NCBI RefSeq assembly: GCF_012489685.1
Contig: NC_080044.1
Location: 18,456,369 to 18,520,368, forward strand
DNA: 64,000 nt
Source of the DNA: Lotus japonicus
Taxonomy: Eukaryota > Streptophyta > Magnoliopsida > Fabales > Fabaceae
Direction of reading: 5' to 3'
Shown here: piece after piece, positions 1 to 64,000 of the stretch
How the letters are laid out: each line of letters opens with the position of its first letter
Position numbering within the stretch: position 1 is the stretch's first letter
Notes under the pieces: generated by a model
What the model was told of the DNA's origin: nothing
Databases searched by the model: none
What the model saw: the letters and a program-made list of their open reading frames with translations, nothing else
Program-made: the position numbers and the translations under genes

Positions 1-397
1 GTGTTGAAACATATGAGAGGCAGAAGACAGGGTTCTGAGAAAACAACAAGTGTGAGTAAATGGCTTGTCATGATGATGAAAATGGATGGCATCAATGTTT
101 CTTTGTGCCACCTAAATAGCCTTTCTTTTCTTCATTTTTCTTTGGCAGAATCAAGTCCAATTCCATTTGAATCATGTTGTTGGCCAATTCATGCTAAGGA
201 GTGATCAAAATGTTAATCATATATATCACCCTTAACTAGGCCATAAAGTGAAAGTTTGGGTTTTAATTTCGCTATTTAACTTCATGGTTTGCATAACAGG
301 TGAATATGAATTTATTGAAGTCATAACTGAAGACAAGAATTATGCTGGTCGGTCTTGTGAGGCTCATAGTAGATATAGACTTCAGGTCCCAATTTGA
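1..397 (+). CDS. 3' end of an unidentified gene (two exons, partial)
   Basis: I read two exons: 1-49, entering from outside the window, and 300-397. The donor is gtgtgagt at 50 and the acceptor is cataacag at 292-299. The phase fits, since one base left over from the first exon completes a Ser codon with the first two bases of the second. The last exon reads SEYEFIEVITEDKNYAGRSC, then a short basic tail, and stops with TGA at 395-397. The family is not recognised and no catalytic motif is visible in about 48 residues. It could be a chance open stretch, but correct splice signals with matching phase and a peptide of normal composition favour a real last exon. Confidence 0.35.
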
Positions 398-2005
398 GCT
401 TGCAAGGCCTACATAGCACTACAAAGAATTGACAGACTCTCTCCAGTTATCTTTGTTGGGACTGAGAATAAACTCTGCAAGGTCATTTATTTTTGGAGTT
501 TTTTTTTACTGTTGAGCTCCATCATGAGTGATTGATCATCACAAATATTTTTCTTTTTGTCAAATGTACGCTTAGTGCAATCAAACAATCAGTACCTATT
601 GTAGGTACTTATTTAGAATTTTAAGTATTCTGTGAACAAACAGAAACAGTGGCTGTTATCATCTGCATGATTGTAAATATGAATATTCTTCTCCAACTTG
701 TGTTTCATTATATATCAGAGGATATGAAGTAGTTCCTTTAATAATTTAGCTTTGTCATCTTTTTACTATTTTGCTAGCTTGCCTTTTATGTCTGTTGTTC
801 TTTATACAATTGCAAAAACTTTATTCTGTCTCTTGAAATTGCGATTTTATTTGTTAAGCCCCTCTATGTTGTTCATCTTATCGATTTATAAGTAAGCTAG
901 GTCGTACTCATATTGTTGAAAGCATGTAAGAGTATATATTAAGTCGTTTTTGTTACATGATAAGTCTTTAGAAGTTGATATTCAACGGATGCTCCAACAT
1001 TTTTAATGTTTCATATCGTAGTCACAGATGTATCTTTTATAATAGTCTATTTACATACATTTATGGTATGTCAAAGAACAACCATTTAAACGCATAAAAT
1101 GAGCAGTGGTGATATGTGTATACACTAGAAGGATAAAAATGCGAACAAAGGAGTATAAACAGGTTCCGTGCATCGCACGGGTAAAATCCTAGTTTTTTTA
1201 TATAATTGGAGGCAATACCCTTCATCATTAGAGTCAATCGTATAGGCCGATAGTAGTATACGTTATCATGTTAGCTTCAGCCTTGTGTTGGAATTATTTT
1301 CACTACAACAACACCAGAATAAAGTTCATATTTTGACGATTCTCAAGTTTCAACTCTTATTTGCTTTTCAATTGTTTCTCAAGGTGAATTGTCTTGACTC
1401 TTGACACTAAGGTAATATATACATGGTCTCCATTTGCTGTCGAGTACCCTATATCGACATTGACAAGTTCGAATTTGGTTGCGTAGCTTTTTTTTTTTGT
1501 TACAAATGGAAGATATGTGTAGCTTGGTTCTATGATCATTTTCATTTCTTTATCTATTTTATGAGAAACAAGAAATGAGGGCAAAGAATAGGGAAATGAT
1601 AGTTAAATATATGTATGCATGCATGATGCATTTTAAATTTTTAATCCTAAGTTATATGTATGCCCTAATCCTAAAAAGCAATCCTGAAAATCTCTTCCTG
1701 ATCAGCTTGCTTCTTAAGCTAGATCACCATCGACTATTTGGATATGAACCATAAATCATAATGCACCAGTTACGTTGTGCTAGCTTTTCCAAAATCAGCA
1801 AACTTCCTCTCCTATGATTTCTTAAACTTTGGTACCAACAAAAATGTTAAGATAATATTTTGCTAGTTCAAGATTGTAAATCATCAAAAAGGGTGTTTGT
1901 TGATGAAAAGAGCATTTATAAGGTTCATCATGTCACACTGCAACGAAATAGTATACATGATTAAGGTCAAACAGAAATGGATTATTCTTCTTCATGTCTC
2001 GGTGT
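398..2005. other. AT-rich intergenic stretch
   Basis: No supported coding region. The minus-strand open frame at 1584-1357 has no recognisable motif and AT-driven composition. The only recognisable signal is a Helitron-like 3' terminus ending at 1192. The part from about 1200 to 2005 lies downstream of the minus-strand TIR gene and may include its 3' UTR. Confidence 0.5.
1166..1192 (+). mobile_element. Helitron-like 3' terminus
   Basis: A GC-rich hairpin with stem CCGTGC/GCACGG (1166-1180, 3-nt loop) is followed eight bases later by CTAG at 1189-1192 and then T. A short hairpin just upstream of CTRR, inserted before T, is the defining 3' end of Helitrons. No 5' TC end was found in the 1165 bases to the left, so the body probably starts outside the window or the end is a relic. 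Confidence 0.5.
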
Positions 2006-5000
2006 CTATATACCGAGGAACCCCTCCATACGATTGGATTGCTCCCTCTGAATATAGTGAATATGCTGCTCTGTAACCTGTATATCTTCCAAATCTTTCT
2101 GATTAGTAGTACGAAAATACTTGTCAACTTTAACCTGCAAGAGTCTTTGATATGTGGCCATAAGGTCCTCCCAAGCACTTAATTCATCTGATCTCATAGC
2201 TTTCTCCAATTTGATCTCTGCAAGTTGGTGCAATGCTGAGATCAATTCATCCATGTCCTTAAGAGTACCTGTCCTCAATGACTTCTCTAGCTTTTGTCGC
2301 GCGATTTGCCGGTACGTATCGATGCGTCTTTCTAGGCCCCCGCTTGTTATAGAGTCCAACTTTTGCAATATATCCAAAGCAATTTGATCAACTAGTTCAG
2401 ACTCCATCCTGTTCATTTATTGAACATATATAAGAGGAAAAGAAAAAAAAAGATATATAACATCTCATGAATGATATCAAGATTGTAAGGAAACAGAGAT
2501 GAAAACAATTCAATATCAAATCTTTAACTAATTGGTAACTATCTGATGTTAAATTTTACCTCAGTGATGTCTGTTTGAAATCCACTTCAAAGCTAATGCT
2601 TTTTGAAGACTAGTTAGTAGTTATGAATTTCTTTTGGATTTTTGAAGAATTAGGTACTGTCACTAAAAATTTTAGAGGACTCGTAATGAGTGCAATATCA
2701 TAATTAGGAAATAGAAAAAATTATTGGTCATGAGTAATTTTTGAACAGAGTAATTTTTTTTGAAAATGTGTTCTTTATGGTGGCAAAAGGTTGTAAAATA
2801 ACTGCCAAAATGATATGTTACAACTTGATCTAGGATGAAACATTAATGCTGTGAGGTGTTTTATGTGTAGCAGCACAGTTGCTGAGTTTTAGTTAAACTT
2901 GGTATGTTTCTCTTGCTGTCATCCAACAAGAGAAACAAGAAAGAAAAACACTGAGTTCCCTTGCAACTTGCAACTTGCAACTTGCAAGAGTCTCCTGCTG
3001 AAGAATTCCCTTTGCTAGGAAAAGAAAAATATGATATTTACTTACCTTTGCTTTGATCTCTAATGAAGATAGAATTGCCGCCATTTATGGATCAATGTTC
3101 ATTTTACCATTTCTATATGTTATTTCTACAAAATAATTGATAGTTCATATTTGTTGATCATTTCTAGCTGTGAACTTTATATATGTTGAAAAGTTGTGCC
3201 TAAGTGACAGCTTTTCAATTATCTTTTTATACCTTAAGATTGGCCCAAGCAGGACATGTGAACAGGGGCGGACCCACATAGAGCCCAGGGGTTCAGTTGA
3301 ACCCCCTGAAAAACAAAAAAATTCTACTTACCCCCCTATAATATATCTTTTTTGAACCCCCTGAGATTTTACATTTGCACCCCTAGACCCCAACTTCTCT
3401 CTCACACACACTCACATAGTCAGATCTCTCTCACCTCTCACGAGTTACGCTTTGATTTCTCAAGCACTCTCACGGTCTCACCTAGGTCTGGCCGTCTGGG
3501 TCATCAACACGCACGGCGCACCACCACCACGGCACCACTGTCCAGCCGTGCCTCACTGTGCCTCTGCCCTCTGGTCTGGCTCTGGGGTTCTAATTTCTAA
3601 AGGTATGGCTGATTTTTCCCTAACCCTAAATGGCAAATCTGTTTTCCCTAATTTCTAAAGCTTCTAATCTTCTCCTATGCACTGCAGTCTGCACAATCTG
3701 TTTTTTCTCTCTAGTTTTATGTATTTTTTTTACTGTGGTACCGTGTGTGTGCGTATGGTGCTGTTAGTGCGTTTTTTGACCATAACTTCTGGTTGTGTGG
3801 TGGGGTTACTTTATCAAACAAAGAAATAGTGCAGATCAAGCAAGTTGAGGAGGCTTTTGGGGCGGTTTGTGGGACTGCAGGAGGTTGGGCTACTATTACT
3901 AAGTCCCACATACATTAGATTTAGATGTATTTAAAATTTACAAAGCATACACTTTCAATGTGTGGAACTTGAAAGAAAGAAAAAACAATTACTGCACAAA
4001 ATTACTAAAAAAGAAACCAGAGACAAAGAGTGAGGAATTGGGTAAATAATTGATGATTGATCTGTTATGGTAAATATTAATTTGGTCTTCAAGTGTAGGA
4101 AAATTATGTTATTTTGTCTGTTTGCTTTGAGCATAGGAAAGCTTTATATGTTGATTATAGCAATGGCTTGGGCTTTGTGGGAACATAGAAATTGGATTGT
4201 TTTCACTGCAAGAGGACTCAATCTTTGATAAAGCACAGCTTAAGGTTTGGCAATGGTTATCTGCAAAGGGAAAGGACTTCCACTTTTCAATGTATGAATG
4301 GCAATCACAACCTATCCTATGCCTCCAATCGGTTTGATACATACACATACTTATACTGTTGTGATATTGGGATTGAATTGGCTTTATGTGCAAGGGCCTG
4401 ATTATGATTGGGGACATTCGGTGCTGGAAATTCTAGAGCAAAGGCAGGACAACTTGATAGCAAGTATCTAATTTGAAGGGATGCTTTTGGGGGCTTTAGT
4501 TTTAAAGCTGATCCCATTTAGTTTTCCCCTGTTTCCTCTGTTTTTGTAATACTCTTCTATTTTTGACTTTTGTTTGTAGTTTCTCCTTTCTCTTTTCTTT
4601 CTGTGTACCTTGGGTGGCACCCCTTGTGCCTTTTTAATTTATCAATATGGCTTATCAAAAAAAAAAAACGTAAAGGACAACTATGATATGTATAATTTCG
4701 TATAAACATATTACAATTGTTTTTAATTATATTTTTATTGATGTGTTCATTTGAAAAATTTGACCGCCCTGACCCTAGGGTCCTGGATCCGCCACTGCAT
4801 GTGAATAAGAAGGGAAGGAATTTATTCTTTATCAACAGCTTGTCATTGACTCAGATGGATAAGAAGAAGGAATTGGAACAAAAGCTACTTGAGAAAGGAA
4901 AGGAAAGACAGAAACTTTGAACAAATGGCTGAATAAGCAGATCAATATGGGAAAAAAATCTTATAAGAACTGCATTTTTTGCTCGATGTTACTACCTTCT

Positions 5001-5765
5001 TTTATTTTTTGTTAACTTTGGGTTGTACTTAACCATACAAGCCACTCAAATTCTAGCCTTCTAGGTAACTTCTTCATGTTGTATTGTACTAAAATTTCAA
5101 TGAAAAATGACAATTTGGTTCAACTTATTTAAATGCAGATAAAACACATTTTGTGGCTAGTCGTTTACCGCAAAATGCTAGCCCATGTTGGCGAGATGAC
5201 CGCGGTCACTACTGTTGGTGGTGTATACTCTGGTGTCAACAAAAAATGTAATGAAGGTGAATATTTACCTTGTACCCAAGCAATCCCACCCAGAGATATT
5301 GGCTGCTTCAGCCAAAGCAATCCGCCATGATTGAACCTTGCTCATGTCATTCACAAAACGCTTTTCATGCGCCTCAAAAGCACGAGCATAGCTAGCAGTC
5401 TGATTCCTCACATGAGTTGGATCAATATGGTAGAAAATAGGCACCACAATCTGCCCATTGTTTTTCTTACACTCCACAATTCTCACGAGTTCCTCCAAAC
5501 ACCACTTAGAAGAAGCATAGTTTTCTGAGAATACGATCACAGACACTTTTGCATCATCAATAGCTTTGAGGAGCGAGGGTGAGATTTCATTACCTCTCTC
5601 AAGCTCGTTGTCAATGTAAGTCTTGACTTGAAGCCTTGTTAGTGCAGCATATATATGGCTTGTGAAGGAATATCTAGTGTCCTCTCCCCTGAAGCTAAGG
5701 AAAACGTCATAGATTTGGTGAGAGATCACGGGGGTCAATGGAGGAGGAGGAACAATGGATGCCAT
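2006..5765 (-). CDS. TIR-X protein (TIR domain plus helical C-terminal extension), two exons
   Basis: Exon 1 is 5765-5269 and exon 2 is 2408-2006; the donor AG|GTAAAT and acceptor AACAG|G restore an Arg codon, giving 299 aa. Residues 16-160 are a plant TIR domain: YDVFLSFRGEDTR at 19-31, and SENYASSKWCLEEL at 80-93. E92 lies where plant TIR NADases keep their catalytic Glu. The TIR ends at ISGWDCLGTR, where TNL genes normally splice into NB-ARC. Exon 2 instead opens with MESELVDQIALDILQKLD, like a TNL linker, and continues as about 110 charged, Leu-rich, probably helical residues before a stop. No NB-ARC or LRR is seen, so this is a TIR-X type immune adaptor or signalling protein. Start M5765 is preferred over the in-frame M at 5924, which lies upstream of a TATA-like motif. 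Confidence 0.75.
2961..2987. repeat. 7-bp tandem repeat in the TIR-X intron
   Basis: Nearly four copies of TTGCAAC in a row, the last lacking one base. It is simple sequence within the TIR-X intron and has no evident function. Confidence 0.8.
3263..4797. mobile_element. hAT-type element in the TIR-X intron, carrying a LINE fragment
   Basis: Terminal inverted repeats begin CAGGGGCGGACCCA on the left and, read inward from the right, CAGTGGCGGATCCA (12 of 14 match). Both ends are flanked by the perfect 8-bp duplication CATGTGAA (3255-3262 and 4798-4805), the hAT signature. No transposase remains, so the copy is non-autonomous. About 0.5 kb of a 5'-truncated LINE with a poly(A) tail lies inside it. 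The C/G-rich part at 3360-3600 gives no recognisable protein. Confidence 0.8.
4120..4668 (+). pseudogene. 5'-truncated LINE fragment (end of ORF2 and 3' UTR)
   Basis: From about 4149 the reading gives MAWALWEHRNWIVF, then after a frameshift near 4206 VWQWLSAKGKDFHFSMYEWQ and a stop just past 4310. This matches the C-terminus of the large LINE ending at 43720, which reads CWLSAK...SLYEWSNSP...LCLQHV. The 3' ends also match: both finish GGCTTATC followed by A(n), here at 4657-4668. It is therefore a second, truncated copy of the same LINE family, nested in the hAT element. No target-site duplication could be identified. Confidence 0.7.
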
Positions 5766-6371
5766 GGGTGATTCAGGGTGGTAGCTAGATATTACAAATG
5801 AAGAAGCTGGTGATGAACTTGGAAGTTCCTTAATAGATAGATGTATATAAACAAAAATGAAATGAAAAGAATCACCTTGTGAGAACAAATGAGAGTAACC
5901 ACAAAACAATATCGACATCCACAAAATCTTTTTTTGTCTTTATCCGGGTCTTCCTTATCATATGTCATATATACTTGCTAAATTCAAATCTGAACCATTT
6001 TAATGTACCAAACACTATTGTATTTTTAACTCAATATATAAAAATTGTTCTGTAAATTGTTTTATAGCTTAAATTTGTGTTTATACTTGCATTAGTGAAA
6101 AAATTATTACTTCTAGTTACTCTTTTTCACTTAAGTCTATGCATTTTTTAACTGAACATGTTTCAATCTCTTACAGTGTCAATATCAAATAAAGACAATT
6201 TCAACCCTTATTTTTTTAATAAATATCAGTACTCAAAATTGCCTTTTTATTTTGATATTGATGCTCTCACTAACTGAAATATGATTATTTAAAAAATATA
6301 ACAATTGAAATTAAACATAAATAAAACAATGATTTTTTTTTCAATTGTCAGTGTAAGTATCAAATTAAAAA
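5766..6371. other. Upstream region of the TIR-X gene
   Basis: AT-rich. A TATA-like TTTATATAC on the minus strand at 5845-5853 lies about 80 bp before the chosen start codon and is the likely core promoter. From 5930 to 6362 only AT-rich intergenic sequence is seen, and 6363-6371 is one copy of the target duplication of the next MULE. Confidence 0.4.
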
Positions 6372-7563
6372 GGGTTAAAAACTATAACAGTCCCTGAACT
6401 TTGAGCGAGATTTGAAAACCGTCCCTCACCGAAAAATTATCTGAAAACCATCCTCAAACTTTCAAAAACAAATTGGACCCGTCCCTCTGGCCACCATAGC
6501 TCCGGCAATCCCATTATGTGGCATTCCACGTCATTTAATGAGATGACGTGTATTTTTATAAAAAAAATTAATTTAAGTCTTTATTAATTAATAAAAAAAT
6601 AAAAACAAAATTGAGAAGATTGTGCATATTCATCTTCTTGATATCTTCTTCATCTAAAATCCCAGGGAATAAAAACCAAAATAACAATTATTAGTTGGGA
6701 AATAAATAATCTAAAATTGAGAACAAGAATAAAAACGTCCAAGGTAAACAAGAACTGAGGGGACTAATTCATTATCAAGGGAACAAGAAATTTACATATG
6801 AACTAAACACAATGGAAAAAAAGAACCCCAATTTGTACAAAATCCAAAAAAGAAACAATCAATAGGAAACTAGATCTGCGCACCAGCAAACAGGAAGATA
6901 TTCACAACAATAAACCAGATCTGCATGCTCCGTCAAATTAAACAGGAAGGTATTGGTTATGGTTGGATCGTGGGTGTGCTTCCACGTTCTAGCTTTGCGT
7001 AGATCTATTATGGCGATTTAGGGTTTGGTGAATTGGGGAAAGAGTTAACCGGTGGATTTGCAGGAGTTGGAGAGCAAGAGAGCGTTTGTGAGAGAAAGAA
7101 AAAGTGAGATGGAAGAAGCTGAGCTTAAGACTGATTAGCCGTTCTGGTTTTGCCTGTTGGGTCCTTGCTGTCTTCGTTCCCAATGCTGCAGGAAGAACGG
7201 AGAAGAAGAGGAAGAAGAAAACGATGGGAGAAGAAGAAGAAGAACTGAGAAGAAGAGGAAGAAGATGAATGTTGAACCCTAACCTTATGAATTGGGGAAA
7301 AAGGGGATCAAATTTAGGGATTTAGGTTAAGAGAAGGGGTTAGGGATTTAGGAATAAAAATTAGGAAATATTAATTTAAAAAAAAATACACGTCATCTCA
7401 TTAAATGAATGACGTGGAATACCACATAAGGGAATTGCCGGAGCTATGGTGGTCGGAGGGACGGGTCCAATTTGTTTTTGAAAGTTTGAGATGGTTTTCA
7501 GATAATTTTCCGACGAGAGGCGGTTTTCAAATCTCACTCAAAGTTCAGGGACGGTTATAGCCC
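6372..7563. mobile_element. Long-TIR Mutator-like element (MULE-1), non-autonomous
   Basis: Two inverted arms of about 185 bp (6372-6560 and 7375-7563, roughly 90% identical by eye) run from GGGTTAAAAACTATAAC / GGGCTATAACCGTCC to a shared stretch with GACGTG near 6545. The flanking 9-bp duplication AATTAAAAA is perfect (6363-6371 and 7564-7572). Between the arms is AT-rich sequence and a purine-rich (GAA)-like block at about 7195-7270. No transposase or recognisable captured gene was seen. Confidence 0.9.
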
Positions 7564-7572
7564 AATTAAAAA

Positions 7573-8348
7573 CATTTAAACCTTTTTTTCTATTGTAAAG
7601 AATAAATAACTATCCAAACACTATTTAAAAAAAAAAAAAAAAAAACTATCCAAACACGCCATATAAAAGTTTTAATTTTCGTGGCCATTAATTTATGGCC
7701 AAGTAATCGAATTCCTTGAGTCTATCCTTTTTTTTGGGTCAACTCTTGAGTCTATCCTGGAAGCTCCTATGATGTGTGGTAGATCTCTTTCACTCTAGAA
7801 ATGAAAAGTAAGAGGAAACCGCGTAATTGATTTTCATGTCAACCAGTGCGGCGATTGTTGTACACACCACATGTGCAGCTTTGAATCTCTTCTCATGATA
7901 AAGTTTCATTCACACTTCCTTTGAGTTCTTCTCAAAAAAAAAAACACTTCCTTTTAAGTGGAAATTATATGCTAACAATGTGATAAGAATGAAGAGATGT
8001 GATTCATAATATAATAAGAAGAATAAAGTAATAAAAAGTGAAGTAAAAATGAAGTGGAGTTGGGAATGAATTGTAGCCATAAAAACATTCTAATTCAACT
8101 TGAATAATGTGACTTTCAAAAAAAACTTGAATAATGTGAAAATATATATTTCTTTCATATTTTTTAATTTTGATGTGATTGTTGTCTGCGGAATAATTAT
8201 AAACTTCGTTACATTATATTTAGAACTTTCACTAGATTTTTTTTTATAAATGATTTTTTAATATTTAGAACTCTCACTATATTAATTTATTTATACCATT
8301 TTATAGTTCTTTTTGGGCGTATTTCTATAGTTATTTCATGCTTGCATG
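7573..8348. other. AT-rich intergenic spacer
   Basis: Lies between MULE-1 and the giant MULE. It contains homopolymer A runs and AT-rich sequence only, with no coding or structural signal. Confidence 0.5.
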
Positions 8349-8357
8349 TATTATTAT

Positions 8358-8374
8358 CGTGAAAGCTATGGTGT
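8358..8374 (+). repeat. Left terminal inverted repeat of the giant MULE
   Basis: CGTGAAAGCTATGGTGT, matching the right terminus at 15 of 17 positions; preceded by TATTATTAT. Confidence 0.65.
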
Positions 8375-10427
8375 GTACAAGAAAACGGGATCCATCGGTA
8401 CCCACCGTGCACATTTTTTTAAAGATAGGGGGATACCGGTGTATACGTATTGATAACCATTTGATAAATTAATATTTAATTTGGGTGGTTGAGATGTGGT
8501 GACGAATACTGGATGAGCAGGTAATTTAATTTTTGGGTACCAAAAATTACTTGTCCTTTTGAAATTATTTACTAAGCCGAAGTAAATAAATAAATAAAGT
8601 TAATAATTTTTTCACCAATTATTTAATACCTGCATAATGTATATTTGCAAAAATATTAACACCCTTTTGAATCAGACCTACCTAACGCACACCTTCTGTT
8701 GTTGTTCTCCAAACTCACACCCGACATCGATAACCCACCATCCATCGTAACCCACCATACCTACCATCCTTGGAAGGCCAACATCGTTCTCGCTGGCTGC
8801 CGTCGATATAGGGTTCCATGGCTTTGTTCCTGCCGTCGCCTGTGTTATAGACATCGGTGTCCAGACATGCCGTAGCGTTTTCCGGCGCCAACCAAGCGTA
8901 AGTTTTTGTTATCTCTCGTCGTGGTAGATGACTAGAATTTAAGTTTTGAAACAAATTAGTAATTGGACCTTCGATTTTGGGGTATTTATTAAATTAGGGT
9001 TTTTTTGTGCATGGATTTGAAACGAATTGGTGATTTTACGTTCCAATTTGAGGTTTTTATGAATTTAGCTATTTTGTTCATGGATTTTGAACGAATTGTT
9101 GGTTTGTGGGGAATTGATGCATTGACTTATTGGTTTTTCTGAAATTGGTCTTTTTCTGTTTCCAGAAATTTGGTTTTCACTTACTGGAATTATGCCAGAT
9201 TGAGTAGGGTTATGTCAAATTTGGGGTTTTGAGTTCATGGCTTGAATTAGGGATTTAAAATTAGGGATTTCAAATTAGGAAATTAAAATTAGGGATTTGA
9301 AAGTAGGGATTTCAAATTAGGGATTCCCACCGACTAAGTACTTCATGAATTAATTTTGTTGGAGGTTTGAAGGTTTTGGTGTGTGAGCATGAAACACTGT
9401 CAACAGATTGTGCGAATTTTATGGAATTAATTTTGCTTACCATGTAAATTATGTGACTCAAAGTCTATAAACATGTGCTTAGTTGAATGAATGTTGGTCT
9501 GAATGAATACTAACAGCTGATGTTCGTGTTAAAACTAGGGATTTTGGAGCTTCACAATCCAGGAGTATGTATGTTGAACACATGAATTCCAGGTTAATCT
9601 GGAAGTTGAAGTGGTTGAAGGGGGTGGTGGCTGGTTGAACTCAGTGTTTGAGAGGGCCAACTGGGGCATTTCGTGGTTATGTAATTGGGCCTGCCTCTTG
9701 GGCCTTAAAAAATGATATTGAAATTTGTATATATTTAATAATTGATTTTGAACATTAATTAATAATTAAAATATAACTTAGAATTATATATTTTTATAAT
9801 CTGTACCAAATAATAGTTAAAACCTAGTCGAATATTAAAAAAAAATATAAAATGATTTTTGTAAATTTGTATTTAAATGACAGTAATAATATTACAGAAG
9901 ATGTATATTAAATTTCAACTAAGCAGCAAAATGTTGATGAAATAAGGTTTCGCAGTATTATCATGACCTGGTTTATTTGATTTAATGCATAATGAAATTT
10001 TATCCTGATTGTGGGTTGATTTGCTCCTTGTCAAAGTATAGGTGCTTTTCATGTATACATAATATAGTATCCTAGTTTGAATCGAACTGGTTGGGCCTAC
10101 AATTTTATGTGTGGTCCACGGCCTCTTTCAATACTTATTTACTTACCGTTTGTGTTTGTGTGTTCCAAATAAAATAGATTTCCTGTTTATATCATGGATT
10201 GTTAACTCCTTTTGAGTATGGTCAAGGTAAGGTAATGTGGTCAATGTATCCTGCCATATTTGTTTCCAAAAATGTGGTGACATCATCATAAATGCTTTTG
10301 TAATTGCTTCTTGACCAGAATGAATGCTTTTGTCAATAAGTTATCTTCCCAATTTATTCATTTCCAAAACCCAAGTGTGTGTGTGAAACGCGGTCCCATC
10401 CCATACCTCCCCCCCACCCCATTTAGC
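8375..10427 (+). other. Left non-coding arm of the giant MULE
   Basis: No supported gene. It holds AT-rich sequence, a moderately GC-rich patch at 8670-8900 without a convincing protein, and an array of AATTAGGGATTT-like units at 9244-9325. Because it leads into a TATA box and gene at 10428, it probably includes the regulatory left arm of the element. Confidence 0.4.
9244..9325 (+). repeat. Tandem array of about six 14-15-bp units
   Basis: Imperfect units of the form AATTAGGGATTTCA repeated head to tail. It lies about 0.9 kb inside the left end of the giant MULE. Subterminal repeats can be transposase-binding sites, but no such role can be shown here. Confidence 0.75.
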
Positions 10428-10436
10428 TATAAAAAC
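10428..10436 (+). promoter_or_regulatory. TATA box of the B3-like gene
   Basis: TATAAAAAC, followed by C/T-rich sequence typical of a plant transcription start region and an ATG 68 bp further on. Confidence 0.55.
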
Positions 10437-10503
10437 TCCCTCCCCTTTCCTCACCAGCCGTGTTAGCCAACCACATACTTTGTATATTTCTTGAACAACC
10501 GAA

Positions 10504-11062
10504 ATGGCCAGCTCCAGCCAATTTCCTCCTGAAGATGATTCTGAAATAGTATACATCTCCTCAGATAGCGACTCTGATGATTCCGATGACTACCCTTTCG
10601 GGTGGATTCAAAGGACTGACCCACGGTTTCGTGAGAAGGAGACTCGGGTTGGGAGAATTCCATTCGGTCCAGGGTTCATGAAGCCCATTACTGGTCCTCA
10701 ATCTAAACCTGGTCAATGTATGGTGAGTACTTATGCTAACATGCGCAAATTCTTCCATGTATTTAATATGCAATCCTTCATATGCTATTTGCTCATGACA
10801 AGGAATTCCTTCATGGTTTGTTGAGAAATGGCTTGATAGGAAATATAAGAAAATCGTTATGGTATATGAGTATGTGAAGCGGTATGAATTTTGTCTCGCG
10901 TGGCATGTTTACAATGCCAACCAGTGCTCCTTTGCGCTCGGTTGGTATGATTTCAAGAAAGAGAATGGCATATGCCCTGGAGATCAGGTTACTGTTATGC
11001 CAACATGTTTTGAAGATGTGTTCACCATCTCTGTGTCACGCGCAAGTGATCGTCTATTGTGA
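10504..11062 (+). CDS. Small B3-like DNA-binding protein with acidic N-terminus (two exons)
   Basis: Proposed exons 10504-10711 and 10803-11062 give 155 aa. The N-terminus is acidic and Ser/Asp-rich (IVYISSDSDSDDSDDY). The second exon reads IPSWFVEKWLDRKYKKIV, then W-V and FALGWYDFKKENGICPGDQV, the F..GW..F...N.L..GD signature of plant B3 domains. The domain binds DNA in known families, so a nuclear DNA-binding role is inferred. The donor is uncertain: the better consensus ATG|GTGAGT at 10722 would throw exon 2 into a frame with an early stop, so the weaker G|GTCAAT at 10711 is preferred because it keeps the B3 frame. It is the first plus-strand gene inside the giant MULE. A TATA box and normal codons argue for an expressed gene. 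Confidence 0.6.
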
Positions 11063-13333
11063 ACGAATAGGTCTCATGGCCCATGCATGCCAAATCTAAT
11101 TTTCTAGTATGTTTGACTTTGTCAATTCCCATGTGGAAGCCTTTTTTAGGGTTTCACCCTTTGTTCCCAAGTATGTTAATTTCAAATTGAATAAAGTTCA
11201 CTGTTGCTGGGCATGTATTTGCATAGGTTCCACCATAAGTATATAAGTTGACTGAAAATGTTTAATGAGTAGAAATTAAAATAATTAATATTAAAATCAC
11301 TTATACAGTAATTAACATTGAATTAATAGTATTATATGAAAATTCTCTACAGGCTGTGTTAAGTCGTGAAGTGATGTTTACAAGAGTAATTAGAGTGCCA
11401 AAATTGCTATTAAGTGGTTGTTAGGGTTGCGATGTTATACGGCTCCCAACAATAGTAACACTCCTTTGCTTACATTTTAATTTGACCCAATACAAATATG
11501 GTGTCTAAGACTCCAAGTAGTAATGATAGATTCTCCAACAAGAATACCTACTGCCATTTCCTCATTTCCTTCATGATATTCCAATTGTCATTGTTATGAA
11601 GCAATGCAGATCACATACAATAAATGTGGATTTTTGAAACTTTTGTAATAGAAAATGAAAACACAATTAATTTAAGGTGTATATGGAACAGTTCAAAACA
11701 TTTTTGGTGGATTATTGCAAATATGGCATTTATTTAGGAACATAAGAAATGTGAAATTATGTTTTATAAAAAGGTACGGAGGAAGTATATGGGTGGTAAA
11801 TATAAAATACAAGTAGTTAGATTTATGAATTGAGGAAACTAAATAGTGGCGTAAATAGTCCATCATTTTATATTAAATTCGCCACTGTGAAAATATTGAT
11901 TCCGTAAACTGGTTGAGTTAAAATTCAGAGACCATGTATTACTATTGTGGACTAATGGGAAAGGTGTGAGCTACGGGTTTTTGAGGGTAAAGGGTGATGG
12001 TTGAATCATGGCATGGCTACGGAACTAATTTACTATAATTAACAACTCACATTGGCCTATAAAAAAACTATATTGTGGAACAATAAATGACAAGAGGAAA
12101 AAAGTAGAAAGAAACCAAACTTAGGCTATTAAATAGGGTAAATATGGAAGGTATAGGGCTAAATATTTATGAAAACCGAAATTTGAGTGTAGTTATTCAT
12201 TTAACTGTGAATTGTACAAAATTAGGGTATTGGATTAAGATCTAATACAACACATTTCGCTAATTATGGAAAAATGAAATGTGTCTAATTAGTGTATTGA
12301 AGTTTTTAAAAATACACTCATTATTCTCTTACCCACAATGACAGGCGCGTGCGTGCCACGGGTCAGAGGAGAGAGGGAGGCCTGCAGTTTGGACGCGTGT
12401 TAGTCGTTGATTGGCCCGGACGATTTTCTTTTATCCTAATCTTTTAAACTCAATTATTTCATTAAAAAAAATTTAAAAAAATGTAAAAAATTTACCAAAA
12501 TTCATGATTTTTTTTCTCTATAAATGGAGACTTGGTTCGATTGATTTGGACACAGAAAAAAAATCAAGTTTTTCATCATCTTATCTTTCTACTATCCTCT
12601 TTGCTTTGAAATGGATCCCAACAAGTACCTTTTGTTAGTTATCATTTTAAGTTAAGAAAATAAAATGTATTATTGTGTGTTTAGGGTTTTTTTTTCCATT
12701 TGAAGTTAATAAAATAAAATAAATTATTGTGTATATTTTTTTAAAAAAAATATTAAATTGTTAAGTGTTTTAATTTAATTTACGTTAAGAAAATATTACG
12801 TTAATTTAATTTAATTTAAATAAATAAAAAAACATTAAATTAAATTAAATCGATAATAGTTTATTTAATTTAATTTTTATCGTAAATTTTAATTTTATGA
12901 AATCATAAAAAGAAAAATATAAAATTAAATGAAAATATTAAATAAAAGTGGTGGGGTAGGGGGTAGGGTTAGGGTGGTGAATGAAAAACCATTATTTGCC
13001 TGTTTTCCGAATCACATAATATCCTCTTGACCTGACATTTATAGCAGACGCATTTTTTTTTATAGCAGACGCATGGTCTGCAGCATTGTCTGTTGTCTGT
13101 GTTGTCCCATCATATGTAGAAGCAACGTGGCCAATTTATGAACCGTTTGTGGAGTTTTTAACCAGGGAATAGTGTAGACTCATAAGAAGTAATCTTATGG
13201 TTATTAGATATTTTCCATGTACAGTATTATATACCTCAAGAATCAAGATATTGCCTACCGGCTATAAAGGCCTATATAGCAATGTTAATATATCTATAGT
13301 GGTTTTTATGAATATTATATTGAATATATCACC
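11063..13333 (+). other. Non-coding stretch with an orphan promoter and first exon
   Basis: No complete gene. A TATA box (CTATAAATGG at 12518-12527) precedes an ATG at 12611 followed by MDPNK and a GT donor at 12625, resembling a promoter with a very short first exon. No partner exon is seen before MULE-2 at 13334. It may be the front of a broken gene, or could conceivably lead across MULE-2 to the gene at 15617. The 14-mer TATAGCAGACGCAT occurs twice at 13038-13073. Confidence 0.3.
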
Positions 13334-14618
13334 GGCTTAATGGGTTCAAAGCACCCTGATATTACAAAAGGAATCAATTCGAGGCGCAGAAAAAAAATTT
13401 CATCAAATTGGATCCCTAAAATGTCGCTGCAGCTCAATTTTTGTCATAGTCACCAATTCCACTTGACATTTACAATGTTTTTTCTAATTAAATAATAATA
13501 AAACTTTAACTTTTTTATTCCAACTCAGTTATTTACGCAGCAAAAAAATTAATAACTGAATAAAATAAGTAATCTAATTTCAAAACTGAATAAAATCCCT
13601 AATCTAATTCCAAAACTTAATCTAATCTAATTCCGTAACTTAATCTAATCACCTATCTAGTTCTTCGTTTCTTTTCCCAGAAGAACACAACACCAACACC
13701 ACCCACTTTCCTTCTTCCTGTCAACGTGAATTACCATCACCACACTTTCCTCTACTTCGCATGAAGGTGCCACCACCACTGTCCCTCTTGCTTCCTCTGT
13801 CGCAACTCGCAAGCCACCACGAGAAAGCCACACCATCATCACCACGTCTTCTTCTTCCCATGAGAGCCACCTTGAACGAACCAGCACCACCTTGAAAACC
13901 ACGACCGCGAGCTCCTCTCCCCTGTCTCCAGCGAGCATTGCCTCACCACCACCGCTTCCAGAAACGACAAACAAAAGAGAAAAAGTGGAACCCTAACCAC
14001 CGTCCTTCACCATCTTCTACAACGCCGCTCGAACATACTCTGACGGCGATCTGATTAGAGAGTCATCGAGGGTGAGGAGGTCGAACCTTCCTTATTCGAT
14101 CCAGATCTGGGTGTCCTTCAATCGTGAAATCCAAATCGGGGTTTTGGGACTCATGGAGGTTGGGATATTTTTTCTCTCTCTTCGTCACTCCTTCTACTTG
14201 CTTCGACTCATGGAGGTTGCAGGTTGGGTGGATGTTGTTGGGTTTAGAAGATGAAGGTTTTGAGTGTTGAAGATGAGAATGATGAAGATGATGGTGTTGG
14301 AGATTAGATTTTTTAAATTCGGTTTATTAGATTATGAGGTGGTTTAGTTTATGATAATTAGGTTAGGTTTTGATTAAGATTTTTGTTTCAGAGTATTCTG
14401 ATGACTTGTATTAAAAGGGAAATTTTGAAATAATCGTTAATTAAAAAATACTTTAAAAAGCCAGGTGTCACCGATGAATAGGACCAATTTGACATTTTGC
14501 CTTATTTGAATAAAAAAACAAATTTTGGGACCCAATTTGATGAAGTCATTTTCCAGGTCTTGGAACTCATTCTCTTTGTAATCTCATACGCCTTTGGACC
14601 CTTCTAACCCTTTAGGCC
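13334..14618. mobile_element. Long-TIR MULE-2, non-autonomous, nested in the giant MULE
   Basis: Inverted arms of about 150 bp begin GGCTTAATGGGTTC on the left and, read inward, GGCCTAAAGGGTTA on the right. The flanking duplication is TATATCACC / TATATCTCC (8 of 9). The GC-rich interior at 13675-14260 is closely similar to the MULE at 52250-63366 once that copy's LTR element is removed (1285 versus 1276 bp), so they are siblings. Both carry a minus-strand open frame reading MLAGDRGEELAVV. Since it is low in complexity, it is treated as shared DNA, not a proven gene. Confidence 0.9.
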
Positions 14619-14675
14619 TATATCTCCAGTGACGATATAAAGTTTTTGACTAATTACTCTCTGTGTTCTAAAATA

Positions 14676-14822
14676 CACCCTCCGGTCACTATTATAAGAA
14701 AAAGTTTGCTTTTTATATTTGTTGCGTAAATGATTTATGTGACAAGTATGATGAGTACATACATAATTTACTACATGAATGTAAAAAGCCAAATTTTGGC
14801 TTATAATAGTGACCGGATGGTG
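14676..14822. mobile_element. Stowaway-type MITE (Tc1/mariner)
   Basis: Ends CACCCTCCGGTCACTATTAT and, read inward from the right, CACCATCCGGTCACTATTAT, flanked by TA on both sides (14674-14675 and 14823-14824). The CTCCGGTCACTATTATAAG terminus and TA duplication are typical of Stowaway elements. 147 bp, no coding capacity. Confidence 0.9.
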
Positions 14823-14824
14823 TA

Positions 14825-15616
14825 ACTGAGACTATTTTAACGTGAGTTTTTTTCATAATTATCTGCCACTTTACAAAGTTCCACAGAGCATTAATAAATG
14901 ACTTTACCAATTTCATCCTTCATGTATTCATGTTACAAAAATTGAAAAGTTAGAATTAATATGAGATAAATGGTATAATTGGAAGTTAAATAGTAATTTT
15001 AATAAAACAACAAGGCTTTATTGCTATTTGTGAATACTTGTGCAACAATCATAAAAGTTTAGTTCAAACTCGACGACAAATATGAGAAATATAATTCAAT
15101 GTCACAACACCTTTATGTCAACCAGGTTGTCTATGGGCGATCAAAATGTCATAGTGATGGCGGCAGTGAGATTCGCTTTTACTAATTTGTCAGAGTGTTA
15201 TCATAATGAAATGGATGGAAAAGCTTATCGAAAGCTGTTACTAGTCCCTTCCTTCTGTGAACTGTGAATTGTACCATTATATATAAAATATTGATATTAA
15301 GAGCAATTTGGATCTTTGGGTATTCATTGACTAGAAGACTGTGTAATTCAAAGAAAAGCATAGGAAAGTATATTAAAACAATTATTAAAGGTGTGGTGTG
15401 TCAGTTGACGAAGGTGTTACAAGACGACAAATGATGAACCTAATTAATTGCATGGCCTGTTTTAAATTACATTCACCATTTATACCAGTAGGTTATCCTC
15501 ACTGAAACATTTATACTCTTCCCAACTTCCCCCACTATTTCACGTCGTTGCCAAGTATATACTTAGGTCTAGTTGGTCGAATTGCAAACCCTTACTTGTC
15601 GTTGTTCATTTATGCT
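14825..15616 (+). other. Non-coding stretch before the viroplasmin-domain gene
   Basis: AT-rich with no supported gene. The last 150 bases, with TTTATAC at about 15510 and C/T-rich sequence, are probably the promoter and 5' UTR of the gene at 15617. Confidence 0.35.
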
Positions 15617-16436
15617 ATGGCCGGAACGAAAAACTTTTATGTTGTGTTCAGAGGGAGGAAGGCTGGTATCTTCAAGGAATGGATTGACTGCCACACTCAA
15701 GTTGTGAAGTTCAAGTGTAGTGCATATAAAGGGTATCACACGCGTGCAGAAGCTGAATCAGCTTGGCAATACTTTTGTACAACTGGCAATGTACCTGTCG
15801 TCTTGGATGATATACAAGAAAGTGCACCATTCATTCCTTGTCCCACTAGCATCCACCAACTCTCTCTTGAAGGGTTGTCTCTGGAAGGTATAATTGTTCC
15901 CTTTGTTAGTTATTAAATGAAAGAATATATTTTTTTCATACGTGTATGTAACTAACTTGTTAATTTTTTTGGTTCACATTATAGAGGGTAGCAGTAGCAA
16001 CGACAAAACTGAGGCCAAAGCCAATGAATTCTTGATTGAGTATAGTAACCAAGGTCTCCTACTTGACGTCTGTGAGAGTCTTGGGATTCCTCCACCGTCT
16101 TTTACCTTGTTGGACACGAAGGATATCAATGGTGTTGCTCATCACAGATACGGGGTATGCGTCGTAGGTGACGGGCCGCTCGAGAGACCACTGTTCATTG
16201 TTGGAGAGTTTAACATTTCACATACAGAAGGTAAGGACAACGCGGCATGGTTGATGGTGCAACAGCTAGTTGGGAAGTCTGGGAAAACGGTTAAGGACTA
16301 CAACTACCATATTGTGGATCAGTTGCAGGCTCAGTTGAGCATTAAGGACGACCAACTCAGAACAATGAGATCTGAGATTGCCACGTTGGATCATGAACTT
16401 CAAACACTCAAGGATCTCCTTGGCTTTTCCCAATAG
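15617..16436 (+). CDS. Viroplasmin/RNase-H1-N-like domain protein with dsRBD-like and coiled-coil parts
   Basis: Two exons, 15617-15887 and 15985-16436 (donor GAAG|GTATAA, acceptor TTATAG|AG, Glu codon restored), encode 240 aa. Residues about 5-53 read KNFYVVFRGRKAGIF..W..C..QV..FK...YKGY.TRAEAESAW, the caulimovirus-viroplasmin / RNase H1 N-terminal fold (PF01693 type), which in RNase H1 binds RNA-DNA hybrids. The middle part, from LLLDVCESLGIPPPSF to AAWLMVQQLV, resembles a degenerate double-stranded-RNA-binding domain. The C-terminus (DQLQAQLSIKDDQLRTMRSE and on) is a clear coiled coil. There is no RNase H catalytic domain. A nucleic-acid-binding, self-associating protein is inferred. It sits inside the giant MULE on the plus strand. 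Start M15617 is chosen because the domain begins just after it. Confidence 0.65.
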
Positions 16437-18453
16437 GTACTACAGACTGGAGGAAGGGAGCAGGCCTAAAGTGTGAATCCAGATACTATGTGGTTATTAA
16501 TGGAGCCTTAGATTATGTTTGTCCTGTAGTCGTAAGTTTGTTAGTTGTTTACATTCTCTGCAAGCTTCTTTTCTTTGTAATGGTTTCCCAGATGCAGTTA
16601 GTGACGAGGCCAATCTGTAACTTCTGAATTGCTTTTGAAGTTGTTCTATGTTCAATGTTTTCAGCTTATCATTTCAAAATTTGTTCCTTCTTCATTTTTT
16701 TTACTAGTTGTTTGTATATGAGAGTGAGGTATTGAGTTAGGGTTATTTGGCGAATGTTTTAATTACAATACATGGTTAAATGAGACTAAGTATATATTTG
16801 GGATGCAACTAACTAAGTATATTTACCACAACTACTTTCAAATTCCATCAAGATTCGAGTGTAGCACAGTAAAGGGTTTTTTTCGTACTCAGGGTATTGG
16901 AAAAACATTGTTGTTCTTTAGCTAAAGTACTTAATTAAGCAATGAGTTCAAGAAACATTTGGAATTGGATTTGGTCGACTAATTTGCGGAACTAAAAGAA
17001 AGCGGTAATAATACCGTTTGTAAACCAACGGATAAAACGGTTTGAATTTGATTTCGCCGATTAAATCTTCGGTATCCTTATGATTTGATATATAAATTAC
17101 TTCCTATGCTGAATACCATCACATCATTTTTTATCCTTTTCATAGTTCCCTCATAAAAAGGATCATTCAACTCACTTTCTAACCATCAATCCCTTGAATA
17201 ATTAATAAAACATGTTGTATTAAGCTTAGATGTTACTTGTTCAATGAAATTAATTCCATACATAGATAGTTCCCTCACTAGATGATCCTATCTATTTCCG
17301 ATTCAAGTAACTAGTTTATCCGTGACTTAATCAAACCTAAAAAACAAATTTTAGTTGATCATTCTAAAACAACCATTAAAAGCAAGATAGATCATTGAAA
17401 TCAACACATAGGAACATGAATTTATACATGAGAAAATTCCTTCCTTCCTTCGTGGGTTTCCTTTCTCTCAAGCATGCTTTTGTTTTTCTCTCTTTTTATC
17501 CCTCCAAAATCAGGTTCCCCCCTTTTAAAGATGAAGAAAATTCTTTTATAATGATCTTTTTCTGTGTAGCGCGCAGAGTGGCCACAGGGAAGCGCTGCGC
17601 ACCCTATGTATCCTGAAATTGACTAGGTCTTTCGAAAATGAGCTTTTTTCCTAGAACACTTAGACAGTACATCAAAATTTGTGAATATAGTCAATCATGA
17701 AACACATTTGAGGTTAATTCTCAATTAAATCACCAATTCCAAGCAAGATGAGAGGAACTAATAAAGTTGTGTCGGGCGTCAAGGCTCTGCTCTCTAATGA
17801 CATCCCTTTGTTAATATGTGTGGGATTGAAACATTGGATCATGGCATACTTAAGAGTAATAGCTCTAATGGCATCCAACTTGTAGGTAAATTTAATTTTT
17901 TAAGGAAATTTGTATAAGCATTCACTGAGGCATTGTAATCCGAATGGACCAGGTTATTGAAAATTAAACACTTGTTTTATAATCTTGTTAGTGTCCTAAA
18001 CAATAGAATTACATATAACATATGTATTCTGTCTCTAGTTTATTCCTAACAATCTCGTGCACCACCTTTTAACACATATAGACATTATAAAGGGTGAATA
18101 TATAATAATTTGTAATGCTAATGGTGACATTACCACAAAAGCAAACTGCTAGATTCAAAGTATTGTGCGGGCCCCTGGCAGCCACATAGGAGGAACAAAA
18201 GGGAAATTTGGACTCCCGCGTTCAGTTCGCAGTCCTTCGAGCCAAAATGTCTCAGGACACATCACTACAGTTCGCATTTAATGCATCTCGAAAACATCAT
18301 CACTGATATCCACCTTCCTTTGTAATGCTTGAGTACGTTGTTTCCCTATAAGACCTTAGCTGCGGTGCAAAGAAATCACATGATTAAGACATTTAGCAAA
18401 AGAAAACAAAACATCTGTCTTAAACTGTTCACTGGAACTCAAGGTTGGTTTAG
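16437..18453 (+). other. Spacer between cargo genes
   Basis: The first 200 bases are probably the 3' UTR of the viroplasmin-domain gene. The remainder is AT-rich and shows no gene. Around 18340, TTTCCCTATAAGACC may be a weak TATA region for the next gene. Confidence 0.35.
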
Positions 18454-21252
18454 ATGACAAACCTCCTGGACTCAATGGACAGCGATGAAATGGATGAGGG
18501 CATCAACACAGACGGCGGCCAAAAAAACCCTTGGGAGTGGGAGTATTAATCAGCATCACTATGTCATTTCAAATCATTATACCACATATATTAGACCTTG
18601 TCATGGATGTTAATTTGGACATTATTTTTACTATAACCAGGTTGCCAAATCAAGACCATGAAGGTGGTGATGAAAACGCTGGAGATGGTGGCCCCGAAAT
18701 GAACCAAGATTCTGTGAGCGACTCGCTTTCCGTAAACATGGTCGTTTACTTCAAACTGGTTTTATACCACGTATGGCACCTATTTATATTATACCCATTT
18801 CGTTAATTTCTTATAGAGCAAGGAAGCTGAAGCAGTTCCAGATGAGTCTCAAAAGTCACAGGAAGTGACACTTGGTGTTTTGTTTGACCTGATGAAGGTG
18901 AAATCTTACGTTTGTAGAGACACACTCCATATGTTCATTATGTGTTTATTTTGCACCCACTTTGTTTGCAATCCAAAATCTGTTAAAGTGATGGATGTTG
19001 GTGCCACTTTATTTAACACAGGACATACTTTGTAGAGTGGAAAAAATGGAAGTTTACAACAGAAAGGCTAGCAGGGAAGGTACTAAAGCGAACGCTCAGC
19101 CAAGTCAAAGCATGGCAAATGTCACCATGAGGGCTCCTCGACTGGTAGGCTTCTCCGTTGGTACATCAAACCCAATTAATCTACCTTTTGTGGATGGAAG
19201 TACTTTACATCGGAACTCTGTTGCTCAGAACATCCACAAGAGGCCATATGCGGTGTCGCCACAATCTCCAAGTGCAAGTGATATCCCAAATCAACTAAAC
19301 ATACGCATGGTGAACCAGCCTGGGAGTGAGTTTCGTAGGGGAATGCAACATGCGGTACTCCTTAAGTTGATTTGTAACAATGCTGACTACCCATATCTTA
19401 CATACTTAGTGAATTTCAACCTTAATAATCTTGTATTTCATGAAACGGATCAGGACACTGGACATGAAGATAGCATGGGAACACATGACGGAATGTTACC
19501 TAGGAAGCTAGTGTTTAGCCCTTCTACCAGTAAGAGCGCATCTCATGCGATTGATAAGGGGAAGGGGGTTGCTGTTGATGATGTCCACCGCAAGGCAAAG
19601 GTTCAGACCCACACCCTCCCAAGGGTACGAATGAATCTACAGTACTAGAAACTCAAAACTCACTTGATGACAATATTTATGTAAATTATCCAACACTTAA
19701 GAAACTGTTATATTTGATATTGTCATTTCAGTTTGTCAAGTCAAAGTTCAAACCTAATGCTGATATGAAGCTGGGCCTGTCGGAGTTACAGATATGTGCC
19801 TACGTTTTTTGCCGTGACAAATCATGGAGGTAGTTTAATGGAATAATGGTTTTAAGGCATATTTAGCAGTAAAGAATTTTAGAACCATTTGAACGCTATT
19901 GACTATTTGATTCCATAAACTTTGACTATGGAAATCTGTTATCTTATATTCTCCTTTGTTGTATGCAAGTGAGGAAATGTTCAAGTTGGGAAATGCATCC
20001 TATGCAAGAGGAGCCTTTGATTGCTTGTGCCCGGGGAAAATCGTCGGAGAAGAGGTCAGCTTGGCACCATTCTTTTCCCGCATTGCTTACTGAGATCCAT
20101 AATTCAGATGTATTTTTCTAACATGAATGAAATGGCAGATCATTACTATGAGTGCTTTGGCAATTACCTGGACCCAAAGGAACAAGTATATCAATTCCAT
20201 CTGGTGCTTACCTCCTGCTTTCGCGGTAATGAACTGAACATCAATTATTACATGACCCAAAACTCACAACCGTTGTTCCAATTATTTAACACTGAAAGTA
20301 TTTGTTATTTTGCATTCAGGATGACGTGGAAAAGGGTTGTGGAATCCCAGAGCTGGTTATGAAATATGCTAAGGAATGGATGCCACCATTCACGGAACTG
20401 TCTCACGTGAGTGAGGATGTGAAACATCCATTTCGTGTATGTTTGAGAAAATTGGAATTGTGTCCCACGTACATGCCAACCTTACTTGTTCCATGTCAAT
20501 TTTTTTCCAATAGATTTATGTCCCCATTGAAGAGATTGGCAGTCACTGGTACCTTATGGTTGTTGATGTGCTTGGCCAAACAATCTACACATTTGACTCT
20601 TACGCCAGCCTCCATATGATGCGAGGCAGAGAACTAATTATGCGCAACGTGGTATGTCACATTGTAATCCCATCATAAGTATATGAAGCTACACTCACAT
20701 GTATTCTAACCTGTGCCTTTTGTAATTAAATTTAACTAGGCCAAAGCCATCAACCAGATTATTGAAACAGAGCATTACCCTGCAAACTATCTGTGTCGAC
20801 CAACATACCTTGGACAGTGGCCTATAATTGAAGCAAGGGGAATCCCTAATGTTGGAGGAAGGTTAGTAAATCAATTGTGTCTCTTTACGTCATGCATCAA
20901 TTTTGATATTGGGTGTCGACTAATGGGTCAAGTGATATAATTTATTTGGCAGCGATGACTCAGCTCTATGGGTTATATCTTGGCTTAGAATGGGTGTTTA
21001 TTTCACACACAGTGTGATTGGGGTCGTAAGTAGCCTGAGGACATGATCTTATTTAATTTCCAAATACCATAAATGAAACCCCAATAGTTATTAATTTTAA
21101 TCCTCCAATGTTGTTTTCAGTTGAAGGATCGTGCTCTAAGAATGAGGGTGGCTTTAGACTTGATTATGGGGGACCACAATGAGCTGAGGGACGAAGTGGA
21201 CACAAGTGCAGACATTGCGTGGCGCAACATGATTATGAACAACACCATATGA
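18454..21252 (+). CDS. Ulp1-like (SUMO-protease fold) cargo protein A, 13 exons, catalytic Cys replaced by Ser
   Basis: Exons: 18454-18542, 18641-18713, 18817-18897, 19022-19354, 19454-19624, 19732-19829, 19970-20054, 20108-20185, 20320-20406, 20514-20651, 20740-20861, 20953-21022, 21121-21252. Every junction is GT-AG and in phase, giving 518 aa. The N-terminal half is acidic and Ser/Pro/Gln-rich. The C-terminal half has the C48 fold: IYVPIEEIGSHWYLMVVD with the catalytic His, TIYTFDSYAS with the Asp, and SDDSALWVISWL where the family has DCG(V/I)(W/F)V. The nucleophile Cys is therefore Ser, and the usual upstream Gln is not evident, so protease activity is unlikely. It lies in tandem with gene B at 23401 and shares its exon pattern. 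Ulp1-like genes are known passengers of Kaonashi MULEs; a role in SUMO or ubiquitin-like binding is only inference. Confidence 0.75.
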
Positions 21253-22919
21253 CAAGCAGATACTATGTTATGTAAATAACTATGCCGCATATCATGATGG
21301 GCTGCGTATTATTGTCCATCATTTTTGAATATGGTGATTTTGATCGCCCATAGACACGAGGATTTGTAATACTTAGTAATGCTCGTAACCTATCACCATA
21401 TTGTGCAAGGGCATTTATTTAGGTTTGCTTTGGTATGCTGGATCAATCTGTAGTGTTTATTGCAGAGTAGTAATAGAGGTAGGTTGGAAAGTGACATGGT
21501 CGCTTCCATAGTTTGCTGAAAGTAACATTTTGGTGTCAATGGGGTTCGAATCCCGTGGATGAAATTAGTATTCTGTGAACTTTGTGCATTGATCCTAAAT
21601 ATATAGGGTTTGTACTGTATTGTCAAGTCGTATCACTTTTGTGGAAAGTACAATCTAATATAATGTTATGAATGGAGACATGTGGTAAATGTTGAAGAAA
21701 GGTGTTCAAAGTTTGAAGCTTTTCAAATCACTTAATTACACCTGGGTTTTTGTGAATACAAAGATGAATGGAGACATGTGGAATTATTATTGACCTGCAA
21801 ATGTATTTTCACATAGTGCCTAAACTTGTATACGAATAAAATCAGCTACGGTAACGGTCACAATTTATATTGATTACAAACCCTGCCATTCAACTTAACT
21901 TTAAGAATACTCTGTATCAAGCAATATTCTCCTTCCTTATTTCAACTGCACACATAATTAACACTCAATGTTGTTATTTTATATTTACTCCCTTAATTAA
22001 TTATCATCTCAAATATATCTGTTTTCCGGCATCTGATATCTTACAAATAACCATTGTTTGCTGGCTGCCCTAATTGACGTGGACTAAGGAACAAATTGGG
22101 AAAAAGTCTGTAGCAAACCTTAAGTAAGGAAAATCAACGTGTCAAGTTTAAATAAAACAGGTTTTATTCCGACAAAACGTTAAATGTTTATTTAGTGTTG
22201 GTTAATCTACACTATTAACTTAAGAAATTAAATGAAATTAACTTAGATCATTAATTAATTTGAGATAAATATTAAGTGATTGGATTTATCCGTGAGTTGA
22301 ACAAGGAGGTGAGAGATAAATTGTCATATAACGACCCACCTAAGATACACAATATTGTGCTACACTCACATGAATTTCACAGGGCTAAAATAATGCTTGT
22401 TTGACAACAAGATCCGTTATTAAGTTTTTAACATTAATCATAGACTCCAACTTCAACTTCTAATAAGCAGTCATGTTGTTGTCACTAAAATGTTTATCTT
22501 ATTTCAATTTTGATGTCATGCATTCCTTATAAGACTTGGTTCTAATGAATTTTCAAATGTTTAGACTGTGAGGTCTATATTGGATCATGAAATTAATATT
22601 TTTATCGTGCTCCATTCATGTACATGTTTGTAACATATAGTCGTTTTCATATCTATTCTACTTATTTACTAAAAAGAGTCTAACCTTAGTCAAATAAAAT
22701 TACTCGTGCAATGCACGGGTAAAGAGCACTAGGTGTTTAATTGATTACAATAAGTCATCTAAACTAATTGATGAAATATTATAATTATGGACCTCTTGTG
22801 TTGACAGTAGTTAATTACATATGCCCTAAACAATGGACATCTGGCATGCCAACCTTACTTAAACTATAATGCGCGTCGTAGCTGATCACAATTAATTAAA
22901 AAGTAGACCTAAAACGAAA
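21253..22919 (+). other. Spacer between the two Ulp1-like genes
   Basis: Gene A's 3' UTR is followed by AT-rich sequence without coding signal. The minus-strand open frame at 21626-21393 has no family features. A Helitron-like 3' end lies at 22705-22732. Positions 22911-22919 are one copy of the target duplication of a small TIR element. Confidence 0.4.
22705..22732 (+). mobile_element. Second Helitron-like 3' terminus
   Basis: The hairpin CGTGC-AAT-GCACG at 22705-22717 is followed by GGTAAAGAG and CTAG at 22729-22732, closely resembling the terminus at 1166-1192 (shared GCACGGGTAAA). It is followed by G, not the T expected, so it may be a relic or part of a larger rearranged copy. No 5' end was recognised. 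Confidence 0.4.
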
Positions 22920-23105
22920 GAGTAATGATATATACACACCTCATTTTTAAAACACTTCATTTCCACTTCTTTTTGTTTCTATCTCTCTCCTCTTACCATC
23001 TATCACATCTCATACTTTCTCTCCCTTACTTTTTCTTTTCTTCCTATCTCTCTCATCATTCCACCTCTCACACCTCAAAAGAGAGGTGTGTGAGTAACAT
23101 TACTC
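22920..23105. mobile_element. 186-bp TIR MITE with 9-bp duplication
   Basis: Ends GAGTAATGATATATACACACC and, inward from the right, GAGTAATGTTACTCACACACC form imperfect inverted repeats. The flanking AAAACGAAA is perfect on both sides (22911-22919 and 23106-23114). The interior is a C/T-rich tract. The 9-bp duplication suggests Mutator-superfamily mobilisation. Confidence 0.85.
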
Positions 23106-23400
23106 AAAACGAAATATTCCAGCCCAATTAATGCCAATAGGTTCGTGCATTGTGAAATGATGATTATTTTTCCATAACAAAGTCGAGTACCGTCCACCGC
23201 AGTCTGACAATCTCCAATTCTTCTCCTGTACCCAGTGAAATGATAATTATTTTCCAAAATGGCAGACATCGTAACGAGCACCTTATTTTGCTAATCTACT
23301 GAAAATTTCTAAGCCTAACCTAACCTCTCATTGTTTCTACCAGACCAAGACAAGATAAGTTCAAGTTAATTTTGCTCCATTGTTGAAATCACAAAATTAA

Positions 23401-26162
23401 ATGGACAACCTTGCGACATCACAACTGGATAAGGACACCGTTAGTTATTTGACAAACAGGTAAGATACTCGATAATCATTCTCATAATTCTCTATATCCC
23501 ACTAAACGATGGGTGAAGCTAGTTAGGGTGAACTTAAACCATTTTTTTATGTATTTCCAGGACAGACATGGTTGGCAACACCGTAGAGGAGGGTGTAATA
23601 AACCATGCATTATCTGAAGTGAAGACTATTTTAATGGATTTTTCTTCCAACCAAACCAAAAGGATGGAAATGCTAGATATTTCCGTTGACGGGATCTGTA
23701 CCAATTTGGAGCATTTCTCACAAAAACTTAAGGTTAGTGTATGCATAACCCTTATGGGTTTAGTTTCTGAGGGTGAAATCTTATTATCAGACAGCCTAAT
23801 GGCTCATTTAACATGTTATTGTAGACCACAATCGATCTCGTTGGCAAGCTGGACATGAAACTTCAGATTCTTGATGATGTATTGGTGAAACTGGATAATC
23901 TTGAGGAAGTCGTGAACAACTTGTGCTCCCACGAGGTTGTAAGGGGTGGTTTTAGTAGAGGCAGACGAGGTACGCCACCTCGTGGAAGAGGAAGAGGGGT
24001 TGCGGCAAGGCTTTCAAATTCGACATTTCGTGCTCACAACTCAGTCATCATGGCGCCAACAGAGGACGGGGAAGATAGTGAGTCAATGGGGTCTCCCTAT
24101 CTGGGTCCTCAACAAAACAAGGCCCACACATTCAATGCTTCATGTCTGGGCAGTTTGGGGAAGGTATTGAAAGTTCCTTCCGCGTGGTGTTCTTTAACTG
24201 CATTGATAGACTTTACATGACGCCTTTGCACTAATTGTAAACATCATTTCAGGTTAATTCCCAGCATACCACTGGGAATTATTCGTTACAAAGTTCTCAG
24301 AACTCTCACGGATTAGTGAGGAGGTTTAGCTTGAAACCATCTCCCATGAAACGGCCCTTAAAGATGCAGAAGACTGATGCAGGACACTCACAAACATCCA
24401 ACTTAAACTCAACCACGCGAGACAATACGCAAGCTATTCGTGGCGTTACCCTTAAGTCCCCACTGCCTGAAAGCAACATGTTACACGGGTTAACCATGCC
24501 AGCGGTATTTGTTGATATCTTTGTAAACTTTTGCCATGTGATACTTGAACATCCCATGTATATTGTTTAACAGAATTGTTATTAATGATTGCTTAATTAT
24601 TGAATGACATTGGTCTTCATGTAATTTTTTGCTGTACATAGTACATCAAATGTAAGTTCAGACCAACAGTAGACATGGATCTAGGACCTGACAAAATTCG
24701 GCTATGCGCATATGTTTGGCACGTTGGTGATGACGAAAGGTATGCATTATATGCTACAATGACTTTGTTGATGATGTATGTCAATATAATTTAAACCTGT
24801 TTTCATTTGGAACTAATTGTTATTGGGTTTAAGTGCCAATGAGGTGTTGTTAAAGACAGAAGAACATGTAGCTACAAGAAAATCGTTTGATTGTTTTTGC
24901 CTTCCACAAAAGATAACACGTGAGGTATAAACACAACTACTTACAGACTCATTCAGAATATGTTAAGAGCATATAAGACGTTAGTATAGCCATGTTACAT
25001 GATTACTAATGTGCATGAATGGTTGTTTGCGTAGATACTAGGATGGATGGCAGTTAAAGCTACATGGACACAGCAACATGGGGTTGATCAAACTTTGTGG
25101 TCGTTGCCTCCAACTTTTGCTGTAAGAATAAAACTTTGATGAGTTAATGAGTTAAGTTGTGTTTCTAATTATACAATCTTATACCGTAATTGCTTCCTTT
25201 TGTCAACGTATTAAACTGGTATATTACAGGATGATGTCAGCAATTCACTCACAATTGAAGAAATGAAGGCAAAATATGTCGCGAAGTGGATGTGGCCATT
25301 CCCAAACCTATCACATGTATGCAAAAACTGGATAATATAGTGCATATTACTTATACCTTTTGGATACACTATTAATGATTGTCCATCTCTGTGTGTAGAT
25401 TTATGTACCCATTGAGGAAAAATCTGGCCATTGGTTTCTCATGGTTGTTTGTACTGAGGATAAGGTAATTTACCAGTTTGACTCAAACCTTGATGTGCAC
25501 ATGATGGAATCAAGGACTGACACAATGCAAAAACTGGTGAGTCACCTGTCTTAGACCAGCATTAATGATACATTCCAGAAATTTCTTCCACCATTGCTCT
25601 AATATTTCCTTTCTAACTGCATTTATTTTGCCTTAGTGTGAGGTTCTTTCGCAGATGATGACAACACCCGAGTTCCCAGATAATTATCTAAATGACATTT
25701 TTCGTCAAGACAATTGGGAGTTGTCAGAAGCTAGAGGGATTGCTAATCGTGGTCATAGGTGAGGTCCATGAAGCAATCTATTTATTATTCTCAGACTCAC
25801 AATTTATTCACCATCTCATTAAGTATAAAACGTCATATTGATCAATTTGATATTAAAGATGCATTATTTCATGACTTGTATAGCAAAGACGCAGCAGCAT
25901 GCGTTCTAGATTGGCTAGACATGGAGCATATGTTCAAGCCTAATGTTTCTGGCATGGTGAGCGAAGACTACATAAAGTTGCATATAATTTGTTGGTCTAA
26001 ACAATTTATTTTCACTCATGTTTGTGTGCCTCATTTGAAATGCAGCAACATGAGCGACTAGTTAGAATGAGGGTGGCCATGGACTTGTTGACTGGTACCC
26101 ACAACGAGGTGTGGCCTAGCCTGCAGAAGAAAGTGGAGGAATACTGGAGCACCGTTAAGTAG
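23401..26162 (+). CDS. Ulp1-like (SUMO-protease fold) cargo protein B, 12 exons, catalytic Cys replaced by Ala
   Basis: Exons: 23401-23459, 23561-23732, 23825-24163, 24253-24504, 24642-24739, 24834-24924, 25035-25121, 25230-25316, 25399-25536, 25637-25758, 25884-25956, 26046-26162; all GT-AG and in phase, 544 aa. The N-terminus is probably helical (VKTILMDFSSNQTKRMEML, then LDMKLQILDDVLVKLDNLEE), followed by an Arg-Gly box (GGFSRGRRGTPPRGRGRG), often an RNA-binding or arginine-methylation site. The C-terminal C48-like part has IYVPIEEKSGHWFLMVV with His, VIYQFDSN with Asp, and SKDAAACVLDWL where DCG is expected. The Cys position is Ala, with a Cys two residues later. Four C-terminal exons (98, 87, 138, 122 bp) have exactly the lengths of their counterparts in gene A, showing tandem duplication. 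Probably a non-catalytic Ulp1-fold protein. Confidence 0.75.
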
Positions 26163-27073
26163 CGATACACAATTTGTGTTCGCTGCCCAAAACACTCTTG
26201 TGATCATTTTGTTTAGTGTAAACGAAAGGATACGTGCACTTGTTTATCCAATTTCTGCTGTTTGACTTTGTATTATGCGCAACATACCATCCCAACTATT
26301 GGATGAAATCAAATGTAGCGCCCCTACTCTTCTCTTCCAATTGATCACATCTGGGATCAACTTAACTGTACGCGTAGGGGTTCCTTATATGTTATATGTT
26401 CATATATATGTAATTTCGTACTTATCACACTGTCTCTACAACTATTGCTCTCTTAACTACCCTGTAATATTTACTCCTTTCAGCATTATCATTTCTTTTG
26501 TACAGTTTCATTGTTATTGATTATGAGTCTTCAAAATAACTTGCACTAAGCAAACACTATTAGCTTAGTGAATATAATAAAATCTCATTTCCATTTGAAA
26601 ATAATTTTTCAATTGCTATTGGCAATGAGACTTCAAATGAGCTTTGGACATATCCAAAGCAAACTATGATTTTAAACAGAAACCTCAGCCACAAATGACC
26701 CTTAAATAACTTTGGATTAGTTCCTCATCCAGTTATTTCCCAGAAAGTTTCTTTTAGAAAGGTCATTCTGAGTTGTGACCCTTAAAGCTACCATATTTCA
26801 TATTTTAACTTATATAAACTATAATGAATAATTCAAAAAGTTGTGATTATTGTGGGATGAAAATACAACCATCGTGTTAGTCAACAAAAGACCCACCCCT
26901 GGGAAACTATATAATTAAGGGCAAGGTGTGTTGCAACGACTATGAGGTATATGCATTTGGACCCAAATATCATAAGCTTGGGGAAGCATTGTAATTACAA
27001 AAGAAGCATGGCTAATTCACTGTACGGTGATTACAAAAAGTTAATTACTTAAGAGACCATACCATCCACCTGA

Positions 27074-27262
27074 TCAAGATTGAACTCTCCTGTATGCTTC
27101 AAGCAATGTGGTTGCTTCACGGGTGTGCCTTCTGGCATTGAAAGTGAAACTCGCCAACTACGTCAATAATCGAATATGTGCACAATCACTTACTTCACTC
27201 CCAGCAGCAATTGATTCATCATCATCGTCTCGACCAAGTACATAGATTGCTTGGGGTACAAC
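27074..27262 (-). pseudogene. Exon-like fragment of unknown origin
   Basis: On the minus strand an acceptor CTTCCAG precedes 27262, and 27262-27194 reads VVPQAIYVLGRDDDDESIAA plus GSE, ending at a perfect donor GAA|GTAAGT. A second open piece, 27157-27074, reads LASFTFNARRHTREATTLLE and on to a stop. The gap between them (36 nt) is shorter than normal plant introns, so both pieces may not belong to one functional gene. The family is not recognised. Lying between convergent genes inside a MULE, it looks like a captured and decaying gene fragment. Confidence 0.3.
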
Positions 27263-27807
27263 CTGGAAGTAAAGTATATTATCAATACTTGAAGTGGAAA
27301 TTTTGTGCGACACTTTTGTCATCAGTCACAAACGTCTTCTTACAAAGACAAACTCTACATACAAGTATACTAACCTCAATCTTTCAAAATTTGCATCGAA
27401 GAGACTTTAGAACAGAAGGTTAGAATTTAAAGAGTCTAATACAATCTTCAATTAACTTGTGAATTATAATGGACCAAAGGATATTGAGCATATAAAATAT
27501 GGCAAAAAGAACTTTTTACCTTCGCGTATTCTTAACAGCCAACAGATTTTTCTCACATTATTTAAGTCTTTAGATAGCAGACATTAACTTCAAAATCAAA
27601 TGCAACTACTAAAGGGTACATACTAAAATAGCAAAGAATCACATTCTCTTTGATAAAATCAGTCAAAATGATATTGCATGCGGGGCATACACATAATACA
27701 TAATAAAATCAGTTTGTTCTATATGAAGGAGAACAAAAGAAATTATATCCAAGACACTATGAAGGACAGGCACATAAATTATATTCATTGAGACAAAGGA
27801 TGTGTAC

Positions 27808-27862
27808 CTCTTGAAATCTAATGATGCTGGGATGCTTCAAGGACCTATGATGCAGCATTGCA
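27808..27862 (-). pseudogene. SnRK2-like protein kinase exon fragment
   Basis: The minus strand reads LHHRSLKHPSIIRFQE and then a GT donor. Plant SnRK2 kinases have NHRSL(R/K)HPNI(I/V)RFKEV in the alphaC/beta4 region, with an exon boundary at that point. No flanking kinase exons (ATP loop, HRD, DFG) were found nearby, so this is best read as a gene fragment captured by the giant MULE. The short match limits confidence. Confidence 0.5.
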
Positions 27863-27886
27863 AACGAATTGAGGTTTGCAATGCTG
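27853..27886. repeat. 13-bp perfect inverted repeat (hairpin)
   Basis: CAGCATTGCAAAC at 27853-27865 and GTTTGCAATGCTG at 27874-27886 are separated by 8 bases. The left arm overlaps the SnRK2-like fragment, so the arm seems to have been copied in inverted orientation. Confidence 0.85.
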
Positions 27887-28516
27887 GGAAATCAAATCAA
27901 CCAACAAATCATAACAGCTGTAGTGAGTAAGATTAAATTAGATGACAGAATAGGTGCTAGGTAATAGGATAAGAAAATGTTGAGACTGACTTAGACCTGC
28001 TACTATGGGTAGATGGGTAGATAATAGTACGAAATATATTCTTTCCCCTGCATAATACAACCTTTGAAAACTTTTATAAATGTCACTAATTAAATACCAC
28101 GAGGTTAATTCAAGGTAGTACACAAACACACCACACACTCATTGCACAATACAACAATTGAAAACATACATATTAATACTAAAACAGAATACAGCCATTA
28201 TACAATGAAAGTCACTCGAACATTGATGTATTGTTTATAAGGACTGGAATTCAACACCGTTATTGGCAGGTACACCAAACTAAAGATCCGATCACATTTC
28301 CAAATAGACAAAGCCTGAATCCTCCAGATCGAATGGTCACCATTGGTTGAAGACTAATTTTCCTAACATTGCCCCCCTGCATTCGCCACAATTTGACAAC
28401 TGTTAGTAAAAGTCTTTATGATCTTTAAGTAATCATTCCTCACACAACTTATTGCAAAATTCAAACAACACTAATACTAAGTGAAGACAATGTAAACAGG
28501 GAATTTGTAAATTTGT

Positions 28517-31259
28517 CTAGGTAAGTGACATACATTCATCCTCATAGTAATCACCTTCGTAGTCACCATCTTCATCGCCTTCATCTTGACTAAACGTACT
28601 GTCATTTTCTCCAACCATTTCAAAGTTGTCGTCTCCATAGTCAATGTCTCTTAACAAAGGACACGTCAATCTGTTGTGCCCAGCAACTCTGCATGCAGTA
28701 CATCTGATGGTACGCTTCGTAGTTAAACCAGACGCTGACGATGTTGCATGAACACGCTGCCGCCTAACAGGTCCAAAAGTATTAACCCCCCCAAGGACAT
28801 TAGGATCGCTTTCAATGTTGTTGCCCTCATCTGTAACATTCATGCCTTTTAGTAACTGTTTTTCATGCGCAATTTTCTCTTTAACACTGTTGAAATCTTC
28901 AACAGTCTTACTAGCCATTGAGCACAATTCCCTGCATGACTCTACCAAACAAACATATCTAGCAATAACATCAGATTCCCAAAATATGGACCCTTCCATT
29001 GCTTCCCCATTATAACAATCTTTTGCACCTTTACTCCAGCGTTTAGATACTAGACAATTTGGCAACTCGCTAATGTGGAGAAATACAAGAACCCCCAAAA
29101 TATGCTCACATGGCAGTCCATATGTCTCCATCTTTTCACATGAGCACTTGAAGTCAACTGTGGATGGATCATAGTAAACATTCCATGCCTTTGACTCCCT
29201 TCGATACTGTACAACTTGATACCGTTTGTGACCGACAGCACGTATCAATTCTGTGACAATCATCTCTGATGCAAGGCTAATAGTAGGGACAAACAAATTG
29301 AATACTTCCCTAGTGAGTATTCTTGCAGCTGACCTTTCAAGTCCTCTAAAATTGGTTTGCAAAGGAAGATCACCAAAACCAGACTTGAAATCAGCCTCTA
29401 ATTCTTTGAAACGCATGTACGAAAGACATCGATGGAAGTGCTGAACAAAATCACTCAAGTTGTGCCTTGATCGGACAAACTTCAATAGTTGAGAGTGAAA
29501 ACCCTCACACCTTGATGTTGTCCTAAAACCAGCAAAAAACTTCCCACGAAAGTAAGTGGCAGCCCACATTTCCCTTTTCTCGTACATTTCAATAATCCAA
29601 ATATCATCCTCCAGACACAGTTCTGTCACCATTGCAGCCCACCTTCGCTTGAATTCACCAATACCATAGTCACTTAACATACATGTCCGGAACCTAGGCA
29701 AAAATTCAGGAATCGCAATCTTTTTATTTGCTATTTTAAGCAAATGCCATGCACATAGCCGATGATGAGCGTTCGGAAAGACTCTTCTAATAGCGTTGCG
29801 CATTGCCGTTGCACCATCGGTTATGACAGCACCCGGTAACTTGCCATTCATTGCTTCAGCAAACTGCTCTAATAACCAAACATAGGTTTGTTCACTTTCA
29901 TTTTCCACAATTGCAGTAGCAAATACAATTGTTCTGTTGTGATGGTCGACACCCGAAAATATCACCACAGGTCGCCGATACTTGTTTTTTTTGTAAGTAG
30001 CATCAAAAGCAAGTACATCTCCAAACACTTTGTAATTGTATCGGCTGATCCCATCACACCAAAACAAATGTTCAACTCCGTGCTCGGCATCCTCCGTGTG
30101 CCGCTCAAACATTAGTTCATCATTCATACCCAACCATCTAAGATAATCCAGTGCGTTCCGCCCATCTGACATATGTGACCGCCTTTGCTTGGCAAGTTGA
30201 TTTTGCATATTTTTCTGACCAAACCCCACATTCTCATAACCTCCAGACTGACTGGCAAATGAATTAAATATTTCTGGTGCACTTATACCCGACTTCATGA
30301 AACCATTCATTGACATAATGTCAGCATCATGCATTTTCCTATGCCCAGCCAAAAAACCACCATGCTGCTTCGGCAAAAGCTCATGGTTATGTCCATCTTC
30401 AAAACAAGTTACATACCATCGTTGTGAGGGAGGGTCAATGTGCACCCGGAATTTCGCTTCACATCCACATCTGAAATCAGCCTTAGCTCTTCTAAATCTC
30501 ATTGCGTCAGAATTCCCTTTGTCTTCACGAAAACCTTGTCTATGGCACAAAAAAGTTTGCTGCACAGCTTCCCCTTTTGTATTTCTGCGTATGGTACCTC
30601 TACGGGCTGAAAACCCCATGATTCTTCCATACCAATGATAGAAATCATAAGCAAGTTCCACATTTGCAAAAAGGTACTTGCCTACATCCAAAGGGCCAAC
30701 GCATCCGAAATCTAACTGCAAATAGTCTTCCTTACAGTTAATAGGTACAAGATGTGGTTCCGCTGACTCTTCAGTCCTTTGCTGAGACGCACCATTTCCA
30801 ACACTATCACCATCGTTTTCATCTCTCTCTGAATCACCCTGGTTTGAAGTTTCATCAAAGGATTCCTCATCAACATAATTTTCATAAACTCCACCCTCAT
30901 ATTCACAAACTTCTTCTTCATTAGAAAGCCACATGTCGTTCAAGCCCTAAAAACAAACAAATATCAGATATATTACAAAACACATACATTGAATGTAAAC
31001 TCAGAAGCAAAATGGGGATGAAAAAAGGTTGTCGCAGTATTATAGTACCAGGGGATTATCATTATCCTCTGTCATTGTTGTCAAATCTGCTTCCCCCTCT
31101 ACTTGAATCTCTTCAACACCCTTAACAAATATAAATTTAACAAACATTACCATACAATACAAACAACACCTTACCAGTAAATAAACAAAACAGAGTATAG
31201 GAAACGAATACCTCAACACTGACACTAGTTGACAAACCTTCTTCCCTTTCATTCTCCAT
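28517..31259 (-). CDS. FAR1/MULE-type transposase, three exons, intact DDE
   Basis: Exons 31259-31212, 31120-31049 and 30946-28517, all phase 0, encode 849 aa. In the 809-residue exon-3 part: an acidic N-terminus; a FAR1-type DNA-binding domain at about 88-190 (YDFYHWYGRIMGFSARRG, then C..G..AKFRV, ending in GHNH); a MULE transposase core with D314 (FDATYKKNKYRRP), D376 (ITDGATAM) and E480 (SRCEGF), the expected DDE triad, and CAWH at 397-400; a SWIM zinc finger C600-C602-C612-H614; and a CCHC zinc knuckle (CTACRVAGHNRLTC, 748-761). Nothing is broken. FHY3/FAR1 relatives include both host transcription factors and active transposases. Its start lies 557 bp inside the right end of the giant MULE and it points inward, so a transposase is preferred. 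The first ATG (MENEREEG) is used because short exons 1-2 splice perfectly to exon 3. Confidence 0.8.
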
Positions 31260-31799
31260 TTCGCCACGACCCCACACGACAAGGGAATCTCTTACAAAAA
31301 ATTAACAAAGAATCGGAGACCTTATAACCCGGAACGGATCATCGACAGTAGATAAAATGAGAACACCTCCGGAGAAAAGAACGATTCACCGGACTCATCA
31401 GCACAAGATTGAAGAACACCCAGGTTATTGCCCTTTACAATCAGAGACAACACAATTACAGACCACCGCGACTTTCAATGCCAAACACATATCTGAATCT
31501 CCAGATGAAAGAATCAAGATCACAACTCACTCCCTTCTCTTCTCTGGTTTCGCCGATGGTGACACCAGTTAAACGGGATCCATCCGTGACCTTAACCCTA
31601 GGATTTTCCCGATGCCCTTTCGCCCTAATCCCTAATTACACCTCTTTCCCCTCTTTCCAATATTTTTTATGATTATCATATTATTTCTAATTTTATTACT
31701 GCCAAATATTAATTATTTTATTTTTGTACAGTTCCGGTTGGCAAACTGGGACAAGCAGGTCAACATCGGGGGGCATGGATGAACCCCCTTCTACAAGGG

Positions 31800-31816
31800 A
31801 CACCATAGCGTTCACC
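31800..31816 (-). repeat. Right terminal inverted repeat of the giant MULE
   Basis: Read inward on the minus strand: GGTGAACGCTATGGTGT, followed outward by the target duplication TATTATTAT. The 540 bases between it and the transposase start hold no gene and presumably contain the transposase promoter. Confidence 0.65.
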
Positions 31817-31864
31817 TATTATTATTCTGAAATGGTTATCACTCACTGGTGATGGTTATGATGT

Positions 31865-32085
31865 CTCTCAAAATAAGAGGGGCACCGGTGTCTACCTATT
31901 TTTAGAGGTGAAATTACAAAATTTCTCTTAATGTATGCTTCAATTTTCAAAGATAAAAATATGGTTAAAAAAAATATTTTAATCATTTCAATGATTTAAT
32001 CTCAACCATCAAATATTTTAATATTATATCTATACTCAAAATTGGCTTAAATAGCCGATGTATCATGGCCCTCTTATTTTGAGAG
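31865..32085. mobile_element. Small TIR element (MITE), 221 bp
   Basis: A perfect 17-bp inverted repeat CTCTCAAAATAAGAGGG (31865-31881; complement at 32069-32085) bounds an AT-rich interior. It lies just outside the giant MULE's right duplication. A clear target duplication was not found, so exact ends and superfamily are open. Confidence 0.65.
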
Positions 32086-32174
32086 GCACCTTAGTGTTTG
32101 TCATCACTCATTACTAGTAAGTTCTCTATTTGCACTTGACCAATAAAAATAAAATTCAAAGCATGTTTTTTTTA

Positions 32175-33147
32175 GGCTTAATTCCACTTTGGGCTTCTGA
32201 TCTTTCAAAAATGAGCGATCGGGGCCCCCCGTGTTTAAACCTAGCGGTCAGCCACCCCAACGTTTCAAAAACGTGCGTTCCAAGCCCTTCTGTTAAGTGT
32301 CGTTAGTTTGACCAAACGGAGCCATTTACGTGGCTTTTCTTTTTCATTTTAACATTATCTTTTTTTACCCAAAAATCCCCCCCCCCCACTTCTCTCTGAA
32401 TCTCGACATCTCTCCCTCTCTCACTTTCTTCTCCATTTTTATCTGAAAACCCTAAAACCACACAACATCATCTTCTTCTTCATGGTCGCTGCCACTCCTC
32501 TTCGGCCAAGCCGCCACCACTGCAAGCTTCCTCACGCGAGCCCGCCGCTGGCCACACCACCATCACCGCGCCTCCTCCTCCTTCTTCTTCTTCCATGAGA
32601 GCCACCGCCGATCACACCATCACATCCTCGCGCGAACCTAAAGGGCAGCCGCCATGGCCACCACGTGGAAGCCATCACCACCATGAAACCCTAGGACCGC
32701 CGCCTTCAAAGTCCAATCTACGGCGAACTGCTCACGATCTCGACAAACCAACACCACCGTTGTGTTCCTCTTCTCGTCCGCAACAAAACCCACAAAGAAA
32801 TTTCCGATTCCGACGACCTCCGTCGTGCGCCGCCGTCGGAGGCGATTTCCGGCGACTCGCCCTCTTCTCCTCTTCTTTTTCTCTTGCTAAATTAGGGTGA
32901 AATTAAGGTAAAAATTGGGGGGAAGCGTGTTTGTGAATTGGGGGGGAATTTTTGTGTGAAAAAGATAATGTTAAAATGAAAAGGAAAAGCTCCGATTTGG
33001 CTCCGTTTGATCAAACTAACGGCATTTAATAGAAGGGCTTGGAACGCACGTTTTTAAAACGTTAGGGTGGCTGACCGCTAGGTTTAAACACGGGGGGCCC
33101 CGATCGCTCATTTTTGAAAGATCAGAGGCCCAAAGTGGAATTAAGCC
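32175..33147. mobile_element. Long-TIR MULE-3, non-autonomous, GC-rich interior
   Basis: Inverted arms of about 170 bp (GGCTTAATTCCACTTTGGGC at both ends) and a perfect 9-bp duplication TTTTTTTTA (32166-32174 and 33148-33156). The interior at 32480-32870 is GC-rich, unlike the surroundings, and has an open plus-strand frame (MRATADHTITSSREPKG) rich in Pro, Arg and His. It could be a captured gene fragment as in Pack-MULEs, but no family is recognised. Confidence 0.9.
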
Positions 33148-33284
33148 TTTTTTTTACTTAGTCCGGGGCCAAAGGACAAAACAACAAGGAAACAAGTTCC
33201 TCAAATACCAAGTACTACAAGAGTCAAATATGAAAGGAACCAAACAAAAGGAAGGCAATACATCATAAACTCTCAACTAAGAAA

Positions 33285-33480
33285 CTAAGGATAACTCATT
33301 CTTAGCAAAATTATTCGTCATTGAATTCGCTTCCCCTATATATATGTGCTTCCGGTGAATATTAGGATTCTTGTCAATCAGAGTGACAATCTCCCTAACC
33401 ATATATAGGAGCACATGAGCTGAAATTTTGACACCCCTTATTAAGGAACTGAATAGCCAATTTCAAGTAGGGATGACAAT
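33285..33480 (-). pseudogene. Degenerate RNase H-like fragment
   Basis: The minus strand reads IVTLIDKNPNIHRKHIYIGE then ANSMTNNFAKNELS, like the REAN..AD.LA end of plant RNase H (RVT_3-type) domains found in LINEs and related proteins. It is short, isolated and lacks the DEDD residues, so it is a relic. Confidence 0.4.
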
Positions 33481-33906
33481 TGATAGGGTCTGGATAGGGT
33501 ATTATAGTATATATCACTATACCCATGTTTTAAAAAATTACACGTACATGTCTTCATACCGCGTGGGTAACAACTAGAATATCTCGTCTATTCCCTCTGA
33601 ATACATATATACTATACCCATATCTAATACTCGCTATTTAGTTAACCAAAATAAAACTCACTATTTTTATCATTAAAAAGTAATGGTCCGTAAGACTCCA
33701 TATTTTGCAGTTCTAGTCAACCTTGAGTGATCAATTTTCCCTGCTATTGAGCTCTATTCCTCCGTATATTACCCAACTTTTTTCTAGACTGCCCTCACAA
33801 GTTTTCGGCCTAGCAAGTATTTTATTTTCTTTTCCTTTTTACCCTTTTATTGTTTTCTTTGTTTCTTTTTCTTCTTTTTTGAACTGGATCATGAGGCCTT
33901 GAACTG

Positions 33907-34708
33907 TAGGGGTGCACATGGGTTGGGTTGGATGGATTTTAGTCAAAATAAAATCCGAACCGATCAAAATTGGCTGGGTTGGGTTGGGTTGGATTTCACG
34001 AATTTCTTCTTCGGACCCGATCCGAACCAACCCGACGAAGTTTGGATTGGGTTGAATGGATTTATTGGGTCACTATATTAAAATAATAATATATCTGAAA
34101 TATTAAAAAATCTTGTAAAAATTATTATAAATTCAGAAAAAGTTATAAAAAGTACTAAATGTGATATAATACTAAATAGCATGAAAAAGACACAAAAGTT
34201 ATAGAAATAATACCACACAAATGACATATAGCCAAATATCATGAAAATATAAAATTTCATTACCAAATGACATGAAACAATCTAATATAAATAGTATCTA
34301 AAAAGTGAAAAACAACACTAAATGTCATGTCATGACACTTAGAACTTAGATGTCTCCAACATTCCAAATAACTATATATAAACATGTAACAAATAACTAC
34401 GAACAAATACTCTAAGTTCAAATATGACAAATAACTACAAATACTTAAGTCTCAAAGTTTCAAAAAGTCATCACTCTGACACTAGCACTCCAAGTATGAG
34501 TAAAATTATAAAAATTATTATTATATGTTTGGATTCTGGGTTGGGTTGGATGGATTTGAACTGAATTCGAAATCCGATCCGAACTTGGTTGAGTTGTAGT
34601 AAAATCCATCCGACTAACCCGATTGCCCGATCCAACCCGCATTTTTTCTATTGGATCGGATTGGGTTGGGCGGGTTCATTGGATTTACCCGACCCATGTT
34701 CACCCCTA
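33907..34708. mobile_element. hAT-type non-autonomous element (802 bp)
   Basis: Ends TAGGGGTGCACATGGGT and, inward from the right, TAGGGGTGAACATGGGT (16 of 17) with a perfect 8-bp duplication TTGAACTG (33899-33906 and 34709-34716). Subterminal GGGTTGGGTTGG repeats on the left and their complements on the right could be transposase-binding sites. The interior is AT-rich with no coding capacity. Confidence 0.92.
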
Positions 34709-34716
34709 TTGAACTG

Positions 34717-35404
34717 TATCATGAGGCCTATTCGTTGACTTTGTGTTCCCCCCTTGTATCTTCACGTTGAGTCTGCATCATGTCATGTAAATATGTTGTA
34801 GCATTGCCAATCTTTATAGAATTGGAAGCATTGTTATAGAATTGCATTTCTTAACACCAAGTCACCAAGTCGCCGGACTGGAATACATAGCTCTAGGTCA
34901 AACCTTATTGCCTGTTGTGTCGACCTCTTCACGACAAGGAACATTAAAAGATACTGATTCAATTTTAGTCAACACATAATAGCCAGATTCATTTTCAGTT
35001 GCTATATAGTTATAAATAAATAAATAAATAAAAAGTTAAATTAAGATGAGTGGGGAAAGGTGCAACTACAAATCCATCAATTTGCTTTTCAAGCTAGAGG
35101 ATCCAAATCTTTGTTTTATAAGAACTATTTATGCTGTAAAACCATATTTAAACTGCCTAACAATGAAATTAGCGATAGGCTCATGCCAAAGACAAATAGA
35201 GTACAATCCCAAGGAATGTCTTCCAGAATTACAAGCATACAACTAAGTTTATAATTGTGGCAAAAACAATATATCATCCAAAAACATGGCTCTGCCATGT
35301 CTAAATCATCATTTTATCAACAAATTCTGAGCTGAATAAGAGACGAGGGAATCTTCTACAAATGTTACTAATCTCCCCAAAAGGAGATTTGCTTCTTAAA
35401 ATGA
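34717..35404. other. Downstream flank of PIN1
   Basis: AT-rich, no gene supported; probably includes the PIN1 3' UTR (minus strand) close to 35404. The short plus-strand open frames here lack family features. Confidence 0.4.
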
Positions 35405-37627
35405 TTATTTGGTTCTCTTAATAATGTGGACGCCACTGTCAGTATCCACAATTTCACTAATATCTCCAACTTTAAGAGCAAAAGTTGCTTCTTCAAAAGG
35501 CTTCTGCATCTGGCCACGACCAAAAGGACCTACACCCAAGAAACACACTTTCAGTGTAACTGGTAAATTATGTTTAACTTACAGGAGCGGAATTTAGGGA
35601 TATAATTCACTTCAGATATGCATACACTTCTACCATCATAACAAGATAAGCATCATTAAGCAGATTGAAACATCAGTTCTATTGATTGGCACATGTGACA
35701 AAGCAGTTTAAAACACATTTTAGCAATATTTTATTCACCTGCCGCTAGCTAAAGCTAACTACCATGAGACCACAGTAAATATCAAGAAGCCAAACAAATA
35801 CACCATCACTACATCAGATCGAAACCCATTTATACAAACTTGAAAGAAAGCTTCTTGTATGAATAGCATCCTTCAGTTCTTCCAATTATAATAAAGGTGA
35901 GTTTGGGTAATCAGCATAATTAACCGCTGATATATGCGCTTAACGCATAAATAATTAATCATAAGTTACTTACATAAGCTCTCTCATACATTTGTATAAG
36001 CACTAATACTATATGATAAGCTCAAATGAACTCTTCCAAACGATACATTGACATAAAATATGTGTTATTCAGATAACCTTTTTATTCAAGAGTGAAACAG
36101 GAAGAATGATAGGAAATGCAAAATTTAAATTTTAAGGGCTCAACATGGGTTTTGTCCTTATGAAATTAACAAATTTTGATTTTAATCCTTATCTAGTTTT
36201 TTTCTGTTTAATGCTTAAAACTGCAAAAATGATATATTTTTTAGTTTTTGGTAACGAACTAAAAGCACAATGGTAAACCTAGACCATGATCAAGATGGAT
36301 TCTTATAATTGTTCTGGTCCCTTCCCCCTGGTTCTTTCTTTCACACCCTGCATGAGGGCATAGCCATTCTGCCACTTACTCCTTGAGTTTGCTGTTTTTA
36401 CTTTGGGTCTAGGCCCCATGTAATAACAAAACAACAATGTATTTGTTAAAAGCAGGGACTGCCAATGAATAAAATTTGAATAAGGATTAAAATGACAAAA
36501 ATACTATTATTTCCAGGATAAAAAAAAATATTTGACCCGAATTTTAATTACGTTAGAAAATTATTAACAAAAGCTCAAGGGATACTCGAGTTAACACACT
36601 TCCTCTCACCCGTTTTTGAAGATAATAATCAAACCAATCTACCATGACAAACTGGTAAAAGTCACATTGACTTCATCCCCATTCAGAAGAGAGATCTAAT
36701 ATAGGTGATATGTATTCAATACATTAGGAGTGATATGGAGGGATTTCATATAAAAAACGAAAGAAACACAAACATAATGTCTCAGTGAAGATGTGAATAA
36801 AAATTAAAAAGTGAGCTTTAATCATGTAATATAGGGAGTTCCTATGAAGCCACCACAGTTAAAACATTAACGAGGAGAATATCATTGAAAGTTATAGTGT
36901 TAAATTTGATGCACTGTTAAACCATAAACAAGCGTTACATCTGCAGCTAAATTAATATTCTTATACAATCTCAATGATGGACATATTCTTCTAACACTAT
37001 TTAAACTAGAGCTAGTGAATGCAAAGGCACAGTAATAATCAGGGTCCATAGTTCTTGTTCTGTTTAGTTACACTAAGCAGATCCTGCCTACAGCAAGAGT
37101 CCTTATCATGATTTTGGTCACCAAAATCACCTAATTAGCTTAGATTCTCATAAATACTCACAATCAACAACAATAATTCAATAACTACTAACTAACTCAC
37201 TGGATTTCCCCATGGTTCAAACTATTGTTACAAAATCCAGTTCAACAACACTACAATCGAACTCTAAGAAGTGTTAACTACAAAACAATTCATGAAATGA
37301 ATGAAAAATTTCAAATATAAACATCAAATATTACGAAGAAAAATGCAATAAACTAAAAAATCAAGAGTTTCATGAGTACAGACCAAGATCGCCGCCGCGC
37401 TTGGCAGAGCTGCAATCGGAGATGCGAGAGGCGACATCTTCGAAGTTAGCCTTGCCGGAAAGGATGTCCTCACGGAGGGTACTGAGCTGAGCGACGGCGC
37501 TTTCTCTGGTGGTGTTCTTGATGACACGGCCTTCTGGATCCTTCCATGAGGCTTTCCTTCTAGAACCTTGGTGCTTTATCAGTATGTGTGAAGCCCTAAC
37601 CTCACCGCTGGAAGACGACGACGACAT
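35405..37627 (-). CDS. PIN1: PIN1-type parvulin peptidyl-prolyl cis/trans isomerase
   Basis: Exon 1 is 37627-37384 and exon 2 is 35529-35405; the donor G|GTCTGT and acceptor TGTAG|GT restore Gly82, giving 122 aa against about 119 in Arabidopsis PIN1At. The whole protein is a single parvulin domain with no WW domain, as in plant PIN1. Catalytic-site residues are in place: H14 in ASHILIKH, C72 in [12 protein letters not shown], the [15 protein letters not shown] loop at 82-96, and H116 in SGVHIIKR. The enzyme isomerises pSer/pThr-Pro bonds. The in-frame M at 37867 is rejected because a TATA box lies between it and M37627, and the intervening residues look like translated 5' UTR. The 1854-bp intron is AT-rich, with no element recognised. 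A LINE lies head-to-head upstream. Confidence 0.93.
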
Positions 37628-37779
37628 CTTCGATTTCTTCTTCTTACGGTTGTTATCTTTCTCCGCTCGATCCGCCGCCGAGATCGACGCTTTCTTCCTC
37701 TTCTGATCGGAATCTATCTTCGCCGTCGCGGTCACCTGTGGGAGAGAAAAGGCTCTGTTTGTAGAGCATCGTATAGTAT

Positions 37780-37787
37780 TTATATAA
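37780..37787 (-). promoter_or_regulatory. TATA box of PIN1
   Basis: TTATATAA on the minus strand about 155 bp upstream of the PIN1 start codon, with AT-rich sequence around it. Transcription would begin near 37750. Confidence 0.5.
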
Positions 37788-38032
37788 AGTGGTTTAGGAA
37801 GGGCACTGATGCTTCTGCAAATCTGGAACGTTCGTTTGAAATGAATCCTGCGGTTCAGATTCAACATGGCGGATCCTGTGTTGTTGATGTACCATATTTC
37901 GCCACGTGTCTCTTAATCCTGCTTCATAACATTCAAAAAAATGAAAAATTACTATGATATTTTTTTGTGTGAAAATGAAATACAAAATAATGCTACAAAA
38001 GACCAAAACAACACCTCTTGTCATATCGAAAA

Positions 38033-40412
38033 ATGAGAGAGAGTGGTAGAGAGCGAAGTCGAGAGAGAGCGGGAGGGTGGGTGGAGGTGAGGAGGGGGCG
38101 TTCTCGTGTGCCACTGAGAGTGCACTCAAGGGTGTCTCATCAAACAGCACAGGTGGACTCGAGGCAGAAGTCATGGGAGGTGGCAAGAGGGAGATTAACA
38201 TCTTTCTTTTTCTGTCACTTCCCAGAGCACTTTGGGGAAAAGGAGATGTGGGGGGTTTTCCAGAGATATGAGAAGGTTTGGGAGGTGTTTATTCCTAACA
38301 GGAGGGATCGAGGTGGAAGGCGTTTTGGCTTTGTTCGCTTCCTAGACATTCATGATCCAAATGATCTAGAGCGATCTCTAGGGCACATCCTGATTGGGAA
38401 TATGAAGATCCAGATCAACCGACCTAAATATCCTCAGAAGGGTTCTAATGGTGCACCAGGGCGACGTGCTGTTCCTGCTGCGAGGGAGGTTAATATTCGG
38501 CGTACTCATGGAATAGCCAGCGGTGGTGATCGTGGAAATACGGGTACTAGCTTTCTGCAGGTGGTGGGTGGTGGAAAACAGGGTGGCGAAAACGTAGCAA
38601 AATCTTATGCACAGGTGGTGGCTGATGCACCTGATTATCGTGAGGCTAGGAGGATGAAGAGGGAGAAAACAGGGTGGAGGGAAGTAAGGAGGGATGTTAT
38701 CAGTTTGTCGGATGGGGATACTATTGCGAGTTGGAATGAACCTGATGCTATGTTATGGAGGAATAATTTCCCATGGCTATCTTGTAGCATGGTGGGGGTT
38801 CTGCGGAATCGTGAGTTACTTCAAACACTTCCGGAGACGTTCATCCTTGAGGGATTGAGTTCCATTAGATGTAGGCACTTGGGTGATGATATGGTGCTGC
38901 TCACAGGCTCTGAAGGGGAAGATATAGTAGAAGTTTTAAAGGGCGCGGAGGACCGATTGGGTGAGTTGTTTGACTCGGTGCATCCGTGGAGTCCAGCAAG
39001 TATCCCAGGGTGTAGACTCACCTGGGTGCGGTGTTACGGAACCCCGTTGAATCTTTGGACGAAAAAGTGCTTTGATTTTTTAACAATGCCAGTTGGGGAG
39101 GTGGTGGCTATTGATCCGAGGACAGAGTCTTTTGACAGGTTAGAATATGCTCGCGTTCAACTTCGAACATCGGCGTTAGATCCTATTGCTGTTTTCAGGA
39201 AGGTGAGGATAAATGAATGTGTGTATGGTGTTCGCTTGGTGGAGGAAGTTGGACCGGAGACACCTGCAATTTTGTGGCCTGTATCTAGTGAGGGATCTTC
39301 ATCTGGATGGTCAACGGATGAGTTAGTTACCGTCCCAGATTCAGATGATGAGGATGTAAGGAAGTGGCAGGCGGAGTGTAGGGAAGATGCTGGCAGTGAT
39401 CGGAATTGTGTGCAGATGCCGGTGAATGACGGCGCCGCAAAAACAGCTGGGCTAGAAGGGCGGGACGTTACCATGATTGGCGCTAATTCAAATGCTTGTA
39501 ACGGTTTCCAAAATGGTGCCATGATTGGTGATAATTTAAACCATAAGCAACATGTGGGGGATAACAATATGATTGTGGTGGGCCCAAGCCTAAATTCTAC
39601 ACAGTCAACGCACGTGGGGCAAAGGGGATATGATTCGGATGGGGGGAAATATCAAAGGAGCTCAAGGAGTGAAGGGGCCCGTGAAAACAATAAGCTGGGC
39701 TGTGTTTGTAGTAGGCCTGAGGGTGTGCCAAGAGGCTTTAGAGATTTTGTAAGGTGGGCTGGTATGGAAGGGAAAAAAATTAAAACGGGCTGCTTCTCTG
39801 CCAGGTGAAGTGATGATGGGGCGTGGTGAGCATGTGGACAGAGAGGAGAACATATCAGTGATGGGATCTTCTGCAACTGTTAATTGTGGTGATCAGCGGA
39901 ATGAAAATCGGGAGGGGGAGGGTGAGGGCCGTGAAGAGCTGCACGATAATATGATATCTGTTGCTGGTTTCCTTCCTAACCAGGTTTCCGACGGCGGTGG
40001 GGTGGAGCTCGTATGTCATAGTGTGCTTCAACCGAGCATGATTCATGGGTCCGCAAGTATGGGGGGAGTACCTGGAGGCTCAGAGTTGTCTTTATTCAGG
40101 ACACGATCAAGGAACACTGGTGCTGGGCTTGGTGCGCCAAGTAACAGGAAGATGATCAGGCAACAGGTATGTTCGATGGTTGATTCTATGTCAGATTCAG
40201 GGCTTAGGAGTAGCAATAGGGTTCGGTGGTTGAAGAACCTTGAGTCAGAGGCACAAAATTTGTGGAGCTTAGGTAAAGAGCTTGGGGTAACTTTTGAAGG
40301 GTCAGATGCAGCAATGGTTGCCCAGTTGGTGGAATTGGAAAAGCGGGACAACGCGGAATGGCAAGGCTTCATTGCTAGGAGGCCTAATGGGGAAGCTAGT
40401 GGTGCTCAATGA
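38033..40412 (+). pseudogene. LINE ORF1 (gag-like, RRM-type RNA-binding), frameshifted
   Basis: The first frame runs 38033-39808, the second 39810-40412 in a different frame. The N-terminal part has an RRM-like fold (GVFQRYEKVWEVFIPNRRDR then GRRFGFVRFLD), typical of plant L1 ORF1 proteins that bind the element's RNA. The central part resembles the DUF4283-type region. The frame is lost near 39800, and the second frame carries the C-terminal part (EKRDNAEWQGFIARRP). Its stop overlaps the ORF2 start as ATGA at 40409-40412. The start used is ATG 38033; the open frame begins upstream at a TTG. Confidence 0.75.
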
Positions 40413-43400
40413 AGATCCTCACATTCAATATTAGGGGAGCCGCCAGCAAGGTTAAGTGGCGGAAATTGAAGGAATTGATTTCTAGGGAGCGTATAGATAT
40501 GGTGATGCTGCAGGAATTGAAGATTGATGTGGTAGACAGCAGGTTGTGTTTTACCATTTGGGGTGATAGTGATTGTGATTGGAGAGCGGTACCAGCGGTG
40601 AATAGAGCTGGTGGCATCTTATGTTTATGGAAAAAAGGTGTGTTTACTGTCACTAATTCTTTTCAGGGTGCCAATTATATTGGCCTTGAAGGGTTTTGGG
40701 ATGCTCATGACCATCCTTGTGTTATTGTGAGTGTGTATTCTCCCTGTAATTTGGAGGAGAAAAGAGGTTTATGGGCTGATTTGCAGGATTGGAGACAGGG
40801 TAGTCAAGTTGCATCTTGGTGTGTTGCGGGGGATTTCAATGCGGTTAGATCAGATGATGAGCGGAAGGGTAGGATGATGGGGTCTAGTCAACAAAGAAGA
40901 GAGTCAGATGAGTTCAATGCTTTCATTGCAAATATGGGTCTCTTGGATCTTCCGCTGTATGGGAGGAAGTACACTTGGTACCGGCCAAATGGAACAGCGA
41001 TGAGCAGATTGGACCGCTTCTTGCTGTCTCAGGAGTGGATTCAGACTTGGCCTCACTGTACTCAGTTGGCTCTTAATAGAGATGTGTCTGATCATTGTCC
41101 AATTTTACTCAGGGATCTAGTTCAGAATTGGGGTCCAAAGCCTTTTAGGACATTAAATTGCTGGTTACATCATCCTAAATTTCGTGAGTTTGTGGTTGGG
41201 AAATGGGGTGAGTTGCAAGTTCAGGGTAGGCCTACGTATGTGCTAAAAGAAAAACTGAAAAAGATGAAAGGAGAGCTAAGAAAATGGAATAAAGAAGTTT
41301 TTGGTTAAAGGAAGGGGATGCGAATTCTAAATTTTTTCATGCTGTAGTTAATTGGAAGAGGAGAGGGAATAATATTGCTGGTTTGGACATAGGTGGATCG
41401 TGGTGTGAGGATCCGAGCTTGATCAAACAGGAAGTGAAATTGTTCTTTGAGGATCGGTTTCGAAGGCAATATGACAGTCGTCCATGTCTTGATGGGGTGG
41501 AATTCAAAACAATATCAGCAGCAGATAATCTAATGTTGTGTTCCAGTTTTGATGAGTTAGAAATCAAGGATGCTATATGGGAATGTGGAAGTGATAAGAG
41601 CCCAGGACCTGATGGCTATAACTTTCGATTTTTGAAGGCATTTTGGGACATAATCAAGGTAGATGTGATTAGTATGGTGGATGATTTTTATGAAACTGGT
41701 TTTTGGCCGAAAGGGTGTAATGCTTCTTTTGTCACTATGATTCCGAAGGTGAAGTCTCCTCAAGGGTTGAATGAATTTCGACCGATTTCTCTCATAGGTT
41801 GCATGTATAAAATTATTGCAAAAATCCTTGCAAAGAGATTAAAGGATGTACTTGTAAAGGTTATTGATGGTGCTCAATCAGCTTTTTTGGGAGGGAGAAA
41901 CATGATAGATACTGTGGTAATAGCGAACGAGGTTATTCATGAAGCAAAGGTGAAGAAAAAGCCTACTGTTGTGTTTAAAGTAGATTTTGAAAAGGCATAT
42001 GATTCCATTGATTGGGGTTTTTTGCTGTATATGCTAAGAAGGATGAATTTTTGTGAACGGTGGATTAAATGGATAAGGAGCTGTCTGGTATCTACAACAA
42101 TTTCAGTGTTGGTAAATGGTAGTCCTAGCGATGAATTTGCTCCTGGGCGGGGTCTTAGGCAAGGAGACCCACTAGCGCCATTTCTTTTCTTGGTTGTGGC
42201 TGAAGGCCTCAATGGTTTAATGAAGAGGGCTGTTTCCTTGGGTAAATTCTCAAGCTTTGTGAGTGGGGGTGGTGATGGGGTGGAGGTCTCTATCCTACAG
42301 TTTGCAGATGATACTATTCTGCTAGGGGAAGCCACATTACAAAATGTCATCACCATGAAATGTCTTCTGCGCTGCTTTGAGATAGCATCTGGGCTAAAAA
42401 TAAATTTTCTGAAAAGTAGTTGTGGAGGTGTGGCGGTGGATTACACTATTTTGGCTAGCTATGTGTCTCTATTGAATTGCAAGGTGATGCAATTTCCGTT
42501 TGCTGAAACGGATTATGAGATCTTTTTTATGGGGTGGGGTGGAGAATGAGAATAAAGTGGCTTGGGTGAGTTGGGATCGAATGTGTCAACCAAAGGAGTT
42601 AGGTGGCTTGGGGTTGAAGGATTTAGGGAAGTTTAATATGGCTTTGTTGGCCAAGTGGCGTTGGAGATTGCTTCGCGAGAAGGATAGTAAGTGGTGTCGA
42701 ATACTCTATGCGAGGTATGGAGATCGCTGGGAGAATGGGGCTTTGTGTGTGCCATCACACGCGTCTGCGTGGTGGAAGGATGTGTGGGCGGTTTGTTTTG
42801 ATGATGGTTCTGGAAATAATTGGTTCGATGCAGGGGTGCAGAAAGTTCTGGGTTGTGGGAATTTGACACGGTTTTGGAAGGATACCTGGGTTGGATCATG
42901 CGCTTTGAAGTCGAGTTTCACTAAGCTGTATCGATTGTCAAACCAGAAAAATCGGCTTATTACTGATATGGGAGTGTGGCGGGATGGGGTGTGGCAGTGG
43001 GAATTTGATTGGAGGAGAGAACTTAGTTGCAGGGAGCATGTGTTGTTGGATAGTTTACTTCAAGTTGTGCAGGGGAAGACGTTAAATCAACAATCATCAG
43101 ACTCCTTGAAGTGGAAGTTGGAGGGTAATGGGGAGTATTCGGTTTGCTCAGCCTATCAGACGTTGTTGGATCCAATTTTAGGGGATGATTCAGGTGTTTT
43201 TCGTCAAATTTGGTCATGTGAGGTACCCTCGAATGTTGCTGCATTTGCGTGGAAGGTGGTTATTGATAGAGTTCAGAGTAAGAGTAGTCTTAGGAGGAGG
43301 AATATTATTCAAGTTGGTGGTGATGTGAGTTGCTCTTTTTGCAGTTCTGCAGAAGAGTCCACAAATCATTTGTTCTTTATGTGTCCTGTTGTTACTCAGA

Positions 43401-43720
43401 TTTGGAATAGATGCTTGGTTTGGCTGGGAGTGGCCTCGGTTATGCCAGGTAATGGGAAGGATCATTTAGTTCAATTTGCTGCAATGGCCATGTCAGATAG
43501 GCAGAATCTAAGGTGGAAGGTGGTGTGGTGTGGGGTCATATGGACGCTTTGGAAATGCAGGTATGGTATTGTGTTTCGGAATGGTGTTTTTGATGGGGAA
43601 AGAGTATTTGAATTGGTTCAGTTAAGGTCTTGGTGCTGGCTTTCTGCGAAGGTACAAGGCTTTTGTTCCTCACTATATGAATGGAGCAATAGTCCAATGT
43701 TATGTTTACAACATGTATGA
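40409..43720 (+). pseudogene. LINE ORF2 (endonuclease, reverse transcriptase, zinc-binding), broken by deletions
   Basis: Residues from 40409 form an APE-type endonuclease (MKILTFNIRGAASK; QEL; GDFNAVRSDDE; SDHCP) ending at a stop at 41306-41308. RT sequence resumes in another frame from about 41307 (WLKEGDANSKFFH; KSPGPDGYNF; FRPISLIGC; GLRQGDPLAPFLF; catalytic FADD near 42302) and stops at 42547-42549. A third frame, from about 42500, carries the rest of the RT thumb (WVSWDRMCQPKELGGLGLKD) and the zf-RVT domain (CSFCSSAEESTNHLFFMCP). Both frame changes coincide with missing segments: the EN-RT linker and about 90 residues after the FADD region. The copy cannot make a functional protein. Confidence 0.85.
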
Positions 43721-44214
43721 CTTACATTTTGATATGGTACTTCACTGACATGTGACTCATGGTATCAAGGATTGGTTCTGGTATGGCCACTAATTTCTCT
43801 GTTGGATTTCATGGATTGGTTCTGTTATGGGCCGTGGAGTTGGTGATAGCATGAAGTTTAACAAGGGACTTTTGCTTTTGTGTCTTAAGGCTGCAGCTGG
43901 GTGGTTTCTTTTTTGTCTTTCCTGGAGAATGTTAGTATAGTATAGGTCTAAGTCCTCTTTTTCCTTACATGGTTTTTATCCCTTAGGGGTTTTTCCTTGT
44001 AAGGTTTTAATGAGGCTTTTCCTATAGTATACTCTCAAAGGATTTGGGTTTTGGTTTTGGGGCTAGTGGTGTTTTGTAATTAATTTTTATTTTTTTTTTT
44101 TAGACCCTTTTATTTTCCTTTTGTTCCTTTGTATTAGTTTGGAAGTACCCCTTGTACTTCATATTCAATATAGTTTCTACATGGCTTATCAAAAAAAAAT
44201 AAGCAAGAAGTGGG

Positions 44215-44770
44215 GCTAAACTACTAGGGGGAACCGACCAAGCCTGAAGATCACACTGCATGCGTAAACCAAAAGTTGCTAACCAATCCGCACAAGAGTT
44301 GGCTTCCTTGCAGACGTGAATAAAAGAGATGTGCCAAGGACAAAAAGCAATAGAAACAATCACATTCAATAACAATGTCACATGAGACACCAACGCAGGA
44401 GCCTCCACCAAACGAAGTTGCTTTCGGAGATGCTCCATTGGAAACATAGTTCACAAGCAAGGATGAGGCCTGACTTAATTGCCAACACCTCTGCAAAAAA
44501 GGGGCTCGAGCTAGCCGAACAACTCGAGAAACCAATGAATCATTGTCGAGGAGGCCTCTGGTGCTCACCACGCTCATCCCTCACTTGAAGCCACAATCGG
44601 TATTCAACTTCACCAGCTGAGGAGAAGGGACCGCCATATGATAGACGAAGCTCCAGCTATAGAGGAAAGCCTATTGCTCCCAAGGAACTCAGCACACTCA
44701 TCTTCCATCATCACCCTGATCAATGGTCCAGGGAGCACTCCTAAGCCGAATATTTAGTATTTTTTCCTTG
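44215..44770 (-). pseudogene. Decayed RNase H-domain fragment of another retroelement
   Basis: Minus-strand frames read WHISFIHVCKEANSCADWLA (about 44330-44270) and, in a neighbouring frame, upstream segments such as RARAPFLQRCWQLSQASSLL. The pattern matches the RVT_3-type RNase H that ends many plant LINE or RNase H proteins. Several frameshifts and stops are present. It lies in opposite orientation directly beyond the LINE poly(A) and belongs to a different, older insertion. Confidence 0.6.
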
Positions 44771-45478
44771 AGTCGGACCTTAGGAGGAAGATACTAAATT
44801 TTAAATAATAGAGAGATATAAATCCTGGTATGAAGCAGGGGTCAAATTTGACAATGCTTCAAGAGTGCCCAGGCCATGCAATAGACGATTGGTTGCAAAT
44901 GCATACATTTTATAACGAACTACAATCTGACTCTAAAGTTTCAATAGATACTACTGCACCAGGGGGTCGCTGATGTGTATGGGAAAAGCCGAAGCATTCG
45001 GCCTCCTCAGAAAGATGGTAGAAAACTACCACCAGTGGGGAGGAGGAGAACATCAAACAAAGAAAGAGACCACAGCAATTGGAAATCAGGAAATGTAAGA
45101 GATCACAAGAGTCACAACTCACAACCAATGAAAAATTTATGTATTACAGGATTTGACCTCAAAAGTGAAGAAGTCCCTATAGAGAACAAACTAATACAAT
45201 AACAATGTTGAAATTATAACCATGTGTGTACATGTATATCACAAACTATGAAAGTTAAATGATTCTTTTCCCTGGGCGAATGAGACTCGAGTAGAATTGC
45301 AAGTACCATAATCACATCACAAGTTTAATCGGCGAGCATCATATGCTTGGTTCTCCTTTTTGATATTTGCAGCCCTGCAACTGCCAACTGGTACAAACTA
45401 TTGAACTAACCTTATAGAGACTGAAGTAAGTCACATTAGCTAAAAGAATGATAATCTGAACAACTTCACCAAGGTAAG
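44771..45478. other. Downstream flank of MSRA5
   Basis: No gene supported. The part next to 45478 should contain the MSRA5 3' UTR (minus strand). Short open frames at 44910-45202 have no recognisable motif. Confidence 0.4.
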
Positions 45479-48400
45479 TTACAATTCCCTCAAAATGGGC
45501 CAACCCTTTTTTATAATCTCATTGATCTTTGCATCAATATGCTTTTGGATATTTGGAGGGCAAAGCTCAGCTACATATCCATTTAGTTTTGTTGCTAGGC
45601 TAGACCTCTCAAGCTCCTCTTCCGGCAGGTTCCCAATTAACTGAAGAAGGAATGTGTTTTGCTTGAGTTCAAATTTCTGCATATTTACAACAGAACAGGC
45701 AATGTCAATCAGTGATATGTAGCAAAAGTCACTGATTTTAGAAAATCGACAGGCAGTTGGATTTTTTTTTCTTACTTTCTATAGAAAATTGAAATTACTA
45801 AAATTATCTAATAGAAGGCAACAAAATGAACTCAGTTTCCAACTGTCTATATTTTCTATTGTTCTTGGACACAATAACAACATACAGAGTGTATCAATGG
45901 GTGGCAGTTCAATGTAGAATTTAGGGCCCATATGTTTATACTTTAAAAAAACATGACTATATATATAATAAACATTTTTTTGCAACTTCTCCAAAAACTA
46001 TTATTTGAACTTCTAAGAAATAAAAAATTCTGAGTCAATGTTTTTTCCCTGAAAAATGTTGCCTAATTATTACAATTTTTCTAAAACACATCTTTTAATT
46101 AAAAATTCTTTTTTCTTTAAAAAAAGGCTTAAATATGTTGGAGGTCCTCCTAAAATATGAGTCCTTTGGTTAAGGCCCCTATAAATTTTTTTGGGTGGAA
46201 TAAGCCCCTAATCTGAAAATAATATATAGTGATAAACCCTTGCCGTGAGGTTCTGTTTAATTTCTGATGATTCTGAAAACGGCGTTGATGTGGATTATAT
46301 TTTGTGAAAATTATTCAATTAAAGAGGGTGCCACGTAAGTAAATTAGGGTTATAAAAATAAAAACCCAAAGCAAAAAACCCAAGTAAAATCCCCAAACGT
46401 ACTTGGGTTTTTATTTTATTTTTTATTTTTTTCAACCCTCATTTACTTACGTGACACCCTCTTTAATTGAATAATTTTCACAAAATATAATCGTTTGCAG
46501 AATCATCAGAAATATAACGGAACCTCATGACAGGGGCTTATTACTATATATTATTTTCACATTAGGGGCTTATTCCACCCAAAAAAATTTGTAGGGGCCT
46601 TAACCAAAGGACCCCTATTTTAGAGGGACCTCCAAAATATTTAAGCCTTAAAAAAAATACACAAATAAATGAGTCTTTATTCCTCATGCTTCATATCTTC
46701 TTTTATGAAAAAGGGGCACTTGTGGACCTCAAAAATCCTAATAGCCCTACTGCTGAAATGCACAACACAAACAAGTGTTGTGACAACATGAGCAATGAGT
46801 TAGTTATGAAATCTAACTGAAATGGATACCAGCAGTAGTACCAAGAATTTGGACAAGTAAGCAATTCAATCTTAGTGATGCAAGGATATGCCAAAATTGG
46901 TGGCATATTCATATCCAATACCATTACTCTCCAATATGTGACATCTATATTTCTGGTCTTTTCTTATATTTTTGTGTGGATGCCCACTGTCCTCAAAGTA
47001 AAAAAACCTAGACATAGATTGAAGCCCCATTTTCACCAATTACCGCCTTACAAGTATTTTCTCACCATTTTAATTTTTCCCTCACCAAAATAATACTAAG
47101 TATCAGACTTTCATCCTCACAAATGACAAAACAAGCTAGAGAATACATGGGACTCAGGTTAGGATTATTATAAAACGATAAATTTAATTTTATTCTTTTT
47201 GCATCTATCAATATACCTAACTGTATCTTAATCAGAGAAAAATCACTGTTTGTTTATTGCTATGTATTAGATACTTGTACCCAGATCTGTGCAACATAGA
47301 AGAAAATGCTATTCTCAGAATTTGGGAATACAAAACCTGGTGCTCTGGTTCTGCAGGGTAAAATGTTCCAAGTTGTAGAATTTGAGTAGTCACAATGCTG
47401 CTTCTTGACCTGGTTTGCTCCTGTTCTTTGCTAACAGCAGCCATTCTTGATTCTTCAGTTCCATTAACAAAAATAATAGATCTGTCAGAATGTAAGTATA
47501 GCTCAGTACTAAGCACTTAGTGTGAAGTTGGATATGGGGGAAGATCACAAGAAACAGCATCTGGCATCAATACTCTCACTACCTGTACTGATTACCCACA
47601 TCAGGACCTTGGCCATACACTTGTCGGGGATCATGACTTGACCAAAAAATATCAATGAGTTCCCTAAAACTAATCAGCCGTGTGTCATACTCAACCTGCA
47701 TTGTATAAGCAAACAAAATTCGCAAATTTAATAAAATATCCAAGCTCAACTCACCGCATTAATAAATCAATGAAGCTATATTTGGAGTTTAAGGTGTAGG
47801 ATTGATTGATGAACTTATCCTGATTATGGTCTAAAAGCAAATCACACGATGCGTTCAACCTTCTGAAAAAGTATCAATATATGGTAGTCAACATGAACTA
47901 CAGGATAAAGAAAAGCATAGCTTAGTAAAGCATTATGCACTGTTATATTTATCAAATGTATAACTAAGTATAGGGAACCTTAAGTATAAGCTGCTCTTTT
48001 CACGGACCTATGATTCCAAAGTTATTTGACAAATATCATAATCCTTGCCATCCGCAACTTAAACTGCCAAGCCACCCTAAATTCTTCCAAAAACGAAATT
48101 ATTCCATGTGTCATTAAAGCACACCGATTTATAACTGTCAAACCAAGTGATAAAAGACGGTTATCTGGCTGTGGCCTTCGGATACTTCTAAGAAGTGTGC
48201 AAAATTTCCCTCAAGCAATAGATTGACAAGTGCAAGGGAAGGCTTCCTACAAAAGTTCCACAACGGACCTGACTTTTCTCTAGACCATAGTAGTCAATCT
48301 CGGATAGCGGCGCGTAGCGGCCGGCCCCAAAAGTGGGATAGCGGGATGGCCGCTATTCAGATTTTTTATAAATAATTTTATATAATTTAGAGTTTAATAC

Positions 48401-50574
48401 TATATACATATAGATGCCAAACAATGTCAAATATTGCCTAAAATTCATAACATTCATAATAGAAATATAAATCATAAGTCTTGAACAATAACACGCAACT
48501 AAAAACAACTCAAAAGCAAGGTAAAGAAGTTGGATTTGCAAATCTGAATGAAGAATAAAGCCCCATTATTTCAAGTTTGACCTAAAATGGCCCTGAGAAG
48601 TCCTAAAATGCCCCTAAAAAGGTTCCCCGACGATTTAAAACCGAGGGGCTTGAGTCATTTTTCCCTTCGTCCATACAGCACCGCGATTTCCCGCCATTCG
48701 CCGCGATCTGCCGCTATTTTGGCCGCTATTCGCCCCGCTACGGCCGCTATTGTGAAGTGCGCCGCTATTTTATTTCAATAGCGGCAGGGAGCCGCTCCGC
48801 TACGCCGCTATAGCAGCACTGTTGACTACTATGCTCTAGACCTTACCATGGAGGGAGCTATATTGCACCAGGTTGCCTTGTTTATTGGTTTGGCACATGC
48901 CTAATAACACCTACCCTTCGATGGAACCTTCACCAAACATTGTTAGGACTTGGCATTTCTTTGGAACAACTGGACCATGGGCTGTTAATGCGCTTGGATT
49001 CTTTAGAACTTTTATTTCTGTGTTTAACAGTGTTATCAAATTGCAGCCATGGCGGCGCCATGGCGTTTTTCCATATCAGGTTTTCGAAAAATGGCAACAG
49101 AAATCCCATGAGGTTGCATTTCTGGCGTGGTGGGCCATGGCAGCCGCCATTCCCATGGCCATTATGGCGGAATATCGCGCCATGGCGGACAGAGAACGCA
49201 GGCTTGACCTGGTAAGTCGCAGCGCCGTAGCGGTGTGAGAGGGAAGAGAGATGAAAACCCTATGCAACTGAGGTGAAAACCCCAAATTGCCACCATATTT
49301 AAACATTAGGCGAAGCCTTTTAAAGGGCATTTTGGGGGTTTCTCGTTAATTAACGAAACAATGTGTTTCATATATTTCACGTGTTTCATACCATCATCTT
49401 CCTTTTTCCTCCTCCTCCTTCAGCCGCCATGGCATATGGCCCTTTTCTATTGCGGTTTTTTTGAAAAACACAATGAACCGCGCCATCCGTCATTGATAAC
49501 ATTGGTGTTTAATAATTAGCAGGCAGCTCTAATACAATTCAAGAAAATGGAACATCAAACTTACTAAACTACACCTAGGCCAAAAAATAAGGAGACTAAC
49601 TACCCATTTGCATGCAAACCAAAGAGCACTTATTGGAGCTTACTAAGTGCATTTTCGAGTAGATAAGCTCCAATAAGCTCGTATCCAAAGTGTTGTTCAA
49701 GGCGGATAGCGTAGCGCAGCGGCAAGCCCAAAAATCGCTATTGCGAGCACTATAGCGGCAAATAGCAGACAATAGCGGTGAATAGTGGAGTAGCCCCAGG
49801 GCGCTACGCTATAGCACGCTATAGCACGCTATTAACAAGCCTGATCCAAACGTGCTCTAACTAGTAACTACTCACTAATACTAATAATCATCAATAATTA
49901 TGATAAGGCGAGGTATTTCAAACAAATCAACCAGCCCCTATACAAAACTACACCAAAACACTGAGACAATTCCATTGTTAAGAATACACATGAAATTTAC
50001 TCAGAAGCTAACAAACACAACAATGTCCAACCAATTAGAAACTGATACTACAGAAGAAAGGAGGTTTCAGAATCCATTTTCTGTTGTCATTTCTTCCAAG
50101 ATTGCATTTCAATTTCAAAGTTTCCTTTATTTTAAATTCAAGTTTTGTATGAAAATTCTTGTAAATGAAAAAGAAAATAGAAAATAAAAGGAGTAAACTC
50201 ATCGATTGCTAATGTTGCCACTATTAACAAAAATTCATGAATACATCGAAAGAAACAAAGAAAATGCAAATAGAGAATCTGACCTGAACGGACTCGGCGT
50301 GATCAGCCAAGCTCCGATATTCAGGGTGGGGTTTGGATCCGCCGGCGTATCCAACGGTGGTCCGAACAACGCCGGGTATGCACCCGAAAACCGCTTCGGA
50401 TCTCCAGAAGCTTCCGAGAGCGAACACGGCTGTCTGCAGGCGCTGTTGATCGGGTGGGTCGCGGGCGGGTTGGGCGACCCGATCAGGGAACCGGATGCAG
50501 AGAGCATCGTCGAAGAGGGATGCAATGAGCACGATGATGAATACTGAGACGAGATGATGGTGGCGGTTCCTCAT
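45479..50574 (-). CDS. MSRA5: MSRA5-like peptide methionine sulfoxide reductase A homologue, secretory, four exons
   Basis: Exons 50574-50284, 47695-47583, 47481-47337 and 45676-45479; all GT-AG and in phase, 248 aa. Residues 1-26 (HHHLVSVFIIVLIASL core) are a secretory signal peptide. The MsrA fold follows: AVFALGSFWRSEAVFGCIPG at 49-68, GYAGGSKPHPEYRSL, then VEYD.RLISF, FWSSHDPRQVYGQGPDVGNQY, TQILQLGTFYPAEPEHQ, and an MSRA5-type tail (ELCPPNIQKHIDAKINEII). The family reduces methionine-S-sulfoxide. The catalytic GCFW motif reads GSFW here (S55), so classical activity is doubtful; I recall the same change in Arabidopsis MSRA5. Intron 1 (2.6 kb) holds three small hAT-type elements and intron 3 a palindromic MULE, yet all splice sites are intact. 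Confidence 0.9.
46126..46647. mobile_element. Palindromic MULE MITE (MULE-4) in MSRA5 intron 3
   Basis: Two long inverted arms make up almost the whole 522 bp: GGCTTAAATATGTTGGAGGT at the left, and the complement of GGCTTAAATATTTTGGAGGT at the right. A perfect 9-bp duplication TTAAAAAAA flanks it (46117-46125 and 46648-46656). Transcripts across it could fold into a long hairpin inside the MSRA5 intron. Confidence 0.92.
48286..48833. mobile_element. hAT-type MITE in MSRA5 intron 1 (first of three)
   Basis: Perfect 12-bp inverted repeat CATAGTAGTCAA / TTGACTACTATG and perfect 8-bp duplication CTCTAGAC (48278-48285 and 48834-48841). Both ends are packed with TAGCGGC / GCCGCTA subterminal motifs, probably transposase-binding sites as in other hAT elements. 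Confidence 0.93.
49028..49504. mobile_element. hAT-type MITE in MSRA5 intron 1 (second)
   Basis: Inverted ends CAGTGTTATCAA and, inward from the right, CAATGTTATCAA (11 of 12), with a perfect 8-bp duplication GTGTTTAA (49020-49027 and 49505-49512). Subterminal CCATGGCGG-like repeats occur in both halves. No coding capacity. Confidence 0.92.
49690..49843. mobile_element. Probable third hAT-type MITE in MSRA5 intron 1
   Basis: Rich in TAGCGG / CCGCTA-type motifs like the element at 48286. Imperfect inverted ends (TTGTTCAAGGC and TTGTTAATAGC inward from the right) are flanked by ATCCAAA on both sides (49683-49689 and 49844-49850). The ends are less certain than those of the other two. Confidence 0.6.
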
Positions 50575-50717
50575 TTTGCCCGGGGCGTCGCGTTTTGTTC
50601 TTGGTTAAAAGTGGCTATGCAAGTGTCAGTTGTCGTTTTTAGGAGGGGAGGCTCATCACAACACTCCACTCGTTTTAACTTTTTGACAATAATATTACAC
50701 CAATGCAACACTTATTT
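50575..50717 (-). promoter_or_regulatory. MSRA5 upstream region, shortened by a MULE
   Basis: Only 143 bp separate the MSRA5 start codon from the end of MULE-5. No clear TATA box is seen, so promoter elements may lie within the transposon or be TATA-less. Confidence 0.35.
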
Positions 50718-51963
50718 GGCTTAAATAACTTTTGATCTAAAATGGTAAATTGTAAAGTGAATCAAATTGAGTCCTTTGAAATTTATTTCATCGAATTGAA
50801 TTTCTAGAATTTTTTTTAATTAAATTAAATGAATTTTTTTTCTCAATTTTGATTAGCCAACGGTCCAGTGGTACGGCTAGTCAACTAAGGATGACTATGT
50901 TAACTTTTTCACATCAATTTTAATCCCTTAAAAAATATTTTAGTCCAATTCTCTTCCACCTTCGTCTTCTTCCTCTTCCTCCCTAAGAAAACTATATGTT
51001 CATATTTGTTGTCTCTTACACACTAACAAAATTGTATCAAATCAATTAAAAATTTACAATTTACATAATTGAGTTTTAAAGGGAAACCAAAGATTGTAAC
51101 AGGATTTGGACTAAGGAAGAACACGTTCCTCAAATACTTGGTTCGCCGCGTACAACTCATGTGAAGTAAAATTAGACATTCTAAATGAACCTCTCCGCTG
51201 CAGTAATAAAATCCAAAACAACAATCAACCGAGTCACACAAATCCTTTTCCACTCTCTGTTTCTCTTCTCCATTTCCATGATTCATTACTAAGTTTATTC
51301 AACACACACATATGAAGTTCAATAGTTGTTTAAGGATTTCGGGCCGGTATTTATTTTTTTTCATATGATGAACAAGAGAACTTATAATTCAAGTTCTGTC
51401 TCGGCTAGAATCGTTAAACGATGTTTGGTTTTTGTTTTGTGTATTGGGTTCTCAAAAAGTTTGCAACTTTGAAAATCTTGATCTTTTTTTTTGGACTCGG
51501 ACATGTTTGTTCGCTTTAGACACAACACACAAAAACAAAGAGAGTTAACGCTTGACGGCGCCAGACACGCACTTCTTTATGCCTTTCGGACAGTTTGATT
51601 CGGAAGAACAACGTGAATATGATATACATATAGTTTTTTAGAATTTTGAATTTCTGAGTTTAAAGATCTAAGTTATGGAGGAAGAGGAAGAAGGTGGAAT
51701 TAAGAGAAAGAAGATGAAGGTCAAAGAAAAGGGACTAAAATTGATTAAAATATTTTTCAAGGGACTAAAGTTGATGTGAAAAAATCCACGTGATTATCCT
51801 CAGCTGACTAGGCTTGCCATTGGACCGTTGACCGGTCAAAATTAAGCAAAAAGACTTAATATGATTAAAAGAAAATTCTAGGGATCCAATTTGATGCGAA
51901 ATTTTTTTAGGGACTCGATTTGATTCCCTTTACAATTACTAGGACCAAAAGCTTATTTAAGCC
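50718..51963. mobile_element. Long-TIR MULE-5, non-autonomous
   Basis: Inverted arms of about 200 bp start GGCTTAAATAACTTTTG on the left and GGCTTAAATAAGCTTTTG inward from the right. The flanking 9-bp duplication is CACTTATTT / TACTTATTT (8 of 9; 50709-50717 and 51964-51972). Arm homology includes GTCAACGGTCCA-type motifs. The interior shows no recognisable gene. Confidence 0.88.
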
Positions 51964-52535
51964 TACTTATTTTTATGGGTTAAATATGTTCGGGGCCCTG
52001 AACTATGGTGAGAAATCGGTATTCGTCCCTAAACTAAATTTTTATTGTTTTCCATCCTTAAACTTATAAAATCAGCTGGCTTCCATCCCTTTACCGGTTT
52101 GGGTCCTTACTTGGCATGCCAGCTTGTAGGTAAGTGTTGAAATGTCGATTTTGTTTTTATGTTTTTCTTCTAGGTAACATGAGTAATTACATTTTCCCCT
52201 CTTTTCCATTTCAGATATGGTTTTCATCCTCAATCTATCTTAATACTTTGGCTTAAAGGGTCCAAAGGCCCCTGAGATTACAAAGGGAATCAAATCCAGG
52301 ACCTAGAAAAATTTTACATCAAATTGGGTCCCTAAGAATTTTTTTTTAATTCAATTAAGGCCAAATCCCAATTTCGTCCTAGTCACTAATTCCACTTGGC
52401 ATTTTTTATTTTTTTTAATTGAAAAATAATAAAAATTTATTTTTTTATTCTAACTCAGTTATTTAAGAAGAAAAAAAAATTAAAAAACTTAACAAAATCC
52501 CTAATCTAATTCCAAAACTTAATCTAATCTACTTC

Positions 52536-52814
52536 TGGTCTGACATGGGCGTACCAATGCATAAGACACTTGGGCTGATCATTTTGTATATCTAATGGGC
52601 CGGGCAACCCATGGTTCGTTTGGACCGAAACCCAAGTTATATAAAACAGGAACCACCCAAGCGGTGGGAGGATCTATCATTTTCACGCATTTTTCATCTT
52701 GTTCGTTCCTTATCGCTCTCAATTGATTAGCCCTTGCTTGATTTTCATTGGTCTATTTTACATTCCTTTCGTTCTAAATCGATTAGCCCGAGAGGATAGT
52801 TCCATACCGGAACA
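52536..52814 (+). repeat. 5' LTR
   Basis: Starts TGG and ends ACA. TTATATAAAA at 52637-52646 is a probable TATA box for the genomic transcript. Confidence 0.93.
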
Positions 52815-52815
52815 T

Positions 52816-52832
52816 TGGCGCCCACCGTGGGG
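52816..52832 (+). other. Primer-binding site
   Basis: TGGCGCCCACCGTGGGG starts one base after the 5' LTR. Its TGGCGCC core matches the 3' end of a tRNA as used by plant Ty3/gypsy elements. Which tRNA cannot be settled from the sequence alone. Confidence 0.75.
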
Positions 52833-52869
52833 CCGAAGGATACTTTCCTAGGCTTCAGTTCTCACCGCG

Positions 52870-54324
52870 ATGGTGACTCGATCCGGGACGAACGGAGAGA
52901 GGAATCATGTTCAACAAAATGATGTTCCTCCCGATGCTCTTCAACGGATCATGGATGATCTCAATGAACTTCGTCAACATAATCAACAATTACAAAATCA
53001 ACTCACTGATCTCAATCAGACTCAGGGTTTACGAGAGGGCGATCGAAGAATGGCTGAGACGGTGGTGGACTTTCAACCTTTTACAGAAGAAATAGCGAAT
53101 ACCGCCGTCCCAGACAATTTGAAGACGTTAAAGCATGATTCTTATTATGGTGATTCAGACCCAAAAGATCATTTAGTGTATTTCAACACGAAAATGGTCA
53201 TTGTAGGCGCATCAGATGCTTTGAAGTGCAAAATGTTGCCGTCAACTTTTAAAAAATCAGCGATGATTTGGTTTACCACTCTACCGTCAAGGTCAATTGT
53301 CAATTTTACTGAATTATCTACAAAGTTCTTGTCTCAGTTTTCTACCAGTCGTGCACAAAAAGTAACTCCGGCGACATTATTTAATGTTCGTCAAGGACCA
53401 AATGAAACTTTGCAGTCTTACATGGGGCGTTTCAATCAACTATCTGTTCATTTGGAGGATAAAATGCCAGAAATTTGCATTGCAGCTTTTGAATTGGGCT
53501 TGAAGCCGGGTGGGTTGAACAGTAATTTGAGTAGAAAGCCTGTGGAGACAATGGTGCATTTGCGCGAGAGGGTACAAGGGTACATCAGGGAGGAGCAGAG
53601 TGATCGGATCAAGAACAACCGCCCGAATGCAGCGGTTCCAGGGCAGAAACAGCAGTTTGAGACGAAGAAAGGAGCGGTTGCAGATCAATATTCGAAGGGA
53701 TGGACCGAACGTGGCAACGCAGGGTATAATAATCGTAACCGTTATGACGGCCGATTTGATAACCGTTCTCATTTCAAAAATCGTGTTCAACCGTATGGAG
53801 TGCGTGGGCCAGGACATTCGATGACGTGGACTCGGAACCAAAATGACCGTGCAGTACCTTTGGCGGTTAATTTGACTGAAGCTTTGCACACGTGTTTGGA
53901 GGCGAATGTTATTCGTTTTCCACGACAGCCAAAGCCGTCAACGGGTTACGTGGATAAGAAGAAGTGGTGCGAGTATCATAGGATTTCAGGGCATAATACT
54001 GATGACTGTTTTACTTTGAAGAAGGAGATTGACAAATTGATAAAGGCTGGGTATATGAAGCAGCTTGAAGGGCGAAGCAATTCAGATGAAGCAGGAACTT
54101 CAGTAAGACGAACTGAAGATGGAAAAGAGATTGAGGGCGATGGTCAAGATAGACAGTCAGATGGAAAAGCAAAGGGGCGAATTCATTCTATTTTTGGTGG
54201 ATTTCGTGGCGGAGGAATGACTAATTCAGCTCGTAAGAGGTACGTTCACTCCATTAATGCTGTTTACTCTAACGATTGGGGAAGTTGGGCAACCAATCAA
54301 CCCGATATAACGTTTACTGTGTGA
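52870..54324 (+). CDS. gag: Retrotransposon Gag polyprotein part
   Basis: 484 aa. A short coiled coil (LQRIMDDLNELRQHNQQLQN) leads to a retrotransposon Gag core at about 95-235 (DPKDHLVYFNTKM, WFTTLPSRSIVNF, RQGPNETLQSYMGRFNQL). After a basic, Asn/Arg-rich linker comes the Tat-type knuckle CEYHRISGHNTDDCFTLKKE at about 366-385. Gag packages the element RNA into particles. The frame ends at TGA (54322-54324) and stays open in the same frame into the protease, so this is one gag-pol frame split by a single stop. Confidence 0.93.
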   Translation: MVTRSGTNGERNHVQQNDVPPDALQRIMDDLNELRQHNQQLQNQLTDLNQTQGLREGDRRMAETVVDFQPFTEEIANTAVPDNLKTLKHDSYYGDSDPKDHLVYFNTKMVIVGASDALKCKMLPSTFKKSAMIWFTTLPSRSIVNFTELSTKFLSQFSTSRAQKVTPATLFNVRQGPNETLQSYMGRFNQLSVHLEDKMPEICIAAFELGLKPGGLNSNLSRKPVETMVHLRERVQGYIREEQSDRIKNNRPNAAVPGQKQQFETKKGAVADQYSKGWTERGNAGYNNRNRYDGRFDNRSHFKNRVQPYGVRGPGHSMTWTRNQNDRAVPLAVNLTEALHTCLEANVIRFPRQPKPSTGYVDKKKWCEYHRISGHNTDDCFTLKKEIDKLIKAGYMKQLEGRSNSDEAGTSVRRTEDGKEIEGDGQDRQSDGKAKGRIHSIFGGFRGGGMTNSARKRYVHSINAVYSNDWGSWATNQPDITFTV

Positions 54325-57300
54325 GATTTTGAGGGAGTACAGCCTCACGAAGACGATCCAATTGTTGTAATGCTGAGGATTGCTGATTATGAAATTGAGA
54401 GGGTACTTCTGGATCAAGGAAGCTCGGCGGATTTGATTTATGGTGACGCTTTTGAAAAGTTGGGGCTAAATGTATCTGATTTGTTGCCTTATGATGGTTC
54501 TTTAGTGGGTTTTTCTGGAGAAAAAGTATTTGTTCGAGGATATGTGGAATTGAAAACTGTCTTTGGAGAAGGGAAGAATGCGGAGGCATTTGCTATTAAG
54601 TTTTTAGTAGTAAAATGTACTTCACCGTACAATGTACTTATTGGGAGGCCATCACTAAACAGATTGGGGGCGATCATTTCCACAAGACATTTAACGGCGA
54701 AGTATCCATTGAGCAGAGGAGGAGTTGGAATTTTAAAGGCTGATCAAATGGTTGCTCGTAAGTGTTATTCAGAAAGCTTCAAGCAGTATGGGCACTTGGG
54801 CAAGAAGGCGGTGAAAGAGGGGCATCGGGTCTATGAGGTGGATTTAGAACAGTTAGAAGTCATTTTGGATCCTCGAGAGGGATTTAGTGAGCACAAGATG
54901 AAATCAGAAGAGGAAACTAAGGCGATCCAGATTGGGGAGCGAAACTTGAAAGTTGGTGTCAACTTGACTACAAGTCAGGAAAGCAGGTTAGTGAAGTTAT
55001 TGTCCGAGAATATGGATTTGTTTGCATGGAGTGCAAAGGATTTACCAGGAATTGATCCGGAATTTATATGTCACAAATTGGCTTTAAATCCCGGGGCGAA
55101 ACCTATTGTTCAGTTTAAAAGAAAGATGGGCGAAGAAAAGGCAGAGGCTGTGAAGGTGGAAACAAATAAGTTACTCGAAGCTGGATTTATTAGGGAGGTA
55201 AAGTATCCAACATGGTTGGCGAATGTTGTTATGGTGAAGAAGGCTAATGGAAAGTGGCGAATGTGCACGGATTATACAGATTTGAACAAACATTGTCCTA
55301 AGGATTCTTATCCTTTACCAAATATTGATAAGCTTGTTGATAGGGCATCAGGGTTCGGAATGCTTAGCCTCATGGATGCATATTCAGGGTATCACCAGAT
55401 AAGAATGTACCAGCCCGATGAGGAGAAGACAGCTTTTATGACAAATCAGGCGAACTATTGTTATCAGACTATGCCGTTTGGGTTGAAGAATGCGGGAGCA
55501 ACATATCAAAGGTTGATGGATAAGGTGTTTGACAAGCAGGTGGGGCGGAACATGGAGATTTATGTAGACGACATGGTGGTCAAGTCAGAGGAAATGATGG
55601 CACATTGTTCTGATCTCGAAGAAGCTTTTGGCGAAATAAGAAAGCATAACATGAGACTTAATCCAGAAAAGTGTTCGTTTGGAATTCAAAGTGGAAAGTT
55701 TTTGGGTTTCATGATCACCAGGAGAGGAATTGAGGCGAATCCTGATAAGTGCAAGGCGATACTTGATATGCAGAGTCCAGCTTCAGTTAAAGATGTGCAG
55801 AAATTAACAGGAAGAATAGCGGCTTTGTCCAGGTTTCTTCCTTGTTCTGGGGAAAAGTCAGCACCATTTTTTCAATGCTTAAGGAAGAACAAAACTTTTC
55901 ATTGGACTGAAGAATGTGAGAAGGCGTTCCAAAGTTTGAAGGATCATTTATCCAGGCCACCAATTTTAGCCAAACCAATTCCAGGTATTCCATTATCAAT
56001 GTTTATTTCCATTTCTGATAATGCAGTTAGTTCAGTTTTGTTGCAAGAAAGTAAAGATGATATGAGGATCATATATTTTGTGAGTCATGCTCTTCAAGGA
56101 GCTGAAATTAGATACCAAAAAATTGAAAAGGCTGCATTAGCTCTAATCATATCCGCCAGGAAATTAAGACCTTATTTCCAAGGCTTTCCAATTGTGGTAA
56201 AAACAGATTTGCCACTTCGCCAAGTTTTGCAAAAGCCTGATCTGGCTGGACGAATGGTTTCCTGGACTGTTGAATTGTCAGAGTTTGAAATCACTTTTGA
56301 CAGGAAAGGTCTGGTTAAAGCACAAGTATTGGTGGATTTTGTTAATGAAATGTCTTCCAGTGAGAAAAATATGGAAGTTGGCGAATGGAGTTTGTCTGTA
56401 GATGGCTCGTCTAATGTCAAGGGAAGTGGAGCTGGAATAATCTTAGAAGGGCCAGGTGGCGTGACAGTTGAGCAGTCACTCAAGTTTGACTTTAAAGCAA
56501 GCAATAATCAGGCAGAGTATGAAGCTATAATTGCAGGTTTGAAGTTGGCGATCGAGATGGGGGTCAAGAGCATAATGATTAAGACAGATTCTCAGATAGT
56601 TTCCAGGCAAATCCAGGGTGAATATCAGGCGAGGGACGCACAGCTGGCTAAGTATTTATTGAAAGCTCAGGGATTGATAAAGCAGATTGGCACAGTGCAG
56701 GTCAATTATGTCCCGCGGGAGGAGAATACAAGGGCGGATATTTTATCAAAGTTAGCAAGCACCAAGAAGCCGGGAAACAATAAGTCAGTTATCCAGGAAG
56801 TCTTAAGTAGCCCAAGTATTGAAGAAGATGAGACAATGATGGTGTTAACTTTGGCGGATTCAGATTGGATAGGGCGTATCAAGAAGTGTTTGGAGGCAGA
56901 AGGTTCTGATGTGATGACATTTTCTAAGGATCAAATTCGCGAGGCAAGTCATTACACATTGTTAGGCGGTCAATTGTACAGAAGAGGGATTGGAATACCC
57001 TTATTGAGATGTGTTCCCAAGGATGAGGTGGAAAGAATCATGTTTGAGGTTCACGAAGGTGTGTGCGCAAGTCATGTTGGGGGAAGATCTTTGGCGGCGA
57101 AAGTGCTCAGAGCAGGGTTCTATTGGCCAACTTTACGAGGAGATTGTATGGAGTATGTAAAGAAGTGTGATAAGTGTCAAATTTATGCAGATTTACATAA
57201 GGCGCCGCCTGAGACTCTTAGCTCAATGAGTTCATCGTGGCCATTTGCAATGTGGGGAGTTGATATTCTGGGACCGTTCACTCCAGCAGGTTCTCAAATC

Positions 57301-57996
57301 AGATTTATTTTGGTGGCGGTGGACTATTTTACTAAGTGGATTGAAGCGGAATCAATGGCGAAAATAACAGCAGAAAAAGTCAAAAAGTTTTATTGGAGAA
57401 AATTGGTTTGCAGATTTGGCGTTCCAGCAACTATCGTCTCAGACAATGGAACACAGTTTACAAGCAGGAGTGTGAAGGATTTTTGTGCAGGAATGGGAAT
57501 TGAGATGCGTTTCGCCTCAGTTGAGCACCCTCAAACAAATGGACAAGTGGAGTCAGCGAATAAAGTCATTCTCAATGGAATTAGAAAGCGTCTAGGCGAA
57601 GCTAAGGGATTATGGGCTGAAGAGTTAATCACGGTCATTTGGGCGTACAATACAACTCCTCAATCAACTACTGGCGAATCGCCTTTTAAGTTGACTTATG
57701 GGGTAGATGCTATGATACCAGCAGAATTGCAGGATGTAACTTTCAGGGTGGCGACTTATAGTGAAGAGCAGAATGACATGAATAGATTGGTTGATCTCAA
57801 TTTAGCAGAGGAAACGCAAGCAGAAGTTCGTTTGAGGCAGGCAATGGTAAAACAGAGGTCGGAAAGGCGATACAATTCTAGAGTGGTTCCGAGGCAAATG
57901 AAAGTTGGTGATTTGGTTTTGCGCAGGAAGGCGAAGGGGCCTGATGATTCGAAGTTATCGCCTAATTGGGAAGGACCTTACAGGATTCTGCGATAG
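54325..57996 (+). CDS. pol: Retrotransposon Pol (protease, RT, RNase H, integrase)
   Basis: The first ATG is 54370; numbering starts there (1208 aa). Protease: VLLDQGSSADLIY near residue 15, a D-x-G-S-S active site. RT: FGLKNAGATYQRLMD, catalytic YVDDM at 398-402. RNase H: VDGSSN near 678, E near 714, TDSQ near 738. Integrase: a zinc-binding HHCC segment ending CDKCQ, then D965, D1025 and E1061, with D-35-E spacing between the last two. The GPY module (WEGPYRIL) is cut by TAG at 57994-57996, but the frame stays open to TGA at 58087-58089 with typical Tat C-terminal residues. All catalytic residues seen are intact. Confidence 0.93.
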   Translation, partial: DFEGVQPHEDDPIVVMLRIADYEIERVLLDQGSSADLIYGDAFEKLGLNVSDLLPYDGSLVGFSGEKVFVRGYVELKTVFGEGKNAEAFAIKFLVVKCTSPYNVLIGRPSLNRLGAIISTRHLTAKYPLSRGGVGILKADQMVARKCYSESFKQYGHLGKKAVKEGHRVYEVDLEQLEVILDPREGFSEHKMKSEEETKAIQIGERNLKVGVNLTTSQESRLVKLLSENMDLFAWSAKDLPGIDPEFICHKLALNPGAKPIVQFKRKMGEEKAEAVKVETNKLLEAGFIREVKYPTWLANVVMVKKANGKWRMCTDYTDLNKHCPKDSYPLPNIDKLVDRASGFGMLSLMDAYSGYHQIRMYQPDEEKTAFMTNQANYCYQTMPFGLKNAGATYQRLMDKVFDKQVGRNMEIYVDDMVVKSEEMMAHCSDLEEAFGEIRKHNMRLNPEKCSFGIQSGKFLGFMITRRGIEANPDKCKAILDMQSPASVKDVQKLTGRIAALSRFLPCSGEKSAPFFQCLRKNKTFHWTEECEKAFQSLKDHLSRPPILAKPIPGIPLSMFISISDNAVSSVLLQESKDDMRIIYFVSHALQGAEIRYQKIEKAALALIISARKLRPYFQGFPIVVKTDLPLRQVLQKPDLAGRMVSWTVELSEFEITFDRKGLVKAQVLVDFVNEMSSSEKNMEVGEWSLSVDGSSNVKGSGAGIILEGPGGVTVEQSLKFDFKASNNQAEYEAIIAGLKLAIEMGVKSIMIKTDSQIVSRQIQGEYQARDAQLAKYLLKAQGLIKQIGTVQVNYVPREENTRADILSKLASTKKPGNNKSVIQEVLSSPSIEEDETMMVLTLADSDWIGRIKKCLEAEGSDVMTFSKDQIREASHYTLLGGQLYRRGIGIPLLRCVPKDEVERIMFEVHEGVCASHVGGRSLAAKVLRAGFYWPTLRGDCMEYVKKCDKCQIYADLHKAPPETLSSMSSSWPFAMWGVDILGPFTPAGSQIRFILVAVDYFTKWIEAESMAKITAEKVKKFYWRKLVCRFGVPATIVSDNGTQFTSRSVKDFCAGMGIEMRFASVEHPQTNGQVESANKVILNGIRKRLGEAKGLWAEELITVIWAYNTTPQSTTGESPFKLTYGVDAMIPAELQDVTFRVATYSEEQNDMNRLVDLNLAEETQAEVRLRQAMVKQRSERRYNSRVVPRQMKVGDLVLRRKAKGPDDSKLSPNWEGPYRILR

Positions 57997-58246
57997 CTTG
58001 GTCAAGGGGCGTATCATTTGGAAGAGTTATCTGGGCGAAGGGTCCCAAGGGCTTGGAACGCACAGCATCTCCGTTACTATTACAGTTGAAGTGCAGGGTG
58101 GTTTGTTTAGTCTGTTTGGTTTTGTACAGTTTGTTTCAGTGAATGTTTGTCCAAGACTATGTTTTGTTGTTTCAGTTTGTGTGTTGAAGTCTACGTTTGT
58201 TGGTTGTATTGTTTAAGACTATGTTTGTTGTGTAAGACTAAATTCG

Positions 58247-58362
58247 ATGCACTCTTTTCTCTACCCCAGGCGGGAGAGTTTTTAACGAGGCATCAATTAT
58301 TAATGAATAACAGGTATGCACTCTTTTCTCTACCCCAGGCGGGAGAGTTTTTAACGAGGCAT
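58247..58362 (+). repeat. 47-bp direct repeat pair downstream of pol
   Basis: Two near-identical copies (58247-58293 and 58316-58362), each with CTCTACCCCAGGCGGGAGAG and then TTTTTAACGAGGC, lie 69 bp apart. The remaining 58363-59181 between pol and the antisense gene has no coding signal. Confidence 0.9.
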
Positions 58363-59181
58363 AACCTTTTTAAAATGATCAAGGGCTTATCATTTTACTT
58401 ATTTCTTTTACCCATAGCGGAAACTTATCAACTAAGGTCTATCAATTGGGCGACGTCAGACAATTGAGAAAAAAGTAAGTCTCTTAAAACAAGAGCATTC
58501 GGCCACGAATTCATAAGCACAGTCTTAAATTGGATTTAAGCTTGTCCAAACTAAGCACAAGTCTCCACGCGAGCGTACTAATGAAATCAAATATGTTGAC
58601 TTTGATTTCCATGAGTAACTATGTCAAAAATGAAAAATTTGACTAAGTTATGTTCACAAAGGCCTTATGATTCCAAAGTAGTTGGTTAAGTTTAAACTTT
58701 ACGACATTTAAAGAGATTCATTCAAGGGTATTTTACCATGTACAGTAAAATGAGAGGGTAACGTCTTCAGCTAAATGACGAGGGCGGACAGATTTCGGTG
58801 AAAGGTTAGTAAATGTCATTTGTGTTAAGTTATATGTTTAAGTTATGTGATAACTTGAATAACTGAGTAAAGTTATGCTGATATTTTTAAGTTGTATGGT
58901 AACTTAGATGACTTAGTAATGATATGTTTAGTTATAGAATTAGTTACTGTGATAGTTGTTTGGGTGCGAAAAGGATAATGTTATTTCTGAAGTCATGAAG
59001 TTTTAGGTTTTTGGCGAAACAATTAGAATATGAAGTATTCATATAATGCTGAAGGAAAATTCATTACGATATGAGAAAAGTTCGGTACATGAGAGCAAGG
59101 AAAACAAATAAACGAAGATTAAAGAGACCGGAGGTCTTTTACATAATTTTCTAAAAAGAAAAAAGGGAATGAGACTTGTTG

Positions 59182-61083
59182 CTAATGGTTTTCTCCCTCT
59201 CCTTCTTTGCGGTTGACATTTTCTTCTTCATTCTTGTCTTCTTCTTCTTCTTCTTCTTCTTCTTCTCCTTTCCCATCCGCGTTATCCGGGCTGATCAGTT
59301 TTCCATCTATGATACGAGCATAAGGGTTTGCACCCTCCAAGTTGATCGCCAGGTCAGGATTGAGAAAGGAGATTTGATTTAATGCTTTGGCGAAGCCAGC
59401 TTCAAATTGATCCAAAACAGAACATTGCAATTCAGCAATTTCTGTTTTCATTTTAGAATTCTCATCCAGGGTTTGGTTATGAACAGTAGTTATTTGGGCG
59501 AGGTCAGCTTTCACTTTGTCATTTTCCTCAGTTAATGTCTGAACAGAAGCTTTGTGATTTTCAGCAGTCTTCTTTGCATCCTCAATCTCTACAGCCAAAT
59601 CAGCAGCCTTTTTCTCATTCGCTTTGTTGGATTTATCTAACAACTTCAACGTTGCTTTCAACTTCCCAATTTCTTTTTCTTTTTCTTCAACAAGTTTGGC
59701 ATTGGTGAGGCCATCGAATCCATTAGATTCTAGGTCAATCATCTTGGCGACTGCAGCAATTTCTAAGCCTTTGGTCATCATAGCTTGGCAGGCCTCTTTT
59801 AAACCCATCTTCCTCATCTTCTCACGGTCAGCTTCAAAAACCAAGTTTGTCTCCACCAGAGAGTTGAAATCTATCTTTGAATCCCAAAGTGAAGTTACTT
59901 CAGTGGAGGTCAGTTCTTCAAACTCCTTCAGCAAGTTCTTCCAGCAAATAGGCGGAGCGCTTGATGAGCAGCCTTTATTCGTCCCTGGCGAATCATTTCT
60001 GTTCATAAATTGCTCTAAGGAAGTCTGGTTCGAAGCTTTGTTCTTCTGAGAGGCAGGTTCTTCAGTCTTTTTCTTTTTCTTGGCGGGGCGACCAACTTCT
60101 GTGCCAGAATGGCTGGTGTCTTGATCGGCAACAGACTTTGAAGGATTCCTTTTTTCACGGGCGGCCTGTTGTTCACGGCGAAAGCGGAGGAGATCCTCTT
60201 CAGTAAGGCGAGCCATTTTACCTACAGTAGTATAGTAGTGTTAGAATATGAGAAGATTTTAATATAAAGTGGAAAGGTAAAATGCATAATGAGATGCCTT
60301 ACCAATGTATTTACCCACTTCATTCTTAGAAAGGGCGGCCATAAAATCTGCAAGGTTCAATCCTAAGCCAGATAAAAGTTGGCAATCTACTAATTCTGAT
60401 TCAGTCAAGGCATCCTCGGAAATTTTGATGATGCCTTCATATTGGTTCGTCCAGTAGAACGGAAATCGGGGACTCCCGTCATCAAAGTAAAAAATATCTT
60501 TACAGGGTTCTGATTCACGGAGTTTGAAAAATTTTCCTTTGAAGTGTTTATAGTGACTTTTGAATAAAGTGAATAGTCCTAAACCCCTAGCAGTAGCAAG
60601 CGAAACGTATTCACCTCTAACGTTTCGCCCACATGTCTCAAAAAAGTAGAAAAACTTATTACTGGTGGGTTCGATTTTTAGAGTTAGGCATAAAATTTCA
60701 AAGGCTTTTAAATACGCCCAAGCATTGCCATGAAGTTGGGTAGGAGCTACATTCAGAAGGGTTAAAACGGAACAGGTGAAGTCAGAGAAAGGCAGAGTAT
60801 ACTTCAAATCGGAAAATAAGTTTTCAAAGAGATAGGTAAAGTTTCGCCCCTGATTATCTGGTCCCCCAAAACAACACGGCTCATCAGGGGCGCAGGGAAT
60901 TATGTCCAAATGTGCATCTAGGCCATCTTTCCTAAAGTTGTATTTAGTGACTAAATCTATAATAGCTTTTGGAGTAGAGTATTTAGAGAATTGTTTTTTG
61001 ATTTTACTAGCCACCCATAGGGAATCGGCAATAGGTAGAACACTAGGGGTAGGAGCTTCTTTACGGGAACGTTTGGAAACCAT
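59182..61083 (-). CDS. Antisense ORF of the Tat element (gypsy-type domain plus coiled coil), spliced
   Basis: Coding exons 61083-60303 and 60221-59182; donor ATTG|GTAAGG and acceptor CTGTAG|GT restore Gly, giving 606 aa. Residues about 85-235 (FENLFSDLKYTLPFSDF, APTQLHGNAWAYLKAFEILC) match the plant-specific 'transposase (putative) gypsy type' family (PF04195). The second exon is a long coiled coil (about 390-530) and ends in a Glu-rich tract from a (GAA)n repeat. Such antisense genes are known from Tat elements (e.g. Grande-type); their function is unsettled. A TATA box at 61449-61457 and a 5'-UTR intron (61281-61096) indicate a separate promoter. It would be transcribed opposite to the genomic RNA. 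Confidence 0.85.
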
Positions 61084-61095
61084 TTTCAGAGTATC

Positions 61096-61281
61096 CTGAA
61101 AGTAAAAGGTTTAGAAGTGTAAGACGGAGATGGAATAGAGTATGAGTTTTAGTTTAAAATGCAAGTTTTATGCAGTGTTTTCTGGGTAGAGAAAGAGTTA
61201 TGGGGTTAAAGGTAGGAACTTTCATGCACAAATTCATGTGAAAGTATAAAAATAAAGAAGAAGAAAGAAAAGGATTGTTAC
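61096..61281 (-). other. 5'-UTR intron of the antisense gene
   Basis: Donor CTCAG|GTAACA at 61281 and acceptor ACTTTCAG at 61096, leaving a 12-base leader before the ATG at 61083. Predicted from splice signals only. Confidence 0.5.
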
Positions 61282-61448
61282 CTGAGAAAAAGGTGGAAAC
61301 TTGGAAGATTGCTGGGATGGTCGATGCCAAATGCAGGAAGCACAGAAATGGGTTTGGCAGAGAAGAAGTAAAGTGTTGGATTTCTTCTGGGGAGAGTATG
61401 GGTAGTAAGGAAATGCAAGTGAATGACAAGGGAAGTAAAATGTGAGGC

Positions 61449-61457
61449 TTTATATAG
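61449..61457 (-). promoter_or_regulatory. TATA box of the antisense gene
   Basis: CTATATAAA on the minus strand, 366 bp upstream of the antisense start codon. It is a strong plant TATA consensus placed well for the 5'-UTR exon that ends at the donor at 61281. Confidence 0.6.
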
Positions 61458-61914
61458 AGAAGGAAGGAGGGGTGAAGGGATGAGATGAAAAGGTGAATTG
61501 ATTAGCAGGCGAGTGGACGCGTGCTTCTATGTAGACACTCAAGGGTCAGTTTTGACGTTAGATTAAAGGGACACGTTAGTCAAGAATTTGAATTTGAACG
61601 GTTGTGATTCCTTGTAAAAGTCAAGTGGAAAGGACGTTTCAGTCCGGAAGACACGACGTTTCAAGGACAATTGGAACGGGCACGACTTTCTGAGGTCGAA
61701 TTTATTTCGTGTGCTTTTAATTATACTTATTTCTCATGATGGTAATTATGGCAGTGGGATTTAAAGACGCATGATAATGCTGCGGTTCAAGTTTTCAAAA
61801 TTTTGTGGATATCTGTTGATGTAATTATAGCAGGAAAAAAAATGATGACTCTTCCCACAGAAAAGGCCTAGGAAGTGATAGGTGCAGAGATTTGACAGGC
61901 TCGATTCAACACGC

Positions 61915-61938
61915 AAGAAAAAGAGAAGAGGAAAGAGA
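61915..61938 (+). other. Polypurine tract, displaced from the 3' LTR
   Basis: A 24-base uninterrupted purine run of AAGAAAAAGAGAAGAGG type. It ends five bases before a TG at 61944, but 154 bp before the repeat start at 62093. No purine-rich tract adjoins 62093 itself. The stretch 61458-61914 shows no gene. Confidence 0.6.
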
Positions 61939-62092
61939 TAGTCTGATGTGCTTATTGTTTTTCGCTTCTATTTAAATGTACATGTGTTATGATTTACACG
62001 CCTATTTCAATTATATTATGAATGCATTAATGATTGTGGGCTGATTAAAGACACTTTCGTCTTATTCTAAGCCTTAGTGTCTTGTGGGCTTG

Positions 62093-62371
62093 TGGTCTGA
62101 CATGGGCGTACCAATGCATAAGACACTTGGGCTGATCATTTTGTATATCTAATGGGCCGGGCAACCCATGGTTCGTTTGGACCGAAACCCAAGTTATATA
62201 AAACAGGAACCACCCAAGCGGTGGGAGGATCTATCATTTTCACGCATTTTTCATCTTGTTCGTTCCTTATCGCTCTCAATTGATTAGCCCTTGCTTGATT
62301 TTCATTGGTCTATTTTACATTCCTTTCGTTCTAAATCGATTAGCCCGAGAGGATAGTTCCATACCGGAACA
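62093..62371 (+). repeat. 3' LTR
   Basis: 279 bp, identical by eye to the 5' LTR, followed by the target duplication ACTTC. TATA-like motif at 62194-62203. Confidence 0.93.
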
Positions 62372-63375
62372 ACTTCTATGTTTTTTTTTCCAGAAGAACA
62401 CAACACCAGCATCACCCACTTTCCTTCTTCCTTTCAACGTGAATTACTATCACCACACTTTCCTCTCCTTCTCATGAAGGCCGCCACCACCACCGTTCTT
62501 CTTGCTTCCTCAGTCGCAACTCGCAAGCCACCATGAGGAAGCCAAACCATCATCACTGCGTCTTCTTCTTCCCATGAGAGCCACCATGAACGAACCAGCA
62601 CCACCTTGAAAAACACGACCGCGAGCTCCTCTCCCCTGTCCCCAGCGAGCACAGCCGCACCACCACCGCTTCCAGAAACGACAAAGAACAGAGGAAAAAA
62701 TGAAACCCTAACCTGGTGGTGGATTTGGGGATTTGGGGTTTTGGTTTTGGTTTCTCGATCACTCCTTCTCCTTGCATCGCCTGGTGGTGGATTTGGGGAT
62801 TTGGGGTTTTGGTTTCGAGTGGGGGTGGGGGTGGAGGTTTCAGTTGCAGGTGGGGGTGGGGATGGGGTTTCGGTTGCAGGTGGAGTTGGGGGTTGGGTGG
62901 AGTTTTAGTTTGGCCGTTTGGGGGTGGGGGTTGGAGGTTGAGGTTTGGGGATGGTGTTGGAGGTGGATATTGAAGTTGCAGGTGGGGTGGATGTTGCTGG
63001 GTTTAGAAGATGAAGGTGTTGGGTGTTGAAGATGAGAATGATGAAGATGATGGTGTTGAAGATTAGATTTTTAAATTAGGTTTATTAGATTATTAGGTTG
63101 TTTAGTTTAGGATTATTAGATTAGGTTTTTATTAAGATTTTTTTTCTGATTATTTTGATGACTTGGTATTAAAAATTAATTTTTTAATATTTTTTAATTA
63201 AAAAATAATGAAAAAAGCCAGGTGTCACTGATGACTAGGACGAAATTGGGATTTGGTCTTAATTGAATTAAAAAAAATTCTTAGGGACCCAATTTGATGT
63301 AAAAATTTTCTAGGTCATGGATTTGATTCCCTTTGTAATCTCAGGGGCCTTTGGACCCTTTAAGCCTAATACTTT

Positions 63376-63917
63376 GGAACCCTAAATTAGTAACCTTCAT
63401 TCCTCTCTTGCTTTGCTCCGTCGAGTCCTTCCTTTCTCCATCGTCGCCTGAGTTACTAAGTCGATGCCCTTCGTCGTTCATTCCTCCGATCTATGGTGTG
63501 ACGTTGTCGCACACTCCTTCGCTGATACCCAAAATCGTGAAGCCCTAAGACAAGAGGTAAGTACCGATTCTTCTCTTCTTCTCTCATGGTTTTATGATTC
63601 GAGTTTGTGGGTGGGAACAAAAATCCTTTTCTTAATCGCGAAACCTTGGCGGTATTTTGGGGATTTTGTGGATGGGGACCAAAAACCTTTGATTAATCGC
63701 GATTGAGATGTTACATTTGAGGGTGGGGACCAAATTCCATGTTGCATGTAAGATTTTGTGATTAGGAACCAAAACTTAATTGTGATTTTAGGGTTGATTT
63801 GGTTGGATTCTGTGGGTGAGGACCATATTTAGGGTTAACGTTTTTCTGGGTAGGGACCAAATTGATGAGAATTGTCCCTAATTTTTCATGTTTTTTATTT
63901 CTTGTTGTAGGAAAAAC
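63376..63917 (+). other. 5' region of the MULE-6 transposase gene
   Basis: Resumes the interior of MULE-6 after MULE-7. An open stretch from ATG 63464 ends in a good donor AGAG|GTAAGT near 63556, and an acceptor TTGTTGTAG lies at 63902-63910. These probably frame a 5'-UTR or first intron. Confidence 0.4.
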
Positions 63918-64000
63918 ATGAATTCCACACTAGTTGTTCATCATAGTGGGGAATTTGTGCTTATCTCTCGGGCTGAGTATGTAGGGGGTGAGGTTTATGC
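63918..64000 (+). CDS. N-terminus of a MuDR-type transposase (cut by the window edge)
   Basis: ATG at 63918 opens MNSTLVVHHSGEFVLISRAE followed by YVGGEVY and runs off the window. HH-G-x-F ... Y-x-GG is the usual opening of MuDR-family transposases in plants (compare VVHHGG.F....Y.GG). It follows an intron acceptor and lies inside MULE-6. Only 27 codons are visible. Confidence 0.55.
   Translation, partial: MNSTLVVHHSGEFVLISRAEYVGGEVY

Follow-up and report, generated by a model that had tools for sequence, protein, structure and literature searches.

The question raised by this locus of Lotus japonicus was whether a single transposable element accounts for a stretch of 23,459 bp with five genes, and what its genes beside the transposase would be for. 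Analysed was a window of 64,000 nt (GCF_012489685.1, NC_080044.1:18,456,369-18,520,368, forward strand), to which all coordinates refer. Positions 8358..31816 were confirmed as one inserted element of the Mutator superfamily, carrying a transposase and a cargo of four genes. With this superfamily it shares the MULE-type DDE transposase and a 9-bp duplication adjoining inverted ends. Its extent and ends are given in the following lines.

8349..8357, left copy of the target-site duplication, TATTATTAT, low complexity, from sequence
8358..31816, whole MULE, 23,459 bp, about 22.2 kb without a nested MITE; ends, duplication and transposase inside
8358..8374, plus strand, left terminal inverted repeat (TIR), 17 bp, CGTGAAAGCTATGGTGT, 15/17 against the right end
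8383..8396, plus strand, left copy of the subterminal 14-mer AAACGGGATCCATC, common to both ends in direct orientation
31571..31584, plus strand, right copy of the same 14-mer, direct orientation
31800..31816, minus strand, right TIR, 17 bp, reverse complement GGTGAACGCTATGGTGT, 15/17 against the left end
31817..31825, right copy of the target-site duplication, perfect, from sequence

Inverted ends matching at 15 of 17 bp and directly abutting a perfect 9-bp duplication had been described in an earlier note on this DNA, and they were borne out. All identical 9-mer pairs of the window (19,826 pairs) were searched using at least 15/17 inverted matches as criterion, for which the binomial expectation was 0.003 per window. 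Sliding the second end by 37, 61, -53 or 101 bases as control yielded no pair with 15 or more matches, the best one reaching 14. Four other pairs with at least 16/17 matches were found by the same scan, all in smaller elements (32175-33147; 46126-46647; two nested pairs of 52250-63366). Across the whole window, the inner 16-bp end motif was present without mismatch at two places and with 3 mismatches at one place (36885). A smaller element around the transposase was not supported, because the window has no further end motif at up to 2 mismatches. For the subterminal 14-mer, 4 of 1,480 pairs of 250-bp stretches shared at least 14 in a random control. In IMG/VR the end motif matched once in each of 25 stretches, and these matches were taken as chance.

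28517..30934, minus strand, transposase, 805 aa, single exon, with FAR1 N-terminus, MULE DDE domain and SWIM finger

The complete DDE transposase that the earlier note places just inside one end was confirmed. The open reading frame 28517-30946 encodes 805 aa from an ATG at 30934, 882 bp from the right end, and contains no internal stop. Pfam scores were 101.8 bits for MULE (PF10551, cut-off 27.6), 69.9 for FAR1 and 22.7 for SWIM. The motifs DATYKKN, TDGATAM and CEGFHS are present, and the three acidic residues were assigned by eye. A CxxC-GHN-C knuckle was also spotted by eye at the C-terminus. By domain content (FAR1 N-terminus, MULE DDE, SWIM finger) the protein is similar to the Jittery-like, FAR1-type transposases. 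The dicot/monocot members of this group tabulated in PMC6446971, a table with few plant members, are listed with a single ORF, with either no TIRs or TIRs of 39-292 bp, and with a duplication that is 8 bp long or not indicated. The element described here has five genes, its TIRs measure 17 bp and its duplication 9 bp.

10504..11062, plus strand, B3-like gene, at least 2 exons, later part of a B3 domain, Pfam B3 18.4 bits
13334..14618, nested non-autonomous MULE/MITE, 1,285 bp, duplication TATATCACC/TATATCTCC (8/9), outside the cargo
15617-15887 and 15985-16436, plus strand, exons of the viroplasmin-domain gene, 240 aa, letter-for-letter LOC130716098
18454..21252, plus strand, UlpA, Ulp1-like, 13 exons, 458 aa, Ser at the catalytic Cys position, PF02902 37.3 bits
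23401..26162, plus strand, UlpB, Ulp1-like, 12 exons, 544 aa, Ala at the catalytic Cys position, PF02902 44.5 bits

The four cargo genes are encoded on the plus strand, opposite to the transposase. All four had been taken as spliced genes; three of the models are open and two identical to NCBI models, while the exon 1-2 join of the B3-like gene is tentative, its splice alternatives leaving no single model fixed. The proposed size of 23.5 kb and the ends stood, with the correction that 1,285 bp (13334-14618) are a nested MITE, which is a later insertion inside the MULE and is related to 52250-63366. An ORF at 13657-13992 belongs to this MITE and was rejected as cargo.

The UlpB model corresponds letter-for-letter to NCBI LOC130713650. 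For UlpA all 12 introns are GT-AG and no stop was present, with the N-terminal exons being a predicted model of this analysis; it was not returned as annotated protein in the protein search, even with UlpA among the query rows. The C48 domain exceeds the Pfam cut-off in both proteins. They are identical at 108 of 268 aa, have the same phase at seven compared introns, and show a dN of 0.60 and a dS of 2.48 (NG86, saturated), with 164 differences at third codon positions and 115 and 105 at the others. Based on intron phase, identity, dN versus dS and the third-position excess, both genes were considered as kept under constraint, and their sequences indicate diverged paralogs that both remained constrained after an old duplication. 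At the nucleophile position of alignment A4, Ala was found in UlpB and P0009, Ser in UlpA and P0007, Thr in P0004 and Val in P0008, while the distant Arachis protein P0010 alone had Cys. These six Cys-less proteins are grouped by alignment column, not as a clade, given one distant outgroup. Left out of this count were P0005, which exits the domain ahead of the Cys, P0011, which stops short of the Cys, and P0006, which lacks a C48 domain. The catalytic His and Asp columns were invariant (7/7). Where the Arachis protein has its QQ pair, PN or AN is aligned. Protease activity of UlpA and UlpB is unlikely because the catalytic Cys is absent, and both are probably pseudo-proteases, judged from these columns. 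Of the SUMO-protease-fold proteins proposed in the earlier note the fold was thus retained, the protease activity not. A group of relatives without the catalytic Cys, but with His, Asp and the remaining domain under constraint, suggests that selection, at least here, does not act to keep protease activity.

A shorter UlpB relative (P0006) is encoded on another Lotus contig, and UlpB relatives are dispersed in Lotus and Trifolium. The tree of the C48 domain (7 rows, one distant outgroup) did not settle the orthology of UlpA or UlpB to given Trifolium proteins. With the Ulp profile, the PDB search weakly matched Ulp1 (E 0.087) and XopD (E 0.32 and 0.42) in the region of the His-Asp strands. The sole match of UlpB alone, CENP-L (E 0.065), was taken as chance, and a structure model of UlpB (mean pLDDT 33) was discarded.

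The viroplasmin-domain protein was recognized by Pfam (PF01693, 50.0 bits), and its N-terminal domain matches the solved RNase H1 structure 3bsu (E 1.2e-6). RNase H1 N-terminal domains bind RNA:DNA hybrids. The protein encoded by the second exon has a relative with 70% identity over 152 aa without indel. In a model of low confidence (mean pLDDT 44), which ends in a C-terminal coiled coil, the alpha-beta-beta-beta-alpha order of the middle region fits a dsRBD. Foldseek with this model returned nothing at E<=0.001 and dsRBD chains solely at E >1, and no dsRBD was among the PDB profile matches. A DND1_DSRM match of relative P0002 (16.0 bits) was below the cut-off of 25.7, and none was obtained for P0001. 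The middle region is possibly dsRBD-like, which is a weak reading. The PHROGs scan with this protein gave nothing clear.

The B3 match (18.4 bits) is below the Pfam cut-off of 30.1, so that DNA binding by the B3-like protein is a candidate function, based on a sub-threshold match in a gene of tentative splicing. BLAST showed no similarity between the Lotus B3-like gene and a Trifolium protein joining Ulp1 and B3 parts (P0005). Since the B3-like tail of P0005 lacks such similarity, this linkage was rejected as support and not counted.

What would such a cargo be for? Our preferred reading, put forward tentatively, is a potentially autonomous MULE whose cargo consists of long-term resident proteins protecting the element from silencing. 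The transposase, whose gene is close to the right end and is read leftward, would bind the short ends and perhaps the subterminal 14-mer, and would move the whole 23.5 kb. The four plus-strand genes would be long-term residents of the element lineage rather than recent captures of host genes. A DNA-binding protein, B3-like or Ulp1-like, may mark the element's own non-coding ends. The Ulp1-like pseudo-proteases might bind, but not cleave, SUMO or a SUMO-like protein, or else silencing factors that are SUMOylated, and the viroplasmin/RNase H1-N protein might bind element-derived RNA:DNA hybrids or dsRNA. That the cargo may act on chromatin or host silencing, as the earlier note had speculated, is what we infer. 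A more far-reaching version, which we regard as rather unlikely as a whole, assumes a legume lineage of FAR1-type MULEs with a multi-protein counter-silencing module, in which dead Ulp1-derived SUMO binders, the hybrid- or dsRNA-binding viroplasmin protein and the B3-like binder would block or divert RNA-directed, SUMO-dependent silencing. If true, this module would be to transposons what silencing suppressors are to viruses, and it would be independent of the DUF1985-type VANC proteins. The role of transposon Ulp1 proteins becomes testable as binding instead of cleavage, and the predicted hybrid-binding protein in the same element makes RNA-directed silencing a candidate target.

Somewhat unlikely, yet the strongest competitor, is the explanation that the MULE is real and its four genes are passengers, i.e. 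host or older TE genes caught between the ends without role in transposition. Captured genes are common in MULEs, which have been proposed to capture or lose Ulp1 sequences independently (PMC2528002, PMC13317346). The position of the nested MITE between two cargo genes and the absence of UlpA among the annotated proteins returned also fit. Against passengers argue the open frames through 2, 12 and 13 exons in three of the four genes, the constraint on the Ulp pair and the dispersal of the UlpB relatives. Furthermore, no closer host parent of the viroplasmin protein or UlpB was returned from 5.77 billion proteins, in a search restricted to proteins of similar length with common 5-residue words. 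IMG/VR protein scans with cargo and transposase gave no confirmed relative. Pack-MULEs likewise have genes between MULE ends, but are non-autonomous with fragments of host genes, while the element found here has its own intact transposase and cargo proteins for two of which this search returned no host parent. Far less probable is that the viroplasmin and Ulp1-like proteins take part in transposition as such, e.g. by acting on nucleic-acid intermediates, instead of countering silencing. The RNase H1 N-terminal domain match would agree with this; however, no need for such proteins is known in cut-and-paste MULEs.

Slightly less probable still is a Kaonashi/VANC-type system, in which active SUMO proteases would strip SUMO from silencing proteins. 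Ulp1-like genes are known from plant MULEs since 2006, their domain function there still being given as unknown in a 2026 review (PMC13317346). They are described for melon and grapevine, TIR-bearing and Jittery-like MULEs included (PMC2528002), and therefore a Ulp1-like gene in a MULE is not new. In the Kaonashi (KI) MULEs of Arabidopsis the Ulp1 gene is opposite to the transposase gene, as in the element here, whereas MULEs of melon, rice and grapevine have it in either orientation (PMC2528002), so that orientation is weak evidence. With these MULEs the element shares the MULE transposase and a Ulp1-like (C48) gene, in agreement with C48 domains above the Pfam cut-off. However, published descriptions of KI-MULEs are of non-TIR elements whose C48 domains are intact (PMC6117577, PMC2528002), while TIRs of 15/17 bp and Cys-less C48 domains were found here, with Ala or Ser at the nucleophile position and PN or AN at the Arachis QQ pair. 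DUF1985, contained in the VANC protein (PMC5735166), was absent among the Pfam matches (E<=10) of UlpA, UlpB and P0004, which also speaks against this explanation. Two Cys-less Ulp1-like paralogs together with viroplasmin and B3-like genes distinguish the element from the known Ulp1-carrying MULEs, and no MULE with this combination was found in searches of an open-access library by combined terms. The new architecture proposed before is thus limited to an unusual gene set: new are the two paired pseudo-proteases and the remaining cargo, the catalytic contrast being drawn against KI-MULEs by description.

That there is no single element, the ends being coincidental or from different elements in an ordinary gene neighbourhood beside a FAR1-like gene, is as improbable as the Kaonashi/VANC-type system. 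The low-complexity duplication, the short TIR and the single end pair within the window would fit it; the chance expectation over all pairs, the four empty offset controls, the common subterminal 14-mer and the intact transposase close to the right end speak against it.

8725-8758, 8945-9106 and 9245-9325, three short tandem arrays in the non-coding left end, less than 1 kb from the left terminus (TRF)

VANDAL MULEs have degenerate TIRs (PMC10398659), and a link has been drawn from their Ulp1-carrying VANC genes to hypomethylation in related elements (PMC13317346), the VANC targets being tandem repeats in non-coding parts (PMC5735166). The element is similar to these in being a multi-gene MULE with weak TIRs, accessory proteins and tandem arrays in a non-coding end. 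It differs in that DUF1985 was not found and the arrays, at most putative binding motifs, are not confined to the element. No convincing VANC-like motif emerged from k-mer enrichment across the complete element with its coding parts. The remaining three TRF rows inside the element fall in the nested MITE. Since another array is located just beyond the element (8216-8302) and the core of the left-end arrays, TTAGGGATTT, is also present outside at 7314 and 7340, these arrays are not element-specific.

Two perfect copies of the 9-bp duplication TATTATTAT frame the putative MULE at 8358-31816 (main element), and directly inside both copies lie 17-bp inverted ends. The features of the element are as follows (window positions).

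8349-8357 and 31817-31825: perfect copies of TATTATTAT, read from the sequence
10504-11062 (approximate), plus strand: B3-like gene
13334-14618: nested MITE of 1,285 bp with a duplication of 8/9, inserted into the main element afterwards
15617-15887 and 15985-16436, plus strand: viroplasmin gene
18454-21252, plus strand: Ulp1-like gene UlpA, 13 exons
23401-26162, plus strand: Ulp1-like gene UlpB
28517-30946, minus strand: transposase ORF, ATG at 30934, 805 residues, no internal stop

The TIRs match at 15 and differ at 2 of their 17 positions, and the target-site duplication is perfect. As TATTATTAT is of low complexity, all identical 9-mer pairs in the window (n=19,826) were tested. Across these pairs the chance expectation for an inverted match of at least 15/17 was 0.003, and when the second end was shifted in four control runs, no pair (0) reached this value. 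The same scan also recovered four pairs with 16-17 matches, all of them belonging to other, smaller elements of the window. Thus, the inverted ends and the perfect 9-bp duplication claimed in the earlier note are real. A 14-base direct repeat, AAACGGGATCCATC, has one copy 25 bases in from the left end and another 232 bases in from the right end; when 1,480 pairs of 250-base stretches were drawn at random, 4 shared at least this length. We consider it very likely that 8358-31816 represents a single inserted MULE. The element proper comprises approximately 22.2 kb, since the nested MITE came in later.

The uninterrupted transposase ORF starts 882 bases from the right end, confirming the complete transposase previously proposed near one end. 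Pfam analysis yielded 101.8 bits for MULE, 69.9 for FAR1 and 22.7 for SWIM. In a published table, the dicot and monocot Jittery group carries FAR1 plus SWIM or CCHC (PMC6446971), and the Lotus transposase shares the FAR1 and SWIM make-up. The values tabled there, TIRs that are absent or 39-292 bp long and a duplication that, where indicated, is 8 bp (PMC6446971), are unlike the 17-bp TIR and 9-bp duplication of the main element.

All four cargo genes (4/4) are located on the plus strand. Six-frame scans from 8358 to approximately 28100 detected no further Pfam family (E<=0.1 for the plus, E<=0.01 for the minus strand). The twelve-exon model of UlpB is identical, letter for letter, to the NCBI protein LOC130713650 (544 aa). 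A C48 domain was found in UlpA (37.3 bits) and UlpB (44.5 bits) at a Pfam cut-off of 20.7. Both proteins are identical at 108 of 268 shared residues (40%), the seven compared introns have the same phase in both genes, and dN was 0.60 versus a saturated dS of 2.48. UlpA and UlpB are an old duplicate pair, retained under constraint. In an alignment of seven proteins (UlpA, UlpB and the relatives P0004 and P0007-P0010), the catalytic-triad residues His and Asp do not vary. The Cys position is occupied by Ala in UlpB and P0009, Ser in UlpA and P0007, Thr in P0004 and Val in P0008; among these seven, with three more relatives (P0005, P0006, P0011) left out of the count, Cys at the nucleophile position occurs only in the distant Arachis protein P0010, inside DCGVF. 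Opposite the QQ pair ahead of the Arachis Cys, the remaining proteins carry PN or AN. As the Cys position is non-Cys in UlpA and UlpB, we read both from the sequence alignment as putative pseudo-proteases. At the Arachis PQQ...DCG stretch, G(I/V/M)PNxG is common to P0004, P0007, P0008, P0009 and UlpA, with GIANRG in UlpB; this motif may mark the group that lacks the Cys.

The two-exon viroplasmin model agrees letter for letter with the NCBI protein LOC130716098 (240 aa); together with the UlpB match, this assigns the window to Lotus japonicus. Its product contains an RNase H1 N-terminal domain (50.0 bits in Pfam; E 1.2e-6 to the solved RNase H1 3bsu), and exon 2 has a 152-residue relative, 70% identical and gapless. 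The middle part of the protein may, on weak grounds, be dsRBD-like. Exon 2 of the B3-like gene resembles the later part of a B3 domain, with a Pfam score of 18.4 bits under the cut-off of 30.1. Enumeration of its splice variants never combined the best donor and the whole domain in one join, so this gene may be shortened or damaged.

UlpB relatives were found dispersed, on another Lotus contig and as four Trifolium repens proteins, and within the limits of a word-based protein search no closer host parent was found for UlpB or the viroplasmin protein. Both observations argue for cargo resident in the element; the absence of UlpA from the annotated proteins returned by the relative search counts against it. 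Overall, the cargo is probably resident. In P0005, an annotated Trifolium repens protein, the Ulp1-like part is fused to a B3-like tail (17.1 bits). Comparison of this tail with the B3-like gene of Lotus revealed no similarity, so the tail may be a neighbouring gene; P0005 possibly combines two genes that adjoin each other in a related element.

PMC2528002 describes Kaonashi MULEs with the Ulp1 gene opposite the transposase gene. It also reports Ulp1 sequences in either orientation, in MULEs with and without TIRs, and in Jittery-like MULEs of melon and grapevine; by that account, elements of this type with an Ulp1-like gene are not new. The MULE with transposase and four-gene cargo observed in the earlier note stands, and the interpretation given there is supported in part. 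No published element with this gene set was found in the open-access literature; Holligan 2006 (Lotus) may cover related elements. A review from 2026 credits the Ulp1-carrying VANC genes found in VANDAL MULEs with causing hypomethylation in elements related to them, and calls the Ulp1 function in these genes unknown (PMC13317346). The main element has short TIRs, and its non-coding left end holds three tandem arrays, with one more just outside; DUF1985 was not found among the Pfam matches of UlpA, UlpB and P0004 (E<=10). It differs from VANDAL in having TIRs, in the missing DUF1985 match and in arrays not confined to the element. By analogy it might perhaps work like a VANDAL, and a combined anti-silencing explanation is put forward tentatively, at somewhat less than even chances.

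Further features were observed in the window. The nested insert has a non-autonomous MULE/MITE relative at 52250-63366, which is split by a retrotransposon of approximately 9.8 kb, of gypsy type as judged by eye from its ORFs, with direct LTR-like repeats (52532-52814, 62089-62371) 99.6% identical. A minus-strand ORF at 5265-5939 presumably resembles a TIR domain as found in plant TNL resistance genes. At 37370-43720 a minus-strand ORF presumably resembles a Pin1-type prolyl isomerase; adjoining it is a putative LINE-like element whose ORFs, for endonuclease and reverse transcriptase, lie on the plus strand. ARAGORN predicted a tRNA-Ser (anticodon act, 97 nt, minus strand) at 34542-34638; since the whole window gave no Rfam match at gathering scores, this is perhaps a chance hit or a degraded repeat. 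A separate 973-bp element (32175-33147; duplication TTTTTTTTA) lies to the right of the main element at a distance of approximately 360 bp, with inverted ends of about 209 bp, 84% complementary. A small inverted-repeat element at 46126-46647 (ends 16/17, duplication TTAAAAAAA) is almost a full palindrome.
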